Below are positions 1 to 64,000 of a stretch of DNA of 64,000 nucleotides, in pieces (the stretch's first letter is position 1; every line of letters begins with the position of its first letter). The DNA is taken from assembly GCA_030682175.1 (NCBI GenBank), contig JAUXOM010000122.1, positions 1 to 64,000 on the forward strand, given 5' to 3'. The notes under the pieces are model-generated. The model saw only the letters and a list, made by a program, of their open reading frames with translations. It searched no databases and was not told the origin of the DNA. A program made the translations under genes and the position numbers. The stretch is from Rhodocyclaceae bacterium (GTDB taxonomy: Bacteria; Pseudomonadota; Gammaproteobacteria; Burkholderiales; Rhodocyclaceae).

Positions 1-643
1 GCACGGCGGTTTCGGGAATCAACTGCATCAGGCCCTGGGCGTTCTTGTGCGAGACCGCCACCGGATTCAGGTTCGACTCGGTGCGGGCGATGGCCAGCGC
101 CAGCCGCGGATTGATGCCGTATTCAGGCGCCAGGCGCAGCAGCAACTCCGCCATCTGCCGTTGTTTTTCGGTGCCAAATTTGATGTCGCCGATGTCGCTA
201 ATGTCGCCGTGCGGATCAGGCGGCTTGGGTACCTCCATGCACGACGGGGGTTCGGTTGCTGCCGGCCCGACAAAGCGCAGCATCCGCACTGACGGGGCAT
301 GGCCCTGCGCAGCGGCGAGATGAAGAAAGAACGCCGCCAAGGCGTCGTCGCGCGGCATTCCCCGGCCATTGGCATACATCCAGCCCAGGCTGTACTGGGC
401 TTCCGCGTCGCCGGCCCGCGCGGCGTCGCAGTAAAGCTGGATTGCCCGGGCGGGGTCTTTGGCAACGCCTTCGCCGTGCTCGAAGGCACGGGCCTGCTCG
501 CGCAGCACGCGCAACTCATCCTCGCTACGCGGCTCCGCCGCAAAAGTCGGCGCTGGCGGGACGGCGCAAAACAGGAATAGCGCCACCGCAGGCCAAATCC
601 TGCCGCATTGAGATTTTCCGTCCGATCGTCCCATCGTTGCCAT
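1..643 (-). CDS. Lytic transglycosylase (SLT domain, Sel1/TPR-like N-terminal part), 3' end outside window
   Basis: Minus-strand frame from ATG at 643 open to window edge (absent from ORF track because no stop): MATMGRSDGKSQCGRIWPAVALFLFCAVPPAPTFAAEPRSEDELRVLREQARAFEHGEGVAKDPARAIQLYCDAARAGDAEAQYSLGWMYANGRG...EYGINPRLALAIARTESNLNPVAVSHKNAQGLMQLIPETAV; SLT motif and Sel1-like repeat. Confidence 0.85.
   Translation of the reverse strand, partial: MATMGRSDGKSQCGRIWPAVALFLFCAVPPAPTFAAEPRSEDELRVLREQARAFEHGEGVAKDPARAIQLYCDAARAGDAEAQYSLGWMYANGRGMPRDDALAAFFLHLAAAQGHAPSVRMLRFVGPAATEPPSCMEVPKPPDPHGDISDIGDIKFGTEKQRQMAELLLRLAPEYGINPRLALAIARTESNLNPVAVSHKNAQGLMQLIPETAV
543..567 (+). repeat. Dispersed repeat, AAAGTCGGCGCTGGCGGGACGGCGC, exact
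   Basis: Exact consensus copy; encodes AVPPAPTF in transglycosylase signal region. Confidence 0.9.
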
Positions 644-659
644 GATGATTCCGCGAAAC

Positions 660-3431
660 CTACAAACCCTTTAATAGCTCAGAAACCTCTGTTTGGCCAG
701 GAAACTTGTCGCCAAGCTTGGCCAGCGTATCGAGTTCCTGTTTGGCCTCTGCCTTCTTGCCGGCCTTGAGCAGGCCCCTGGCGAGGTTGAGGCGAATCTC
801 CGCAGCCTGCGGCGCCAGGGCGACAGCCTTGCCCAGCAAGTCAAGTCCGCGCTCCACATTGCCTTTTTCGACAAGCAACACGCCCAGGGTGTCCATGATT
901 GCCGGTTGGTTGAGTGCCAGCTTGTTGGCCTGCTCGGCATATTCGACGGCCTTGGGGTCATTCATCCTGCCGAGCGACCAGGCGAGGTTGTTCAGCAAGG
1001 CAGGGTTGTTGGGCTGGATAACAAGCAAGGCGCGATATTGCGCCACGGCAGCAGGGTAATCCTTGCGCTTGTTGGCCGAGTCGGCGATGAACAGGCGGAA
1101 GCCGCCATCCTTGGGATTGGCCTTGATCCAGGCATCCGCGACCTGCTTGGCTTCGGCGACCTTGCCGTCGGCGATCAACACGGCATGCAGACGACCCGTG
1201 AGGTCCGCGGATGCCGCAACCTTCAAGCCGGCGCGGTAAGCCGCGGCAGCTAGCGGCCACGCCCGCTGCGCAACATGAATATCCCCTTCAAGCAGGTGCC
1301 CGGCGATTTCCCTGGGGTGGTTTTTCTGCATGTCGCGCGCCCGCGCCAGGGCTTCCGGCATGCGGCCGGCGTCGACATCGAGCATGATCATGGCACGGTG
1401 CATCGGCAGCGAGTCGGGCTGCAGTGCCAGGCCCTTGGTCAAGCTGCTGCGCGCGCCATCCTTGTTCTTCTCGGCGACCTGGATCTCGGCCATGCGCAAA
1501 TAGGGGTGCGGCGTGCCCGGCAGCAGTGCTGCCAGCTTGCCGTAGATCGCCAGCGCCTGATTGGTGTCGCCGGTCAATTGCATCACACGACCGGCGACAT
1601 CAAGAATCTCCGGCCTGTCGGGGAATCTGGCCATGGCCTCCTGAACTACGGTCAGCGCCTTCTTGTTGTCCTTGTTGCGCAGATAGTGCCCGGCCAGGGC
1701 AAGGCGCGGCGCGGGGTCATCGGGTACCGCGCTCACTGCCTTGGTCAATAGCCCGGCAACCTCCTCGACACTGGCGCCGCCTTGCGCCCGCAACTCGGCG
1801 ATGGCCAGCATCGCCTGCAAATTCTTCGGGTCCTTGGCCAGCACGGCCTCGAAGCGCTTCTGCGCCGCCTCGGGGTTTTTGTCGGCCAGATCGAGACGCG
1901 CAAGGCTGGTCGCGGCCGGCAGGAAGGTCGGCGCCAGTTCGAGCGCACGCTCGAAGCTCTTGCGCGCCCCCGTGACATCCCCCTTGCCCAGCAGGGCGCC
2001 ACCGCGGAGGTTATGGACAGCAGGGTTGTCCGGCTGTTTTTTCTCCAGGGCGGCAATGGCCGTTAACGCCTTGTCAAACTGCTTCTGTTGCAGGCTCGAA
2101 GCAATCAGCGCCATGTCCGCCATGCCGCCGCTGTCGGCGGCAGCAATATGCTCGAGTTCGTCGAAAGCCTGTTCTGTGCGCCCCGTCTGCATCTTGATCA
2201 ATGCCAGCGCCGTCTGCGTCCGCGTGTTATTCGGATCGGTTTTCGCGGCCTTGGTGAAATACTCGGCGGCGGTAGCCGCGTCACCACTCTGCATGTAAGC
2301 TTCGCCGGCGAGGGCAAGCCAGGCTGCTGCCGTATCCTTGCCCTGCAGAATCGGCTGTAACGCTACAAGTGCCTTGTCTGGCTGACCACTGCGCAGATGG
2401 GACCGCACCAGTACGCGCCTGGCGTAATCGAGACCCGGCGCGCGCTGCAGCGCCTTGGCCAGGTATTCCTGCGCCCGGAGGTCCGCGCGCTCCTCGTAGG
2501 CAATGATGCCGGCAAGCTGCAGGCCTTGCGGACTGTCGGGTTGTATCTTGAGCAAGGCATCGACTGCTGTTTTTGCCTCCGCAACATTCTTCTGGCCGTA
2601 GGCGACCAGTCCCTGCATGTAGAGCGTCAATGGCGCTTTCGCCGCAACCTTCTGCATCGACGCCAGTTGGCTGGCCGCAGCATCGACCTTGTTGGTACGC
2701 AGGGACATCGTGATTACCGCGGTGTGCGCCGACAGCAACCTGGGGTGTATTTCAAGCACCTTCTGGTAGGCGACAATGGCCTCGTCGTTCTTGCCCTCGG
2801 CACGCAGCAGGTCGGCCTTGAAGTGCCAGGCTTCGGCGTTCTGCGGTGCCTTGGCAAGAATCGCATCCACCATTTCCCTGGTACGTGGAAGGTCCTGCTC
2901 CATGGCCTTGAGTCTGGCCAGGCCCAGCAGTGCCGGAGCATAGTCGCCGTTGCTGGCTACCGCCTCCTCAAAGGCGCCGCGCGCAGCATCGAATTTGCCC
3001 TGCATGGCGAGGCTCTGCCCGATCGTGGTCCTTAAATCGGCTCTTGCTTCGGCCGAGGCGAGCGTCACATTGCCCAGTTCATCAATCAACTTTTTGAACT
3101 GCCCCTGGGCCAGCATCGTCCGGGCAAGCACCGGTGTTATCTGTTCCGTGGAAAACTTGAGCTCGATCGCCTTGCGCAGCTCGATTTCGGCGGCGACCGG
3201 ATCGCCCGCATCCAGCAGCGTTCGACCCAGCAGAAAGCGCGCCTCTGCCGAATCCGGCGCTTTGGCCAGGACATTCTTGAGTTGAATGGTCGCCGCGGCG
3301 TGATCGTTCTTTTCGAGATAACTCTTGGCCGATGCCAGCATTTCCGGTGTGCCCTTGCCACATCCGGCGGCCAGCAGAAGCGCCGCCAGAATGGCGACGC
3401 GGGCAGAGCGTGTGCGAATCGGTGTAGTCAT
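660..3431 (-). CDS. prsT: XrtA/PEP-CTERM system TPR-repeat lipoprotein PrsT
   Basis: 923 aa, lipobox-like LLLAAGCG, many TPR repeats; adjacent to prsR/prsK as in exosortase loci. Confidence 0.9.
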   Translation of the reverse strand: MTTPIRTRSARVAILAALLLAAGCGKGTPEMLASAKSYLEKNDHAAATIQLKNVLAKAPDSAEARFLLGRTLLDAGDPVAAEIELRKAIELKFSTEQITPVLARTMLAQGQFKKLIDELGNVTLASAEARADLRTTIGQSLAMQGKFDAARGAFEEAVASNGDYAPALLGLARLKAMEQDLPRTREMVDAILAKAPQNAEAWHFKADLLRAEGKNDEAIVAYQKVLEIHPRLLSAHTAVITMSLRTNKVDAAASQLASMQKVAAKAPLTLYMQGLVAYGQKNVAEAKTAVDALLKIQPDSPQGLQLAGIIAYEERADLRAQEYLAKALQRAPGLDYARRVLVRSHLRSGQPDKALVALQPILQGKDTAAAWLALAGEAYMQSGDAATAAEYFTKAAKTDPNNTRTQTALALIKMQTGRTEQAFDELEHIAAADSGGMADMALIASSLQQKQFDKALTAIAALEKKQPDNPAVHNLRGGALLGKGDVTGARKSFERALELAPTFLPAATSLARLDLADKNPEAAQKRFEAVLAKDPKNLQAMLAIAELRAQGGASVEEVAGLLTKAVSAVPDDPAPRLALAGHYLRNKDNKKALTVVQEAMARFPDRPEILDVAGRVMQLTGDTNQALAIYGKLAALLPGTPHPYLRMAEIQVAEKNKDGARSSLTKGLALQPDSLPMHRAMIMLDVDAGRMPEALARARDMQKNHPREIAGHLLEGDIHVAQRAWPLAAAAYRAGLKVAASADLTGRLHAVLIADGKVAEAKQVADAWIKANPKDGGFRLFIADSANKRKDYPAAVAQYRALLVIQPNNPALLNNLAWSLGRMNDPKAVEYAEQANKLALNQPAIMDTLGVLLVEKGNVERGLDLLGKAVALAPQAAEIRLNLARGLLKAGKKAEAKQELDTLAKLGDKFPGQTEVSELLKGL

Positions 3432-3531
3432 ATGCGGTATGCGTTCTCGCTAAGATAATGAAGAAACATAACCACCCAAGCCGGCTGTGACCGGAAGTTA
3501 TTTGGGTGAGCTATGGCCAATGTAAGCCATG

Positions 3532-4911
3532 TCAGGCTTTGAGCCCCAGTCGGTGCATCAGATCATACAGAGTCGGCCGGCTGACACCCAGCATCTCGGC
3601 GGCACGCACGACATTGCCGTTGCTGCGCCCCAGGGCGGTCACCACTGCATTGCGTTCGGCATCCTCACGCATTTTACGCAGATCGATCGACCCTTCGCCG
3701 GCTTCGATATCGACAGCGGCATCGTCGGGCACATCAATCCCGATATCCTGAGCCGTCAAATGATTGCCGTCAGCCATGATCGTCGCTCGCTTGATACAGT
3801 TCTCGAGCTCCCGCACATTACCCGGCCAAGGGTGTTTCTCGATGACGCGGATGGCTTCCTCGCCAAGCATCAGGCCGCCACGATTCTGCTCCTTGGCAAA
3901 GCGCCGCACGAAAGCATGGGCCAGCAATGCCGCATCACCGACACGGCTCCGCAACGGCGGAATATTGATCTCGATTTCCGCCAGGCGATAGTAAAGATCC
4001 TCGCGGAAGCGCCTTTCCTTGATCAGCGCCTTGAGGTCCTGATGGGTAGCGCAGATGATGCGTACATCGATCGGTATTTCCTGACGCCCACCGACATGCT
4101 CAATCACCCGCTCCTGCAGGAAACGCAGCAACTTGGCCTGGAGAGATAGCGGCAGGTCGCCGATTTCGTCGAGCATCAGCGTGCCGCGATTGGCCGTTTC
4201 GATCTTGCCCGGTGTCGTCTTCGCCGCTCCGGAGAACGCCCCCTTCTCGTAGCCGAACAACTCGCTCTCAAGCAGATTCTCCGGAATGGCCGCACAATTG
4301 ATGGCGACAAAACGGCTGGCGGCGCGCGGCGATGCATTATGCAAACCCCGCGCCAGAATCTCCTTGCCGGTACCGCTTTCGCCGAGGAGGAGAACGGTGA
4401 CATTGGTGCTCGCCACTTTCTCGATCGTCCTGCAGATCTGCAGCATGTCAGGGTCGCGAGTGATCAGGTCACCCAGGGCATCGGGTTGATGCATCGATTG
4501 CAGGCGGCGATTCTCCTGCTGCAGGTCGTAGAGGCGGAAAGCCCGGTCAATTGTCAGTGCCAGGATCTCCGGCTCGAATGGCTTGGTAAAGAAGTCATAA
4601 GCCCCCAATGCAATCGCCCGCAATGCATTGGCCTGATCGTTCTGTCCGGTCAGCACGATAACCTTGGTATCCGGCTCCAGGGCGAGGATCTGCTCCAGCA
4701 ATTTGAAACCCTCGGAAACCGAGTCGGCATCCGGCGGCAGGCCCAGGTCCATGGTCACGACGGCCGGGCTGTGATGCCGCAGCTGCGCCAGCGCGCTTTC
4801 GCGGTCATCGGCAACGATCGCATCGTACTGATCGAAGGACCAGCGGATCTGCTTCTGCAGCGCCGGATCGTCCTCGACGATCAGCAGGGCGCGTGGCTTG
4901 GCAATTGTCAT
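3532..4911 (-). CDS. prsR: PEP-CTERM-box sigma54-dependent response regulator PrsR
   Basis: Receiver domain, AAA+ with GESGTGKE and GAFSGA motifs, Fis-type C-terminal HTH (NGNVVRAAEMLGVSRPTLYDLMHRLGL). Confidence 0.92.
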   Translation of the reverse strand: MTIAKPRALLIVEDDPALQKQIRWSFDQYDAIVADDRESALAQLRHHSPAVVTMDLGLPPDADSVSEGFKLLEQILALEPDTKVIVLTGQNDQANALRAIALGAYDFFTKPFEPEILALTIDRAFRLYDLQQENRRLQSMHQPDALGDLITRDPDMLQICRTIEKVASTNVTVLLLGESGTGKEILARGLHNASPRAASRFVAINCAAIPENLLESELFGYEKGAFSGAAKTTPGKIETANRGTLMLDEIGDLPLSLQAKLLRFLQERVIEHVGGRQEIPIDVRIICATHQDLKALIKERRFREDLYYRLAEIEINIPPLRSRVGDAALLAHAFVRRFAKEQNRGGLMLGEEAIRVIEKHPWPGNVRELENCIKRATIMADGNHLTAQDIGIDVPDDAAVDIEAGEGSIDLRKMREDAERNAVVTALGRSNGNVVRAAEMLGVSRPTLYDLMHRLGLKA

Positions 4912-7022
4912 GTCAGCTCCATTTGCTGCAGGTCAGACCCCTGGCGCACGTCGATCAGCGGCAGGCTGACGCGGAAACGTGTCCCCACTCTTTCCGTACT
5001 CTCCACTTTTATGTCTCCTCCGAGTTCGCGGATGTATTGATAGCTCTCGTAGGCGCCAATGCCCATTCCCGCCTGCTTGGTGGTCTGGAACGGCTTGAAC
5101 AGCCGGTCGCGAATGAATTCGGCGGACATGCCTTGTCCGGTATCGCCCACCTCCACCAGCGCCATGCCCTTGTCGCGGTCAACGGTAATCCATACTTTAC
5201 CGTCGGGCGCAGTGGCATCAAGCGCATTTTGCACCAGATGGCCAATCACGCGCTCGATCCGTTCTTCCTGGCCACGCGTGACGAGTGGCTCGCGCACTTC
5301 GACCGCAAGCACTGGCTCTTGCGCCGATTTTGCTGCCTGAATCCGGCCGACTACGGCAGCGAGGTTGGTTCCATAGCTGCCATCGGCTGGCGTCACGCCC
5401 TCGCGCAATTGCAACATCAGCTGCTTCATCCGTTCCACCGAATGGCGAACGGTCAGCAGCATGTCACGCTGAAACTCCGCATTGTCGGCATGGCGTTCGG
5501 CATTCTTCACCATCAGCGATAGTTGCGTGACAATGTTCTTGAGATCATGCACGACAAAAGCCGACATCCGATTGAACGACTCGAATTTGCGCGCCTCGAG
5601 CAGCGCCTCGGTCGCCTGCATCTGGGCAAGGTAACTCGCCGCCTGACTGCCTGCGGTGCGCAGCAAATCATTGATCTCCCAATTCACGTCGATCTTGGTA
5701 CGCGATGTCGTCAGCACGACAAACCCAACCATTTCCGTTGCCGTCGACAGCGGCACGACCAACCAGGCATTCGGCAGATCCCTCAACCAGGATGGCAACT
5801 CCAGTCCCTGGTAACGACCAGGGAGATGGCGATACTCCTCAAGATTAAGTACCCAGCCGCTGTCTTGCAGAAAATTGGCCAGCGAGCCTGCTGCGTTCTC
5901 TGAAGCCACGCACACCGGCAGATTCCAGCGAGCACTCTGGCTGAGCTTGCCGCCAGGGAAGTCGCGCAGCCAGAGTGTGCCTGCCGGGCTTTCCACCATA
6001 TCGGCAAGCCCGCGAATCACGCGTCGCCCGACCGGCTGGGCGGCATCTTCGGCAGACAATGCCTTGGTGAATTTGAGCCACTCCTCCCGGTAATCGTAGC
6101 GGTAACGGAAGAAATTCTTGCCGATGAGGACACGCAACTTGGCCCGCGTCGTCCCCGAAAACACCATCAGCAGCAACAAGACCAGGGCAACGAACAGCAA
6201 ACCCAATTGCAGCGCCCCACCCCAGCTGCCTCCCAGGTAGCGGACGTAATACCCCGCAGCTGAAACTGCCAGCAGATAGAGGCCCGCGGCAAACAGCGTG
6301 GTGGTATGAAAAGCAGCGCTTTGCGACAGCGAGACTGCGAGCTTGCGGGTTTGTGCGCGGACGATTGACAGAACGATCAGCGGTAGCACCAGCGCATAGG
6401 CGAAGCCGCGCACCGCGAATGCCTCCGCGTCCACATGATTGAAAAGTATGGTGTTCGAATGAAAATAGAAATCGAAGGCAAACGTCGCCCCGATGGCGAT
6501 GCCAATTGGCTTCAGGTTCCAGCGCGAATCGACATTGGCATTGCGAAACAACTGTTCAAGCAGCACCAGCCCAAATATGGCCATGCCCAGAAAGACGAAT
6601 TGATTCGCTCTGGCGAGTTGCGGCAGGAGGGGCGGCGATCCTTCCACCGGGACCGACAAAGCCAGCGCGCATGCAACAATAACTGTAGCCGCTGCAGCTA
6701 GCCAGCGAATGCTGTTTTGTGCCCGCCCCCACGCCGCGTCAAGCAGCACCAGCATGAATGCGTACCAGGACGCATAGCGAAGAATGTCGAAAAGCTGCTG
6801 GATTTCGCGCAGGGTTCCTGAGGCGGTGGCCGCGAACAGCAAGCCGCTCAATCCCCAGATGCTGGTGGCAAATGCCGCGACCGCCAACGCCTTGCCGGTC
6901 CGATCGCCGCCCCCCGTATGCTGCTGATAGACCTGGTGAGCCGCCAGAATCAGATAACAGAACCCGGCCAGGCCGTGGCTCCACAGGACGATGGCAAGGA
7001 TGGTCGGGGTGTCGTAGCTCAT
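4908..7022 (-). CDS. prsK: XrtA/PEP-CTERM system histidine kinase PrsK
   Basis: N-terminal TM segments, GAF-like region, HisKA-like FVVHDLKNIVTQLSLM, HATPase (NALDA, GDTGQGM); 4-bp overlap with prsR. Confidence 0.92.
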   Translation of the reverse strand: MSYDTPTILAIVLWSHGLAGFCYLILAAHQVYQQHTGGGDRTGKALAVAAFATSIWGLSGLLFAATASGTLREIQQLFDILRYASWYAFMLVLLDAAWGRAQNSIRWLAAAATVIVACALALSVPVEGSPPLLPQLARANQFVFLGMAIFGLVLLEQLFRNANVDSRWNLKPIGIAIGATFAFDFYFHSNTILFNHVDAEAFAVRGFAYALVLPLIVLSIVRAQTRKLAVSLSQSAAFHTTTLFAAGLYLLAVSAAGYYVRYLGGSWGGALQLGLLFVALVLLLLMVFSGTTRAKLRVLIGKNFFRYRYDYREEWLKFTKALSAEDAAQPVGRRVIRGLADMVESPAGTLWLRDFPGGKLSQSARWNLPVCVASENAAGSLANFLQDSGWVLNLEEYRHLPGRYQGLELPSWLRDLPNAWLVVPLSTATEMVGFVVLTTSRTKIDVNWEINDLLRTAGSQAASYLAQMQATEALLEARKFESFNRMSAFVVHDLKNIVTQLSLMVKNAERHADNAEFQRDMLLTVRHSVERMKQLMLQLREGVTPADGSYGTNLAAVVGRIQAAKSAQEPVLAVEVREPLVTRGQEERIERVIGHLVQNALDATAPDGKVWITVDRDKGMALVEVGDTGQGMSAEFIRDRLFKPFQTTKQAGMGIGAYESYQYIRELGGDIKVESTERVGTRFRVSLPLIDVRQGSDLQQMELT

Positions 7023-7025
7023 TGA

Positions 7026-8900
7026 TCAGGCCGTCAGATTATGCCGCCAGGCTGTGGCAAGACCTGCGCGATTACGGAACTGCGGGTGTCGCCGCAGCCA
7101 ATCCCGGATCTGCGGAACACTGTAACGATAACCGACCTCAACGATGTCGCGCATGCTGCTCCAATCCAGGAAGTCATAGCCGCCAAGCGGTGGATTCAGA
7201 TAAAGATCGGCCAGCTTGCGCGCACTGTCAACCTCCTTGCGACTCGCCAGGGTGGTCACCTGCAGGATGACCCGCGAAACGGTCGGTGCCTCAATCGATT
7301 GGCGCCCCGGCAGCAAGCGGCTTTTGATGTACTCCATGCCACTGGGTATTATCTTGTGCTCGGCCCCGTGTTCTTTTTCAACTGCCAGATCTACCGCAAT
7401 GATCGGTCCGCGCATCTTGTCACGCATCACGTCTACCGGGAGATTGTTGAGAATCCCCCCGTCGATGAGCAGGTGTCCGTCCTCCAGTGTCGGCGGGAGA
7501 ATCGCCGGCAGGGAGACGCTGGCGCGAATGGCTCGCCACAGCGGGCCGCGCTCATGCACGCGGACACGATTCGCCGACAAATCACTGGAAATGGCGAAAA
7601 ATGGCAGCCACAAATCCTCGATATCCATCGGCAAGTGCGTCTGCAATATTTGGTTGAGATGTTCGCCGCGAACCAGTGAAATGATTGGAATGGTGTAGTC
7701 ACCGAGAGGGTCATCGCGCGAAAAGGCCAACCGCTGCTCTTCAAGAATTTGCTGGTCATCGAGTCCCCGCGCCAGACCAGTGGCCGCCAGGGCGCCAAAA
7801 CTGGCGCCGCCGACCGCATCTACCGTTATGCCGCTCTCGTGGAGCGCCCTGATTGCGCCAAGGTGTGCAAACCCCCGCGCTCCGCCCCCGGCCAGCACCA
7901 GGGATAGCGCATTGTTGGAGAGAAATCGTGCAATACGCGTGGTGCTCACATCATCGGTGGCGCGAACATGATAGTGTTGCCTCAATTGCCGCAATGCGAG
8001 CCAGTCACGTGTCTGCGCGGGCTGGGCGTGATGGGCGTGGATCAACACCAATTCGATTTCAGCGTAAGAACGGTTGGCGCCTGGCGCACCGAAAAGCCAC
8101 CGCTCCAATTCCGTTAGTGCCGGCCCCATGCTGGCATCGGCTATCAAGACGATTCGATCAGCATAGCCATAACAGGTACGCGACCAGGCACTGGGCATCC
8201 GGTCCGCTTCCAGCAGGACAAAGTCGTGGCTGCGCTCGCATTCATCGAGCAGGCGACCGTACTCCTCTTCCTCGCCAGCCTCCAGGCGCCTGGCCGCGGA
8301 GCGGGAATCGAGATGCAGAACGGAACCGAATTGCAGCAGGGCCTGCCGCAATTGAGGAATGAAAACCTCTATGTCCGCACTGTGGTGCAATGGGACCAAC
8401 ATCACCGTTCGCGTGCCGCGATGATGCAAGACACGCTCTTGTGCTCCCGTCAGGCGCGCAATGATCATCTGCGCGACGTTGTAAAAAACCTCGGGCTGGC
8501 TTGCCACCAGTGCATCAATGTCGCTGCGATCCAGCACACCGAGCATGGTGTCGCGAACCGCGACAATCGTCGCCGCACGCCCAGACCCCGTGAACAGGGC
8601 CATTTCACCAACGGCATCCCCCGGTTGGGGGTGGGCGACCACGCGCTCGCTGCCATCCGTCATCGTTACCCGAACTTGCAAGCGGCCGGAAAGCACGATG
8701 TGCATGCTGGTACCCTCTTCGCCCTGACGGTACAAGGTATCGCCCACCCTGAGTCGCGCCAGACCGATTCTTGCCAGCAGGGTCTGCAGTACCTGATCAT
8801 CGAGGTCACCACAGAAACGGACAAGCGCTCCTTCGAGGATATCTGCGTAAGCTTTCAGGTGCTGGATATCCTCGCCGGGGGAGAATCGCTCCGGGATCAT
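7026..8900 (-). CDS. Cyclic-nucleotide-binding and patatin-like phospholipase protein
   Basis: cNMP-binding fold (LYRQGEEGTSMHIVLSGRLQV...GDAVGEMALFTG), patatin G-x-S-x-G (GGASFGAL) and DGG dyad (LIDGGILNNLP). Confidence 0.88.
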   Translation of the reverse strand: MIPERFSPGEDIQHLKAYADILEGALVRFCGDLDDQVLQTLLARIGLARLRVGDTLYRQGEEGTSMHIVLSGRLQVRVTMTDGSERVVAHPQPGDAVGEMALFTGSGRAATIVAVRDTMLGVLDRSDIDALVASQPEVFYNVAQMIIARLTGAQERVLHHRGTRTVMLVPLHHSADIEVFIPQLRQALLQFGSVLHLDSRSAARRLEAGEEEEYGRLLDECERSHDFVLLEADRMPSAWSRTCYGYADRIVLIADASMGPALTELERWLFGAPGANRSYAEIELVLIHAHHAQPAQTRDWLALRQLRQHYHVRATDDVSTTRIARFLSNNALSLVLAGGGARGFAHLGAIRALHESGITVDAVGGASFGALAATGLARGLDDQQILEEQRLAFSRDDPLGDYTIPIISLVRGEHLNQILQTHLPMDIEDLWLPFFAISSDLSANRVRVHERGPLWRAIRASVSLPAILPPTLEDGHLLIDGGILNNLPVDVMRDKMRGPIIAVDLAVEKEHGAEHKIIPSGMEYIKSRLLPGRQSIEAPTVSRVILQVTTLASRKEVDSARKLADLYLNPPLGGYDFLDWSSMRDIVEVGYRYSVPQIRDWLRRHPQFRNRAGLATAWRHNLTA

Positions 8901-10210
8901 GGCGGCGGCTCCAGGGAAAGCACATACAACTCTGCTCCGCTATCGCTGGGTGTGGCAACGAACCCAGTGGCATCCTGCAGTCGGCGCCGTGCTGCGGATG
9001 ATGCAATAACAGTTCCCTTTGGCTGGGCAGCAACCATGCTGGCGAGGAATAACAATGCCTCGGCAGCGTCTCCCAGCAAATCGAAATTTAACCGCTCAGG
9101 CTGGACCAATCCGGCAGTTACCGCCCCGCAATGCAGGATCGCGCGCACCGAGCGCCGGGCAACTGGCAAATCAACCAGTGCCTGATGATCGCGCAGGTAA
9201 TCGTTAAGTTCGCGCGACGCCTTTACTGCATCATCAGGTCCGTTGATTGCCCGGCTCATGGCAAGATAGTGACGACCAAAGGTCTTGATGCCCTCGAGAC
9301 CGTGACGGGTCAGGATGAAATCGCAGGTCTGGAAGCACTCGGCCAGTTCGGTCACGGCCGGCGACTCGCCGCGCGGCCAGGAGATTTCTATCAGCAGCAG
9401 GGTGGCGTTGTTGATCGCAATGGGTTGCAAACTCCCATTTTCGGCAAATTTATCGGCTGCGCTCACCGGCAACACGCCCAGCAAGGCACGGTCGGCAATG
9501 GCACGCGCGCCAACTGCAACATCAACTGCAGCCTGAAGCTCCGTCTGCTGCTGCCGTAGTTCGCCGATGTAGCCAAACATGAAGCGGGCAATCAAAAGGA
9601 AATAACACAACAGGACAAGGGCTGCCAAAGCGTCCAGAGCGGCGCAATCACCCACGGCAACCGGGGCTAGCGCCTGGAACGCGGTAATTGCAACGCCGAT
9701 GAGCGCAGCAATCATGCCCATGGCAACCAGGGATGCTCCGCCCATGATCGTCCAATTGAACAGGCTGATTGCCGCCAGTACAGCGCTGGGTGCGGACAAC
9801 AAGCCGATAGCGCCGATAATGGAACCGGCAAAAAATCCGTCGGCAACCAGCGTGGCCTGTCCGCGTCGTCCGCCATGGCGGCCAAGCAGCAGATGGGCGA
9901 TATGCGGATAGGCCACGCCCGTCAGTAGCAGCCACAAGTGTGTTCCCGCTTGTTCCCGACATACCACGTCACTCAACACAAGCATGGCCAGCGCCATGGT
10001 GGTGAACAACACACGAATTGCATACAACTGCCTCAGCCCGGGCAATTGCTGACGAGACGGAAGGGTAGTGCGGGTTCGTGGCATCGTTCGCTGGTAGGGA
10101 GCCCTGAAGAATGCTGCGACTGTCGGATGGGGGCGGTATCCCGCCTCTCGCTGGTCAGGGGTAACGCTACGCCAACTACCCCGCCAAAAATTCAGCGGCC
10201 CCCGAATCAT
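8897..10210 (-). CDS. MASE2-like membrane domain plus degenerate class III adenylate cyclase-like domain
   Basis: Multi-TM N-terminus resembling MASE2 (LLLTGVAYPHIAHLLLGR...); C-terminal cyclase-like GLEGIKTFGRHYLAMSRA and FDLLGDAAEALLFLA; ATGA overlap with the patatin gene. Confidence 0.65.
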   Translation of the reverse strand: MIRGPLNFWRGSWRSVTPDQREAGYRPHPTVAAFFRAPYQRTMPRTRTTLPSRQQLPGLRQLYAIRVLFTTMALAMLVLSDVVCREQAGTHLWLLLTGVAYPHIAHLLLGRHGGRRGQATLVADGFFAGSIIGAIGLLSAPSAVLAAISLFNWTIMGGASLVAMGMIAALIGVAITAFQALAPVAVGDCAALDALAALVLLCYFLLIARFMFGYIGELRQQQTELQAAVDVAVGARAIADRALLGVLPVSAADKFAENGSLQPIAINNATLLLIEISWPRGESPAVTELAECFQTCDFILTRHGLEGIKTFGRHYLAMSRAINGPDDAVKASRELNDYLRDHQALVDLPVARRSVRAILHCGAVTAGLVQPERLNFDLLGDAAEALLFLASMVAAQPKGTVIASSAARRRLQDATGFVATPSDSGAELYVLSLEPPP

Positions 10211-10601
10211 TGTTCCTGACCACCATGGTACTACCTTGCTGTCGTCATTTTGCCAGAGATTTCACGCGGCGCAGCCGTCAGCGCCAGTCCATCAGGAAAA
10301 CAGGAGGGATATGACCATCTCGTTGCGTTGTTACTTGGCATCATTTCCTGACATTACGGTTGCCCGGTAAGGTCGATTTTTCCCATTCACTTGACAACTT
10401 GGTGTAGCTTCTCCTTATGCTTGAATGCACGCAACAGCGATCCGTGGCCTGTTGTTGCTGTCATTTGTAGGCATTTTGCTTGTGTTATGCTCATGAGATG
10501 GCGAATTTCGGCGCGCTGCGCCCTGCCGACATCTTTTAGTTTGTGCGCTCTTACTGCATCCATGTAATCTGTTTTCATGGGGCGAAATTGAGGAGAAGAC
10601 G

Positions 10602-11243
10602 ATGCTGCAGAACCTGCGTGGTTGGTTTGATCTTTCTGGTGGTTTGATTCGGATCGCCCTCTTAGCCAGTCTGGGTTTGATCGTGGCGGGATGCGCATCC
10701 AGCAACTTCGCGCCGGCGCCAACGCTGGCAGCCTCCAGCGATTACAGCTACCGCATCGGTCCGGGCGATACGGTCAATATCGTCGTCTGGCGCAATCCCG
10801 AGCTTTCCATGTCGGTGCCTGTACGGCCTGACGGCAAGCTGGCATCGCCACTAATCGAGGATCTGCCGGCACTTGGCAAGGATCCGACCGCCCTGGCGCG
10901 TGATATCGAGCAAGCCTTGGGCAAGTTCATTCGCGACCCGGTTGTGACTGTCATCGTCACCCAGTTCGTCGGCCCCTACAGCGAGCAGATTCGCGTTATC
11001 GGCGAAGCGGCCAAACCGCAGGTGCTGCCGTACAAGCAGAAAATGACCCTGCTTGATGTCATGATCGCCGTCGGCGGCATAACCGACTTCGCCGATGGCA
11101 ATGGCGCGTCGATTCTGCGTGCGTCGGATGACAACAAACAATATGGTGTGCGTATCAAGGATCTGGTGAAGCGCGGCGATGTCTCGGCCAACGTCGAGAT
11201 GAAGCCGGGCGATGTGCTGATCATCCCGCGTAGCTGGTTCTAA
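10602..11243 (+). CDS. XrtA/PEP-CTERM system polysaccharide export protein (Wza/EpsE-like)
   Basis: Lipobox (IVAGCASS), SYRIGPGDTVNIVVWRNPELS poly-export motif, SLBB-like region; RBS gaggag upstream. Confidence 0.9.
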   Translation: MLQNLRGWFDLSGGLIRIALLASLGLIVAGCASSNFAPAPTLAASSDYSYRIGPGDTVNIVVWRNPELSMSVPVRPDGKLASPLIEDLPALGKDPTALARDIEQALGKFIRDPVVTVIVTQFVGPYSEQIRVIGEAAKPQVLPYKQKMTLLDVMIAVGGITDFADGNGASILRASDDNKQYGVRIKDLVKRGDVSANVEMKPGDVLIIPRSWF

Positions 11244-11293
11244 CTCCGCCACTCCATGTCTATTCATAACCACGGCGACCGCGCCGCGCGCTG

Positions 11294-12853
11294 ATGGAAG
11301 AACTGCTCCGGCAAGCGCAGCAGATTCTGCGTGGCATGTGGCTGCACCGTTGGCTCGGCGTCGCCGTAGCCTGGATTGCCGGCCTGGCGGCGGCGACCGC
11401 CATCTTTGTCACGCCGGACCAGTACCTGGCTTCGGCACGGATCTACGTGGATACCGACTCCGTGCTGAAGCCCCTGTTGTCGGGGCTGATCGTCCAGGCC
11501 AACACCGAGCAACAGGTCGCCATCCTCAGCCGCACACTGATCAGCCGGCCGAACGTTGAAAAGCTGGTACGCATGGCCGACCTCGATCTCAACCTGAAGT
11601 CCGCCCACGAAAAGGAAGCGCTGATCGAGCATGTCACCAAAACCTTGAAGATCAAGGGGGTCGGTCGCGACAATCTCTACACGCTCGAATACCTTGATGC
11701 CAACCCGGAAAAAGCGCGCCGGGTGGTGCAATCACTGACCACCATCTTCGTCGAATCAAGTTTGGGCAGCAAGTCCGGCGATGCCGACTCGGCGCGTAAA
11801 TTCATTGGCGAGCAGGTCAGCATTTACCAAAAGAAGCTGGAGGAAGCCGAAAGTCGGCTCAAGCAGTTCAAGCTGCAGAATATCGATTTACATCTCGACG
11901 ACAGCCGGGGAGTGGGCGCACGCATCACCGAGGTGGGTACCCAACTCAGCCAGGCACGCCTCGAATTGCGCGAGGCCGAAAACGCCCGCGATGCCATCAA
12001 GCGGCAACTCGTCGGTGAAGACCCTGTCCTGTTGCCGGATACGCCGGGCATGGAGTCGAGCGTTTCGATCCCCGAGATCGATGGTCGTATCGAGGCGCAG
12101 AAACGCAACCTGGATGCGCTCTTGCAGCGCTTCACGGATCAACACCCCGACGTGCTCGGCACTCGCCGCATCATCAAGGATCTCGAAGAACAGAAACGGC
12201 AGGAAATTGCCGCCCGCAAGAAAGCGGCGGCGGCCAATCCTGCAATGGCTTCCGTCAACGCTAATCCGTTCTACCAGCAGATGAAGGTTTCCCTGTCGGA
12301 AACCGAAGCCAGGATTGCCGCGCTACGCGCGCGCGTCGCCGAATACGACTCGCGCTACCGGCGCGGTGTCGAAATACTCAAGGTATCGCCACAGATCGAA
12401 GCCGAATTTACACAACTGAACCGGGATTACGCCGTACACAAGAAAAACTACGACGACCTGATTCAGCGCCGCGAGTCGGCCGCCATTTCCGAAGGCATGT
12501 CCGCCGTATCCGGCGTGGCCGATTTTCGCCTGATCGATCCGCCGCGCGCCTCGCAGAAACCTGTGGCCCCCGATCGCTTCGTACTGCTGCCCCTGGCGTT
12601 GCTCGCCTCGCTTGGCCTCGGCCTGGCTGCCAGTTTCGGCGCCAGCCAGTTAAGACCGGCCTTTTTCGATTCGTCAACATTGGCGGAGGTAAGTGGCCTG
12701 CCCCTGCTGGGGGTCGTATCGCTGCAGACAACTGCTTCAACGCGCAATCTGGAGCGAAAAAAACGCATGCGCTTCTGGACTGCTCTCGGTGCACTGATCT
12801 GCTGCTTTGCCATCGCCCTGCTGGCGACATTTCTTCTCTCCCGGGGTATCTGA
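11294..12853 (+). CDS. XrtA system polysaccharide chain length determinant protein
   Basis: Wzz-like N- and C-terminal TM segments, long coiled coil, proline-rich LIDPPRASQKPVAPDR motif. Confidence 0.9.
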   Translation: MEELLRQAQQILRGMWLHRWLGVAVAWIAGLAAATAIFVTPDQYLASARIYVDTDSVLKPLLSGLIVQANTEQQVAILSRTLISRPNVEKLVRMADLDLNLKSAHEKEALIEHVTKTLKIKGVGRDNLYTLEYLDANPEKARRVVQSLTTIFVESSLGSKSGDADSARKFIGEQVSIYQKKLEEAESRLKQFKLQNIDLHLDDSRGVGARITEVGTQLSQARLELREAENARDAIKRQLVGEDPVLLPDTPGMESSVSIPEIDGRIEAQKRNLDALLQRFTDQHPDVLGTRRIIKDLEEQKRQEIAARKKAAAANPAMASVNANPFYQQMKVSLSETEARIAALRARVAEYDSRYRRGVEILKVSPQIEAEFTQLNRDYAVHKKNYDDLIQRRESAAISEGMSAVSGVADFRLIDPPRASQKPVAPDRFVLLPLALLASLGLGLAASFGASQLRPAFFDSSTLAEVSGLPLLGVVSLQTTASTRNLERKKRMRFWTALGALICCFAIALLATFLLSRGI

Positions 12854-12863
12854 GGCAAGCCAA

Positions 12864-13829
12864 ATGGATATTATCGAGCAAGCTGCCAAGCGTCTTGAAG
12901 AACTCCGTCGATCCGGAGCCGATGTCCCCCCCGAAAGCTCTCCGCCTAACGGTTCGGACAAGTCCATTGAGCGGCCGCGGCAGACAGCAGCCCCATCAGC
13001 CGACACTGCGCCAGCTTCAGTTCAGCAGGTATCGCGCCTCATTGAGCTCAACATGAGCACACTGGCGGCGCATGGAATAATCACCCCGGACGCCGTACGC
13101 AGCCAGCTAGCCGACGAAATGCGCGTCATCAAGCGGCCGCTTCTCAATAACGCCGAGGGCAAGGGTGCCGCACCGATCCGCGATGCCAACCTGATCATGA
13201 TCACCAGCGCGGTGCCGCAAGAAGGCAAGACCACGATTGCCGCCAATTTGGCCATGAGCATTGCCATGGAGCTTGACCACACCGTGCTACTGGTTGACGC
13301 CGATGTGGCAAGGCCGAATCTGCCCAATGTATTCGGTTTTGGTCACCAAAAGGGGTTGCTCGACCTGTTGCTCGATCCGTCGCTTGATCCGAGCGAAGTG
13401 TTGTTGCGCACCAATATCGAGAAACTTTCCATCCTGCCCTCGGGCACCCAGCACCCGCGGGCCACTGAACTGCTGGCGAGCGACGCAATGAACCAGCGAC
13501 TGGCCGACTTGGCCAGTCGCTATTCCGACCGCATCATCATCTTCGACTCGCCCCCGCTGTTGGTGACAACCGAATCGCGTGCGCTGGCAGCGCACATGGG
13601 GCAAGTTGTGGTCGTGGTACGCGCCGATAGCACCCGGCACAGCGAGGTCCGGCACGCTCTGGCGACGATCGAGGCTTGCCCGGTCAAAATGGTGGTACTC
13701 AACCAGGCGACGGGCAGCCTTGATGGTCATGGCTACGGCTACGGCTATGGCTACGGCTACCGTGGTTATGGCTATGGCCATGAACAGGGCGGGGCCAAAC
13801 CGTCCAAGCGTGGAGAGGCGCGCGTGTAA
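12864..13829 (+). CDS. XrtA-associated tyrosine autokinase (BY-kinase)
   Basis: Start MDIIEQAAKRLEELRRSG; Walker A-like SAVPQEGKTTIAANLA, LLVDADVARPNLP, tyrosine-rich tail GYGYGYGYGYRGYGYG. Confidence 0.92.
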   Translation: MDIIEQAAKRLEELRRSGADVPPESSPPNGSDKSIERPRQTAAPSADTAPASVQQVSRLIELNMSTLAAHGIITPDAVRSQLADEMRVIKRPLLNNAEGKGAAPIRDANLIMITSAVPQEGKTTIAANLAMSIAMELDHTVLLVDADVARPNLPNVFGFGHQKGLLDLLLDPSLDPSEVLLRTNIEKLSILPSGTQHPRATELLASDAMNQRLADLASRYSDRIIIFDSPPLLVTTESRALAAHMGQVVVVVRADSTRHSEVRHALATIEACPVKMVVLNQATGSLDGHGYGYGYGYGYRGYGYGHEQGGAKPSKRGEARV

Positions 13830-15400
13830 TGAACCGATTAATTTCTCCTTCCCTGCTGCTGCTTTCCGCGCTTGGCTTGCTGGCACCGGGTTTCGCCCGG
13901 GCACAAGCAGAAGCGTCGGCAGAAACGGGCCCGGTTGCGACACAGAAACCCAGTTGGCTGATCACACCGAGTGTGTCCGTGGGCGCTACCATGACCGATA
14001 ACGCGCGTCCCGGCCAGGGAGAAAAGAAGGGCGACCTGATCACCAACCTGGCCCCCGCCATTCGTATCGACGGGAAGGGCGGGCGCGTCAGCGGCAACCT
14101 GCACTTCAGTTGGCAGCAGAATATTTATGCCAACGAGAGCGCTTTCAACAACGATCAGAAATCCCTGAATGCCACTGGCAAGGCCGAGTTGGTCGAGCAG
14201 TGGCTGTTCCTCGATGCGAACGCCAACATTGCGCAGCAGGCGACCTCCGTTTTCGGCACGCAGAGCGTCGGCAACGAACTCATCAACAACAACCGCGGCC
14301 AAACGACCTCCTATCAGTGGTCGCCTTATATCCAGGGGCGCTTTGTTGGCAGCGCTGACTACGAACTGCGCTACCGGAATATGCAAACCAGCGCCGATGC
14401 CGGAGTCTATGCGACAGGTTCGGGGGTGGATACCCAAGCCTGGAGCGGCCGCCTGTCCGGCGCCACGCCGCTGGCCCTGCTTGGCTGGTCGCTCAGCGCG
14501 GAGGACCAGCGCACCAAGTTTGCGGTTCGCGATACCAAGTCCAGCCGGGTACTGGGCACGCTCGAATATCGTTTCGATCCGCAGCTCAAGTTCAACGTCA
14601 GCGCCGGGCGCGAAGCGGACAACTACAGCAGTTTAGATTTGCAGAATCGCACCACCAGCGGTTACGGCGCCGACTGGGCGCCCACCGAGCGAACCAAGCT
14701 GACGGTGAAAAAGGATAAGCGGGGTTTCGGCGATGGACACACCATCGACTTCAGCCATGCAACCGCATTGACTGCTTGGAAGCTCCTCGATAGCCGCAGC
14801 GTGGTCGTTCCGGGGCAGCAGCAGGTTGCTTCTCAGCTTTCACCCTACTACGATCTCTTCAATGCGAGGGTGGCGCTCTTTCCCCCTTCCGAGCGGGCTG
14901 CACAGGCCAGCCAGTTGCTGCAGGATTTTCAGGCTCAGGGTATTTCTTCTGCGCAAATCTTTGGCAACATTCAGAGCACGCAGCCTTTCATCCAGCGCAT
15001 GCAGCAAGCTTCGGTCTCCCTGATCGGAGCGAACAACACCGTAACGTTCTCGGCCCAGCGCAGCAGCAACCAGAGGCTCGGCACTGGCACCGGATTGATA
15101 GACCAGGATTTCCTGAACACGGCAAACATCCGGCAATCCGGGCTGAGCGGCAGTTGGGCGCACAAGCTCACGCCTTACAGTTCCCTGACGCTGAATGCAC
15201 TGACCTCGCGCAGCCAGGGCGACCTGGCCACGCAAGATTCCCGCCTGCGCTCGCTGTCCCTGCTCTATACGACGAGACTCGGCGCTCGCACGACGGCGGC
15301 CGTCGGCCTGCGCCAGAACAGCTTCGAAAATTCCGGCGCCGGCTTTGGTTCCAGCTACGACGAGCATGCCATAACGGGTTCATTGTCGGCCTCTTTCTGA
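13829..15400 (+). CDS. TIGR03016-like PEP-CTERM system-associated outer membrane beta-barrel protein
   Basis: Signal peptide, alternating beta-strand pattern, terminal aromatic residue (SLSASF), conserved locus position. Confidence 0.85.
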   Translation: MNRLISPSLLLLSALGLLAPGFARAQAEASAETGPVATQKPSWLITPSVSVGATMTDNARPGQGEKKGDLITNLAPAIRIDGKGGRVSGNLHFSWQQNIYANESAFNNDQKSLNATGKAELVEQWLFLDANANIAQQATSVFGTQSVGNELINNNRGQTTSYQWSPYIQGRFVGSADYELRYRNMQTSADAGVYATGSGVDTQAWSGRLSGATPLALLGWSLSAEDQRTKFAVRDTKSSRVLGTLEYRFDPQLKFNVSAGREADNYSSLDLQNRTTSGYGADWAPTERTKLTVKKDKRGFGDGHTIDFSHATALTAWKLLDSRSVVVPGQQQVASQLSPYYDLFNARVALFPPSERAAQASQLLQDFQAQGISSAQIFGNIQSTQPFIQRMQQASVSLIGANNTVTFSAQRSSNQRLGTGTGLIDQDFLNTANIRQSGLSGSWAHKLTPYSSLTLNALTSRSQGDLATQDSRLRSLSLLYTTRLGARTTAAVGLRQNSFENSGAGFGSSYDEHAITGSLSASF

Positions 15401-15407
15401 GACACTC

Positions 15408-16505
15408 ATGTACGAGGCCTTCTACGGGCTCACGGTCAAGCCGTTTCAGCTCAATCCGGATCCGACGTTCTATTTCGCCAGCAAGCAACACCGGCGCGCC
15501 TCCGCCTATCTCGAATATGGCGTCTACCAGAACGAAGGGTTCATCGTCGTCACCGGTGAAATCGGGGCCGGCAAGACCACCATCGTCCGCGGGCTGCTGG
15601 CGTCACTGGAAAAAAGCAAGGTGGTTGCGGCGCAACTGGTCAGCACCCAGTTGGATGCCGACGACACCCTGCGCATGGTGGCTGCGGCATTCGGCGTGCG
15701 CTTCAAGGACCTCGCCAAGGCCGACATTCTGCTTGCGCTCGAGGCCTTTTTCGTCGATGTCGCCCGCCAGGGCATGCGTTGCCTGTTGGTTGTCGACGAA
15801 GCACAGAATCTGACGCCGCGCGCGATCGAGGAATTGCGCATGCTGTCCAATTTCCAGTTCGAGTCGCATGCCTTGCTGCAGACTTTTCTGGTCGGCCAGC
15901 CCGAGTTCCGCGCCATTTTGCGCAGTGCGCAACTGCAGCAGTTGCGCCAGCGGGTCATTGCCGCCTGTCATATCGGGCCGCTTGACCAGGATGAAACCAA
16001 AAGCTACATCGAGCACCGCCTCAAGTGCGCGGGCGCCAAGGACGAGCCAAAGATCGACGATACCGCCTATGCCGCGATTTACCGCGCCAGTGGCGGTATT
16101 CCCCGCCGCATCAACGCGCTGTGCGATCGCCTGCTGTTATTGGGATTTCTCAATTCCAAGAAGGCTTTTTCCCAGGGCGATGTCGACGAAGTGGCTGCCG
16201 AGATCAACGACAGCGCATTTGGCGTCCCTAACTCAGAGGGCAAGGGTGGCCTGATGGCTCCGCCAGCGATGTCTGCCGAGTTCGACAAGGAGCCATTCGG
16301 GGAACTGTTGATCAGCGAGGCTGGCGCCGACGAGGCGATGCAGATGATCAAGGAACTCAGCGCACGGCGCACCAGCGAGCGGATGATCCGTCTCGAACGC
16401 AGCCTGCTGCGGCTCGAACGCAGTAATTCCCTGATCCTGCAGATCATGCAGAAACTGGTCGATGCGGCACGCGCGCGTCCCGATGGAAAGGCCAGCAAGA
16501 AGTGA
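15408..16505 (+). CDS. XrtA-associated AAA ATPase (ExeA/GspA-like)
   Basis: MYEAFYGLTVKPFQLNPDPTFYFASKQH, GEIGAGKTTIVRGLL, LLVVDEAQNL. Confidence 0.92.
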   Translation: MYEAFYGLTVKPFQLNPDPTFYFASKQHRRASAYLEYGVYQNEGFIVVTGEIGAGKTTIVRGLLASLEKSKVVAAQLVSTQLDADDTLRMVAAAFGVRFKDLAKADILLALEAFFVDVARQGMRCLLVVDEAQNLTPRAIEELRMLSNFQFESHALLQTFLVGQPEFRAILRSAQLQQLRQRVIAACHIGPLDQDETKSYIEHRLKCAGAKDEPKIDDTAYAAIYRASGGIPRRINALCDRLLLLGFLNSKKAFSQGDVDEVAAEINDSAFGVPNSEGKGGLMAPPAMSAEFDKEPFGELLISEAGADEAMQMIKELSARRTSERMIRLERSLLRLERSNSLILQIMQKLVDAARARPDGKASKK

Positions 16506-17365
16506 CCTCCCCCCATCATGCCGGCGCCATCACCAATGCGCTGACCATCGACGTCGAGGATTACTTCCAGGTTTCGGCCTTCGCCCCGCACATCAACCGT
16601 GCCGACTGGGATCGTTGCGAGTGCCGCGTCGAGCGCAATATCGCGCGCATCCTCGAACTTCTGGAACCGCAGGGCGTCAAGGCCACCTTTTTCACCCTCG
16701 GCTGGATCGCCGAACGCTATCCGGCCATCGTGCGCGACATCGTCGCCAACGGCCATGAGCTGGCCAGTCACGGCTATGGCCACCTGCGCGCCAGCGATCA
16801 GGACGCGGGAGCGTTTTTCGCCGACATTCAGCACGCCAAAACCTTGCTTGAGGATCTTTCCGGTGCCGCAGTCAACGGGTACCGGGCGCCAAGTTTTTCC
16901 ATCTGCACGGGCAATCACCACTGGGCCTTCGAGTGTCTGGCCCGCGCGGGCTACCGCTACAGCTCCAGCATCTACCCGATCAAGCATGACCACTACGGCA
17001 TGCCCGACGCGCCGCGCTTTGCCCATGTGACCCACGCCCCGCTGCTTGAGGTTCCTGCCACCACCATCCGCGCCTTCGACCGCAACTGGCCGGCCAGCGG
17101 CGGCGGCTATTTCCGCCTGATGCCCTATGCGCTATCCCACCGGCTCATCAAAAGGGTGAACCAACGCGACGGGGAAGCGGCCGTCTTCTATTTCCACCCC
17201 TGGGAAATCGACACCGAACAACCGCGCGTTCCCGGCATCAGCGCCAAGACCCGCTTCCGGCATTACGTCAATATCCATCGCATGGAAAACCGGATCAAAC
17301 GCCTGATCATCGATTTTCGCTGGGGGCGCATGGATCACATATTTCTCGCCGGGCGCCAGGATTAG
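16502..17365 (+). CDS. XrtA-associated DUF3473 polysaccharide deacetylase
   Basis: NALTIDVEDYFQVSAF, ATFFTLGWIAERYP, HELASHGYGH; GTG start overlapping previous stop. Confidence 0.92.
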   Translation: MTSPHHAGAITNALTIDVEDYFQVSAFAPHINRADWDRCECRVERNIARILELLEPQGVKATFFTLGWIAERYPAIVRDIVANGHELASHGYGHLRASDQDAGAFFADIQHAKTLLEDLSGAAVNGYRAPSFSICTGNHHWAFECLARAGYRYSSSIYPIKHDHYGMPDAPRFAHVTHAPLLEVPATTIRAFDRNWPASGGGYFRLMPYALSHRLIKRVNQRDGEAAVFYFHPWEIDTEQPRVPGISAKTRFRHYVNIHRMENRIKRLIIDFRWGRMDHIFLAGRQD

Positions 17366-17367
17366 CC

Positions 17368-18441
17368 ATGCTTGCCAGCGATCGCCCGGCATCTGGCGCC
17401 GCCGGAATCGAGGTCAAGCAGCTCGACTCCGGTAATGACGCTGCCGTTGCGCGCTGGGAAGCCTTTGTCGCCGCGGCGCCGGCGGCAACTTTTTTCCACC
17501 GCGCCGGCTGGCAAAATCTGCTGCGCGACATTTATCGCCATCGCACCTGCTTTCTCTACGCCGAGCGTAACGGCAGCATCGTCGGCATACTGCCATTGGC
17601 CCAGATCAACAGCCTGCTCTTCGGCAACGCCCTGGTAGCCCTGCCCTTTGCCGTTTATGGCGGGGTGGTATCCGACGATCCCGCAGCGACCGCCGCCCTG
17701 GAAGCCGAGGCCGAGCGCCTGGCGCTTGAATTCGGTGTTGCCCATCTTGAGTACCGCAACATCGACGTGCACCACGGCGACTGGCCGTCACAGGACCTCT
17801 ACGTCACCTTCCGCAAGGAAATACTGCCGGACGAGGAGTCCAACCTGCAGGCCATTCCGCGCAAGCAGCGGGCCATGGTGAGAAAAGGCATCAAGAATGG
17901 TTTGCGTGGCGAGATCGACGCCAATGCCGACCGCTTCTTCGCGCTGTATGCCGACAATGTCCACCGCCATGGCACGCCAGCCATGCCCAAACGCTATTTC
18001 GCCGCGCTGTTGCGCGAGTTTGGCAAGGACTGCGAGGTTCTTACCGTGGTCGACGCAGCCGGCACACCGGTCAGCAGTGTCCTCAGCTTCTATTTTCGCG
18101 ACGCGGTGCTGCCTTACTACGCCGGCGATGCCGAGCACGCCCGCGCACTCGCCGCCAATGACTTCAAGTATTGGGACCTGATGCGCCGCGCCGGCCAGCG
18201 CGGTCTGAAGGTCTTCGACTACGGCCGCAGCAAGGTGGGCTCCGGCTCGTATTCATTCAAGAAGAACTGGGGCTTCGAGCCGCAAGCCCTGCACTACGAA
18301 TACCGCCTCTACAAGAGGGCGGGCATCCCGCAGAACAATCCCAACAACCCAAAATACAAACTGATGATCGCGGCCTGGCGGCGCATGCCCCTCGCGCTGG
18401 CAAACTTTCTCGGCCCCTTCATCGTGCGGAATCTGGGCTGA
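17368..18441 (+). CDS. FemAB-family XrtA/PEP-CTERM-associated protein
   Basis: GNAT/FemAB-like fold signatures (FDYGRSKVGSGSYSFKKNWGFEPQALHYEY), conserved locus position. Confidence 0.88.
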   Translation: MLASDRPASGAAGIEVKQLDSGNDAAVARWEAFVAAAPAATFFHRAGWQNLLRDIYRHRTCFLYAERNGSIVGILPLAQINSLLFGNALVALPFAVYGGVVSDDPAATAALEAEAERLALEFGVAHLEYRNIDVHHGDWPSQDLYVTFRKEILPDEESNLQAIPRKQRAMVRKGIKNGLRGEIDANADRFFALYADNVHRHGTPAMPKRYFAALLREFGKDCEVLTVVDAAGTPVSSVLSFYFRDAVLPYYAGDAEHARALAANDFKYWDLMRRAGQRGLKVFDYGRSKVGSGSYSFKKNWGFEPQALHYEYRLYKRAGIPQNNPNNPKYKLMIAAWRRMPLALANFLGPFIVRNLG

Positions 18442-18446
18442 TCCGC

Positions 18447-19655
18447 ATGGCCGATCTTCTCTATCTGGTGCACCGCCTGCCCTACCCGCCCAACAAGGGT
18501 GACAAGGTGCGCTCGTTCAACCTGCTCAGGCATCTGGCAAAAAAGCACCGCGTCCACCTCGGCACCTTCATCGACGATCCGGAAGATGAAGCTTACCTTG
18601 AGAAAGCACGCAGCTATTGCGTCGACATGCATGTTGCCCGTCTCACACCACGGATTGCCAAGCTGCGCAGCCTGCGTGGACTGTTGAGCGGCGAGGCGCT
18701 GTCGCTCCCCTACTACCGCAACGCCGGCCTGCGCGACTGGGTGGCGCGCACCTGCGCCAGCAGTCGCATCGAGCATGCCGTCGTCTTTTCATCGGTGATG
18801 GCCGACTATGTTCCCGACATGCTGCGGCTGCCGACACTGGTGGACTTCGTTGATGTCGATTCGGCCAAGTGGACCCAGTACGCCACCATGCACCGCTGGC
18901 CGCTGTCCTGGCTTTACCGCCGGGAAGGCGAGCGCCTGCTGGCATGGGAGCGCAGCGTGGCGGAGAAGGCGGTCCGGTCGTTCTTCGTCACTGCGGCCGA
19001 GGCCGACATGTTCCGGCGTGCCGCCCCCGCAAGCGCCGACCGTGTCGAAGCCATCGGCAATGGCGTCGACGCCGAATTCTTCTCGCCGGAACACCCTCTG
19101 GCGTCGCCTTTCAGCGCGGATGAAATACCCATCGTGTTCACCGGGGCCATGGACTACTGGCCCAACATCGATGCCGCCATCTGGTTCGCCGGCGCGGTAT
19201 TGCCCCGCCTGCGCCAGCGCATCCCCGCGGCTCGCTTCTACATTGTCGGCCGCAGCCCTGATGCGGCGGTGCAAGCCCTGGCGAACGATGACGCGATTGT
19301 CGTTACCGGTACGGTAGACGACGTGCGGCCGTATCTGCAACATGCCGCAGTGGTCGTCGCGCCGCTGCGGATTGCACGTGGCATTCAGAACAAGGTGCTC
19401 GAAGCCATGGCCATGGCGCGACCGGTGATCGCCTCGACCGCCTGCGCCGGCGCCATCGACGCCGCATGCGGCAGCGAACTGCTCGCCGCCGGGACGCCCG
19501 ATGATTACATCGCCCACATCGACAAGCTGCTTGCCGATCCCGCCCTAGCCGACGCCATTGGCCAGGCCGCGCGCCAGCGCGTGCTTGTCAGTTATAGTTG
19601 GGACGCCCACCTTTCCCGCATCGATCGCTACCTGGCACCCCCGGAGGCCCCATGA
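18447..19655 (+). CDS. TIGR03087-like PEP-CTERM/XrtA system glycosyltransferase
   Basis: MADLLYLVHRLPYPPNKGDKVRSFNLLRHLAKKHRVHLGTFIDDPED; GT4-like C-terminus. Confidence 0.92.
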   Translation: MADLLYLVHRLPYPPNKGDKVRSFNLLRHLAKKHRVHLGTFIDDPEDEAYLEKARSYCVDMHVARLTPRIAKLRSLRGLLSGEALSLPYYRNAGLRDWVARTCASSRIEHAVVFSSVMADYVPDMLRLPTLVDFVDVDSAKWTQYATMHRWPLSWLYRREGERLLAWERSVAEKAVRSFFVTAAEADMFRRAAPASADRVEAIGNGVDAEFFSPEHPLASPFSADEIPIVFTGAMDYWPNIDAAIWFAGAVLPRLRQRIPAARFYIVGRSPDAAVQALANDDAIVVTGTVDDVRPYLQHAAVVVAPLRIARGIQNKVLEAMAMARPVIASTACAGAIDAACGSELLAAGTPDDYIAHIDKLLADPALADAIGQAARQRVLVSYSWDAHLSRIDRYLAPPEAP

Positions 19656-21313
19656 ACGCCGTACCACCAGTGCCGACTTTTGCTTCCGGCCGCGCGCCAG
19701 TCCCACAGGGATCTCCTTCGGTCACGCCGGCCTTTGCCTGGAAGCAGGCGCTTGCCGCGATTGTGCTGGTCGAGCTTGCGCTCATCGCCCTGTATTTCGA
19801 AACGGGACGGGCCATGGTCGACATCTGGACCCACTCCGAAACCTTCAACCACGCCTTTCTGGTACCACCCATCACGCTCTGGCTGATCTGGGAAAAGCGT
19901 CAAGCGCTTGCCCGCGCCGCGCCGCGTCCGACGCTCTGGCTGGCGCTGCCGTTTGTCGGGCTGGCCTTTGCCTGGCTGCTCGGCGATCTCGCCGCCATCA
20001 ATGTGGTCACCCAGTTTGCCTTTGTCGCGATGCTGGTGCTGGCCGTGCCGATGATGATCGGCCTGCCGGCGGCAAAACGCATCGCCTTTCCATTGGGCTT
20101 CCTGTTTTTCGCCGTGCCCTTCGGCGAATTCGCCATGCCGAAATTGATGGACTGGACCGCCACCTTCACCGTCCTCGGTCTGCGCGCTTCGGGCATCCCC
20201 GTTTTTCAGGAGGGGCTGCACTTCGTGATTCCCTCCGGGCGCTGGTCGGTGGTCGAGGCCTGCAGCGGCGTACGCTACCTGATTGCTTCCGTCGTCGTCG
20301 GCACGCTCTACGCCTACATCAACTATCAGTCGCTGCGGCGCCGCCTGATCTTCGTCGGCGTCGCCATCCTGGTGCCGCTGATCGCCAACTGGGTGCGCGC
20401 CTACCTCATCGTCATGCTCGGCCATTTCTCCGGAAACCAAATCGCCGTCGGCGTCGATCACCTGATTTATGGCTGGGTGTTCTTTGGCGTGGTCATCATG
20501 ATCATGTTTGCCATCGGCATGCGCTGGCGCGAACCGGAGGCCGCACTGCCGCCGCCGGCGCCCGACGTGGAGTATCCGGCGGCCGGCAAACTGACGGCCG
20601 CCTTGCTGCTGGCCGCCCTGCTGGCGCTGGGCATTGCGCTCACGCCGCGCGCCGCACTGATCGCCATGGCTGCCGGACCGGCACTGCCCCCGCCCGTGCT
20701 GACGGCGCAAGCGCTTGCCACCGGCGGCTGGCAGGGTGTCGAGACGCCACTGACCGGCTGGCAACCCGCCTTCGCCAACCCGTCGGCCACGCTGAACGCC
20801 ACGCTGACCAAGGATGGCCGGCACGTCGGCGTATTCATCGCTTACTATCAACAACAGAACTATGAACGCAAGCTCATCAGTTCGGAGAATATGCTGGTGA
20901 CGAGCAGTGACAAGGAATGGGCGCTGGTCGGGCGCGATGTACGGCAAATCGCGCTGGCCGGACAAAGCGTGACTGTCCGCGGCGGTAGCCTGCGCAGCCA
21001 GCTCGCCAGCATCGGCGCCGAACCCTTGCGCCTCAAGGTGTGGCACTGGTACTGGATTGACGGACAAATCATCGCCAGCGATCATCTCGGCAAGCTCCGG
21101 CTCGCACTGGCGCGCCTGTCCGGTCGTGGCGACGCCTCCGCCGCTATTTTCGTTTATGCGCCGGAGCCGGACGGCGAGTCCGCCCTGGCCGATTACCTCG
21201 CACACGCGGGCGGCGGCATTGCTGCCGTACTGCATGGCGCCGTACCGCCAGCGCCGACTTTAGGCGCGGGCGGTGCACCAAACAATTCGCCAGCGCCGAC
21301 TTTTACAAAATGA
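19652..21313 (+). CDS. xrtA: Exosortase A (XrtA/EpsH) with EpsI-like C-terminal domain
   Basis: Catalytic Cys VVEACSGVRYLIASVVVG, Arg ANWVRAYLIVMLGH, multi-TM; EpsI-like tail (YYQQQNYERKLISSENML). Confidence 0.95.
   Translation: MNAVPPVPTFASGRAPVPQGSPSVTPAFAWKQALAAIVLVELALIALYFETGRAMVDIWTHSETFNHAFLVPPITLWLIWEKRQALARAAPRPTLWLALPFVGLAFAWLLGDLAAINVVTQFAFVAMLVLAVPMMIGLPAAKRIAFPLGFLFFAVPFGEFAMPKLMDWTATFTVLGLRASGIPVFQEGLHFVIPSGRWSVVEACSGVRYLIASVVVGTLYAYINYQSLRRRLIFVGVAILVPLIANWVRAYLIVMLGHFSGNQIAVGVDHLIYGWVFFGVVIMIMFAIGMRWREPEAALPPPAPDVEYPAAGKLTAALLLAALLALGIALTPRAALIAMAAGPALPPPVLTAQALATGGWQGVETPLTGWQPAFANPSATLNATLTKDGRHVGVFIAYYQQQNYERKLISSENMLVTSSDKEWALVGRDVRQIALAGQSVTVRGGSLRSQLASIGAEPLRLKVWHWYWIDGQIIASDHLGKLRLALARLSGRGDASAAIFVYAPEPDGESALADYLAHAGGGIAAVLHGAVPPAPTLGAGGAPNNSPAPTFTK
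19658..19680 (-). repeat. Dispersed repeat, divergent copy at exosortase start
   Basis: GCCGTACCACCAGTGCCGACTTT, 3 mismatches in 23. Confidence 0.65.
21237..21261 (-). repeat. Dispersed repeat, exosortase 3' end
   Basis: GCGCCGTACCGCCAGCGCCGACTTT, 1 mismatch. Confidence 0.9.
21286..21303 (-). repeat. Dispersed repeat, partial copy at exosortase 3' end
   Basis: TTCGCCAGCGCCGACTTT. Confidence 0.8.
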
Positions 21314-21325
21314 AAAGGGAAAATC

Positions 21326-22633
21326 ATGGCTAGAAAATCTTCCATCAATAAAACCTGCGTCGCCATAGTCGGTCTCGGCTATGTCGGCTTGCCGCTGGCT
21401 GTCGAATTCGGCAAGAAATTCAAAACCATCGGTTTCGACCTGTCCGCGGCCAAGGTGGCCAGCTACAAAAAGTTTTTCGACCCCACCGGCGAGGTCAGCA
21501 CCGAAGACCTGAAAGCCGCGACGCAGCTTGCGGTGAGCACCGACCCCGCCACCATTGCCGCAGCAGATCTCATCATCATCGCCGTGCCGACGCCGGTCGA
21601 TGTCGGACACATTCCCGATTTCGCGCCGCTGATCGGCTCCTCCACAACGGTGGGCAAGCACATGAAGAAAGGCGCGGTCGTCGTGTATGAATCGACGGTC
21701 TACCCCGGTGCCACGGAAGATGTCTGCATTCCGCTGCTGGAACAGCATTCCGGCATGAAGTGGAAGCGGGATTTCCATGTCGGCTACTCGCCCGAGCGCG
21801 TCAATCCCGGCGACAAGGAACGCACCATCACCAAGATCGTCAAGGTCGTTTCCGGTGACGACGAACCGACGGCGAAATTCGTTGCCGCTATGTACGGCGC
21901 GGTCATCACCGCCGGCGTGCATCAGGCCAGCAGCATCAAGGTGGCCGAAGCGGCCAAGGTCATCGAGAACACCCAGCGCGATCTCAACATCGCACTGATG
22001 AACGAACTTTCGTTGATTTTCGAACGGATCGGCATCGATACGCTTGAAGTGCTGCAGGCTGCCGGTACCAAGTGGAACTTCCTGCCCTTCCGGCCGGGAC
22101 TGGTGGGCGGGCACTGCATCGGCGTCGACCCGTATTACCTGACGCACAAGGCCGAGATGCTCGGCTACCACCCGCAGGTCATCCTCGCGGGCCGGCGCAT
22201 CAACGACGGCATGGCCGCCTATGTCGCGCAACAGACCGTCAAGAACATGATCAACAACGGCTGTTCGGTGAAGGGCGCCAAGGTCATCGTGCTCGGCCTC
22301 ACATTCAAGGAAAACTGCCCCGACCTGCGCAACTCCAAAGTTGCCGATCTGGTCAAGGAACTGCAGTCGTTCGGCTGCGCGGTCGCCGTGCACGACCCGC
22401 TTGGCGAACCTGCAGAGGCAATGCACGAATACGGCATCGGCCTGGTGAAGTGGAATGCCCTGCCGGACCAGGCCGACGCCATCGTCGCCGCCGTCTCGCA
22501 CAAGGAATACCTCGCCATGTCCTTCAAGAAGTTGACGGCCAAGCTCAAAGCCAAGGGCGTGTTTGTCGATGTCAAGTCCGCCTACGATCCAAAGGTCGTT
22601 GCCAAAGCGGGCTTCCGGTTGTGGAGACTTTAA
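21326..22633 (+). CDS. UDP-N-acetyl-hexosamine dehydrogenase (TviB/WbpO-like nucleotide sugar dehydrogenase)
   Basis: [55 protein letters not shown]. Confidence 0.93.
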
Positions 22634-22640
22634 GCCACTC

Positions 22641-23759
22641 ATGTCCACGCCCGCCACCTACGCAGAACTGCAGCAGAGCCTTCGGGCCCAGCCGAAAACC
22701 TGGCTGATCACCGGCGTTGCCGGCTTCATCGGCAGCAACCTGCTGGAAACCCTGCTGGCACTCGGCCAGCGCGTCGTCGGCCTCGACAACTTTGCCACCG
22801 GCCATCGGCATAATCTGGATGCGGCCGTGGCGGATGCCAGCGCGTCCTCCGGCCAGCCGCGCGGCAATCTGGAAGCCTTGTTTCACTTTATCGAAGGCGA
22901 CATCAGGATTCTGGAAAACTGTCGGCAGGCCATGACCTGGCAAAATGGCGCTGGCAGTTTTCCGGTCGCGGTCGATTATGTGCTTCATCAGGCGGCGCTT
23001 GGCAGCGTGCCGCGCTCCATCGAAGACCCGATCACCACCAACCAGGCGAACATCGACGGCTTCCTCAACATGCTGGTCGCCGCGCGCGACGCCAAGGTCA
23101 GCCGCTTCGTCTATGCCGCGAGCAGTTCCACCTACGGCGACCATCCCGATCTGCCGAAGATCGAGGACAAAATCGGCAAGCCGCTTTCGCCCTACGCCGT
23201 GACCAAGCTGGTGAATGAGCTGTATGCCGATGTGTTCGCGCGCACCTATGGCTTCAAAACCATCGGCCTGCGCTACTTCAACATCTTCGGCAAGCGCCAG
23301 GATCCCGAAGGTGCCTACGCCGCGGTTATTCCCAAATGGATCGCCGCAATGATCAATAACCAGCCCGTCTATATCAACGGCGACGGCGCAACCAGCCGGG
23401 ACTTCTGCTACATCGCCAACACGCTCCAGGTGAATCTGCTGGCTGCCACGACCGACAACCCGCAGGCCACCAACCAGGTCTATAACGTGGCCGTCGGCGA
23501 GCGGACAAGCCTGAACGAACTCTGCGGGTTCCTGCAGAAACATCTCGGCGAGCGCTATCCCCACCTGCATGACTACAAACCAGGCTACCGGGATTTTCGT
23601 GCCGGTGATGTTCGTCATTCGCTGGCCGATATCGGCATGGCAGCGCGGCTGCTCGGCTATGCGCCCAGCCACAAGATCGACGCCGGGCTGCGGGAATCGA
23701 TGGCCTGGTATATAGACCATCTGGCCCACCCCTCCCAACCTCCCCTCACGGGAAGGTGA
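22641..23759 (+). CDS. UDP-N-acetylglucosamine/glucuronate 4-epimerase-like SDR (TviC/WbpP-like)
   Basis: [47 protein letters not shown]. Confidence 0.92.
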
Positions 23760-23837
23760 CTGTGGCTCGCTACGCTCGATTATTACGGGGTGCATCACTT
23801 GGACTATTGTGCGGTCTGCGGCTGGCGCCGCGTGCCG

Positions 23838-23868
23838 CCTTGACTTGGGGCGGCCCGGCGTCAAGGCT
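23838..23868. other. Inverted repeat GCCTTGAC-N15-GTCAAGGC between tviC-like and TIGR03088 GT genes
   Basis: Perfect 8-bp arms read directly from sequence; function unknown. Confidence 0.4.
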
Positions 23869-23876
23869 GTATTGGC

Positions 23877-25070
23877 ATGCTTCAACCTGACGACGCGCGC
23901 CCGCTGATTGTCCACGTCGTCTTTCGTTTCGACGTCGGCGGGCTGGAGAACGGGGTCGTCAACCTCATCAACCACCTGCCCGCGGATGCCTACCGGCATG
24001 TGATCATCGCGCTCACCGAGGTCACAGATTTCCGCAGGCGCATCGTCCGCGACGACGTCCAGTTCATCAGCCTGCACAAACCCCCGGGTCATCTGTTTGC
24101 GCTTTATCCGCGCCTGTTCCGGCTGTTCCGCGAACTGCGACCGGCCATCGTGCATACCCGCAACCTGGCGGCGCTGGAAGTCACCGTGCCGGCCTGGGCC
24201 GCCGGCGTGCCGGTGCGGATTCAGAGCGAACACGGCCGCGATGCCGACGACCTCGACGGCTCCAATCTCAAGCACAAGTGGGTCCGGCGGTTCTACAACC
24301 GGTTCGTGAGCCACTACATTGCCCTGTCGCGCGACCTGGAAAGCTGGCTGGTCGAGCGGATCGGCATCCCGGCGCGCAAGGTGACGCAGATCTACAACGG
24401 CGTCGATGCCGGGCGCTTCCATCCCGCCGCGGCTGCCGTACCCGCTTCGGGGCACTTTGTCCCACCAGCGCCGATTTCTGGTTGTCCATTCAATCGTCCG
24501 GAACACTGGCTGGTCGGCACCGTCGGGCGCATGCAGACGGTCAAGAATCAGACCCTGCTGGCGCGTGCCTTCATCCGCGCCCTTGAACTCGAACCGCCAC
24601 TCAAGGCAAGACTGCGCCTGGTCATGGTCGGTGAGGGACCACTCCGCGCCGAAGCCCAGCAACTGCTCGAACAGGCCGGCGTGGCCGAACTGGCCTGGCT
24701 GCCCGGCGAGCGGCACGACGTTCCAGAGATTCTGCGCGGCCTCGACTGTTTTGTCCTCCCTTCGCTGGGTGAGGGCATTTCGAACACCATACTCGAAGCC
24801 ATGGCCTCCGGCCTGCCGGTGATCGCCACGCAGGTTGGCGGCAATCCGGAACTCGTGATCGAAGGGCAAACCGGCACACTGGTGCCGACCAGCGATCCGG
24901 AAGCGCTGGCGAGGGCGCTCATCGACTATGCAAGCAACCCGGACCACGCTCGCGCAACAGGCCGGGCAGGCCGGGCGGCAGTCGAACGCCGCTTCAGCAT
25001 GGAAGCGATGGTTGCGGCTTACCAAGGACTTTATGATCGGTCGTGTCGAGTTGACAGCATTCGTAACTAG
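23877..25070 (+). CDS. TIGR03088-like PEP-CTERM/XrtA system glycosyltransferase (GT4)
   Basis: IVHVVFRFDVGGLENGVVNLINHLP, GT4 C-terminal LPSLGEGISNTILEAMASGLPVIAT. Confidence 0.92.
   Translation: MLQPDDARPLIVHVVFRFDVGGLENGVVNLINHLPADAYRHVIIALTEVTDFRRRIVRDDVQFISLHKPPGHLFALYPRLFRLFRELRPAIVHTRNLAALEVTVPAWAAGVPVRIQSEHGRDADDLDGSNLKHKWVRRFYNRFVSHYIALSRDLESWLVERIGIPARKVTQIYNGVDAGRFHPAAAAVPASGHFVPPAPISGCPFNRPEHWLVGTVGRMQTVKNQTLLARAFIRALELEPPLKARLRLVMVGEGPLRAEAQQLLEQAGVAELAWLPGERHDVPEILRGLDCFVLPSLGEGISNTILEAMASGLPVIATQVGGNPELVIEGQTGTLVPTSDPEALARALIDYASNPDHARATGRAGRAAVERRFSMEAMVAAYQGLYDRSCRVDSIRN
24456..24477 (-). repeat. Dispersed repeat, inside TIGR03088 GT
   Basis: GTCCCACCAGCGCCGATTT core; encodes VPPAPIS. 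Confidence 0.65.
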
Positions 25071-25109
25071 TCAGACAATCAGACCAGATAATATGGGCAA
25101 CAGGGGTTC

Positions 25110-25376
25110 GTGATGCACAAATCGCAATGGCGCTTACAGGATGCAAAGGCACAGTTCAGCCAGGTCGTCGAGGCTGCGTTGCAGGGAGAGCCGCAACACG
25201 TTACGCGGCGCGGCAGGGATGCCGTCGTGGTGTTATCCGAGGCGAGTTATCGCGCCCTGCAGCAAAATCTGCGCTTTGCCGCCCCGGGCTTCATCGCCCA
25301 TCTCATGGCCGTGCCAAAATCCGGGGGTGCGAATTTCGACCGGGGCAATATCAAGTTGCGGGACGTGGAACTCTGA
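25110..25376 (+). CDS. Phd/YefM-type antitoxin
   Basis: WRLQDAKAQFSQVVEAALQGEPQHVTRRGRDAVVVLSEASYRAL. Confidence 0.88.
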   Translation: MMHKSQWRLQDAKAQFSQVVEAALQGEPQHVTRRGRDAVVVLSEASYRALQQNLRFAAPGFIAHLMAVPKSGGANFDRGNIKLRDVEL

Positions 25377-25783
25377 TGTTCCTGCTTGACACCGTGATCA
25401 TCTCGGAGCTCAGGAAAAGCAAGCCGGGCGCTGGCGTGCTGCGCTGGATTTCCGGACAACAGGACGATCAGCTGTTTCTCAGCGTCGTGACGCTCGGCGA
25501 GATCGAACGCGGCATCGAAAAACAGCGCCGTCCCGCCCCGGATTTTGCCGATGAATTGGCCATGTGGATCGAGAGCCTGACCAACCTTTATGCAGACAGG
25601 ATTCTGCCGGTCACGCCCGTCATCGCGCGTTGCTGGGGCCGGCTTTCCGCGCGCCTGGGCCACGATGGCGCCGACCTGTTGATTGCAGCGACCGCACTCA
25701 CGCATGGCCTGACGGTGGTTACCCGCAACACCAGACACTTCAAGCCCACAGGGGTCGCCGTGCTCGACCCATTCAACGAATAA
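25376..25783 (+). CDS. PIN-domain toxin (VapC/FitB-like)
   Basis: MFLLDTVIISELRKSKPGAGVLRWI ... DLLIAATALTHGLTVVTRNTRHF; ATGA overlap with antitoxin. Confidence 0.88.
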   Translation: MFLLDTVIISELRKSKPGAGVLRWISGQQDDQLFLSVVTLGEIERGIEKQRRPAPDFADELAMWIESLTNLYADRILPVTPVIARCWGRLSARLGHDGADLLIAATALTHGLTVVTRNTRHFKPTGVAVLDPFNE

Positions 25784-25810
25784 CCATCGTGACCAGTTCC
25801 TGAACCCATT

Positions 25811-27706
25811 ATGTGCGGAATCACCGGAATTTTCGATACCCGAGGCAAGCGCGAGATCGACCGCGCCGTGCTGCACCGGATGAACGAATCGCAGTTTCAT
25901 CGTGGGCCGGACGAGGGCGGCTTGCATGTGGAACCGGGCGTGGGCCTCGGCCACCGGCGGCTCTCCATCATCGACCTGTCCACCGGCCAGCAACCGCTCT
26001 ACAACGAGGACAACAGTGTCTGCGTCGTCTTCAACGGCGAGATCTACAACTACCAGGAACTGATTCCCGAGTTGCAGGCGCTGGGCCACGTTTTCCACAC
26101 GCGCAGCGATACCGAGGTCATCGTCCATGCCTGGGAGGCTTGGGGCGAGGCTTGCGTCGACCGCTTCCGCGGCATGTTCGCCTTCGCGCTTTGGGACCGT
26201 AACCGCGACACCCTGTTCCTCGCCCGCGACCGGCTCGGCGTCAAACCGCTGTTCTACGCGCTGCTCGACGATGGCACTTTCCTGTTCGGCTCGGAACTGA
26301 AATCTATCCTTGCCCATGGCGGCTTGCGGCGCGATATCGATCCCCAGGCGGTCGAGGAATACTTCGCCCTTGGCTATGTCGCCGAGCCGCGTTGCATCTT
26401 CCGCCAGGCCAAAAAGCTGCCGCCGGCCTGCACGCTGAAAGTCGGTCGTGGCGGGACGGCGCTTCCCGAGCCGCGCGAATATTGGGACGTCCGGTTTACG
26501 CTCGATGCACAACTGAGCGTCGAGGAAGCCAGCCATGAACTCGAACGCCGGCTCACCGAATCGATCCGCCTGCGCATGATCTCCGAAGTGCCGCTCGGCG
26601 CTTTCCTTTCCGGCGGCGTCGATTCGAGTGCCGTGGTAGCGATGATGGCCGGTCTGTCGAACGAGCCGGTCAACACCTGCTCCATCTCCTTCGCCGATCC
26701 GGCCTACGACGAGGCCGCCTTCGCGCAGAAAGTTGCCGATCGTTACCAGACCCGGCACTTCGTCGACAGGGTTGAAAGCGACGACTTCGACCTCATCGAT
26801 ACCCTCGCCCGCCTCTACGACGAGCCCTATGCCGACAGCTCGGCCATCCCTACCTACCGGGTTTGCCAGCTGGCGCGCAAGCACGTCACCGTCGCGCTCT
26901 CGGGCGATGGCGGCGACGAGAGCTTCGGCGGCTATCGCCGCTACTGGCTGCACCTGATGGAAGAGAAGATGCGCGCCGCGCTGCCGCTCGGCCTGCGGCG
27001 GCCGCTGTTCGGCACCCTCGGCCGGCTCTACCCGAAAGCCGACTGGGCGCCACGCGTCTTCCGCGCCAAGACCACCTTCGAAGCGCTGGCGCGCAACTCC
27101 GTCGAAGCCTACTTCCACAGCGTTTCGGTCATTCGCAACGGGCAGCGCAACCAGATTTTCAGCGACGCCTTCAAAGCCGAACTGGGCGGCTACAGCGCGC
27201 AGCAGGTGTTCGACCGCCATGCGGCAAAGGCAGGCACCGATGACCCGCTCGCCCTCATCCAGTACATCGATCTGCAAACCTATCTGATCGGCGACATCAA
27301 CACCAAGGTCGACCGGGCCAGCATGGCGCACTCCCTCGAAGTACGTGAGCCGCTGATGGACCATCCGCTGGTCGAGTGGCTGGCCACGCTGCCGACTTCG
27401 CTGAAAATGCGCGGCACCGAGAGCAAGTTCCTGCTCAAGAAAGCGATGGAACCACACCTGCCGCACGACATCATGTATCGGCCGAAGATGGGCTTCGCCG
27501 TGCCACTGGCGCGCTGGTTCCGCGGCCCGCTGCGGCAGCGCGTGCGCGACGATCTGCTGGGCGGACCCATGCTCGAAACCGGCTGGTTCAATCCCGACAC
27601 CATCCGCCAGATCGTCGAGCAGCATGAATCCGGCCGGAGCGACCACAGCACGCCGATCTGGGTGCTGCTGATGTTCGATGCCTTCCTCAGAAACAACGTC
27701 GCATAA
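25811..27706 (+). CDS. asnB: XrtA/PEP-CTERM system amidotransferase (asparagine synthase, glutamine-hydrolysing)
   Basis: MCGITGIFDTRG (N-terminal Cys nucleophile), LSGGVDSSAVVAMM. Confidence 0.93.
   Translation: MCGITGIFDTRGKREIDRAVLHRMNESQFHRGPDEGGLHVEPGVGLGHRRLSIIDLSTGQQPLYNEDNSVCVVFNGEIYNYQELIPELQALGHVFHTRSDTEVIVHAWEAWGEACVDRFRGMFAFALWDRNRDTLFLARDRLGVKPLFYALLDDGTFLFGSELKSILAHGGLRRDIDPQAVEEYFALGYVAEPRCIFRQAKKLPPACTLKVGRGGTALPEPREYWDVRFTLDAQLSVEEASHELERRLTESIRLRMISEVPLGAFLSGGVDSSAVVAMMAGLSNEPVNTCSISFADPAYDEAAFAQKVADRYQTRHFVDRVESDDFDLIDTLARLYDEPYADSSAIPTYRVCQLARKHVTVALSGDGGDESFGGYRRYWLHLMEEKMRAALPLGLRRPLFGTLGRLYPKADWAPRVFRAKTTFEALARNSVEAYFHSVSVIRNGQRNQIFSDAFKAELGGYSAQQVFDRHAAKAGTDDPLALIQYIDLQTYLIGDINTKVDRASMAHSLEVREPLMDHPLVEWLATLPTSLKMRGTESKFLLKKAMEPHLPHDIMYRPKMGFAVPLARWFRGPLRQRVRDDLLGGPMLETGWFNPDTIRQIVEQHESGRSDHSTPIWVLLMFDAFLRNNVA
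26438..26462 (+). repeat. Dispersed repeat, inside asnB
   Basis: AAAGTCGGTCGTGGCGGGACGGCGC, 3 mismatches in 25; encodes KVGRGGTA. Confidence 0.7.
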
Positions 27707-27730
27707 ACCCGACCGTAGGTAACAACAAAA

Positions 27731-28825
27731 ATGCCCATGATCTATCTCGTCGCCGGCGCACGGCCCAACTTCATGAAGATCGCGCCCATCGTGCGCGCCT
27801 TGCAGGCGCACGGCGGCCTCGATTACAAGATCATCCACACCGGCCAACACTATGACCGCGAGATGAACGACGTGTTCTTCGAAGAGCTGGGCATTCCGCA
27901 GCCCGATGTCTTCATGGGCGCCGGCGGCGGCAGCCATGCGCAGCAGACGGCGAAGATCATGATGGCCTTCGAGGAACTCTGCCAGGCCAACAAGCCGGAT
28001 GCGGTGCTGGTCGTCGGCGATGTCAACTCCACCCTGGCGTGCGCCATCGTTGCCAAGAAAATGAATGTCCCCGTGGCGCACGTCGAGGCCGGCCTGCGCA
28101 GCGGCGACATGACCATGCCCGAAGAAATCAATCGCCTGGTAACCGACAGCATTGCGGACTGGTTCTTCGTGACGGAGCCGAGCGGCGTCGAACATCTGCG
28201 CCGCGAAGGCAAGCACGACAGCACGATTCACCACGTCGGGCATGTGATGGTCGACAACGTGCTTTACCAGGCCGACAAACTGCCACAATCCACTGTGGAA
28301 TTCGAAACCTCCAGTTTCAAGCGACAGCACCCGCGCTACGGCGTGATCACGCTGCATCGCCCGAGCAACGTCGACAGCGCCGAAATGATGGCCCGTATCG
28401 GCGGCGCACTGAAAGAAATCGCGACAGATCTGCCGCTGCTCTTCCCCGTGCATCCCCGTACCCGGGCGAACCTCGAAATATTTGGCATCGACCTCGGCAC
28501 GAACATCACGCTCATCGGTCCGCAAGCCTACATGGCCTTCCTCAACGTCTGGAAGGATGCCGCGGTGGTGCTTACCGATAGTGGCGGTTTGCAGGAAGAA
28601 ACCACCGCGCTCGGGGTGCCCTGCATCACCATCCGCGAGAACACCGAGCGGCCGATTACGGTGGAAGAAGGCACCAACGTACTCGTCGGCACCGACCCGC
28701 AGCGTATCGTCACCGAAGCGCGCAAGGCGATGCGTGGCGAAGGCAAGCAGGGCCGCAGGCCGCACCTGTGGGACGGCAAGGCGGCGGAGCGCATTGTCGC
28801 GATCCTGGCGCGCGAACTCGGCTGA
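27731..28825 (+). CDS. wecB: UDP-N-acetylglucosamine 2-epimerase (non-hydrolysing)
   Basis: GARPNFMKIAPIVRAL, HTGQHYDREMNDVFFEELGI, DSGGLQEETTALGVPCITIRENTERPIT. Confidence 0.95.
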   Translation: MPMIYLVAGARPNFMKIAPIVRALQAHGGLDYKIIHTGQHYDREMNDVFFEELGIPQPDVFMGAGGGSHAQQTAKIMMAFEELCQANKPDAVLVVGDVNSTLACAIVAKKMNVPVAHVEAGLRSGDMTMPEEINRLVTDSIADWFFVTEPSGVEHLRREGKHDSTIHHVGHVMVDNVLYQADKLPQSTVEFETSSFKRQHPRYGVITLHRPSNVDSAEMMARIGGALKEIATDLPLLFPVHPRTRANLEIFGIDLGTNITLIGPQAYMAFLNVWKDAAVVLTDSGGLQEETTALGVPCITIRENTERPITVEEGTNVLVGTDPQRIVTEARKAMRGEGKQGRRPHLWDGKAAERIVAILARELG

Positions 28826-28832
28826 TCGTGAG

Positions 28833-28857
28833 AAAGTCGGCGCTGGCGGGACGGCGC
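28833..28857 (+). repeat. Dispersed repeat, exact copy, intergenic after wecB
   Basis: AAAGTCGGCGCTGGCGGGACGGCGC identical to 543-567. Confidence 0.9.
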
Positions 28858-28899
28858 TTCGGGCGGCTTGACCTCATGCGACCCGTATAATCGAGACCC

Positions 28900-30105
28900 A
28901 TGCGCCTCCTCCACATCCTCGATCACTCGATCCCGTTGCATAGCGGCTATACCTTCCGCACAGCCGCAATTTTGTGTGAGCAACGCGCGCTGGGTTGGGA
29001 GACTTTTCACCTTACCTCACCCAAGCAGGGCAGTGTCGCCGCCGCTTACGAGGATGTCGATGGCCTGCGCTTCTACCGGACCCGCGTGCCACCGGTTGGT
29101 CCGCCCATCCTCAACGAACTGCGCCAGATCAAGGCGACCGAGACGCGCCTCGAACAGCTCGCGCGCGAACTGCGCCCCGACATCCTCCATGCCCATTCTC
29201 CGGTGCTGAATGCCATCCCGGCGCTGCGCGTCGGGAAACGGCTCGGCATTCCGGTCGTCTATGAAATCCGTGCCTTCTGGGAAGACGCGGCTGTCGACCA
29301 CGGCACCACGCGCCAAAACAGCCTGCGCTACCGGCTCACGCGCGCGCTGGAAACCTGGGTGCTGCGCCGCGTCGACCACGCATTCACCATCTGCGAAGGG
29401 CTGCGCAAAGATATCGTCGAGCGCGGCATCCCGGCCGACAAGGTGACCGTCATCCCCAATGCCGTCGATATCGAAACCTTCCAGCTATCCGGCGAACCGG
29501 ATGCCGCCCTCAAAAGTCGGCTCGCGCTGGACGGCACCACGGTCATCGGTTTCATCGGCTCCTTCTACGCTTACGAAGGCCTCGACCTGCTGCTCGATGC
29601 GTTTCCCGTCATGCTCGCCAAACGTCCGGAGCTGCGCGTTCTGCTCGTCGGCGGTGGCCCGCAAGAAGCCAACCTCAAGGCGCAGGCAGAGCGACTGGGC
29701 GTCACTGACAAAGTGCTCTTCACCGGCCGCGTGCCGCACAGCGAAGTCAGCCGCTACTACGACCTGATCGACCTGCTGGCCTACCCGCGCCACTCCATGC
29801 GCCTCACCGAACTGGTCACCCCGCTCAAGCCGCTCGAAGCCATGGCCCAAGGCCGCATTTTCATCGCATCGGATGTCGGAGGACACAAGGAATTGATTCG
29901 CGACGGCGAAACCGGGCGCCTGTTCAGGGCCGGCAGCGCGACCGCGCTGGCCGAAGTCGCCGAGGAAATGTTGGCCCAGCGCGACCGCTGGCCGGCCTAT
30001 CGCGCCGCTGGCCGCGACTTCGTCGAGAAGGTTCGCAACTGGCGGAATAGCGTTGCCAACTACAAAAGCGTCTATGGCCGTCTTGTGGGCAAACCGCTTG
30101 GCTGA
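28900..30105 (+). CDS. TIGR04063-like PEP-CTERM/XrtA glycosyltransferase
   Basis: MRLLHILDHSIPLHSGYTFRTAAILCEQRALGWET; GT4 fold. Confidence 0.9.
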   Translation: MRLLHILDHSIPLHSGYTFRTAAILCEQRALGWETFHLTSPKQGSVAAAYEDVDGLRFYRTRVPPVGPPILNELRQIKATETRLEQLARELRPDILHAHSPVLNAIPALRVGKRLGIPVVYEIRAFWEDAAVDHGTTRQNSLRYRLTRALETWVLRRVDHAFTICEGLRKDIVERGIPADKVTVIPNAVDIETFQLSGEPDAALKSRLALDGTTVIGFIGSFYAYEGLDLLLDAFPVMLAKRPELRVLLVGGGPQEANLKAQAERLGVTDKVLFTGRVPHSEVSRYYDLIDLLAYPRHSMRLTELVTPLKPLEAMAQGRIFIASDVGGHKELIRDGETGRLFRAGSATALAEVAEEMLAQRDRWPAYRAAGRDFVEKVRNWRNSVANYKSVYGRLVGKPLG

Positions 30106-30112
30106 CGCTTGA

Positions 30113-31297
30113 ATGATCCGCACGCTCCTCTTCTCCACCCTCTACCCCAACAGCGTGCGGCCCAGCCACGGCATCTTCGTCGAAACGCGCCTGCGCCATC
30201 TGCTGGCGAGCGGAAAAGTCGAAACCCGCGTCGTCGCGCCGGTGCCGTGGTTCCCGTTTCGCCATCCCAAATTCGGCGAATACGCCAAACACGCCGCCGT
30301 GCCGCGCCAGGAAGAACGCAACGGCATCCGCGTCGAACACCCGCGCTACCTGCTGCTGCCCAGGATCGGCATGAACAGCGCCCCCGCCAGCCTGGCCCGT
30401 GCCGGCCTCAAGGCCGCCCGCAAACTGATCGCCGAGGGCTACGACTTCGACCTCATCGACGCCCATTACTTCTACCCCGACGGCGTCGCCGCCACGATCA
30501 TCGGCAAGGCGCTGAACAAACCCGTGGTCATCACCGCGCGCGGCACCGACATCAACCTCATCCCGCAGTACCCGAAACCGAAGCAGATGATCCTGCAAGC
30601 CGCCGATGACTGTGCCGCGATGATCACCGTCTGCGCCGCGCTCAAGGATGCAATAGTCGGCCTTGGCGGGACGGCGGAAAAGATCACCGCGCTGCGCAAC
30701 GGCGTCGACCTCCAACTCTTCCAGCCCGAAGACAAGCCGCAAGCCCGTGCCGCCTTCGGCATGAACGACAAATTCGCCATCGCCTCCGTCGGCCACCTCA
30801 TCGAACGCAAGGGTCACCACCTCGTCATCGAAGCCCTGGCGCAGATTCCCGATGCCGAGCTTTACCTCGTCGGCGGCGGTGAAGAAGATAGCCGCTTGCG
30901 TGCGCTGGCCGATCAACTCGGTATTACCAATCGCGTGCATTTTCTTGGCGCCATGCCGCAAGCCAAATTACGCACTCTCTACAGCGCCGTCGACTGCCTC
31001 GTGCTCGCCTCCAGCCGCGAAGGCTGGGCCAACGTGCTGCTCGAAGCCATGGCCTGCGGCACGCCGGTCGTCGCCACCAATGTCTGGGGCACGCCCGAAG
31101 TCGTTGCCGCCCCCGAGGCCGGCGTGCTCATGGACGAACGCAGCGCCGGCGGCATCGTGCGCGCTGTCGCCCGCCTGCGCGAAGCATTGCCGGCCCGCAG
31201 CGCCACTCGCGCCTATGCAGAACAATTCGGCTGGCAGCCGACGACCGAAGGGCAGTTGGCGCTGTTCCGACGTGTTTTGAGTGCCAATGCGGGTTAA
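30113..31297 (+). CDS. Glycosyltransferase family 4
   Basis: LLFSTLYPNSVRPSHGIFVETRLRHLL; LASSREGWANVLLEAMACGTPVVATNVWGTPEV. Confidence 0.9.
   Translation: MIRTLLFSTLYPNSVRPSHGIFVETRLRHLLASGKVETRVVAPVPWFPFRHPKFGEYAKHAAVPRQEERNGIRVEHPRYLLLPRIGMNSAPASLARAGLKAARKLIAEGYDFDLIDAHYFYPDGVAATIIGKALNKPVVITARGTDINLIPQYPKPKQMILQAADDCAAMITVCAALKDAIVGLGGTAEKITALRNGVDLQLFQPEDKPQARAAFGMNDKFAIASVGHLIERKGHHLVIEALAQIPDAELYLVGGGEEDSRLRALADQLGITNRVHFLGAMPQAKLRTLYSAVDCLVLASSREGWANVLLEAMACGTPVVATNVWGTPEVVAAPEAGVLMDERSAGGIVRAVARLREALPARSATRAYAEQFGWQPTTEGQLALFRRVLSANAG
30653..30677 (+). repeat. Dispersed repeat, divergent copy inside GT4
   Basis: ATAGTCGGCCTTGGCGGGACGGCGG. Confidence 0.6.
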
Positions 31298-31406
31298 GCA
31301 AACCTCGGCGAATTCCTGCAGCAAGCCGCATAGCCGCAGTCGCAATCATCGCCATTTGCTTTAGCCTATAAAAACGAACACAATAAGGCGCCTTTTTAAG
31401 CCCGAT

Positions 31407-31733
31407 ATGAGGCACGCCATGGAACAGGTTTTTGCAACCCGATCTGTCAGCATCACTGAACTAAAACGCAGCCCCAGCGCCGTGATCGAACAGGCAGGCG
31501 CCGAACCCGTAGCCGTGCTGAACCACAACCGGCCTGCGGCATATCTGCTTTCCCCCGCAGTCTATGAATCGATGCTGCAACGCCTGAACGCTGATCTGCG
31601 CGCGGCAATACAGGAAGGTATCGATAGCGGCCCGGCCATCGCGGCCGAAGACATATTTGCCGAACTCGCTGCCCGCTATGACGAACCTGACAGCAAGCCC
31701 GCTACCGGGACCAGCGGCAAGCGCCGGACTTGA
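31407..31733 (+). CDS. Phd/YefM-type antitoxin
   Basis: FATRSVSITELKRSPSAVIEQAGAEPVAVLNHNRPAAYLLSPAVYESML. Confidence 0.87.
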   Translation: MRHAMEQVFATRSVSITELKRSPSAVIEQAGAEPVAVLNHNRPAAYLLSPAVYESMLQRLNADLRAAIQEGIDSGPAIAAEDIFAELAARYDEPDSKPATGTSGKRRT

Positions 31734-31743
31734 TGGCCGGGCG

Positions 31744-32067
31744 ATGCTACCAGTCACGTTTTCACCGAAGTCTCGGCAAGACCTGATCGACATAGGAGAT
31801 TACATCGCCAAAGACAGCCGAGCCAATGCGCGGCGTTTCGTCGCCAGGTTGATTACCCAAAGCAAGAAAGTAGGTCGAGCGCCCCTTGGCTATGTCAGTC
31901 GCGAGGACTTGGCGCCCGGCTTGCGCATGGCGGCGCTGGATCGCTATGTGATTTTCTTCCGCGTGCTTGATGGTGAGGTTCGGATTGAACGGGTGTTGCA
32001 TAGCGCCCGTAACCTGCCCGTAGTGTTTGGAGGGGTTGACCTGCCGCCGCGCATGCAGTCCGTATAA
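31744..32067 (+). CDS. RelE/ParE-type toxin
   Basis: MLPVTFSPKSRQDLIDIGDYIAKDSRANARRFVARLI...YVIFFRVLDGEVRIERVLHSARNL. Confidence 0.87.
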   Translation: MLPVTFSPKSRQDLIDIGDYIAKDSRANARRFVARLITQSKKVGRAPLGYVSREDLAPGLRMAALDRYVIFFRVLDGEVRIERVLHSARNLPVVFGGVDLPPRMQSV

Positions 32068-32100
32068 TCAACTGCAATACAACTGCGGACACGCCCCGCC

Positions 32101-32305
32101 ATGAGCCACGCCTTCCTGTTCGTCCCCGCTGCCAACCAGGCTGAAGCCCCGGGCTTCCAGAAAGGCGTGCGGGCGCTGGGCGACTTCAAGGCCGTGCGGA
32201 TCACGGATACCGCCACATCCACCACGGCCGCCCTCGCGGTGGCACCCGCCGCCAAGGCCTCTGACAAACGCATCGCCCGTTCCGCCGACGGCCAAGTGCG
32301 TGGAA
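32101..32305 (+). pseudogene. Truncated duplicate of the 5' end of the asparagine-synthase-like gene at 33523
   Basis: MSHAFLFVPAANQAEAPGFQKGVRALGDFKAVRITDTATSTTAALAVAPAAKA nearly identical to start of 33523..35364; homology lost after the ...IARSADGQV patch. Confidence 0.85.
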
Positions 32306-32407
32306 AAGTGGGTCAGACCCTCATGGCATCGAAATCCCCAGCCAGGCGTATTTCCTCGCCAAGTCCTGTTGGTCGCCACAATGAATCATCCGCCAAGGGA
32401 AAGTGTC

Positions 32408-33235
32408 ATGAATACAGAACTCACAGATCGCCAGCAGCGAGAGCTCGATTACCACCGAGAGCATGCAAGGCTTCATAAGTCTGTCCTCGCAGCACCGTTC
32501 TCTTGGGATGTTCTCCAACGTCCCGACAGACGGTGGTGGAATGCGTACTGGGCAATGTACGAGTATCTTATTAACTGCGACTTAAAGGACAAGAGAGTGT
32601 TAGTTGTTGGCTGCGGTTTTGGTGATGATGCACTACGCCTAGCCAAGTTGGGTGCCAAAGTAAGCGCGTTTGACCTAAGCCCTGATTCCCTAGAAATTGC
32701 AAGGGCGCTGGCATTGCGGGAGGGGCTAGATATTCTTTTTGAAGAAATGCCGGCCGAGAGAATGCTATATGCGGATGACAGCTTCGACTACATCATTTCC
32801 AGAGACATTCTTCATCACGTCGATATTCCAAAAACAATGCACGAGATCGTTCGTGTAGCCAAGCCAGACGCAACATTCGTAGTCAATGAGATATATTCAC
32901 ACTCAATCACCGACAAGATCAGACACTCGACCATTGTTGAGAAGATTCTCTACCCAAAGATGCGGAAGCTAATTTATGGACCAGGAAAACCCTACATCAC
33001 TGAAGATGAGAGAAAACTCAGTGAGCTTGACCTTGAGCAGATATTGAGGCCGCTTCAACCTCGGCTGTTCACAAAGTATTTCAACTTTCTCGTCACGCGA
33101 GTTATTCCCGATCGTTTCGATAAACTGGCGCAAATTGATCGCCTGCTATTGCGTGTCTTGCACCCAATCGGCCATCTGCTCGCAGGGCGCGTGCTATTTA
33201 GCGCTCGCATCATTAAGACTCGCAGCGCGCGGTGA
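32408..33235 (+). CDS. Class I SAM-dependent methyltransferase
   Basis: KRVLVVGCGFGDDALRLAKLGAKVSAFDLSPDSLEIA; DYIISRDILHHVDIPKTMHEI. Confidence 0.9.
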   Translation: MNTELTDRQQRELDYHREHARLHKSVLAAPFSWDVLQRPDRRWWNAYWAMYEYLINCDLKDKRVLVVGCGFGDDALRLAKLGAKVSAFDLSPDSLEIARALALREGLDILFEEMPAERMLYADDSFDYIISRDILHHVDIPKTMHEIVRVAKPDATFVVNEIYSHSITDKIRHSTIVEKILYPKMRKLIYGPGKPYITEDERKLSELDLEQILRPLQPRLFTKYFNFLVTRVIPDRFDKLAQIDRLLLRVLHPIGHLLAGRVLFSARIIKTRSAR

Positions 33236-33240
33236 CGCCC

Positions 33241-33280
33241 AACGGAAAATAGGGGAAACGGAAAATAGAAACGGAAAATA
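33241..33280. repeat. Short repeat: three copies of ACGGAAAATAG
   Basis: aacggaaaataggggaaacggaaaatagaaacggaaaatag. Confidence 0.6.
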
Positions 33281-33342
33281 GCGTCTTCCTGAATGCAGAC
33301 CTCATCGCAGCTGGCATAGCCCCTTTCCAGCCTGAGTCCGTC
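33280..33342 (+). pseudogene. Possible zeta-toxin-family gene remnant
   Basis: Frame reads SVFLNADLIAAGIAPFQPESVDLA, resembling the zeta-toxin-family F(V/L)NADLIAAG motif; no upstream start or P-loop. Confidence 0.4.
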
Positions 33343-33522
33343 GATTTAGCAGAATCTATGCTCGCATATGGCATTCAAACACCCCTTCGATTCGCGCACT
33401 CGAGGGCGCTGGATGGACGCGGGTTGCGCTGGTGCTTGAGGTCAATCCCTTACGACAAAGTCAGCCGATACGACTGCGTTTCAATTCTGCCATGCACTAA
33501 TATCCGCCATTGAAACCTACCC

Positions 33523-35364
33523 ATGAGCCACGCCTTCCTGTTCGTCCCCGCTGCCAACCAGGCTGAAGCCCCGAGCTTCCAGAAAGGTGTGCGAGCGCTG
33601 GGCGACTTCAAGGCCGTGCGGATCACGGATACCGCAACCTCCGCCACGGCCGCCCTCGCGGTGGCCCCTGCCGCCAAGGCCACCCAAGTTACAAAGGGAA
33701 GCATCGCCCGTTCCGCCGACGGCCAGGTCTGGATCGCCGACCTTGGCCTGTGGCTGCCCCTGCCGGCGGAGCGCGAGCGCGATGCCGCCTGGCTCATCGA
33801 GCAATACCTCGCCCTTGGGGCGGAAGGCCTCGCGCGCCGGCTGCAAGGCCTGTTCGCGCTGCTCATCGTCGACCAGCGCACGCCGCGACAGGCCCACGTC
33901 ATCACCGATCGTTGCGGCAGCCTGCATGTCTATTGGCGCCAACTGGCCGATGGCGTGGCCGTCTGTTCTTCATCTGCCGTGCTGGCGCAATGCGCCCCCA
34001 GCACGCTTGATCCCGTCGGCGTGCATGAATTCATCGCCACCGGCAACATCTACGAAGACCGCAGCCTGTGGCGCGACATCCGCAAGATCGGCCCGGCCAC
34101 GGTGCTGACCCTCGATGCCGCTGGTACTAAACAACATCGTTACTGGGATTTCTCGGCCGTTGAGCCCGAGCGGCTGAACCTCGAAGAAGCCGTCGAGCAA
34201 ACCCACCACGGCCTCGTTGCCGTGCTCAAGGCCTTGCCCAATTCCGTCGATTGCGGCCAACCGCTCATCTCTGACCTCACCGGCGGCTACGATTCGCGCC
34301 TGCTGCTCACCGGCCTGCTCGATGCGCAGCGGCCGTTTCACACCACCGTCTCGGGCAGCGCCGACCATCCGGATGTCACGGTCGCCGCGCGCATCGCCGC
34401 CGAACTCAAGCTGCAGCACCAGAACATCAGCGCGCCACCGCTGCCCACCGCCGACGAATTCGACGCCGCCGTGCGCATGACCGACGGCGAATTTGACGCC
34501 TTCGACTTCGCGCGCATCCTGCACATCCACCGCCGCCTCGCCGCCGGGCACGGCATGAGCCTCAACGGTTCCTTCGGCGAACTGGCACGCGGTTACTGGT
34601 GGGAACTGCTCTGGCCCAAACTGGCCAACCGCCAGCCGCTCGATGTGGCCATGGTGGCGCGCAAGCGCTTCGCCGCCATCGGCTACGACAAAACCATCTT
34701 CGCCTCATCCGCGCAACTCGATCTGGCCGCGCACATGGCCGCCGTTGCCGGCCGCGCCATCCAGCCCATCGCCGGCTATCCCAACACCACGCAGATGGAT
34801 TGCGTCTATTACAGCCTGCGCATGCAGCGCTGGCAGGGGCGCATCGCCAGCAGCACCAACCAGCTGTGGCCGGCGTTTTCGCCCATCGGCTTCGCCCAGG
34901 TGCTCGACCCCATCCTCGCCGCCCGCGCCGACACGCGCTTCCGCAGCCTGCTCGCGCGCCGCCTGTTCCAGCGCTTTGCCCCGCCGCTGGCGCGCATCCC
35001 TCTCGAACACGGCTACCCGCCGGTACCCGCTTCACCGTTCAACTTCTGGCGCTTCGCGCCCCTGTTGAGCCACTATGGCGGCAAGGTCATCAACAAGGTG
35101 GCCGCAAAACTGGGCATGGCCAGCAAGCCAGCCAGGCCGACAACGCGGCCCGATGACACAGCACTGATGCGGGACACCGGCATCGCGGATTGGCAGAAGT
35201 CGCCACTCATCCTGCAATCAGGCCTCTTCAATGAACAGGCACTGCGCAATCTGCTCGACAAGAACAGCCTGTCGAGCGGGCCACGTGTGGAACAATGGCG
35301 GCGATTGATGACTCTGGAAGCCTTGATGCGAAATATCCAGACGGGCGACGCCACCCAACCATGA
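33523..35364 (+). CDS. Asparagine synthase-related protein (no N-terminal Cys)
   Basis: LISDLTGGYDSRLLLTGL pyrophosphatase-like loop; starts MSHAFLF rather than MC. Confidence 0.85.
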   Translation: MSHAFLFVPAANQAEAPSFQKGVRALGDFKAVRITDTATSATAALAVAPAAKATQVTKGSIARSADGQVWIADLGLWLPLPAERERDAAWLIEQYLALGAEGLARRLQGLFALLIVDQRTPRQAHVITDRCGSLHVYWRQLADGVAVCSSSAVLAQCAPSTLDPVGVHEFIATGNIYEDRSLWRDIRKIGPATVLTLDAAGTKQHRYWDFSAVEPERLNLEEAVEQTHHGLVAVLKALPNSVDCGQPLISDLTGGYDSRLLLTGLLDAQRPFHTTVSGSADHPDVTVAARIAAELKLQHQNISAPPLPTADEFDAAVRMTDGEFDAFDFARILHIHRRLAAGHGMSLNGSFGELARGYWWELLWPKLANRQPLDVAMVARKRFAAIGYDKTIFASSAQLDLAAHMAAVAGRAIQPIAGYPNTTQMDCVYYSLRMQRWQGRIASSTNQLWPAFSPIGFAQVLDPILAARADTRFRSLLARRLFQRFAPPLARIPLEHGYPPVPASPFNFWRFAPLLSHYGGKVINKVAAKLGMASKPARPTTRPDDTALMRDTGIADWQKSPLILQSGLFNEQALRNLLDKNSLSSGPRVEQWRRLMTLEALMRNIQTGDATQP

Positions 35365-36278
35365 CCTACAGCCTCACAATGATTCTGAAGGCAATCGCGA
35401 GCAACCAGGTCGCACGCTTCGCGCCAAGCCAATATGTCAAGCTGACGGGGCAGACCGGTCGCGGCGATAGCACAAAGGAAACACCAGCCGACATTGCCCA
35501 ATATTTCCGTCAATGCGTTATCGACTATCTCGATACTTTGGGTATCCCGCCAAGCGGGCGGGCGGATTTTCTGCAAGACAAAGTGGTGCTGGAATACGGG
35601 CCAGGCGATATTCCCGGCGTTGCCTTGCTGCTGGTGGCTTATGGCGCACGCAAGGTTTACTGTGTCGACCGCTTCCCGCTCGTCAGCATTGCCAGCAAGA
35701 ACATCAGCGTCATTCATGAATTGGCGAACATGCTCAGTGCATCTGAGCGCCAGCGTTTCAACCAATGCTTCAAGAACCCGCAGGCGCCAGAAGTGGGGTT
35801 CAACACCGAGTGCATTGAATATCTGGTTCGACCGAGCGGTGTGTCGGGTTTGCAGGATGAAGTGGATATCGCCCTGTCTCGCGCCGTGCTAGAGCACGTG
35901 AATGACCTTGACGCCACCTTCGAAGACATGCTGCAAGCCATGAAACCTGGTGCGATCTCAGTACATCAGGTCGATTTGCGCAGTCATGGGCTACATGTGT
36001 CGAACCCATTGGACTTTCTCGCGCCGCCCACTTGGCTCTGGCAACTCATGCATTCACACAAGGGCGTGCCAAATCGCTGGCGTGCCGATCGTTATGAACA
36101 GATCATCCGTCGTTTAGGTGTCGAGTTGATCGCTTTCAAGCCTACGACGGTGTTCGATCAGTCATTGGTGACCACGATTCGGCCGGTTCTCGCAACGCCT
36201 TTCCGTCAAGTCGGTAACGAACAACTGACATGGCAAGGGTTCTGGCTCGCTTTCCGTAAGGTGAATAGCCATGCGTGA
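35361..36278 (+). CDS. Class I SAM-dependent methyltransferase-like protein
   Basis: KVVLEYGPGDIPGVALLLVAYGARKVYCVDRFPL; DIALSRAVLEHVNDLDATFEDM. Confidence 0.82.
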   Translation: MTYSLTMILKAIASNQVARFAPSQYVKLTGQTGRGDSTKETPADIAQYFRQCVIDYLDTLGIPPSGRADFLQDKVVLEYGPGDIPGVALLLVAYGARKVYCVDRFPLVSIASKNISVIHELANMLSASERQRFNQCFKNPQAPEVGFNTECIEYLVRPSGVSGLQDEVDIALSRAVLEHVNDLDATFEDMLQAMKPGAISVHQVDLRSHGLHVSNPLDFLAPPTWLWQLMHSHKGVPNRWRADRYEQIIRRLGVELIAFKPTTVFDQSLVTTIRPVLATPFRQVGNEQLTWQGFWLAFRKVNSHA

Positions 36279-37599
36279 TCTACTGGTCGTCGGCATTGTC
36301 CTGATTTGTGCCGTTTGGGCGCTGCGCCGGCCATGGATTGGCGTCATGCTCTGGACTTGGCTCAGCATCATGAACCCCCACCGCTACACATGGGGCTTCG
36401 CTTACGATGCGCCCCTTGCGGCGATTGCAGCCGTGGCGACCCTGCTTGGTTTGCTGTTTACGAAGGAAAGGCAATCACCTTTCCAGGGTGCGCCGGTTAT
36501 CTGGTTTGCACTACTCGCGTCATGGATCACCCTGTCCTGGTTGATGGGGATAGATGTCAGCGGTGATTATGAACAGTGGGACAAGGTGATGAAGATCTAC
36601 TTCATGACCTTTATTGCGCTGACTTTGCTCTTTACCAAGCATCACATCATGGCTTTTGTCTGGGTGTCTGCGGGCTCGCTGGCAATTCTGGCGGCTAAGG
36701 GCGGGGTATTCACCGTCTTGACAGCCGGCAGCCATCGCGTCTGGGGGCCGGCGGGTTCGTTTATCGCCGATAACAACCACATGGCCCTGGCCACAATCAT
36801 GGCCATTCCATTGCTTTATTTCCTGCTCGGGCAATTGACCAAACGGTGGATGCGTTTGGTGATGTGGGGGGTGATCTTGCTAAGTGCTGCGGCCGCCTTG
36901 GGTAGCCATTCGCGGGGGGGGGTTCTAGCTATCGCCGCCATGGTGGCGATGCTCTGGTGGCGCAGTGAGCGGAAAGGTGGCGTCGCTGTGATGATCCTGA
37001 TCGGCCTGCTGTTCCTCCTGCCCATGATGCCCGAACACTGGTGGGAGCGGATGACATCCATTCGCAGCTATGAAGAAGATGCTTCGGCAATGGGTCGCAT
37101 CAATGCCTGGATTGTTGCGTGGGAGGTGGCTAAACACAATTTCTTTGGCGGAGGTATGTCATATCAGCATGCGGTATTTTTTTCGCTTTACGGCGTTTAC
37201 GAAGCCGTTGCACGCTCCGCGCACAGCATCTACTTCCAAATTCTAGGCAATCACGGTTTTATTGGATTGTTTATCTACCTCGCGCTTTGGATCGCCACTT
37301 ATCGCACCGCGAGTTGGTTGCGCAAGAATGGAAAAGTCCATCCTGAAACCCGCTGGACTGCAGACTTGGGCGCGATGGTACAGGTGAGCCTGGTTGGTTT
37401 TGCGGTCGGTGGCGCATTCCTCTCGATGCCTTATTTCGATCTGCCCTACAACATGATGGTGATGGTGGTGTTGACAAAGAAATGGGTCGAACAAAAACGC
37501 TGGGCGAGCGAGCCCGACATGTCCATTCTCGAATACATAGGCCTTAGGAAGCGCAAGTCACCGCCCAAGCCGGCCTCATCCCCAGCGGGACCAGGCTGA
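36271..37599 (+). CDS. Putative O-glycosylation ligase, exosortase A system-associated (TIGR03097-like; Wzy/WaaL fold)
   Basis: Multi-TM; PWIGVMLWTWLSIMNPHRYTWGFAYDAPLAAIAA; LGSHSRGGVLAI; HSIYFQILGNHGFIGL. Confidence 0.9.
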   Translation: MRDLLVVGIVLICAVWALRRPWIGVMLWTWLSIMNPHRYTWGFAYDAPLAAIAAVATLLGLLFTKERQSPFQGAPVIWFALLASWITLSWLMGIDVSGDYEQWDKVMKIYFMTFIALTLLFTKHHIMAFVWVSAGSLAILAAKGGVFTVLTAGSHRVWGPAGSFIADNNHMALATIMAIPLLYFLLGQLTKRWMRLVMWGVILLSAAAALGSHSRGGVLAIAAMVAMLWWRSERKGGVAVMILIGLLFLLPMMPEHWWERMTSIRSYEEDASAMGRINAWIVAWEVAKHNFFGGGMSYQHAVFFSLYGVYEAVARSAHSIYFQILGNHGFIGLFIYLALWIATYRTASWLRKNGKVHPETRWTADLGAMVQVSLVGFAVGGAFLSMPYFDLPYNMMVMVVLTKKWVEQKRWASEPDMSILEYIGLRKRKSPPKPASSPAGPG

Positions 37600-38552
37600 T
37601 GCTTTTCAAGACGGCGCTCTCCTTCGTTTCGCCCGCCGGTCAGCGCGGTCGGCTGTGCATATTCATCTTTCACCGCGTATTGCCACAGCCCGATCCACTG
37701 TTTCCCGACGAACCCTGCGTACGGCGCTTCGATGAGATGATGGGCTGGCTGGCGGGTTGGTTCAATGTTCTTCCCCTCGATGAGGCGGTCGAGCGGCTGC
37801 ATCGCGGCTTGTTGCCGGCACGCGCAGCGGCGATAACATTCGATGATGGCTATGCCGACAACCTGTTGCACGCCACGCCTATCTTGATCAAGCACAATCT
37901 GACGGCCACTTTTTTCATCGCAACAGGCTTTCTCGACGGCGGTGTCATGTGGAACGACATCATCATCGAGTCTATCCGTACCGCCCGCAATCCTGAGATC
38001 GATCTGGGGTGGCTCGGTTTGGGTGTGCTGTCAATCGCCAGTATCGATGAGAAGCGCAGCGCCATCGAACAGGTGCTGCGCGGGATTAAACACCGCCCCT
38101 GCGCAGAGCGTGACGAGGCGGTTGAATCCATCCGCTTGATCTGTGCGGGAAATGTACCCCGCGATCTGATGCTGGCGGCCACACAGTTGCAGGAGTTGCG
38201 GGAGGGCGGCATGAGTATTGGTGCCCACACGGTGAGCCACCCGATCCTGGCCCAGCATCCCGATGCCGCAGCGCGTCAGGAGATTGCGGACAGCCGCGAC
38301 TTTCTCGAGGAATTGCTGAAAGAGCGCGTCCCGTTGTTCGCCTATCCGAATGGCAAACTGGGCCGCGACTACCTGCCCAAGCATGTAGAGATGGCGCGCG
38401 AGTTGGGTTTCACCGCGGCGGTATCGACCAACTGGGGCGTCGGCGCAGAAGGCCGTGATCTGTATCAGCTGCCGCGTTTCACCCCGTGGCAGCGTTCCAG
38501 ACTTGGCTATTGCTCCCGATTGTTAAGAAACTATTTACCGGGGCGGGCATGA
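37599..38552 (+). CDS. Polysaccharide deacetylase family protein
   Basis: FIFHRVLP, AITFDDGYADNL, LTATFFIATGFLDGG. Confidence 0.88.
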   Translation: MLFKTALSFVSPAGQRGRLCIFIFHRVLPQPDPLFPDEPCVRRFDEMMGWLAGWFNVLPLDEAVERLHRGLLPARAAAITFDDGYADNLLHATPILIKHNLTATFFIATGFLDGGVMWNDIIIESIRTARNPEIDLGWLGLGVLSIASIDEKRSAIEQVLRGIKHRPCAERDEAVESIRLICAGNVPRDLMLAATQLQELREGGMSIGAHTVSHPILAQHPDAAARQEIADSRDFLEELLKERVPLFAYPNGKLGRDYLPKHVEMARELGFTAAVSTNWGVGAEGRDLYQLPRFTPWQRSRLGYCSRLLRNYLPGRA

Positions 38553-40768
38553 GCAGAAAGTTTCTGACAATTTCGCGGATTGTTGTCGTTATCGCTGTTA
38601 TCGCGAGTATCTGGATCCCGGTCTGGCACCACTATCACATTGATCGCCAACTCCCGGCTGCAGAGGCTATGGCATCCGCTTTGACCGTGCCCGAATCCGG
38701 GGTGCTCTCCGAAATCGGCCGGATGGCGTTGGGCATCTCATTGGTTGATTCCGTAACCGAGATCGTTCCTGCGGCTGAGAAAATTGTCGGCAGCACATTG
38801 AATGCCAGTGCCTTCGGCATATACGACGTGAAGCTGCGCGGATACCCCGAGGACTTGCGTGATGGCCCACCCTCATTCCAATTGGCAAAAGCCAGCCTTG
38901 GCATCGAAGCGATTCTGTTGGACGCTTTCGAGAAGACACACGACACTCGTTTCCTGAACAGGGCCGCTGCCCGGATCGTGAGTTTCGCCGACTACGAAAG
39001 CCGTCGTCGCATGGATCAAGGATTTCTCTGGAACGACCATGCGATCGCCGCCCGTGGGGCCGTCCTGGCGCGACTCTGGAAACATGTGCGCGATCGACCT
39101 GATCTTGAAAGCGGAGTTCGATATGCTTTATTCGGTCTGGCAGTCCGCAGCGGCAGGCTGCTTACCAAACCGACGCACTTTACCGTGCGCACCAATCACG
39201 GCGTAATGCAGAACATCGCTTTGCTGCAACTGGCTGCTGCTTTCCCCACCTTGCCTGAGTCGGATGAATGGCGAAATCTGGCGGCCGCCCGGCTGGCGAT
39301 CCAATTGCCCTTTTACGTATCGGCCGAAGGTGTCATCCTTGAGCATTCGGCCGAATATCACAGATTCGGGTACGAACTGTTATTGATGGCAACCCGGTTG
39401 TGCGTCCTGAATGGGCTGGCGCCAAGCCATGGGTTGGTCAATTCGGTTGAAAAAGCGCGTGAATTCCTGGCGTTGCTGCGGCGGCCCGATGGCACGCTGC
39501 CCGCAATAGGCAATACCAAGCAGGGGGCGCAATATTCCTTTCCATCCGGGGCGGGCAATGGTCGAGAACCCCTGCGCCCAGAACATGCTGCCTTGTCGGA
39601 AATACCACCTCAAGGGGCATATCTGTTTCCGCTATCAGGGTATTCCGTGTGGTGGGATGTTTCGCAAAATATCGACGCCACTCAGACAGTCATCGCCTGG
39701 GCCAAACACGATGGACATGGCCACAAGCATGCGGACGAAGCGACCGTGTCGTGGTGGTCGAACGGCGTCGACTGGCTGACGAATACAGGTTACTGGCCCT
39801 ACGGAGAGCGTTTGACCGATGCCTCCTATGGATGGGAAGCATCCAACGCACCGCATGAGGTCGGCGAATCGCCCAAATCGGCACGTACTGTTCGTGCAGT
39901 GAGGGTGGGCGATGCGCCGGGCATACGATTTATTGAAATCGAACGAGCCAATGCCGATGGTGCCAGGTTTAACCGTCAGGTGATTCGTCTTGATGACCAG
40001 CAACTGGTCGTGGTCGATTTCTCAAGAAATGTACGCAAGGGAACCGAGATCATCTGGACCCCCGCCCCGCTGAGTCGCATTCATCAACTCGCATCGGGAC
40101 GAGAGTTTGCTACGGCACCATTCAACGACGGTCGTCGGTTGGAGATTGCCATGGCATCCGGAAGCAGCATGACCATGAGTATTCACCGTGGCTCGGCGCA
40201 GCCATTTGCCGGCTGGGTCGCCGTTGGGGGGAAACCAACGCCAACGGATGCTTTGCGAATCATCCGTCCCGAACCAGACTCGGCTGTTGCTGCCTATTTC
40301 CGCATTGCGAAAGAAACTGCCGATGTGCGGAGGACGGCAGTATTGTCGGCGAATGCCTCACCGGAACAGTGGGGCCTGACCATCGAGTCAGCTGGGGGGG
40401 GCGCGATAAACCTATTTCGAACTCCATCGGGGCTGAATGTTCGATCTGAAAAAGATGGGGGAAGTCGTCACCCTGCCACTGCGATCAGGCTGGTTGAAGT
40501 ACAGAATGTTGATGCCGGCAGGGATGAACTGATGCGCGCCTATGCCAACGCTGTTAATGCGTACCCGCAATGGCGAGATTTGACGTATTACCGCGCCAGG
40601 TTATCCGGATTGCTCGTTCTGCTTGGGATCTTTATTGAAATAGCTTATGCAGTCGCGATCCGGAGATTGCCAGAGAACGCACTGAGATACTCTGTTGCAG
40701 GACACGCCTTGCTCTTTGTCGGCTGGCTGCTGATCGGCGTTTGGGCCACGTTCTTTTATCTGCGTTAG
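38549..40768 (+). CDS. Heparinase II/III-family protein
   Basis: Alpha-toroid region (TNHGVMQNIALLQLAAAFP, ILEHSAEYHRFGYELLL) plus beta-sandwich; HDGHGHKHADEATVSWW. Confidence 0.85.
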   Translation: MSRKFLTISRIVVVIAVIASIWIPVWHHYHIDRQLPAAEAMASALTVPESGVLSEIGRMALGISLVDSVTEIVPAAEKIVGSTLNASAFGIYDVKLRGYPEDLRDGPPSFQLAKASLGIEAILLDAFEKTHDTRFLNRAAARIVSFADYESRRRMDQGFLWNDHAIAARGAVLARLWKHVRDRPDLESGVRYALFGLAVRSGRLLTKPTHFTVRTNHGVMQNIALLQLAAAFPTLPESDEWRNLAAARLAIQLPFYVSAEGVILEHSAEYHRFGYELLLMATRLCVLNGLAPSHGLVNSVEKAREFLALLRRPDGTLPAIGNTKQGAQYSFPSGAGNGREPLRPEHAALSEIPPQGAYLFPLSGYSVWWDVSQNIDATQTVIAWAKHDGHGHKHADEATVSWWSNGVDWLTNTGYWPYGERLTDASYGWEASNAPHEVGESPKSARTVRAVRVGDAPGIRFIEIERANADGARFNRQVIRLDDQQLVVVDFSRNVRKGTEIIWTPAPLSRIHQLASGREFATAPFNDGRRLEIAMASGSSMTMSIHRGSAQPFAGWVAVGGKPTPTDALRIIRPEPDSAVAAYFRIAKETADVRRTAVLSANASPEQWGLTIESAGGGAINLFRTPSGLNVRSEKDGGSRHPATAIRLVEVQNVDAGRDELMRAYANAVNAYPQWRDLTYYRARLSGLLVLLGIFIEIAYAVAIRRLPENALRYSVAGHALLFVGWLLIGVWATFFYLR

Positions 40769-40772
40769 CCAG

Positions 40773-42251
40773 TCAGCTGCGTATTGAGCGCAGTTTTTCG
40801 AGCAGGTATCTTTCCGCGCCCCAGGGCATTTTCTGCGCAAACCAGAACAGCAGCAGCAGCGCCGAATAAACCGCACCGCCTACAAGAACATCGACAACTA
40901 GCCGTAACCCCGGTGCCCAGTCGGGCGATACAGTAATAAATATAAGCGCAGCCGCCATGCCGCCGGTTGCAAACGCCGGCCGCCAGACATGGGCCAGCAC
41001 GTGCCGCCAGCTCAGGCCCGGTACGACATGCAGCACCATACCGAGAAAAGCCAGCATTGCAAGGATCGAAACAGCAAGCCGGATGTTCGCGATCCCCTCC
41101 GCTCCTGCCTGCGGAAACGCAAGCAAAGTCAGGCTGGCCAGCATGCCCAGTTGCAGCCAGGAAAATATCGCCAGAAGTCTCACCTTGCCCAGGGTGAGCA
41201 GCAGGTAACCGCTGCTGTGCATCATGGCGAGGGCCACGTTCAGCAATGCCAGCGTCTGCACGAGTGGAATCGCGACCTGCCATTGAACGCCGAGCAAGAG
41301 AGGCACGGCGGTATCGGCCACCAGCGCCAACCCGACGCCGGCAGGCAGGGCGACGATGGCCTGGACGCCTAGCGCGAGGCAGTAGGTTCTGCGCAATTCG
41401 GCGGGATCGTGTGCCGCCTGGACGAAGGCGGGGAACAGGACGCGCCCCAGCGGGGCGAGCAACTCCCCGGTCGGCATGGCGGCTATGTCGTCGGCAAGGC
41501 TGTAAGCACCGAGTGTGGCTGCATCGGTGCGCCGTCCCACTAAAATCTTGTCCAGTTGTTGCGTGCCATATGCGCCGAGGTTGCGCACGAGTATCCACTG
41601 GGAGAATCCCCACATTTGCTTGATGCGTGCCAATGAGAGGCGGGGACGAAAGTCATGCAATGCATAACTGAGCCATACGCCCACGAGACGCCCGGCGAGC
41701 GCGCCGATGACCATAGCCCAGTACGAACGTAGCCAGAAGGCTAACGCGATGGTGATGACGAACCCCGCCAGCCGGCGCAGGAAAAAGAAACGGAAGTCAC
41801 GCCCGAACTCCATGTTCTTCTGGAAGTAAACAATGCCGATGTTCTCGATGCCGCCGAGAACCACGGTAAGCGCCATGAAACGCAGAACGTCTTCGACGCG
41901 GGCATCGTTGAAATACTCGGCGGCAAGCGGCGCGCCGAGTATGGCGATCAGAAGGGCGGCGAGCAGCGCCTGCCCGAGCCGCAGTGTCCAGGCGGTGTCG
42001 AAATCGTCGCGGTCGGCCTTGGGGTTCTGGATCAGTGCCGAGTTCACCCCCATATCCAGCAGAGTGTCGATCAGGGCCACCACCAGCGAAGCCATCGCCA
42101 CGATGCCGAAATCGGCCGGCATCAGCAGCCGCGCGAGTATCAGCGTGCTGGCGATGCCGATCAGGCGGTCAGTCCAGCGCATGGCGACGACAAGCACCGC
42201 GCCACGGGCGACGGAAACTGGGCTGGGTGGCCTGCCAGATGAAATGGTCAC
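40773..42251 (-). CDS. Lipopolysaccharide biosynthesis/oligosaccharide flippase (Wzx-like)
   Basis: Multi-TM; ILARLLMPADFGIVAMASLVVALIDTLLDMGVNSALIQ. Confidence 0.9.
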   Translation of the reverse strand: MTISSGRPPSPVSVARGAVLVVAMRWTDRLIGIASTLILARLLMPADFGIVAMASLVVALIDTLLDMGVNSALIQNPKADRDDFDTAWTLRLGQALLAALLIAILGAPLAAEYFNDARVEDVLRFMALTVVLGGIENIGIVYFQKNMEFGRDFRFFFLRRLAGFVITIALAFWLRSYWAMVIGALAGRLVGVWLSYALHDFRPRLSLARIKQMWGFSQWILVRNLGAYGTQQLDKILVGRRTDAATLGAYSLADDIAAMPTGELLAPLGRVLFPAFVQAAHDPAELRRTYCLALGVQAIVALPAGVGLALVADTAVPLLLGVQWQVAIPLVQTLALLNVALAMMHSSGYLLLTLGKVRLLAIFSWLQLGMLASLTLLAFPQAGAEGIANIRLAVSILAMLAFLGMVLHVVPGLSWRHVLAHVWRPAFATGGMAAALIFITVSPDWAPGLRLVVDVLVGGAVYSALLLLFWFAQKMPWGAERYLLEKLRSIRS

Positions 42252-42272
42252 TTGGTGTCGATGCCTGTTAAA

Positions 42273-43226
42273 TTACTTGTGCGCGCGTGTGGCTTGCTGT
42301 TCAATCGTCTGTCTCAGTGATTTCAGTATTGTCGGCAAAACCGTCAATTCATTTGCATCGCTACGTCGGTGATGAGCAAAGCTTCGCCGAACATGGAGCC
42401 CAAAGGGAATATCCTGCCAGACGAAGGATTCCCATTCGTCTGGAATCTGTTCATTTAACCAACCACGATCCCGAAAGGTTTCTGTGCTGAAGTAGCCCGG
42501 CTGTTGCGGTTCCATGCACATTCTGTCAGGCAGCAGAGATTCGATCAGGCGGTTCTTGATCGTTTGGTAGATTGGTTCTGGGCAATAGACAGGCATGACA
42601 ATCTCATGTTTGGCAGAGTGATCGCGATATCGAAACCAGATGCGCGTGCCCGTATCCCAGCATCGTCGTGTCAGGCGATAGCCGATTGCCGGTATCAAAT
42701 TTAGAAGCTTCGCAATGCGGGTACGTTTCCAAGCGAGTACCTCCAGCACTGGCGTGAAGTCGAGCGATGCGGGATCAATGACCTGGCTGTCGAAGGCGAA
42801 GCAGTGCACCGCAGGGAAGTAGCGATAGTTTTCATGATGCCTTGGATGCCATGGCACACCGAAAAAACTGATCTTCTGCGATAGCATGTATTCAGGAATC
42901 GCCTCAGCCCAATTGGGGAATAAAAGAAAAAAATCCGGGTCGAGGATCAGGACATGGCGGTTGAGCTTTGTTGTGCGTAACAACTTGTTCAGTGCGGTGG
43001 CATGGTGGTGGCTGATCCCTTTGCCAGTTTCACCGTCACCTTGGCGCACGATAAAACCTATTTCATTACCAACGCATCGATCAGGATGGTCTGCCGGGCT
43101 GTTCTCGGCGACATGCCAATCCACCAGATGCCGGAAATTCGCATGCAGCGATTGAGCGAGCCGTATGTTTTCCTGCAACAACGTTCTGTGACCGTAAGAG
43201 ACGGTCAGGATCGTGAGTGGCTTCAT
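42273..43226 (-). CDS. Glycosyltransferase-like protein (GT-A type)
   Basis: LTILTVSYGHRTLLQENIRLAQSL; HVLILDPDFFLLFPNW. Confidence 0.65.
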   Translation of the reverse strand: MKPLTILTVSYGHRTLLQENIRLAQSLHANFRHLVDWHVAENSPADHPDRCVGNEIGFIVRQGDGETGKGISHHHATALNKLLRTTKLNRHVLILDPDFFLLFPNWAEAIPEYMLSQKISFFGVPWHPRHHENYRYFPAVHCFAFDSQVIDPASLDFTPVLEVLAWKRTRIAKLLNLIPAIGYRLTRRCWDTGTRIWFRYRDHSAKHEIVMPVYCPEPIYQTIKNRLIESLLPDRMCMEPQQPGYFSTETFRDRGWLNEQIPDEWESFVWQDIPFGLHVRRSFAHHRRSDANELTVLPTILKSLRQTIEQQATRAHK

Positions 43227-43909
43227 GAATGGCCGATGGGGCTGTACTTTGCCCGAAGGACATACTGGTAGGCTATGAATTCACGAAGAGGGGCAAACGG
43301 CGCGAATGGACCAAGATACCTTTGCACAGCCCTGTTGATCAAGCCCCCACCCCGATCGCCGACTCGCAGCGTGTAACTTTCTGCCACGACGTAAATGCCA
43401 GCGGATTGAAGCAGCTGCCGGGCATCCTTGAGGGTGAACCAGCGTAAATGGGTGCTGTCGAAAATGCCGCGCTCGCGACGCGGAAAAGTGCCAGAAATGT
43501 AGATGGAGAACAGCGCAGAATGGTGACGAATATTGGGCATGCTGATGACCAGCGAACCATCTTCTGCCAGAAAATTTGACAAATACTGCAACAGATTTTC
43601 TGGGGCTACGAGGTGTTCGAGGACATCCGCTGCCACAATGCAATCGAACGTTTCACCGGTAAATTGGGCAAGACAATCAGGTTGGTTAAGATCGCCCAAA
43701 ATAACCTTGTCCAAGCGGGTTGCTGCTGTGTTCACCAAGTTTGCGGAATATTCTATTCCGCAAACACGGCGGCTGGGTCTATGGTGTTTCAGTGCTACCC
43801 CCAGGCTGCCATCGCTGCACCCAAGATCAAGTACTACCTGTGCGGTGTCGGGGACCAGCGCACAGACATCGGTACGGGGTGTTGTATAGGCGGCGATGCG
43901 GTTCATCAT
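43223..43909 (-). CDS. Class I SAM-dependent methyltransferase
   Basis: [53 protein letters not shown]. Confidence 0.9.
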
Positions 43910-44868
43910 GAGTTCGCCTTGCCTTTGTTAGCGACAAGCCCGGCAAAGTGCTGGATGGTTTTCTGCAGCCCGTCTTCGAGACGCGTAGTTGCCTGCCAGC
44001 CAAGTTTTTCGTGCGCCAAGCGGGTATCTGGTTTTCGCTGCTTCGGGTCGTCAATGGGAAGCTCGCGGTAAATAATGTCGGATTTCGAGCCGGTCAGGCG
44101 AATGATTGTCTGCGCAAGTTCGCTCATCTTGTATTCGTCGGGGTTGCCGATGTTGATCGGTCCGGTGCATTCGTCCGGGCTGTTCATCATGCGCACCATG
44201 GCTTCGATCAGGTCGTCGACATAACAAAACGAGCGTGACTGGGTGCCGTCGCCGTAAAGGGTAATCGGCTGCCCGGTCAGCGCCTGGACGATGAAATTGC
44301 TGACCACCCGGCCATCGTTGGGATGCATGCGCGGGCCATAGGTGTTGAAGATGCGGGCCACCTTGATGCGCAACCGGTGCTGGCGGTGATAATCGAAAAA
44401 CAAGGTTTCCGCACAGCGTTTCCCTTCGTCGTAGCAACTGCGTGGGCCGATCGGATTGACTCTACCCCAGTAGCTTTCGGGCTGGGGGTGAACTTCCGGG
44501 TCTCCATATACCTCGCTGGTGGAGGCCTGCAGAATCCTTGCCTTGAGCCGTTTGGCCAGCCCCAGCATGTTGATGGCGCCATGTACGCTGGTTTTGGTGG
44601 TTTGCACTGGATCGTGCTGATAATGTATCGGGGAAGCTGGGCAGGCCAGATTGTAGATCTCGTCGACCTCGACATACAGCGGGAAAGTAACGTCGTGACG
44701 CATCAACTCGAAATGCGGGTGACCTAGCAAATGCTCGACGTTTGTCCGTGTCCCCGTGAAAAAATTATCCACGCAAAGCACCTCATGGCCTTCGGCCAAC
44801 AAACGCTCGCAGAGATGAGAGCCAAGAAAACCGGCCCCGCCTGTCACCAGTGTCCTGATGTTGTTCAT
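43906..44868 (-). CDS. UDP-glucuronate decarboxylase-like SDR (UXS-type)
   Basis: [76 protein letters not shown]. Confidence 0.9.
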
Positions 44869-44877
44869 GAGTGCTCC

Positions 44878-46032
44878 TTATCGAGCGAGCCGGTTTCGAA
44901 ATTGATCGGCGATTTGCTGTACCAGACGGTCCCAATCATGAAGCTCGGCTTGATTTTGTCTGGCCTGGATGGCAGCAGGCGAATTGGCCCCGCTGCTTAG
45001 CGCGTTGTCCAAGGCGGTTTCCCATTCTTCTGCACTATGGGCGATGCTGACCAGCGGTTCCAGGCCTGCCACGGAATCGATCGCCGCGGTAACGACAGGG
45101 CGTCCGGTGGCCAGATATTCGTTGAGCTTGAGTGGGTAAATGAAGTTCGTGTAATCACAGACTTCGTAGCACATCATGCATACGTCCATCGCCTGCATGT
45201 AGGCGGGTAGCTCTGCGAGCTGACGGTTGCCGGTCAGGTATACATTGGGCAGGCCTTCGAGTTGGTCGAGCAGGCTGGCCTTTGGGCCAAGATAACCTTT
45301 CGGCCCGACCAGCACAAAAGACCAATCGGGTCGCCGCTTGGCCAGTTGATGCAGCAACCCGATATCCAGTTGCGACTTGATTACGCCGACATAGCCCATT
45401 CTCGGCTGCGGGATGGCGGCAATATCCTCCGGTGCGGGGGCGGGTGTTGCATGCGCAGCATATTCCACCCCATTCGGCACATGCATCGTATGGGGGTTGA
45501 TCCCCCCCTTTTTTTCGAGCAATTTGCGCGAATGGATGATCACTTGGTCCACACGCTGAATGAGCGCAACCTCGCGTGGATCATTCGGAAGGTCTTCCAT
45601 CGAAAACCGATATTCGTCGTCGATGTGATAGCAACTGAGATCGGCGTCGATTGCATCCCGCGCCCAATCGAATTCCGGTCGCCATAGATACAGTACGATT
45701 TTGTCGCAGCCGCGCTGGCGCAGCTTGGCACAGGCCAGTTTGACGCGCTGTTTCCTGATCCAATCACCCAGTGCTTCAGGCCGGTAAACCTCCGGCAACC
45801 AGCGGCCGGGATCGTAAATATCGATGCCGAATTCCTCAGGTGATCTCATTTGAATGGCAGCATCCCGTGCTTTGTTGGACAGCCAGTAATTCCGCCACCC
45901 TGCTGCCGGTTCTATCCAGACAACTTCGAAGTGACGTGCCAGTCGACCGAGGACATGATGGCGTGGCATCCAGATTCCTTGCCAATTGTCTGGTATGACA
46001 CCAATTACACCAATCCTGTTGTTTGCGGGCAT
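44878..46032 (-). CDS. Glycosyltransferase (GT4-like); alternative upstream start at 46110
   Basis: IGVIGVIPDNWQGIWMPRHHVLGRLARHFEVVWIEP; LKLNEYLATGRPVVTAAI. Confidence 0.85.
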   Translation of the reverse strand: MPANNRIGVIGVIPDNWQGIWMPRHHVLGRLARHFEVVWIEPAAGWRNYWLSNKARDAAIQMRSPEEFGIDIYDPGRWLPEVYRPEALGDWIRKQRVKLACAKLRQRGCDKIVLYLWRPEFDWARDAIDADLSCYHIDDEYRFSMEDLPNDPREVALIQRVDQVIIHSRKLLEKKGGINPHTMHVPNGVEYAAHATPAPAPEDIAAIPQPRMGYVGVIKSQLDIGLLHQLAKRRPDWSFVLVGPKGYLGPKASLLDQLEGLPNVYLTGNRQLAELPAYMQAMDVCMMCYEVCDYTNFIYPLKLNEYLATGRPVVTAAIDSVAGLEPLVSIAHSAEEWETALDNALSSGANSPAAIQARQNQAELHDWDRLVQQIADQFRNRLAR

Positions 46033-46129
46033 CGGGAAGCTTGCTGGCGGAGTGTCGGGGTGAGGGCGATTGTAGCCATATAATCCAGCAGGTTGTGGGT
46101 CGCTTGCCATTCGAATGGACTGAAACTAA

Positions 46130-47374
46130 ATGCGCCGTATCCTTATGATCGCCTACCACTTCCCGCCGTTGGCGGGTAGCAGCGGTATTCAGCGGACGCT
46201 TCGTTTTGTGCAGCATCTGCCTTCGTTTGGCTGGGAGCCCTTGGTGCTGACAGTGATGCCACAGGCCTACGAACGAACCAGCGCCGATCTGATGGGTGAT
46301 GTGCCGGCCGGGACGATCGTCGAGCGGGCTTTTGCGCTCGATACGGCTAGGCACCTGGCTGTGAATGGTCGTTATGCAGGTTGGATGGCGCGGCCGGACC
46401 GCTGGCGCAGCTGGCAGTTTGCCGGCGTATGGCAGGGCATGCGCATGATTGAGCGTTACCGGCCGGATGCTATCTGGTCGACCTATCCGATCCCCACGGC
46501 GCATGTGATCAGTTCTGCGCTGCATCGCCGTAGTCGTTTGCCATGGATTGCGGATTTTCGTGATCCGATGGCGCAAGCGGGCTATCCAGCCGATCCCTTG
46601 ACCTGGAAAAGTTTCAAGGCGATCGAAATGAATGCGGTTAGCAATGCGAGCTTCTCCACCTTCACTACACCAAGTGCAGCAGAGGACTACCGTAAGCGGT
46701 ATCCAGAAGCGCGCGAGCGGATCGTCGTGCTGGAAAACGGCTACGACGAAGAGAGTTTTGCTGCCGTCTCGCCAGCGCCGACTTTGGCGCTGAATCCCGG
46801 CGCGATAACGCTTTTGCATAGTGGTATCGTTTATCCGGAGGAGCGTGATCCCACTCAATTGTTTGCGGCGTTGCAGCGGCTGGTAAAGTCGGGGCAACTG
46901 CGCGCGGGAGAGTTGAAAATTCGCTTTCGCGCGCCGGTGCATGACAATCTGCTGCAAACGCTCGCACAGCAGTTTGGTGTGGCGGAGTTCATCGAGATCC
47001 TGCCGCCGCTACCTTACCGCGAGGCACTTCTGGAAATGTTGCGTGCGGATGCTTTGTTGGTCATGCAGGCTGCCAATTGCAACGCGCAGATTCCGGCCAA
47101 GATTTACGAATACTTGCGCGCTGGCCGGCCTATCATTGGGCTGACCGATCCGGCAGGGGATACTGCCGGCGTATTGAGAGATGCCGGCATTGATGCTTTG
47201 GCGCAAATCGATTCCGCCGACGAAATCGCCGCGCTGTTACCTGGATTCATTCGGGCGGTAAAGGAAGGAAGGGCACTACTGGCAGATCGAAATTTTGTTG
47301 CGAAGGCGTCGCGCAGTGGCAGGACGGCCGCGCTGGCGCGGTTGTTGTCGAAATCGATTGAGGGAGCCATTTAA
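46130..47374 (+). CDS. Glycosyltransferase (GT4-like)
   Basis: RRILMIAYHFPPLAGSSGIQRTLRFVQHLPSFGWEPLVLT; IPAKIYEYLRAGRPIIGLTDP. Confidence 0.87.
   Translation: MRRILMIAYHFPPLAGSSGIQRTLRFVQHLPSFGWEPLVLTVMPQAYERTSADLMGDVPAGTIVERAFALDTARHLAVNGRYAGWMARPDRWRSWQFAGVWQGMRMIERYRPDAIWSTYPIPTAHVISSALHRRSRLPWIADFRDPMAQAGYPADPLTWKSFKAIEMNAVSNASFSTFTTPSAAEDYRKRYPEARERIVVLENGYDEESFAAVSPAPTLALNPGAITLLHSGIVYPEERDPTQLFAALQRLVKSGQLRAGELKIRFRAPVHDNLLQTLAQQFGVAEFIEILPPLPYREALLEMLRADALLVMQAANCNAQIPAKIYEYLRAGRPIIGLTDPAGDTAGVLRDAGIDALAQIDSADEIAALLPGFIRAVKEGRALLADRNFVAKASRSGRTAALARLLSKSIEGAI
46763..46785 (-). repeat. Dispersed repeat, inside GT at 46130
   Basis: GCCGTCTCGCCAGCGCCGACTTT, 1 mismatch; encodes AVSPAPTL. 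Confidence 0.88.
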
Positions 47375-48088
47375 ATGGAGTGGGACAAGTACAGACGCCT
47401 TTGCTGCATCGTTATCTTCGGAATGACCATATCGAGCACTGCGGTTGCCCAAGGAAACTGCGGCAATCTCAACGAGGGATACGGTCCTTTCGACTATCGA
47501 ACGCAAAAACATGAGCTAAAAATTGTCGAAGGTGCTCACTTCCTTCCCTTTGTTGAAAACCTGAGTCGTGGAAATACTTCTACCACACCAGGTGGCGATA
47601 TCGATTACACCCTTCGAGCCTCCCCCAATCATCATCGTGCTTTGCTGGCAATGATGAAGTTGTCCAGCAAGGAAAAAAGAGATAAGCCGATAGGGGCCCG
47701 CTATACGATTGCTTGTTGGCTTGATCGCGCCGAGCGTTTTGCGCCGGATGATGCAATGGTGAAAACCATTTACGGCACTTTTTTGCTACAGAAGGGGAAA
47801 GCCGATGAGGGTGTAAAAAAACTGGAGGAAGCGCTAGTAATGGCCGGCGACAATGCCAATATCCACTACAACCTCGGTCTGGCCTATGTCGACCTCAAGG
47901 ATTACGACAAGGCGCTCGCCAGTGCACACAAGGCTTATCAGTTGGGTTTCCCGTTACCCGGCCTGCGTAACAAGTTGGAAAGGGTTGGCCAGTGGCGCGA
48001 CCTGCCACCGAAAGTGGTGGCTACTGATGAAGCTCCGGCAAAGCCTTCTGAGGCAACAGAACCCGAGGCGGGAAAAAAGGCGGATTAA
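47375..48088 (+). CDS. Exported TPR protein of unknown function
   Basis: Signal-peptide-like N-terminus (CIVIFGMTISSTAVAQG), TPR-like NANIHYNLGLAYVDLKDYDKALASAHKA. Confidence 0.75.
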   Translation: MEWDKYRRLCCIVIFGMTISSTAVAQGNCGNLNEGYGPFDYRTQKHELKIVEGAHFLPFVENLSRGNTSTTPGGDIDYTLRASPNHHRALLAMMKLSSKEKRDKPIGARYTIACWLDRAERFAPDDAMVKTIYGTFLLQKGKADEGVKKLEEALVMAGDNANIHYNLGLAYVDLKDYDKALASAHKAYQLGFPLPGLRNKLERVGQWRDLPPKVVATDEAPAKPSEATEPEAGKKAD

Positions 48089-51000
48089 CTGCTTTTCTGC
48101 CGCCAGGCATGAAGCTTGGTTATGAGCGCGGATCGATATGTTGTCAGGTGGTAGAGAGCGCGTTTGTTCTCGGACCAGCGCGTGTGCCATTCCATGATTT
48201 TGCCGTAAAACTCGATGCGCTTGAATTTCCCGGAATCGAACAGTTCGCGAAATTCGTCATGCCGCATCAGCGTCGAGGGTGAAACGGTCTTGTAGGTTTC
48301 ATCGTAGGCGGTTTTCAGGATGACGATGCGGTCGCCTGCCTCGATGCAGAGATCCATGGCGACGACTTTGTCGTTAAAGCGGTATCGGTAGATGCGGCCC
48401 CGGCCTTGGGCGCAGAGGTTTTCGAGCATCTTGCGGTAGAAGCGGCCTTGCGCGTTGTCAGGATGTACAGCGGTGCCATCCTTGCCTTTCCAGCCGGCAC
48501 TTTCGAGTACGCCGTAGTCTTCGATGGCTTGGGCGACCGCTGCGGGTTGCGTCAGGCATTCGATGCTAAGCGTGACATTCTCGGTTTGCAGCTTGGTGCG
48601 CTGCTTGCGCGTATTGGTCTTGAGGTTTTTGCCGCGCGCTTCCCAATAGGTGTCGAAGGCTTGGTCGATATCGACCCAGGCGGTGTCGATGTAGTCCATC
48701 GTTTTGATGCAGGGTTCTTCCTCTGGGCGCGGCTGGAACAGTGGGTCGATTTGTGTGAGGCTGAGATTGAGATTGAAGCCCGGCAGGGCGCGCAATAAAG
48801 ACTTGGCCAATTCCGCCGGGCTGTCATCGGTGCGCGATATCCATGCGCCCAGCGGCAGTTGGGAAGGCTGGAAGGTTTGCCAGATGCCAAAGCGACGTTT
48901 GGTGAGGATGGCGGCGGCGCAGGGTTTCCCGTCTTCGCTGCCGAAGGCCAGCAGTTCCTGGCCGGTGCCGAATTCTTCGATCAAAGGCTTGAGGAAGCCG
49001 CTTTCAAGGAAAGGCAGGTTGGCGCAATTCCGTTGCAGAGCATCCCACTGCGTGGTTTGGGCGTCGAATTGACTGATCGGAAAGAGTTGCCAGTGGGTAT
49101 GCATGGGTTTCGATTGTTGTGTCATGGCCATGGCCTTGCGCAGGATTCTGCCGACAATTTCCTTGCCCAGCAGGCCGAGCCCGATGATCGAGGCTGGATT
49201 GTAAGCAACGATGCCCCAGCGTTCTCGCCGGTGGTTCATCCAGAGTTTCTTGTGGTCGTCGTCGCCGATCAGGTAATCGACTTCTTGTACCTTGTCGCGG
49301 TCGATGACGTGTTCCATCAGGTGTGCGGTAAGCAGCGTGCCGGACGCGTGGTGGGCATGGGCTTCGTCGTAGGCCAGTTTGAAGATGCGCGCCCTGCCGG
49401 CATTGACGATCCATAGTTGGGCAGCGATGGGTTGCCCGTGCAGACTCGCGATGCCCAAGCGCAGCCAGCCCTTGTCGGCCAGCCAGCGGATCAGCCCGGG
49501 AATGAATTCCGGGTAGGGTTCTGGCTTCTTCCAACTGCGTGAATAAACGCGGTTGAAGTTGGTGATGGCGGCTTCGGCCTGGGCTGGGGCGGTGATGATT
49601 TCGAGCGTGCCGCCTTCGGCTGCAAATTTCTTGCCCTTGCGCTTGAGGGTGCTGCGCAGTTGCCCGTCGCGCTGTTCGAGGTAGGTTTTCCAGTCGCTAG
49701 CGTCTTTGAGATACCAGTTACCGAAGCAGTAGAACTTGAAGGGAATCCAGCCGCGGCTGCGCAGTGCGGTAAGCAGGGTTTTGTTGCCCGATGAAGCTGG
49801 GTCCATGGGCGCGAAGCGCATGACGTGGGCACCGCCGTGGTCACGGCTGGCGGCTTGCAGCAGCGCGGCGAGGTCAAGTTCGGCGGCCTCGGGGGCGAGG
49901 ATGGGGCTGTAGAGCGAGGTGTAGTAGTTGCCGAGGGCTTCTACCCGCCGAGCGATGCCGTGGCGGGCGAGGCGCACGGGCAGGATGGCCACGGGCTGGC
50001 CGGTGTGTTCGGCCACGTAGTAGCACACGCCGGGATCGTCGCCGAAGACGGTTTGCTGAAGGTTGGCGAACCAGCCGGCGGAGAATTCTGGGTTGTACGT
50101 TTCGGCCTGCTGGAAGAGTTGCAGGGCAGCCGGTGGCAGGGCGGTGATGCTCGGGTAGCCGTGAACCGCAAGCGGGTCGAATGCGTCAGTGTCTTTGGTG
50201 GGTGATGGCCGGCGGCGCAGGGTTTTGATAATGCCGAGCAGGCCAGCAACTAGATCATTGCGAAAAATCTGGTGGTGCGGGATGGGTCGCAGGGCGGTGG
50301 CCCATTCAGCCTGGTCGCGGGTGGCATTGGTATAGAACTCGACGATGCCGCTGCGCATCTCGGCGCAGGCGCGTTCGAGCACGGCATGCAGCAGCAGGCG
50401 ACCGGGGGCGAAGGCGGATTGCGTTTCGTCGTAGGTGGTTTTCAGGATGTTCCACATCTGTTCGTGACGGATTAAGAGGCGCGAGGCGACGAGCTGTTCG
50501 CCGGCGCGCAGTTCCATGACCAATGCCTGGCCGCTGGCGGCGAAGCGGCCGAGCATGTCGGCATAGAACTGCCCTTGCGCATTGTCGGGAGCGATGGCGG
50601 TGCCTTGCTTGCCTTTCCAGCCAGCCGATTCCAGTTGGCCGTAGCGGGCGAGGGCATCGACCAATTTGGCGGGGTCGGTGATCGTGGCGACGGTAAGCGG
50701 GCCGGTGGTTTCTTCGGCGCGGTGCTGGTAGCGGCGAATGTTGCTGATCAGATTCTTGGGGCGTGCCTGCCAATAGTGGTTGAAGTCGCCTTCGGTGGCG
50801 ACGGCCATGGTGATGGCGTGTGGGATGACGATGCGTGGCAGGCGCAGGCCGGACCAGTCGGGCGCGTAGGCCGGGTCGATGGAGAGGAGGTCGAGGCTCC
50901 AGGCATGACCGGGCAAGGCGGGCAGCAGGGTCTCGAGCAGGCGTGCGTCTTTGAGCATGACCGCGCCGGCCTGGGTTTGCGAGGGCAGAAAGAGTGACCA

Positions 51001-51222
51001 GCGGCCAAAGCTGAGTGGGTGGAGGATCAGCGCGCCGTCGATGGCGTCGGCGCCGCGGTGGACACAGAGCAGTTCGTCGCCTTTGCCGAAATGTACCAGC
51101 AGCGGGCCGATGAAGCGGCTGTCGAAGAAAGGATGGCTGCCGTACAACTCGCCGTTGAGTCGGTCCCATTCGGCGGCGAAGGCGGGGAAGTGTTCGCCGG
51201 CAGCTTTGAGTTCCCAACTCAT
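48085..51222 (-). CDS. Three-module FemAB/GNAT-like acyl/aminoacyl-transferase (1045 aa)
   Basis: Modules 1 and 3 share YGxLESAGWKGKxGTAxxPDNAQGxFYxxML; middle module GNAT-like GQPIAAQLWIVNAGRARIFKLAYDEA. Confidence 0.82.
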   Translation of the reverse strand: MSWELKAAGEHFPAFAAEWDRLNGELYGSHPFFDSRFIGPLLVHFGKGDELLCVHRGADAIDGALILHPLSFGRWSLFLPSQTQAGAVMLKDARLLETLLPALPGHAWSLDLLSIDPAYAPDWSGLRLPRIVIPHAITMAVATEGDFNHYWQARPKNLISNIRRYQHRAEETTGPLTVATITDPAKLVDALARYGQLESAGWKGKQGTAIAPDNAQGQFYADMLGRFAASGQALVMELRAGEQLVASRLLIRHEQMWNILKTTYDETQSAFAPGRLLLHAVLERACAEMRSGIVEFYTNATRDQAEWATALRPIPHHQIFRNDLVAGLLGIIKTLRRRPSPTKDTDAFDPLAVHGYPSITALPPAALQLFQQAETYNPEFSAGWFANLQQTVFGDDPGVCYYVAEHTGQPVAILPVRLARHGIARRVEALGNYYTSLYSPILAPEAAELDLAALLQAASRDHGGAHVMRFAPMDPASSGNKTLLTALRSRGWIPFKFYCFGNWYLKDASDWKTYLEQRDGQLRSTLKRKGKKFAAEGGTLEIITAPAQAEAAITNFNRVYSRSWKKPEPYPEFIPGLIRWLADKGWLRLGIASLHGQPIAAQLWIVNAGRARIFKLAYDEAHAHHASGTLLTAHLMEHVIDRDKVQEVDYLIGDDDHKKLWMNHRRERWGIVAYNPASIIGLGLLGKEIVGRILRKAMAMTQQSKPMHTHWQLFPISQFDAQTTQWDALQRNCANLPFLESGFLKPLIEEFGTGQELLAFGSEDGKPCAAAILTKRRFGIWQTFQPSQLPLGAWISRTDDSPAELAKSLLRALPGFNLNLSLTQIDPLFQPRPEEEPCIKTMDYIDTAWVDIDQAFDTYWEARGKNLKTNTRKQRTKLQTENVTLSIECLTQPAAVAQAIEDYGVLESAGWKGKDGTAVHPDNAQGRFYRKMLENLCAQGRGRIYRYRFNDKVVAMDLCIEAGDRIVILKTAYDETYKTVSPSTLMRHDEFRELFDSGKFKRIEFYGKIMEWHTRWSENKRALYHLTTYRSALITKLHAWRQKSS

Positions 51223-51226
51223 CCGG

Positions 51227-52342
51227 TTATGCGCGCCATCCCGCCAGCGCCGACTTTGCAGCAGCCTGACGTTCTTCAGTCAACGTTTGCAGGCCATGTT
51301 TCAGCCTTTCGTCCATCATGCCACGGTGGTTGATTGCCTGTGGCACGGCGAGTTCGGATTCCGTATTCAGCTCGATGATCACGGGACCCGAAGGTGTCAG
51401 GGCTACATCCCAATTCTGGATGCCCAAGCCGGGGAAGTGGCGCGTGGCATCTCTGACCAGGACGATGGCGGACTCCCAGTCGGGAAGTCGAAAACCGATC
51501 AGCGGCATGCCCGTGTCGGGGTGCCGCTCGATGGCGCCTTCCGGCCCAATACGACGAATCGCATGGGTAATGACGCCCTGTTGGGTGTCGATGGCGGCCA
51601 GCAGGTTGCCATAGTCGCCATGGGAAAAGTTGTCGAGCATGTTGCGGCCGGTGACGATTTTGAGAAAGGCCGTATGGATGACGCTTTCTTGCCGTGAGAC
51701 GAGGCAGATCATCCGTATGCAGCAAATCGCGGTGCTGCCGGTCAGTTCCTGGATGGCCGGATGGGTTGCGGCGCATTCCTGGAACAGCATGCCCTGAAAG
51801 GGGAGGAACTCGAAGGGAGCGAAGAACTTCCCGAACTCGACCGAGGTGCCATCCAGCAACTGGACATGCGTGCCGTCGAAGCCGGCGAGACCGGAAACGC
51901 CGCGGCCATAACCGGCCGAAATCGGTTTGACGAAAACCGGATAGGTTGTCGAGGCCAGGAAGCTGCGAACCTCGTCGCGGGTACGAAGCAAGATTTCATT
52001 GGCGATTCGCCTGCGGTTGACCGAGTACGTCGCCAAGGGGCGCGGCATGGGGAAGCCCAGCGCATTGAGAATGATGTAGTTGATCAGCTTGTCGTTTGCC
52101 AGCACGCGCGAATGGTCACTGTTCAGGCGGCGGTCGAGTTCGGCGCTGGTGCGCCAGCCGATGAATTCCGCGCGCTTATCCGCGCTGAGTTTCGGATCCC
52201 ACAGGCCGTATTCGAAATATTCGGAGATGCCGATGCGTTGCTGGCCCAGCCGTAAAGCGAGTGCTTCTCGCAGTTGTCGGCTGACGGGTTTCCCGGTCAG
52301 GGCCTTGACGGCCTTTGCGGCGGTCAGGAAATCCATGGTCAT
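51227..52342 (-). CDS. ATP-grasp family protein (sugar-transfer-associated type)
   Basis: YPVFVKPISAGYGRGVSGL; GIQNWDVALTPSGPVIIELNTES. Confidence 0.8.
   Translation of the reverse strand: MTMDFLTAAKAVKALTGKPVSRQLREALALRLGQQRIGISEYFEYGLWDPKLSADKRAEFIGWRTSAELDRRLNSDHSRVLANDKLINYIILNALGFPMPRPLATYSVNRRRIANEILLRTRDEVRSFLASTTYPVFVKPISAGYGRGVSGLAGFDGTHVQLLDGTSVEFGKFFAPFEFLPFQGMLFQECAATHPAIQELTGSTAICCIRMICLVSRQESVIHTAFLKIVTGRNMLDNFSHGDYGNLLAAIDTQQGVITHAIRRIGPEGAIERHPDTGMPLIGFRLPDWESAIVLVRDATRHFPGLGIQNWDVALTPSGPVIIELNTESELAVPQAINHRGMMDERLKHGLQTLTEERQAAAKSALAGWRA
51233..51257 (-). repeat. Dispersed repeat, ATP-grasp 3' end
   Basis: GCGCCATCCCGCCAGCGCCGACTTT, 1 mismatch. Confidence 0.9.
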
Positions 52343-53541
52343 GAGTAGTTATGTGCCGTCTCGCCAGCGCCGACTTTCGTAATCGCCGCGATCATCCAGT
52401 CCATGTCGCGGCCAGTTAGCGACTGGTGGCAGGGCAGGTGCAGCAGGTGCAGGCGATAGTCGCTGGCGGTGGCGCAGCCCGAGACTGCGCTGCTGTCCCA
52501 GCGGAAGATGGGCACGCCCAGTTGCTTGAGCCGGGTGAAGTGCGGTTCGGGGTTGTCGATGATCAGCGGGAACATGTAGGGGATGCAACCTTCGGGCAGT
52601 TCGGGGTAGAGCGGCCGACAGTATGGCAGATTCATGGTCGCCATAGCCCATTGGCGATAGTGGTCGCGCCGCCGCTGGGCGATGCTGTCGATGTCGGGGT
52701 GGCGATAGAGCATGCGCGAAAAACGCAGTGCCGTGTAGCCTTCGTGGTCCGGTCGATAATCTGCCGAGGTGCCAGCGAGTTCGTGGCGGTCGATGGCGGC
52801 GGAGTGCCGTGCTGCGGCGATGGCGGCCAGTTCGGCGTCGAGGTGGGCTGGGGCGAGCGCAGCCCGGTTGTTGCGCTGTTCGGCGGCTTTCGACCAGGCG
52901 AAGTGCATGCCGCGCAGTTCGTTGACCACGGCGGGGGCGCGCGTTGAAAGACTCTTCAGGCGACCGGCATCGCGGGCGTAGAGCAGGCCCCCATCGGGAC
53001 TGGGCAGAAACTTGTAGGGGCTGCTGACGACGAATTCGCCATGGCCGCCGATGCCGGCCGGGCGGTGGTGTTCGCAGAAGAAGGCATGCGAGCCGTCTTC
53101 GATCAGGGTAATGCCACGCTCGATGCACCAGGCAGCCAGCGCGGCAAAGTCTTGCGCGATGCCGAAAAAGTGGGTGGCGAGCAGCGCCTTGACTGGCGCT
53201 GGCGATTGGTTGATCAGCGCGTCGAGCGCGGCAAGGTTGGGCGAGAGGTTGGTGTGCAGCGGGTAGAGCAGCACGTTGCCACCGAGGGCGAGGGCCGGGT
53301 CGAGCATGGTGCGACAGTGGTAGGCGGGAGCAAGCAGGGTGCTGCCCGGACCGATGCCGGAAAGGCGATAGGCTTCGCGCAGGGCATAGCGCCCGCGAGC
53401 GAAATGGCGGAAGTGGCTGGTGGGCGCCCAGGGCTGAGCCGTGTTGAGTGCAAGGCCATCGAGCCCCGTCGGCAGCAGCGGCACGCGCGGTTTGGGAAAG
53501 CCGCAGGGCGAGGGGTCGAAGATCAGAGTGTCGAGGAGCAC
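52339..53541 (-). CDS. DegT/DnrJ/EryC1-like PLP-dependent protein
   Basis: LLAPAYHCRTMLDPALALGGNVLLYPL; LIEDGSHAF; VSSPYKFLPSPDGGLLY (Lys candidate). Confidence 0.8.
   Translation of the reverse strand: MLLDTLIFDPSPCGFPKPRVPLLPTGLDGLALNTAQPWAPTSHFRHFARGRYALREAYRLSGIGPGSTLLAPAYHCRTMLDPALALGGNVLLYPLHTNLSPNLAALDALINQSPAPVKALLATHFFGIAQDFAALAAWCIERGITLIEDGSHAFFCEHHRPAGIGGHGEFVVSSPYKFLPSPDGGLLYARDAGRLKSLSTRAPAVVNELRGMHFAWSKAAEQRNNRAALAPAHLDAELAAIAAARHSAAIDRHELAGTSADYRPDHEGYTALRFSRMLYRHPDIDSIAQRRRDHYRQWAMATMNLPYCRPLYPELPEGCIPYMFPLIIDNPEPHFTRLKQLGVPIFRWDSSAVSGCATASDYRLHLLHLPCHQSLTGRDMDWMIAAITKVGAGETAHNYS
52353..52377 (-). repeat. Dispersed repeat, DegT-like gene 3' end
   Basis: GTGCCGTCTCGCCAGCGCCGACTTT. 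Confidence 0.88.
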
Positions 53542-53544
53542 GGG

Positions 53545-54525
53545 CTAGGGCTGATTGGTTTGCCGGAGATCGGGTGTAAAGATACCAAGACCGACTGTCC
53601 GGTTGTTCTCGACCTGGATTGTCGGCGAGGCAGGAAACTTGTCTTCATGTATGCGCAGGAACCAGCCGCCGGGGAGCAAGTCGCTGATCAGCGTGTTGTC
53701 TTCCAGCGTGAGTGTATTTTCCGGCCAGACGTTGCCTTCGGCACCGTAGGAGATGAGTACGGGGTTCTGGGTTTTCGCGCTTTGGCTGACGGTGTTGCCG
53801 ACGATGTGCGCGATGCCGCCATTGGGTAGGTCGATTTCGTAGGAGGCTTCGCCGTCCGGGCCGTCGACGATGTGGTTGTCGCGAAGGATGCTTTGCCGTG
53901 CGCGCGACTTGACCAGGTGGCCGCGATAGCCTTTCTCGAAGCGGCTGCCGGTGATGGTGACTTTGGCGATCCGACCGACGTAGAGCAGATGCGGCAACGA
54001 GTGCATCTGGCGCGGCGCGTCGGCGAAGCGGCTGTTTCCGATGACGAGTTCCGCGGTGCTGACGTTGCCGGTGAGGATGCCCATCTGATTGTCGATGAAG
54101 GTGCAGTCGTGGATGCTGAGCTTGCCGCTTTCGAAGCGGATGCCCGCACCGTTGCCGGCCGGCACGCGGGCACCCCGAAATTCGATGTTCTCGATGCGGA
54201 AATCGCCGTTGCGGATGACCCAGATGGCTTTGCCTTCGGCGCTTTTGCCGTCGGCGATGAGTACGGGGCGCGGGCCGATGCCGCGGATGACGAGCTGCTT
54301 TTGCTGCCAGACGGCTACATCGCCGCGGTATTCGCCGGACAGGATTTCGACGGTGTCACCGTCCTTGGCCAGGCGGGCGGCTTCGGCGATGCGGGTGATC
54401 GCCTCGCCGGGGCCGACGCGGAGTGTGGCGGCCTCGGCGAGGGAGATGCAAATCGCCAAAAGGAGTGCCAGAAGGATGCTGGGGGCCGTCCTGTCAGCGC
54501 CGAGTTTTGTGCGGCACGCAGTCAT
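53545..54525 (-). CDS. Exported right-handed parallel beta-helix protein
   Basis: Signal segment; LRVGPGEAITRIAEAARLAKDGDTVEILSGEY; repeated beta-helix rungs. Confidence 0.82.
   Translation of the reverse strand: MTACRTKLGADRTAPSILLALLLAICISLAEAATLRVGPGEAITRIAEAARLAKDGDTVEILSGEYRGDVAVWQQKQLVIRGIGPRPVLIADGKSAEGKAIWVIRNGDFRIENIEFRGARVPAGNGAGIRFESGKLSIHDCTFIDNQMGILTGNVSTAELVIGNSRFADAPRQMHSLPHLLYVGRIAKVTITGSRFEKGYRGHLVKSRARQSILRDNHIVDGPDGEASYEIDLPNGGIAHIVGNTVSQSAKTQNPVLISYGAEGNVWPENTLTLEDNTLISDLLPGGWFLRIHEDKFPASPTIQVENNRTVGLGIFTPDLRQTNQP
54484..54508 (-). repeat. Dispersed repeat, beta-helix gene 5' end
   Basis: GGCCGTCCTGTCAGCGCCGAGTTTT. Confidence 0.75.
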
Positions 54526-54887
54526 GCGGGGTTGTCGGGTTCGTTGGCTGCCATTACTTGATGTGGCAGATCCATGCTGTCGTGCAGCAGTCGCAGCACA
54601 TCGATGACGTTTTCGCTATGCGAGTCACCGACGCGGAATACGACGAAGTGCCGGCCTTTGCGTCCCTTGCGGGCGACATGAAGCGTATGGATGCCGGGAC
54701 CGATGTCTTCTCGGTGCTTGGCGCCGGTAATGTTGGGCCCTTGGGTGAGTGCGGTTAGCGCGCTTGAAAGGGTTCTGGCGTAGGTGCTGGCTTGGCCTTT
54801 GCCAAAGTGAATGGCTGTCCAGCGCACTATTTCGCGGAAGTCTTGCGCGGCGGAAACGGCAAGGCGAATTTTCCAGACGGGTTTCAC
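54522..54887 (-). CDS. ParE/RelE-type toxin
   Basis: RLAVSAAQDFREIVRWTAIHFGKGQASTYARTLSSALTAL; GIHTLHVARKGRKGRHFVVFRV. Confidence 0.87.
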   Translation of the reverse strand: MKPVWKIRLAVSAAQDFREIVRWTAIHFGKGQASTYARTLSSALTALTQGPNITGAKHREDIGPGIHTLHVARKGRKGRHFVVFRVGDSHSENVIDVLRLLHDSMDLPHQVMAANEPDNPA

Positions 54888-55165
54888 GAAGCGCCCATGG
54901 CTTCACCGGCGATTGCAGATAGGTGCCGGTCAAGGGATGCCGGTTCGTCGAATGCATGCAATCTGCCGGCGTCGATGTCGGCACTGCCGATGCGAACCGC
55001 TTCACGCAGGCTGGCGAGTCGAGCTGTCGTTTCGGTCTCGCGCGATTCGATCATGCGCAAACCCTCGCGCAGTACTTCGCTGGCATTCTGGTAACGGCCG
55101 GAGGCGACAAGTTGCTCGACGAATGTGGCCTGATGATCGGTCAATACGACATTGCGCGTGGGCAT
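54884..55165 (-). CDS. ParD-type antitoxin
   Basis: NVVLTDHQATFVEQLVASGRYQNASEVLREGLRMIESRE; overlaps toxin gene. Confidence 0.9.
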   Translation of the reverse strand: MPTRNVVLTDHQATFVEQLVASGRYQNASEVLREGLRMIESRETETTARLASLREAVRIGSADIDAGRLHAFDEPASLDRHLSAIAGEAMGAS

Positions 55166-55241
55166 GATGTGTCTCTCGATGTGGGGTTGGCATAGTATGC
55201 CATTCCTTGTTGCTGCCGGAAAAAGCTTTCTGGCCTTTAAG

Positions 55242-55267
55242 GTGCCGTCCCGTCAGCGCCTAGTTTT
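55242..55267 (-). repeat. Dispersed repeat, intergenic
   Basis: GTGCCGTCCCGTCAGCGCCTAGTTTT. Confidence 0.78.
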
Positions 55268-55301
55268 TGCACGGCGGAGCTTTTCGAGGGTGGCAAATGT
55301 G

Positions 55302-55365
55302 CAAAGAACCGTGGTCTGTCCCCGTTTTCCGCTCAAAGAACCGTGGTCTGTCCCCGTTTTCCGCT
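55302..55365. repeat. Perfect tandem duplication of 32-bp unit CAAAGAACCGTGGTCTGTCCCCGTTTTCCGCT
   Basis: Two identical adjacent units 55302-55333 and 55334-55365; decayed third relative near 55591-55618. Confidence 0.9.
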
Positions 55366-55511
55366 TTTTCTCCTCCGTTTTCTCCTCTTCGAGGCGACGG
55401 TAGGCGTGCCTTGGTTTTTTAAGTGCGGCGGTCATGGTTTATCGTCTTTCTCTGCCATGGCGGGAATCACGTAGTGAGGTGATTGTAGCGGACGGAAAGG
55501 TAGGGATTATC

Positions 55512-55536
55512 GTGCAGTCTTGCCAGCGCCGACTTT
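55512..55536 (-). repeat. Dispersed repeat, intergenic
   Basis: GTGCAGTCTTGCCAGCGCCGACTTT. Confidence 0.8.
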
Positions 55537-55632
55537 TCGGATGCAGATGGCAGCCGGCAGTTTGGCGCGCCGAATTAGGCTTGCGGGGCAGAAAACCGTG
55601 GGCCCCGTTTTCCCTTTCATTGCCTAACCGCT

Positions 55633-56883
55633 TCAACGTGAAAGTGTTTCGATTCGGATCGCTTCCAGGTGCAGTGCAGTCATGTGGTAGCCGTCGGGCT
55701 GTCGATCGGGGCAACTGCCTTTGCGGCAATCGGATAGTGCCAGGTTGTGCCAACCGCCATTCTGATTGTCGAGAAACTCCATGCGGATGAATTCGGTTTG
55801 CTGAGTCACCCGTCCCCAGAGGTCGCTGCGGCCACGTATGGCAGCATGATGTATGAGCGCGCGCAGTGCTTCCGCCTGTTGCCACCAGCCTCGTTGGCGC
55901 CTGACTTCCCCTTCCGGGGTAATCGCGGTGATTGTGCCTTGTTCTCCTTTTTCGAATCCATTAGTGATGGCGTAGTTGAGCAGCCGGTCGGCGACACCTG
56001 CGAAGATCGGGTTGAGGCCGGCTTCGCTCGCGGCACTGAACAGGTACGCCCATTCGAACTGATGGCCGATGTCGATGCGCCCACCGCGTGCGCCGGGCAA
56101 GGGGCGCCATTGCTCGTCGTAGAGTTCCGGTATACGGGCGGTACCGTCGGGCAGCCCTTCGAGCAGTCGGTGGGTGACGAATCTGCCGATCGATTCGGCA
56201 CCCTCGAACGCCTCGCGCGAACCGCTGGTTTGGTTGAGTGCGAGCAGGGCTTCGAAGAGATGCATGATCGGATTCTGCGAATTGTCGAATCGGGTTTGGC
56301 TGAAATTACGGTTTGTGCCGGCGCGAAAGCCGCCATGTGCATCGGCATAGCGCAGGCGGATCTCGCTCCAGGTCTGCAAGGCGGCATCGAGATAGCGCTT
56401 GTCCTGCGTTGCGCGGTAGGCATGCGCGAGCGCGAAGATGACGAAGGCCTGGCTGTAGAGCCGCTTGTTGTCATTCTTGGGCTTGCCGTCGGGGCCGACG
56501 GCTTCGAACCAACCGCCATGCAACGGGTCGCGGTAATGGCGGAGCAGGAAATCGGTACCGAGCTTGACTTGTTCGAGGTAGGCGAGCCTGGCGGCTAGGT
56601 CGTAGCCTGCGGCCATGAGGTAGATGCCACGTGCCTGGCCGACGATGTCGCCGGGCTGTTGGTCGATCACCTGCCAGTCACGCGTGACGGCGCTGTTGAA
56701 GAATCCGTTGGCGGTCGGCAGCACCTTGAGCCAGCGTTCGAGGTGATCCTTTTCGAGGGTCTGGCGGTGCCAGTCACCATTGATGCGCGTGCGGATGTCG
56801 TGGTCGTTGCCGCAGGCGGCCAGCAGGACAGCGGCAATGAGCAGTCTGAACAGGAAGCGGAGGGGCATGTTGTTTCTAATCAT
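55633..56883 (-). CDS. AGE-family epimerase/isomerase-like lipoprotein
   Basis: Lipobox LLAACGND; FETL-type alpha/alpha toroid (RLYSQAFVIFALAHAYRATQDKRYLDAAL; GGRIDIGHQFEWAYLF). Confidence 0.75.
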   Translation of the reverse strand: MIRNNMPLRFLFRLLIAAVLLAACGNDHDIRTRINGDWHRQTLEKDHLERWLKVLPTANGFFNSAVTRDWQVIDQQPGDIVGQARGIYLMAAGYDLAARLAYLEQVKLGTDFLLRHYRDPLHGGWFEAVGPDGKPKNDNKRLYSQAFVIFALAHAYRATQDKRYLDAALQTWSEIRLRYADAHGGFRAGTNRNFSQTRFDNSQNPIMHLFEALLALNQTSGSREAFEGAESIGRFVTHRLLEGLPDGTARIPELYDEQWRPLPGARGGRIDIGHQFEWAYLFSAASEAGLNPIFAGVADRLLNYAITNGFEKGEQGTITAITPEGEVRRQRGWWQQAEALRALIHHAAIRGRSDLWGRVTQQTEFIRMEFLDNQNGGWHNLALSDCRKGSCPDRQPDGYHMTALHLEAIRIETLSR

Positions 56884-59270
56884 CCCGCCTTGCGTCCCTG
56901 GATGGCAAGTAGCAGCATGAGGAAGAACAGGAAGGCCACACGTGGCGCATCCAGCAGGCTGTCGAAAAGGCCGACGACCAGAAATCCGGCGATGCCGGCG
57001 GCCAAGGCGGGCGCGCCTGGATGATGGGATCGGACACCTCCGAACGTTCGCAATGCCGCTACCGCGACGAGGGCCATGAAGGCAGCGAGTCCGAGCGCGC
57101 CGTGTTCGAACAGCACATGGAGGAACATGTTCTTCATGTGCCAGGGCATGTGGTGGTGATCGCTGGTGAAGAACCAGCGCGCCATTTCGTCCGAAAAGTC
57201 GCCGTTGGCGAGAATCTGACGACCATGCGGATCGCTGAGTGAAAGCTTGTCGATATCAACGCGCTTGCCGGAGTTTTCGAGGGCCAGGGAAAAGACGATG
57301 AATTGCGGCGCATACCATGCACCCCCGGAGAGTTGGCGACCGTTGAACTCCAGTTTCAGGTGCTGCCAGTCGCCATTGCCGTTGATGGCGATCTGCCGTC
57401 CCGAACAGGCTTCAGCATAGAGCAGGTGCTTGGAGCAAAGGCTGAAGCCGAGCGTGACCTTGTCCTGGCTGCGCGCATTGAATTCAAGCTGGTAGCGTCC
57501 TGCGGGGACGGGGGAGACGCGTTGGGAAATGCGCAGCACTTCTCCGAAACCGATCTGGTAACGCGGCCCCGAGAGCGCCAAGAAGTTGTTCTGATTTTCC
57601 TGCGTGAGCTTGTAGCTGCCGGGGAATTCGTTGCCGGGCGCACCGAAGAAGAAGGATGCCGGGAAACGCCCGAGGCCCTTGCCGAACAACCAGTCCCCTG
57701 GTGTCTGAAGAATATCCAGGCCGGCTTGCCAGTGCTGCAGCCGTCCCTTGAAATCGCGCTCGCTGGTCGAGAAACGATCGCCCATATAGGCACCGCCGCT
57801 GAAAATCGCGACCATGGCCGCGAGCGACATCGCCCCGGCGAAGGCAATGCCCTGGCTGCGCCAACCCGCTGGCCAAACAGTCTGCTTCGAATGGATGCCC
57901 CAGATGGCGAACGCAGCCAGGATTGCAAGCGCGGTCGTCATGTCGATGAGCGCTGATGTGCCGCCCCAGTGGTTGGCGATCAGGGCGGCTGCAAACGGCA
58001 GCGCCAGTGTGCCTGACAAGGCTACGGCTCGGAGGTTGTCCGCGCCGGATTTGAAGCTGAAAAGGAGTGCGACGAGTGCCGCCAGAAAGATCGTGGCGTA
58101 GGACCCGTAACTGCCTTTGCCATACAACCATGTAAAAGCGAAGGCTGCGAGGATCAAAGGAATGGCAATGGCGATGGCAGCTGCCCAGAGTCTGCAGGTG
58201 AGGGATCGGGCGAATTCCATCGTCAACATGAACAGACCGAGACAGCCGAGCAGAGCAAGCGTGGCGCGGTAACCACCGTGGCGGAATACCAGGAACGCAA
58301 GTCCGGCGACGGCGATCATGGCGACGAGGCCAAGGATGATTCCCTTGCTGCGCGTGGCGCCTGTTCTTGATGACGGGTTTTTGGCGTTCAGAAGAAATGC
58401 CATGAGGGCAAGGGATATCACCATGGCGAGATACACGCCCCGCGAGAAGGTTGTCAGGCTGGCGTAGATGCCAAGTCCGAGTATCAGCCCGGCTGGCAGC
58501 AATTGGCCGACGTATTGGCTGCGCAGCATCAGCAATACGGCGAAAGGCAGGGTCAGGACGAGAAATCCGTCGAGGGCCGCGCCGCCAACGTGCATTTCCC
58601 AGAACAATGCGGTGGTGCGGTAATCGGCCGAGAAATTCAGCAGGCCGGGGAAGGCAATGCGTTCCCAGAGGGCAGCAAGGGAAACGGTGGCCAGTCCCAG
58701 CACCATGCCCCAGCCGAGATAGGCAACGCCACGGTCGTCGAGTCGGGAATGAGTGCGGCCGATAAGGGGGGCGAACAGCGCCGCGAGCAGGAAGCTTTTG
58801 GCCAGGCGCAGACTGTTCATCGAGCCTTCGTAACCCTGGAACCAGCCGAAGACGAATCCGCCCGCATCGGCAATGCCGCGCGCGAACGAAACCGCGAGGA
58901 ACAGCAGGTAAAGCGCGACGAGCAGGAGCAACAGTTTCGAGGGGCGAGCCGGAGCCGATACGCCCGGCGTCCAGCCGTGGCGCAGCCAGGCGCCCGCGGC
59001 CGCGCCCAGCACGAGAATGTCGAACTCCTCGAATGTCAGCCAGCCGGTCCAGGGCGCCAGGTCGACGATGGGCAGCAGGGCAGGCAACAGCAGCAGCCAG
59101 GCATGGTCGAAGCGCAGGCAGATGATAAAGGCTGCCAAGCAACCCGCAATCATTGCGATCGACGATAGCGGGTGATGCGCGGCGATGAACAAGCCGGTCG
59201 ATAGCGTGGCGAGCGCCACGACGGTGGAGGTGATGGCGGGTGCCGTCCCGCCAGCGCCGACTTTCATCAT
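56880..59270 (-). CDS. O-antigen ligase/polymerase-like membrane protein with large soluble insertion
   Basis: Many TM helices; LTTFSRGVYLAMVISL; ~150 aa soluble segment (YKLTQENQNNFLALSGP...RVDIDKLSLSDPHGRQILANGDF) before MKNMFLHVLFEHGALGL. Confidence 0.82.
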   Translation of the reverse strand: MMKVGAGGTAPAITSTVVALATLSTGLFIAAHHPLSSIAMIAGCLAAFIICLRFDHAWLLLLPALLPIVDLAPWTGWLTFEEFDILVLGAAAGAWLRHGWTPGVSAPARPSKLLLLLVALYLLFLAVSFARGIADAGGFVFGWFQGYEGSMNSLRLAKSFLLAALFAPLIGRTHSRLDDRGVAYLGWGMVLGLATVSLAALWERIAFPGLLNFSADYRTTALFWEMHVGGAALDGFLVLTLPFAVLLMLRSQYVGQLLPAGLILGLGIYASLTTFSRGVYLAMVISLALMAFLLNAKNPSSRTGATRSKGIILGLVAMIAVAGLAFLVFRHGGYRATLALLGCLGLFMLTMEFARSLTCRLWAAAIAIAIPLILAAFAFTWLYGKGSYGSYATIFLAALVALLFSFKSGADNLRAVALSGTLALPFAAALIANHWGGTSALIDMTTALAILAAFAIWGIHSKQTVWPAGWRSQGIAFAGAMSLAAMVAIFSGGAYMGDRFSTSERDFKGRLQHWQAGLDILQTPGDWLFGKGLGRFPASFFFGAPGNEFPGSYKLTQENQNNFLALSGPRYQIGFGEVLRISQRVSPVPAGRYQLEFNARSQDKVTLGFSLCSKHLLYAEACSGRQIAINGNGDWQHLKLEFNGRQLSGGAWYAPQFIVFSLALENSGKRVDIDKLSLSDPHGRQILANGDFSDEMARWFFTSDHHHMPWHMKNMFLHVLFEHGALGLAAFMALVAVAALRTFGGVRSHHPGAPALAAGIAGFLVVGLFDSLLDAPRVAFLFFLMLLLAIQGRKAG
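59240..59264 (-). repeat. Dispersed repeat, 5' end of ligase-like gene
   Basis: GTGCCGTCCCGCCAGCGCCGACTTT; encodes KVGAGGTA after MM. Confidence 0.9.
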
Positions 59271-59971
59271 TTCACGATAAGTTGCGGCAACCGGATCGCG
59301 GCGAAGCTCTTTCCGGCGCTCGTGGAAAAACTGCGATTGGTCAGGGATGCGAGCGGCAACAGCAGGTCGATGCCAGAGTCCCGGATAGCTGCCTTGCCTG
59401 AGTAGGTTTTGTGAATCCGCGCGATGATCTCGGCAGCGTTGATCAGTGTCTCCTCTTTCTGAACCGTCTCGAGAAATCGCGTCGCCACAGCGACGGCCAG
59501 CCGCAACTGTGTGAGGCCTTCCTGGGTCTGCTTTTCGGGAATCCCCGCATAGTTGGCAGCCCGGCTTTCCAGAATATCGAGGGGATGCATCATTCGGACG
59601 GTGGTTTCGCCGAAAGCGACTGCAATGCTGTGCTTTCTGACCACCTCGGCCTTCATGCCAAGGATGTTATCCACGACATCGATGCTGATGAAATCGTCGT
59701 TCCCGCGGCCAACGCGGATGTTTCCCACCAGGGCGGAGATCGCGCTGCGCAACTGGTACTTGGGCAGGCCGTGCATGCCGGCGGCGATGATCCCGACATC
59801 GTCTCGTCCGCCGAGCACATCTGCATCCATGGAGATGGCAGCCTCGGTGACCGGGATACCGTAGGCGGTAACCCAGAAGGCCAGCGCCTGGCCGCCGACC
59901 ACGACGGTTTGCGGCTGCAGAATGCCAAACAGCTGTCGGACGTCCGCAGGTCGGAAGGGTATTTCAGGCAA
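59267..59971 (-). CDS. Nucleotidyltransferase-like protein (AbiEii/MenT-like), possible toxin
   Basis: TVVVGGQALAFWVTAYGIPVTEAAISMDADVLG nucleotidyltransferase-like motif; paired with upstream small protein. Confidence 0.65.
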   Translation of the reverse strand: MPEIPFRPADVRQLFGILQPQTVVVGGQALAFWVTAYGIPVTEAAISMDADVLGGRDDVGIIAAGMHGLPKYQLRSAISALVGNIRVGRGNDDFISIDVVDNILGMKAEVVRKHSIAVAFGETTVRMMHPLDILESRAANYAGIPEKQTQEGLTQLRLAVAVATRFLETVQKEETLINAAEIIARIHKTYSGKAAIRDSGIDLLLPLASLTNRSFSTSAGKSFAAIRLPQLIVK

Positions 59972-60302
59972 GGCTGGCGCTTTCGATATCGAACCGGGCC
60001 GCTTCGACCATCTCTCTGGAAAACATCATTGGTGCATCGGCAGTCATCCTGCCGGCTTTGATGGCCGCGAAGGCGGCGTCGCGGCGCGCCTTCTCCGCTT
60101 CGGCGAGCGCGTTCGTTCCCTGGGTCGCCGCGAGCAGATCGGCCTTGGTAATGCCAAGTCGTTCGACCAGGTACCCGATCTCGCTCCAGTATTCGATTTG
60201 CTGGGCAATCGACCGGTTGGCCAGATCCTTGGCTTCGCTGGACAGGTCGTAAAGGCGATTTGAGATGCGAATCGATTTCATGGTATTCACCCAATGTGGC
60301 AT
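59964..60302 (-). CDS. ParD-like antitoxin (likely start MKSIRIS at 60281)
   Basis: MKSIRISNRLYDLSSEAKDLANRSIAQQIEYWSEIGYLVE; overlaps downstream gene. Confidence 0.72.
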   Translation of the reverse strand: MPHWVNTMKSIRISNRLYDLSSEAKDLANRSIAQQIEYWSEIGYLVERLGITKADLLAATQGTNALAEAEKARRDAAFAAIKAGRMTADAPMMFSREMVEAARFDIESASLA

Positions 60303-60414
60303 TCCGCTACATCATGCTACGCCAGACTGAGATTGGCAAGCAACTCGCAGATTCTGAATGATTGAAAATTCTGCAATGCACGAAGAATTTTCAACATTGA
60401 ATGGGGGGCTGTGT

Positions 60415-62064
60415 TCAGCTTTGTCTTGACCGCAGCCACTGTTCCAGCATCGTCATGATCCACACCAGTTCGCCGTAGAAGCCGGGGTGGGCGGGCAGGT
60501 GTTCCTTGAGCAGCGTGTCGATGAATTCATGCCGCACGATGCCGCGGTCGGCAAGGCCGTGCAGCGATTCCGTGGCAAGCTTGTTAAGCGGGAGATGATT
60601 GACGGCCCAGGGGCCGAAGGGCAGGCCGAAACCATGTTTCTTTTTGACGAGGATTGCGTCGGGAAGGAAACCGCGCAGGGCTTCCTTGAAGAACCAGCGC
60701 AGCTTGAGTCCCTTTAGTTTGTAAGACGTGGGCAGCCTGAGCGAGAAATCGAGCAGGCGGTCGTCGAGCAGCGGGAAGCCGATCTCGATGCCGGCCAGCC
60801 GGGCCGAGCCGACAACCTTGGGCAGGTCATTTTCGGCCAGGGTGTAGCGCCAGTCGTAGACGAGCATCTTGTTCACGAGTGAGGCGGACGCGGGGCAAGT
60901 GTCCCAGGTTGCGCGCTGGTGGTGCGCCGGGTTGTCGGCGTCGATCTTGCCGCGAAAGTCAGCGGTGAAAACCTGGTCCAAGCCCATGCGCATCAGCAGG
61001 TTGTAAGTCTGCATGCGGTCGGGCATCGGCACGCGTGCCTGGCGTACGTAGCTGGCGCCTTTTTTCAGCAGCGGCACGCGGTCGAAGAAGGAGCTGTCGG
61101 CGAAGGCGGGTTCGAGCAGGCCTTGGCGCAGAAACCGGGGTATATGGTCATAGACGCCGAAGACGCGTTGCTTGGCGTAGCGTGTATTGCCGCCAAACAG
61201 TTCGTCGCCGCCGTCGCCGGCGAGCAGGTGCGCGTAGCCATCCTGCTGTGCCATGCGGGCGCAGTAGAAGGCCGGCACGGCGGAGGAATTGCCGAAGGGC
61301 TGGTCGTAGCTGGCAGCGACGGCGGGCATGCCGGCGACGAGATCGTCCGGGGTAACGTAGTACTCGTGATGGCGCGTGCCGAAATGCTTGACAGCAATGC
61401 GCGCATATTCCATCTCGTCGTAGCCGGCGACATCGAAGCCGATCGAGTAGGTGTCGGCGGGTTTTCCTGTGATCTGCGTGACCATGCCGGCAATGGTGGA
61501 GCTGTCGGTGCCGCCGGAGAGGTAGCAGCCGGCGGGACCGGCGGCGAGCCGGTCGGTGACGGCATCTTTGACGATCTGGCGGAATTCGTCACGCAGGGCA
61601 GCGAAGGATTCACCCCGACCTTCTTCGAACCGCGGCTGCCACCAGGGCGCGACACTCAGCTTGCCGTTCTCGAACCGGGCGCAATGACCCGGCGGCAGGC
61701 GGATGACATCCTTGAAAATGGTGCGCGGCGAGGGGATGACATGGAAGTAGAGGTAGTCGAAGATCGCCTGCGGATCAAGTTCGGTGGCGCCCAGTGCGTC
61801 GGCGCGAGCAGCGCAACGCAACTGATTACCTGTGACGCGATAGCAGAGCGTCTGGATGGCGAAGCGGTCGATGGCGAGAAAGCTGCGGCCATCGTCCAGT
61901 TCCAGCGCAACCGCGAAATCGCCGCCAACGTGGGCGGGCGCAGCGGTGCCATATTTCTGGAAGGCCTGCCGCCACGCGGCAAGCACGCCATCGCGCGCGG
62001 CGACAGCAGCGAGAACGCCGTCATTGAAGCGCGGGTGACCGAGGCAGAGGGGAGTGATCGACAT
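60415..62064 (-). CDS. Asparagine synthase-related protein (no N-terminal Cys)
   Basis: CYLSGGTDSSTIAGM; starts MSITPLCLGHPRFNDG. Confidence 0.88.
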   Translation of the reverse strand: MSITPLCLGHPRFNDGVLAAVAARDGVLAAWRQAFQKYGTAAPAHVGGDFAVALELDDGRSFLAIDRFAIQTLCYRVTGNQLRCAARADALGATELDPQAIFDYLYFHVIPSPRTIFKDVIRLPPGHCARFENGKLSVAPWWQPRFEEGRGESFAALRDEFRQIVKDAVTDRLAAGPAGCYLSGGTDSSTIAGMVTQITGKPADTYSIGFDVAGYDEMEYARIAVKHFGTRHHEYYVTPDDLVAGMPAVAASYDQPFGNSSAVPAFYCARMAQQDGYAHLLAGDGGDELFGGNTRYAKQRVFGVYDHIPRFLRQGLLEPAFADSSFFDRVPLLKKGASYVRQARVPMPDRMQTYNLLMRMGLDQVFTADFRGKIDADNPAHHQRATWDTCPASASLVNKMLVYDWRYTLAENDLPKVVGSARLAGIEIGFPLLDDRLLDFSLRLPTSYKLKGLKLRWFFKEALRGFLPDAILVKKKHGFGLPFGPWAVNHLPLNKLATESLHGLADRGIVRHEFIDTLLKEHLPAHPGFYGELVWIMTMLEQWLRSRQS

Positions 62065-62182
62065 GCGCGGAGGTTACCGGAGTCAATGGTTGATCGGATT
62101 ATAGGGGGCCAGCCAGGAAATTGCCGCGCGACCCGATCAATTGCGCGGGTGCGCTTGCAATGATATTCTTACCAGGTATTAC

Positions 62183-62428
62183 ATGGAGACGACAATGGAA
62201 ACATGTTCGGTAACCAGCAAGGGGCAAGTCACGATCCCGAAGGCCGTGCGGCAACAGTTGGGGATAAGGCAGGGTAGCAAGGTCGAGTTCGCCCTGGTCG
62301 GCGATCATATCGAGGTGCGGGTGAAGGGCACGCCGGTGGCGGTGCCCGAGAGTGGTTTCGGCATGCTTAAAAGTCGGCGCAAGGCGGTGCCGGCGGATTT
62401 CGACCCGGCCAGTCTCGCCAAGCCATGA
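62183..62428 (+). CDS. AbrB/VapB-type antitoxin
   Basis: TCSVTSKGQVTIPKAVRQQLGIRQGSKVEFALVGDHIEV. Confidence 0.9.
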   Translation: METTMETCSVTSKGQVTIPKAVRQQLGIRQGSKVEFALVGDHIEVRVKGTPVAVPESGFGMLKSRRKAVPADFDPASLAKP

Positions 62429-62841
62429 TCGGCCTCGACACCAACATCCTCGCACGTTATTACATCGCGGATGCTGGCGACGCCGAGGCAAGCCGTCAGC
62501 ACGAACTGGCGCGGCGCTTGATCGAATCCGGCCAGCCGCTGATGGTCTGCAAAACCGTGTTGCTGGAATTTGAATGGCTGATGCGCGGGTATTACGGATT
62601 TTCCGCGGCGGAGGTGGCAACGGTGATGGCGCATTTGTGTGCATTGCCAAATATGCTCATCGAAGACCGGGACACGGTTACCCAAGCCCTTTCCCACTGC
62701 ACGGCGGGTCTTGAATTCGCCGACGCCCTGCACCACGCCAGTTATCGCGGCTGCCGCGGCATGGCCTCGTTCGATGATCGCAAGTTTGCGCGCCGTGCGA
62801 AACGGCTCGGCCTTATGCCGGCGGTCGTTGTTCCGAAGTAG
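62425..62841 (+). CDS. PIN-domain toxin (VapC)
   Basis: MIGLDTNILARYYIADAGDAEASRQ ... GMASFDDRKFARRAKRLGL; ATGA overlap. Confidence 0.9.
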   Translation: MIGLDTNILARYYIADAGDAEASRQHELARRLIESGQPLMVCKTVLLEFEWLMRGYYGFSAAEVATVMAHLCALPNMLIEDRDTVTQALSHCTAGLEFADALHHASYRGCRGMASFDDRKFARRAKRLGLMPAVVVPK

Positions 62842-63667
62842 TTGCAAGCCACTTCAAGCAGGCAGACGACACGGCATCGCGCCACTCCGCGCAAGAAAAT
62901 GTGTGATCCGCTTCCGCCACGTCGACGCGCGTCAGGTCTGGACGGTCGAGCAGGCCGCGCCAGCTTTGGACGCTGGCGGAGTATTCGAGAAACTCTTTCG
63001 CAGTGTAGTCGTTGCCGCTGAGGATCAGCAGCACCCGGCCCGGAAAATCCCGCCAGCCGCGCGCCATGCGTTCCTGGAAACCAAGGGTCTGTTCGGTCTG
63101 CGCCCTTGCCTGACCCAGCTTGCGCAGCAACTCGGCAAAGGACTGGATGGGGTTCAGCCGGCCGGAGAGCAGCTTGCGCCAGAACTCCGCTTGCAGCAGG
63201 CGCTGTGCATAGTAGTGCTTGACCTGGGTTTTTGCCAGCGAGGCTGGCGAGCGCACCCAGGGGTTGAGCAGGCAGAGGCCGGCGATGCGCGGGTCGCGCG
63301 TTTCTTCGCAGTAGAGCAGCGCTGCGGCGGCGGCATCGCAGAGGCCCCAGAGGATGATCCTGGTTGCGCCTGGACAGGCGGTTTGCAGGGCATCGATGGC
63401 GGCGCGGATGTCGGGCGTGACGGCCTCGAAATCGCGTTTGTCGCCTGTACTGTCGCCCATGCCACGCACATCGAAACGCAGCGTGGGATAACCGGCGGCC
63501 AGAGCGCGGGACAGCAGTACGAATTGCCGGTGGCTGCCGACGCGGGTTTGCGGCCCGCCGACGATGATGACGATGCCGACATCGGCAGCCTGTTCCGGCC
63601 GCGCGAGAATGCCGAACAGGGTTTCGTTCTCACAGTCGAAGTGGATGGCTGCTTCGGCGCAGTTCAT
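62813..63667 (-). CDS. Exosortase A system-associated hydrolase 1 (alpha/beta hydrolase)
   Basis: MNCAEAAIHFDCENETLFGILARPEQAADVGIVIIVGGPQTRVGSHRQFVLLSRALAAGYPTLRFDVRGMGDS. Confidence 0.87.
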   Translation of the reverse strand: MNCAEAAIHFDCENETLFGILARPEQAADVGIVIIVGGPQTRVGSHRQFVLLSRALAAGYPTLRFDVRGMGDSTGDKRDFEAVTPDIRAAIDALQTACPGATRIILWGLCDAAAAALLYCEETRDPRIAGLCLLNPWVRSPASLAKTQVKHYYAQRLLQAEFWRKLLSGRLNPIQSFAELLRKLGQARAQTEQTLGFQERMARGWRDFPGRVLLILSGNDYTAKEFLEYSASVQSWRGLLDRPDLTRVDVAEADHTFSCAEWRDAVSSACLKWLATTSEQRPPA

Positions 63668-64000
63668 GAGTTGAGCGCCGCCAGGCTTGCGTCGAGCAGC
63701 GCGGGCGCTTCCTCGATTTCGACGGTCTGCCAGAAAGTCGGCGCTGGCAGGACGGCGCTGTGAAGCTGAAATCCGGCGGCCTGCCATTGCTCGATGCGCT
63801 TGAGAGAGGCTGGCGCGAGCGTGGCTTCCGGTCGCGCGGAAAGTTCGAACCAGACGATGCGACCGGCTGGCGCGGGCGGCAGCAGCTCGGCGGCTTCCAG
63901 ATCGCGGGCCAGTTCGGCGGACAGTGTGTAGCCAGCGATTTCCACCGGCTGACCGCTGGCGAGCTGTTGTTTGAGCGTGGCCATCACGCCCTTGCTCTCG
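63664..64000 (-). CDS. C-terminal part of probable exosortase A system-associated hydrolase 2, 5' end outside window
   Basis: VMATLKQQLASGQPVEIAGYTLSAELARDLEAAELL...FWQTVEIEEAPALLDASLAAL; 4-bp overlap with hydrolase 1. Confidence 0.6.
   Translation of the reverse strand, partial: ESKGVMATLKQQLASGQPVEIAGYTLSAELARDLEAAELLPPAPAGRIVWFELSARPEATLAPASLKRIEQWQAAGFQLHSAVLPAPTFWQTVEIEEAPALLDASLAALNS
63734..63758 (+). repeat. Dispersed repeat, inside hydrolase 2 C-terminus
   Basis: AAAGTCGGCGCTGGCAGGACGGCGC, 1 mismatch. Confidence 0.9.

Follow-up and report, generated by a model that had tools for sequence, protein, structure and literature searches.

A word of about 24 bp was found to be over-represented throughout the genomes of part of the Rhodocyclaceae, with near-equal numbers on the two strands, maintenance in place at orthologous sites, divergence into dialects and restriction to this one family. 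Judging by analogy with the known systems, the motif probably serves part of the Rhodocyclaceae as a DNA uptake signal of the DUS/USS type. It also appears likely, though slightly less so, that a third bacterial family tags its own DNA at uptake, with a word of ~24 bp that is twice as long as any described and is spelt in four or more clearly distinct genus dialects, having evolved independently of those in Neisseria and Haemophilus and in free-living environmental bacteria.

Copies of the Motif in the Window

A total of 14 copies of the 23-bp core AAAGTCGGCGCTGGCGGGACGGC were detected at ≤3 mismatches on both strands of the window (the whole 64-kb stretch of DNA analyzed), as listed in Table 1, while dinucleotide-preserving shuffles of the window give an expectation of zero copies. 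The first-pass annotation had claimed about 15 copies of a 25-mer, AAAGTCGGCGCTGGCGGGACGGCGC; the repeat is real, and the count with the 23-bp core at ≤3 mismatches is 14. The two identical copies that it had reported at 543-567 and 28833-28857 are present, as are its near copies at 21237, 51233, 52353, 59240 and 63734, and that at 46763 carries one mismatch over the 23-bp core but three over the 25-mer. Copies at 19658, 26438, 30653, 54485, 55244 and 55514 were missing from the earlier list. Among the weaker relatives it had suspected, the one near 29511 corresponds to a four-mismatch match at 29513, but no match within six mismatches lies at 31717, 47304 or 62369. Its description of both orientations and of genic as well as intergenic copies was borne out in the window, and the view that the motif forms no classic hairpin agrees with a DNA folding z-score of -0.47 for the motif.

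The window harbors an XrtA/PEP-CTERM exopolysaccharide locus, with PrsK, PrsT and an XrtA-associated ATPase and deacetylase. A link between the repeat and this exosortase/EPS locus had been implied, but the 14 copies of the window stand against 10.8 expected from the genome density (P = 0.20), and the location is incidental. Other repeats were also observed here. Two perfect copies of a 32-bp unit, CAAAGAACCGTGGTCTGTCCCCGTTTTCCGCT, stand in tandem between genes at 55302-55365, beside two motif copies; we take this unit to be reminiscent of RAYT-associated repeats, and no further copy of its core was found in any of the loci retrieved. A direct repeat of 161 bp, 95% identical, occupies 32099-32259 and 33521-33681, and a second copy of the first ~50 codons of gene 33523-35364 thus lies 1.4 kb upstream, apparently the remnant of a gene.

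Table 1. Copies of the 23-bp core in the window and their surroundings.
Feature	Position	Strand	Context
Exact copy	543..565	+	Antisense, 5' part of ORF 2-586(-); reads AVPPAPTF
Copy, 3 mismatches	19658..19680	-	Antisense, codon 3 of gene 19652-21313(+)
Copy, 1 mismatch	21239..21261	-	Antisense, near 3' end of gene 19652-21313(+)
Partial copy	21281-21303		Adjoins the 21239..21261 copy; 16/23 bases match, divergent after
Copy, 3 mismatches	26438..26460	+	In frame, KVGRGGTA; asparagine-synthase-type amidotransferase gene 25811-27706
Exact copy	28833..28855	+	Intergenic; stop of epimerase gene 27731-28825 lies 7 bp before
Copy, 3 mismatches	30653..30675	+	In frame, IVGLGGTA; glycosyltransferase gene 30113-31297
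Copy, 1 mismatch	46763..46785	-	Antisense within gene 46130-47374(+), AVSPAPTL
Copy, 1 mismatch	51235..51257	-	Final codons of ATP-grasp gene 51227-52342(-)
Copy, 1 mismatch	52355..52377	-	Final codons of aminotransferase gene 52339-53541(-), KVGAGETA
Copy, 3 mismatches	54485..54507	-	Intergenic by gene calls; start region of 53545-54525
Copy, 3 mismatches	55244..55266	-	Intergenic
Copy, 3 mismatches	55514..55536	-	Intergenic
Exact 23-bp copy	59242..59264	-	Codon 3 of ORF 56880-59270(-), KVGAGGTA
Copy, 1 mismatch	63734..63756	+	Antisense in ORF 63664-63999(-)

Genome-Wide Abundance and Distribution in the Family

The genome of the window (G000; 3.49 Mb, 153 contigs) harbors 590 motif copies, 304 forward and 286 reverse, and the reversed-pattern control gave 0 copies, so that one short word is over-represented genome-wide and the concern, raised in the first-pass annotation, that its frequency might match composition does not apply. 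Within the genus, 18 of 19 genomes contain 311-728 copies at ≤3 mismatches, with near-equal strands and a reversed-pattern control of 0-1, and one further member of 87% completeness (G006) has zero copies at the same threshold. The density in carriers ranges from 110 to 230 copies per Mb.

The family was scanned with a relaxed skeleton, AAAGTCNNNNCNNGCGNNACGNC, and ~175-750 matches were obtained in members of g1, g2, g9, g11, g62, g70, g88 and g90, with intermediate counts of 84-101 in G064 (g47) and G086 (g69), while the remaining family genera reach single digits to ~17, close to the reversed-pattern controls. Elsewhere in the class, 368 additional genomes gave a highest count of 13, and its other families are at background. 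Named matches are mostly Rhodocyclaceae MAGs, including records of Sulfuritalea, Sulfurisoma, Propionivibrio and Azonexus. The repeat had been thought species-specific, which is contradicted by its occurrence, in dialects, in 18 of 19 genomes of the genus and in at least ten genera of the family. When over-represented 12-mers were counted de novo, without any motif as input, this word or a dialect form of it came out on top in G000, G017, G028 and G110, and nothing comparable emerged in G098, G083, G067, G006 and G108. In G028 (L383-L387), the words AAGAAGAAGCCTGCGGCAAAG are over-represented besides the motif dialect and are probably a Lys/Ala/Pro-rich coding repeat. A different abundant repeat, palindromic, of REP type and TGTGGGAGCTTGCTGTGGGAGC-like, was observed in G023, a non-carrier of the same family (L396-L399).

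Exact copies of the motif are contained in 40 viral contigs, which fits prophages residing in carriers. A plasmid or phage origin was dropped, as a 31-mer compared by BLAST with plasmids and phages had chance matches only. One viral contig (L152, 883-2237) harbors five copies with similar flanks, spaced ~316 to 385 bp apart, within a repeated stretch. A Mu-like prophage at a contig edge of the window's genome (C25:1-20000, L246), indicated by portal, terminase, Mu F and Mu transposase C-terminal matches and by a GC content of 0.54-0.56 vs 0.61, contains no copies, yet the adjoining nusA-infB, ftsH, carAB region is also without them, and the case is an anecdote.

Spelling, Dialects and Phylogeny

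The motif of this organism reads (R)AAAGTCGGCGCTGGCGGGACGGCG, and the skeleton common to at least ten carrier genera is AAAGTC....C..GCG..ACG.C; this invariance is partly by construction, because the pattern behind some of the dialect listings already fixes the skeleton, the variable positions being unaffected. The dialects are AAAGTCAGTCCCnGCGnnACGGC in g11 (G028), AAAGTCGACGCTGG(C/G)GnnACG(G/C)C in g69 (G086) and AAAGTCAGTCCTGGCGGCACGCC in g90 (G107), while AAAGTCGGTGCTGG.. and AAAGTCGGTGCTGGCG(G/A)GACGGC are frequent in g9 (G026). Even two species of the window's genus differ at the ends, with ...ACGGCG in G000 vs ...ACGGCAC in G017: position 23 is G in 71% of the G000 copies and A in 92% of the G017 copies, and C follows position 23 in 71% of the latter. 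The motif has diverged into genus- and even species-level dialects, which are uniform within genomes, and singly mismatched copies are commoner than perfect ones.

A ComEC tree of 31 genomes revealed three changes between carrier and non-carrier vs 9.2 in shuffles, with most of the non-carriers in one group. The tree was midpoint-rooted, and the rows of G028 and G114 look misread (branches of 4-6 changes per column) and were disregarded; with this rooting and these two rows, one early origin with a few losses is the simplest reading. Dialects and carriers are consistent with the phylogeny. The ComEC of G006 sits on a long branch (0.83 vs about 0.3) beside carriers of its own genus, and this genome has one GspH/FimT-type gene, vs two in four other genus members checked.

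Most of the 51 family genomes examined encode ComEC (PF03772, 50 genomes), a ComP-type pilin (PF16732 ComP_DUS, 47 genomes) and a GspH/FimT-type protein (PF12019 GspH, 46 genomes). Their presence is the same in carriers and non-carriers and thus not discriminating, so that none of these genes is singled out as the receptor. A search for PF11773 (ComGE) gave no matches. First candidates for the receptor would be a second GspH/FimT-like gene (G000 C61:34202-34474, G017 C1:608342-608623) and the fimT/pilE pair at G017 C1:1712027-1712847.

Genomic Context, Strand and Reading Frame

The 88 copies in 463 kb of G000 comprise 49 within genes, two at edges and 37 between genes, the gene edges being approximate because a simple hexamer-based finder supplied the gene calls. 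The intergenic share is 42% vs 9% expected in G000 (P = 2e-16) and 14% vs 8% in G017 (P = 0.08), where the excess is small, and intergenic copies keep no fixed distance from starts or stops. Intragenic copies were observed on both gene strands and in several frames (KVGAGGTA, KSALAGR, AVPPAPT), with frame 0 sense (KVGAGGTA) and frame 0 antisense (AVPPAPT) dominant and the W/R-coding sense frame rarest (4 of 54), which agrees with a signal at the DNA level that is filtered by what proteins tolerate. Since the copies use several reading frames and also occupy intergenic sites, they are not explained by protein conservation, an outcome that the first-pass annotation had allowed for, and the same observations speak against a coding repeat or peptide. 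A promoter-type reading was likewise rejected, as the sigma-54 spacing, judged by eye, does not fit.

Along the complete chromosome of G017, forward copies per tenth number 16, 13, 10, 8, 7, 14, 5, 7, 8 and 12, an even distribution (P = 0.24) with no bias to origin, terminus or replication strand, and the idea of replichore polarity was discarded. Closely spaced inverted pairs are rare, with only two pairs <400 bp apart in the 463 kb. Two exact inverted copies ~30 bp apart at L110 5030-5107 are followed by a T run, giving a terminator-like hairpin; such inverted pairs have been described for DUS/USS.

Maintenance at Orthologous Sites

The complete chromosome of G017 is collinear with G002 and 88% identical to it over 189.5 kb aligned. 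The comparison took in 25 copies from G017 and 21 from G002, many at shared loci, and just one of these 46 copies has a gap of ≥15 bp opposite it. Differences per site in the motif amount to 0.134 and 0.087 in this alignment, vs 0.23 and 0.204 over the 60 bases that flank it and 0.119 at random sites, and motif positions 2, 4-9 and 19-22 differ at a rate of 0.00-0.04. Alignment examples contain an intact motif within diverged flanks, and other motifs that arose through substitutions where the alignment has no gap.

Copies of the window were also followed individually. The 52355 copy uses the same codons in four species (the window's genome, G002, G017 and G004), the 51235 copy is private to the window's genome, the orthologues of G002, G017 and G004 being without it, and the 54485 copy has a related copy at the equivalent place in G017. 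PDB homologues of the glycosyltransferase align across the 30653 copy without a gap, and a PDB homologue of the amidotransferase aligns across the 26438 copy with only a 3-residue gap just after the motif, so that neither of these intragenic copies shows an eight-residue insertion. The motif is a non-mobile DNA word that keeps its orthologous positions within fast-changing surroundings, and the gap-poor orthologous alignments contradict the "small element" moving by insertion that had been proposed. By the same logic as applied here, Redfield et al. showed that USS are not insertions (PMC1626085), and Treangen et al. reported 97% vs 85% identity for DUS, which are conserved beyond the average within permissive surroundings (PMC2397512).

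Proposed Function and Alternative Explanations

By analogy, a word that is genome-wide, on both strands, genic as well as intergenic, conserved in permissive spots and spelt in phylogeny-following dialects carries the signature of DUS/USS. Membership of this class is assigned by sequence pattern, and a DUS/USS-like working of the motif is presumed. Counting against it are competence and pilin genes that fail to tell carriers from non-carriers, the greater length and lower density of the motif relative to classical DUS/USS, the excess of singly mismatched copies and the rarity of close inverted pairs. A putative receptor, a surface component of the type IV pilus/competence machinery and most likely a minor (pseudo)pilin, would bind the motif on free DNA and thereby give preference to DNA from the same lineage in uptake by the ComEC and RecA route. 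Alleles that match the motif better might then be fixed more often through transformation, by selection or molecular drive, and copies would therefore arise in place by mutation or recombination and persist where the protein or the spacer tolerates them.

The first-pass annotation had offered four readings, among which the evidence favors the uptake-signal-like sequence and disfavors those of a species-specific or mobile element and of an RNA-processing site. The main rival is an intracellular DNA-protein site, such as a nucleoid organizer, a condensin loader or a recombination/repair hotspot, that co-evolves with its protein. We regard this as unlikely, though a long, well-conserved and even two-strand motif, kept in place and drifting into dialects, would be expected from it as well. 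The lack of origin, terminus or strand bias in G017 argues against polar or regional sites like KOPS, Chi, matS or parS, and chromosome-organizing sites are not known to reach this length or to change dialect between genera. For the nucleoid- or chromosome-organizing site of the first-pass annotation, the even forward copies leave the polarity or ori/ter version unsupported, and a general nucleoid-binding or recombination role is the version that may still apply. The reading as an uptake signal is preferred because dialects together with conserved sites in permissive surroundings are a joint pattern not known outside uptake sequences.

The other explanations are far less probable. A transcription or RNA signal (terminator, promoter or RNA processing site) could draw on the intergenic enrichment in G000 (42%) and on the occasional inverted pair with a T run that resembles a terminator (L110), yet more than half of the copies lie within genes on either strand, which makes an RNA-processing or transcription site very unlikely; moreover, the window has no Rfam match, close pairs number only two in 463 kb and no fixed distance to starts or stops exists. 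Hundreds of near-identical copies, a patchy genus distribution and the copies in phage contigs would suit a short element that moved or was copied and so spread by insertion (like a MITE or REP, or as an insertion-sequence scar), but this is more improbable still, as motif-less orthologous sites align without a 23-bp gap, intragenic copies lack the eight residues that an insertion would add relative to PDB homologues, there is no hairpin and dialects are uniform within genomes. Bases outside the motif are not common to the copies, so no longer element surrounds it. Coincidence of codon usage, composition or protein conservation is hardly credible: the genome is GC-rich and the in-frame peptide KVGAGGTA frequent, but the reversed or shuffled motif has zero copies, several frames and intergenic sites are occupied, and 368 other genomes of the class are at background.

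If the motif is an uptake signal, environmental Betaproteobacteria would supply a third and apparently independent case, suggesting that sequence-tagged uptake is not peculiar to host-associated bacteria, and their dialects would form a new series in which co-variation could point to the receptor. Natural competence would then be predicted in lineages from wastewater, groundwater and sediment (Sulfuritalea, Propionivibrio and their relatives), which are without genetic tools.

Comparison with Known Systems

Neisseriaceae and Pasteurellaceae are the sole families known with motif-based discrimination, with words of ~9-12 nt (a 2025 paper, PMC12616744). The core of our motif was absent from the literature searched, which covers few subscription journals or preprints, and no paper in it ties uptake sequences to Rhodocyclaceae or its genera; a previously undescribed uptake-signal system in Rhodocyclaceae is, by analogy, the best explanation.

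REP/BIME elements, which are mobilized by RAYT transposases, are likewise short dispersed genomic repeats with hundreds of copies, whereas the Rhodocyclaceae motif is non-palindromic, common inside genes, without insertion gaps and divided into dialects. The USS of Pasteurellaceae, AAGTGCGGT or ACAAGCGGT plus AT-rich flanks (PMC1626085, PMC12616744), resemble the motif in being dispersed, strand-symmetric, non-inserted, stable at orthologous sites and spelt in family dialects. The Rhodocyclaceae motif also starts with AAAGT and contains CGG, a likeness that may be chance. Unlike USS, it has no AT-rich flanking tracts, is GC-rich throughout and has a consensus over 24 positions, and Pasteurellaceae are Gammaproteobacteria proper. 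The USS/DUS cores follow a very strict consensus (PMC1626085), whereas singly mismatched copies outnumber perfect ones here, a comparison that concerns cores of 9-12 bp.

The DUS of Neisseriaceae are 10-12 bp long, with ComP as receptor and eight dialects (PMC3630211, PMC2397512), and some Neisseriaceae genera have no DUS at all (PMC3630211). The Rhodocyclaceae motif, from a different family of Betaproteobacteria, differs in its length (about 24 vs 10-12 bp), in its density (110-230 vs about 1000 copies per Mb), in its skeleton (AAAGTC....C..GCG..ACG.C vs CTG) and in its receptor, which is putative here and ComP for DUS; it is thus twice as long as, and several times sparser than, the classical DUS/USS. 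Nevertheless, both words are genome-wide, on both strands, genic and intergenic, conserved beyond their surroundings and placed where change is permitted, and both have phylogeny-following dialects around an invariant inner skeleton, in families of which some genera are without the word.
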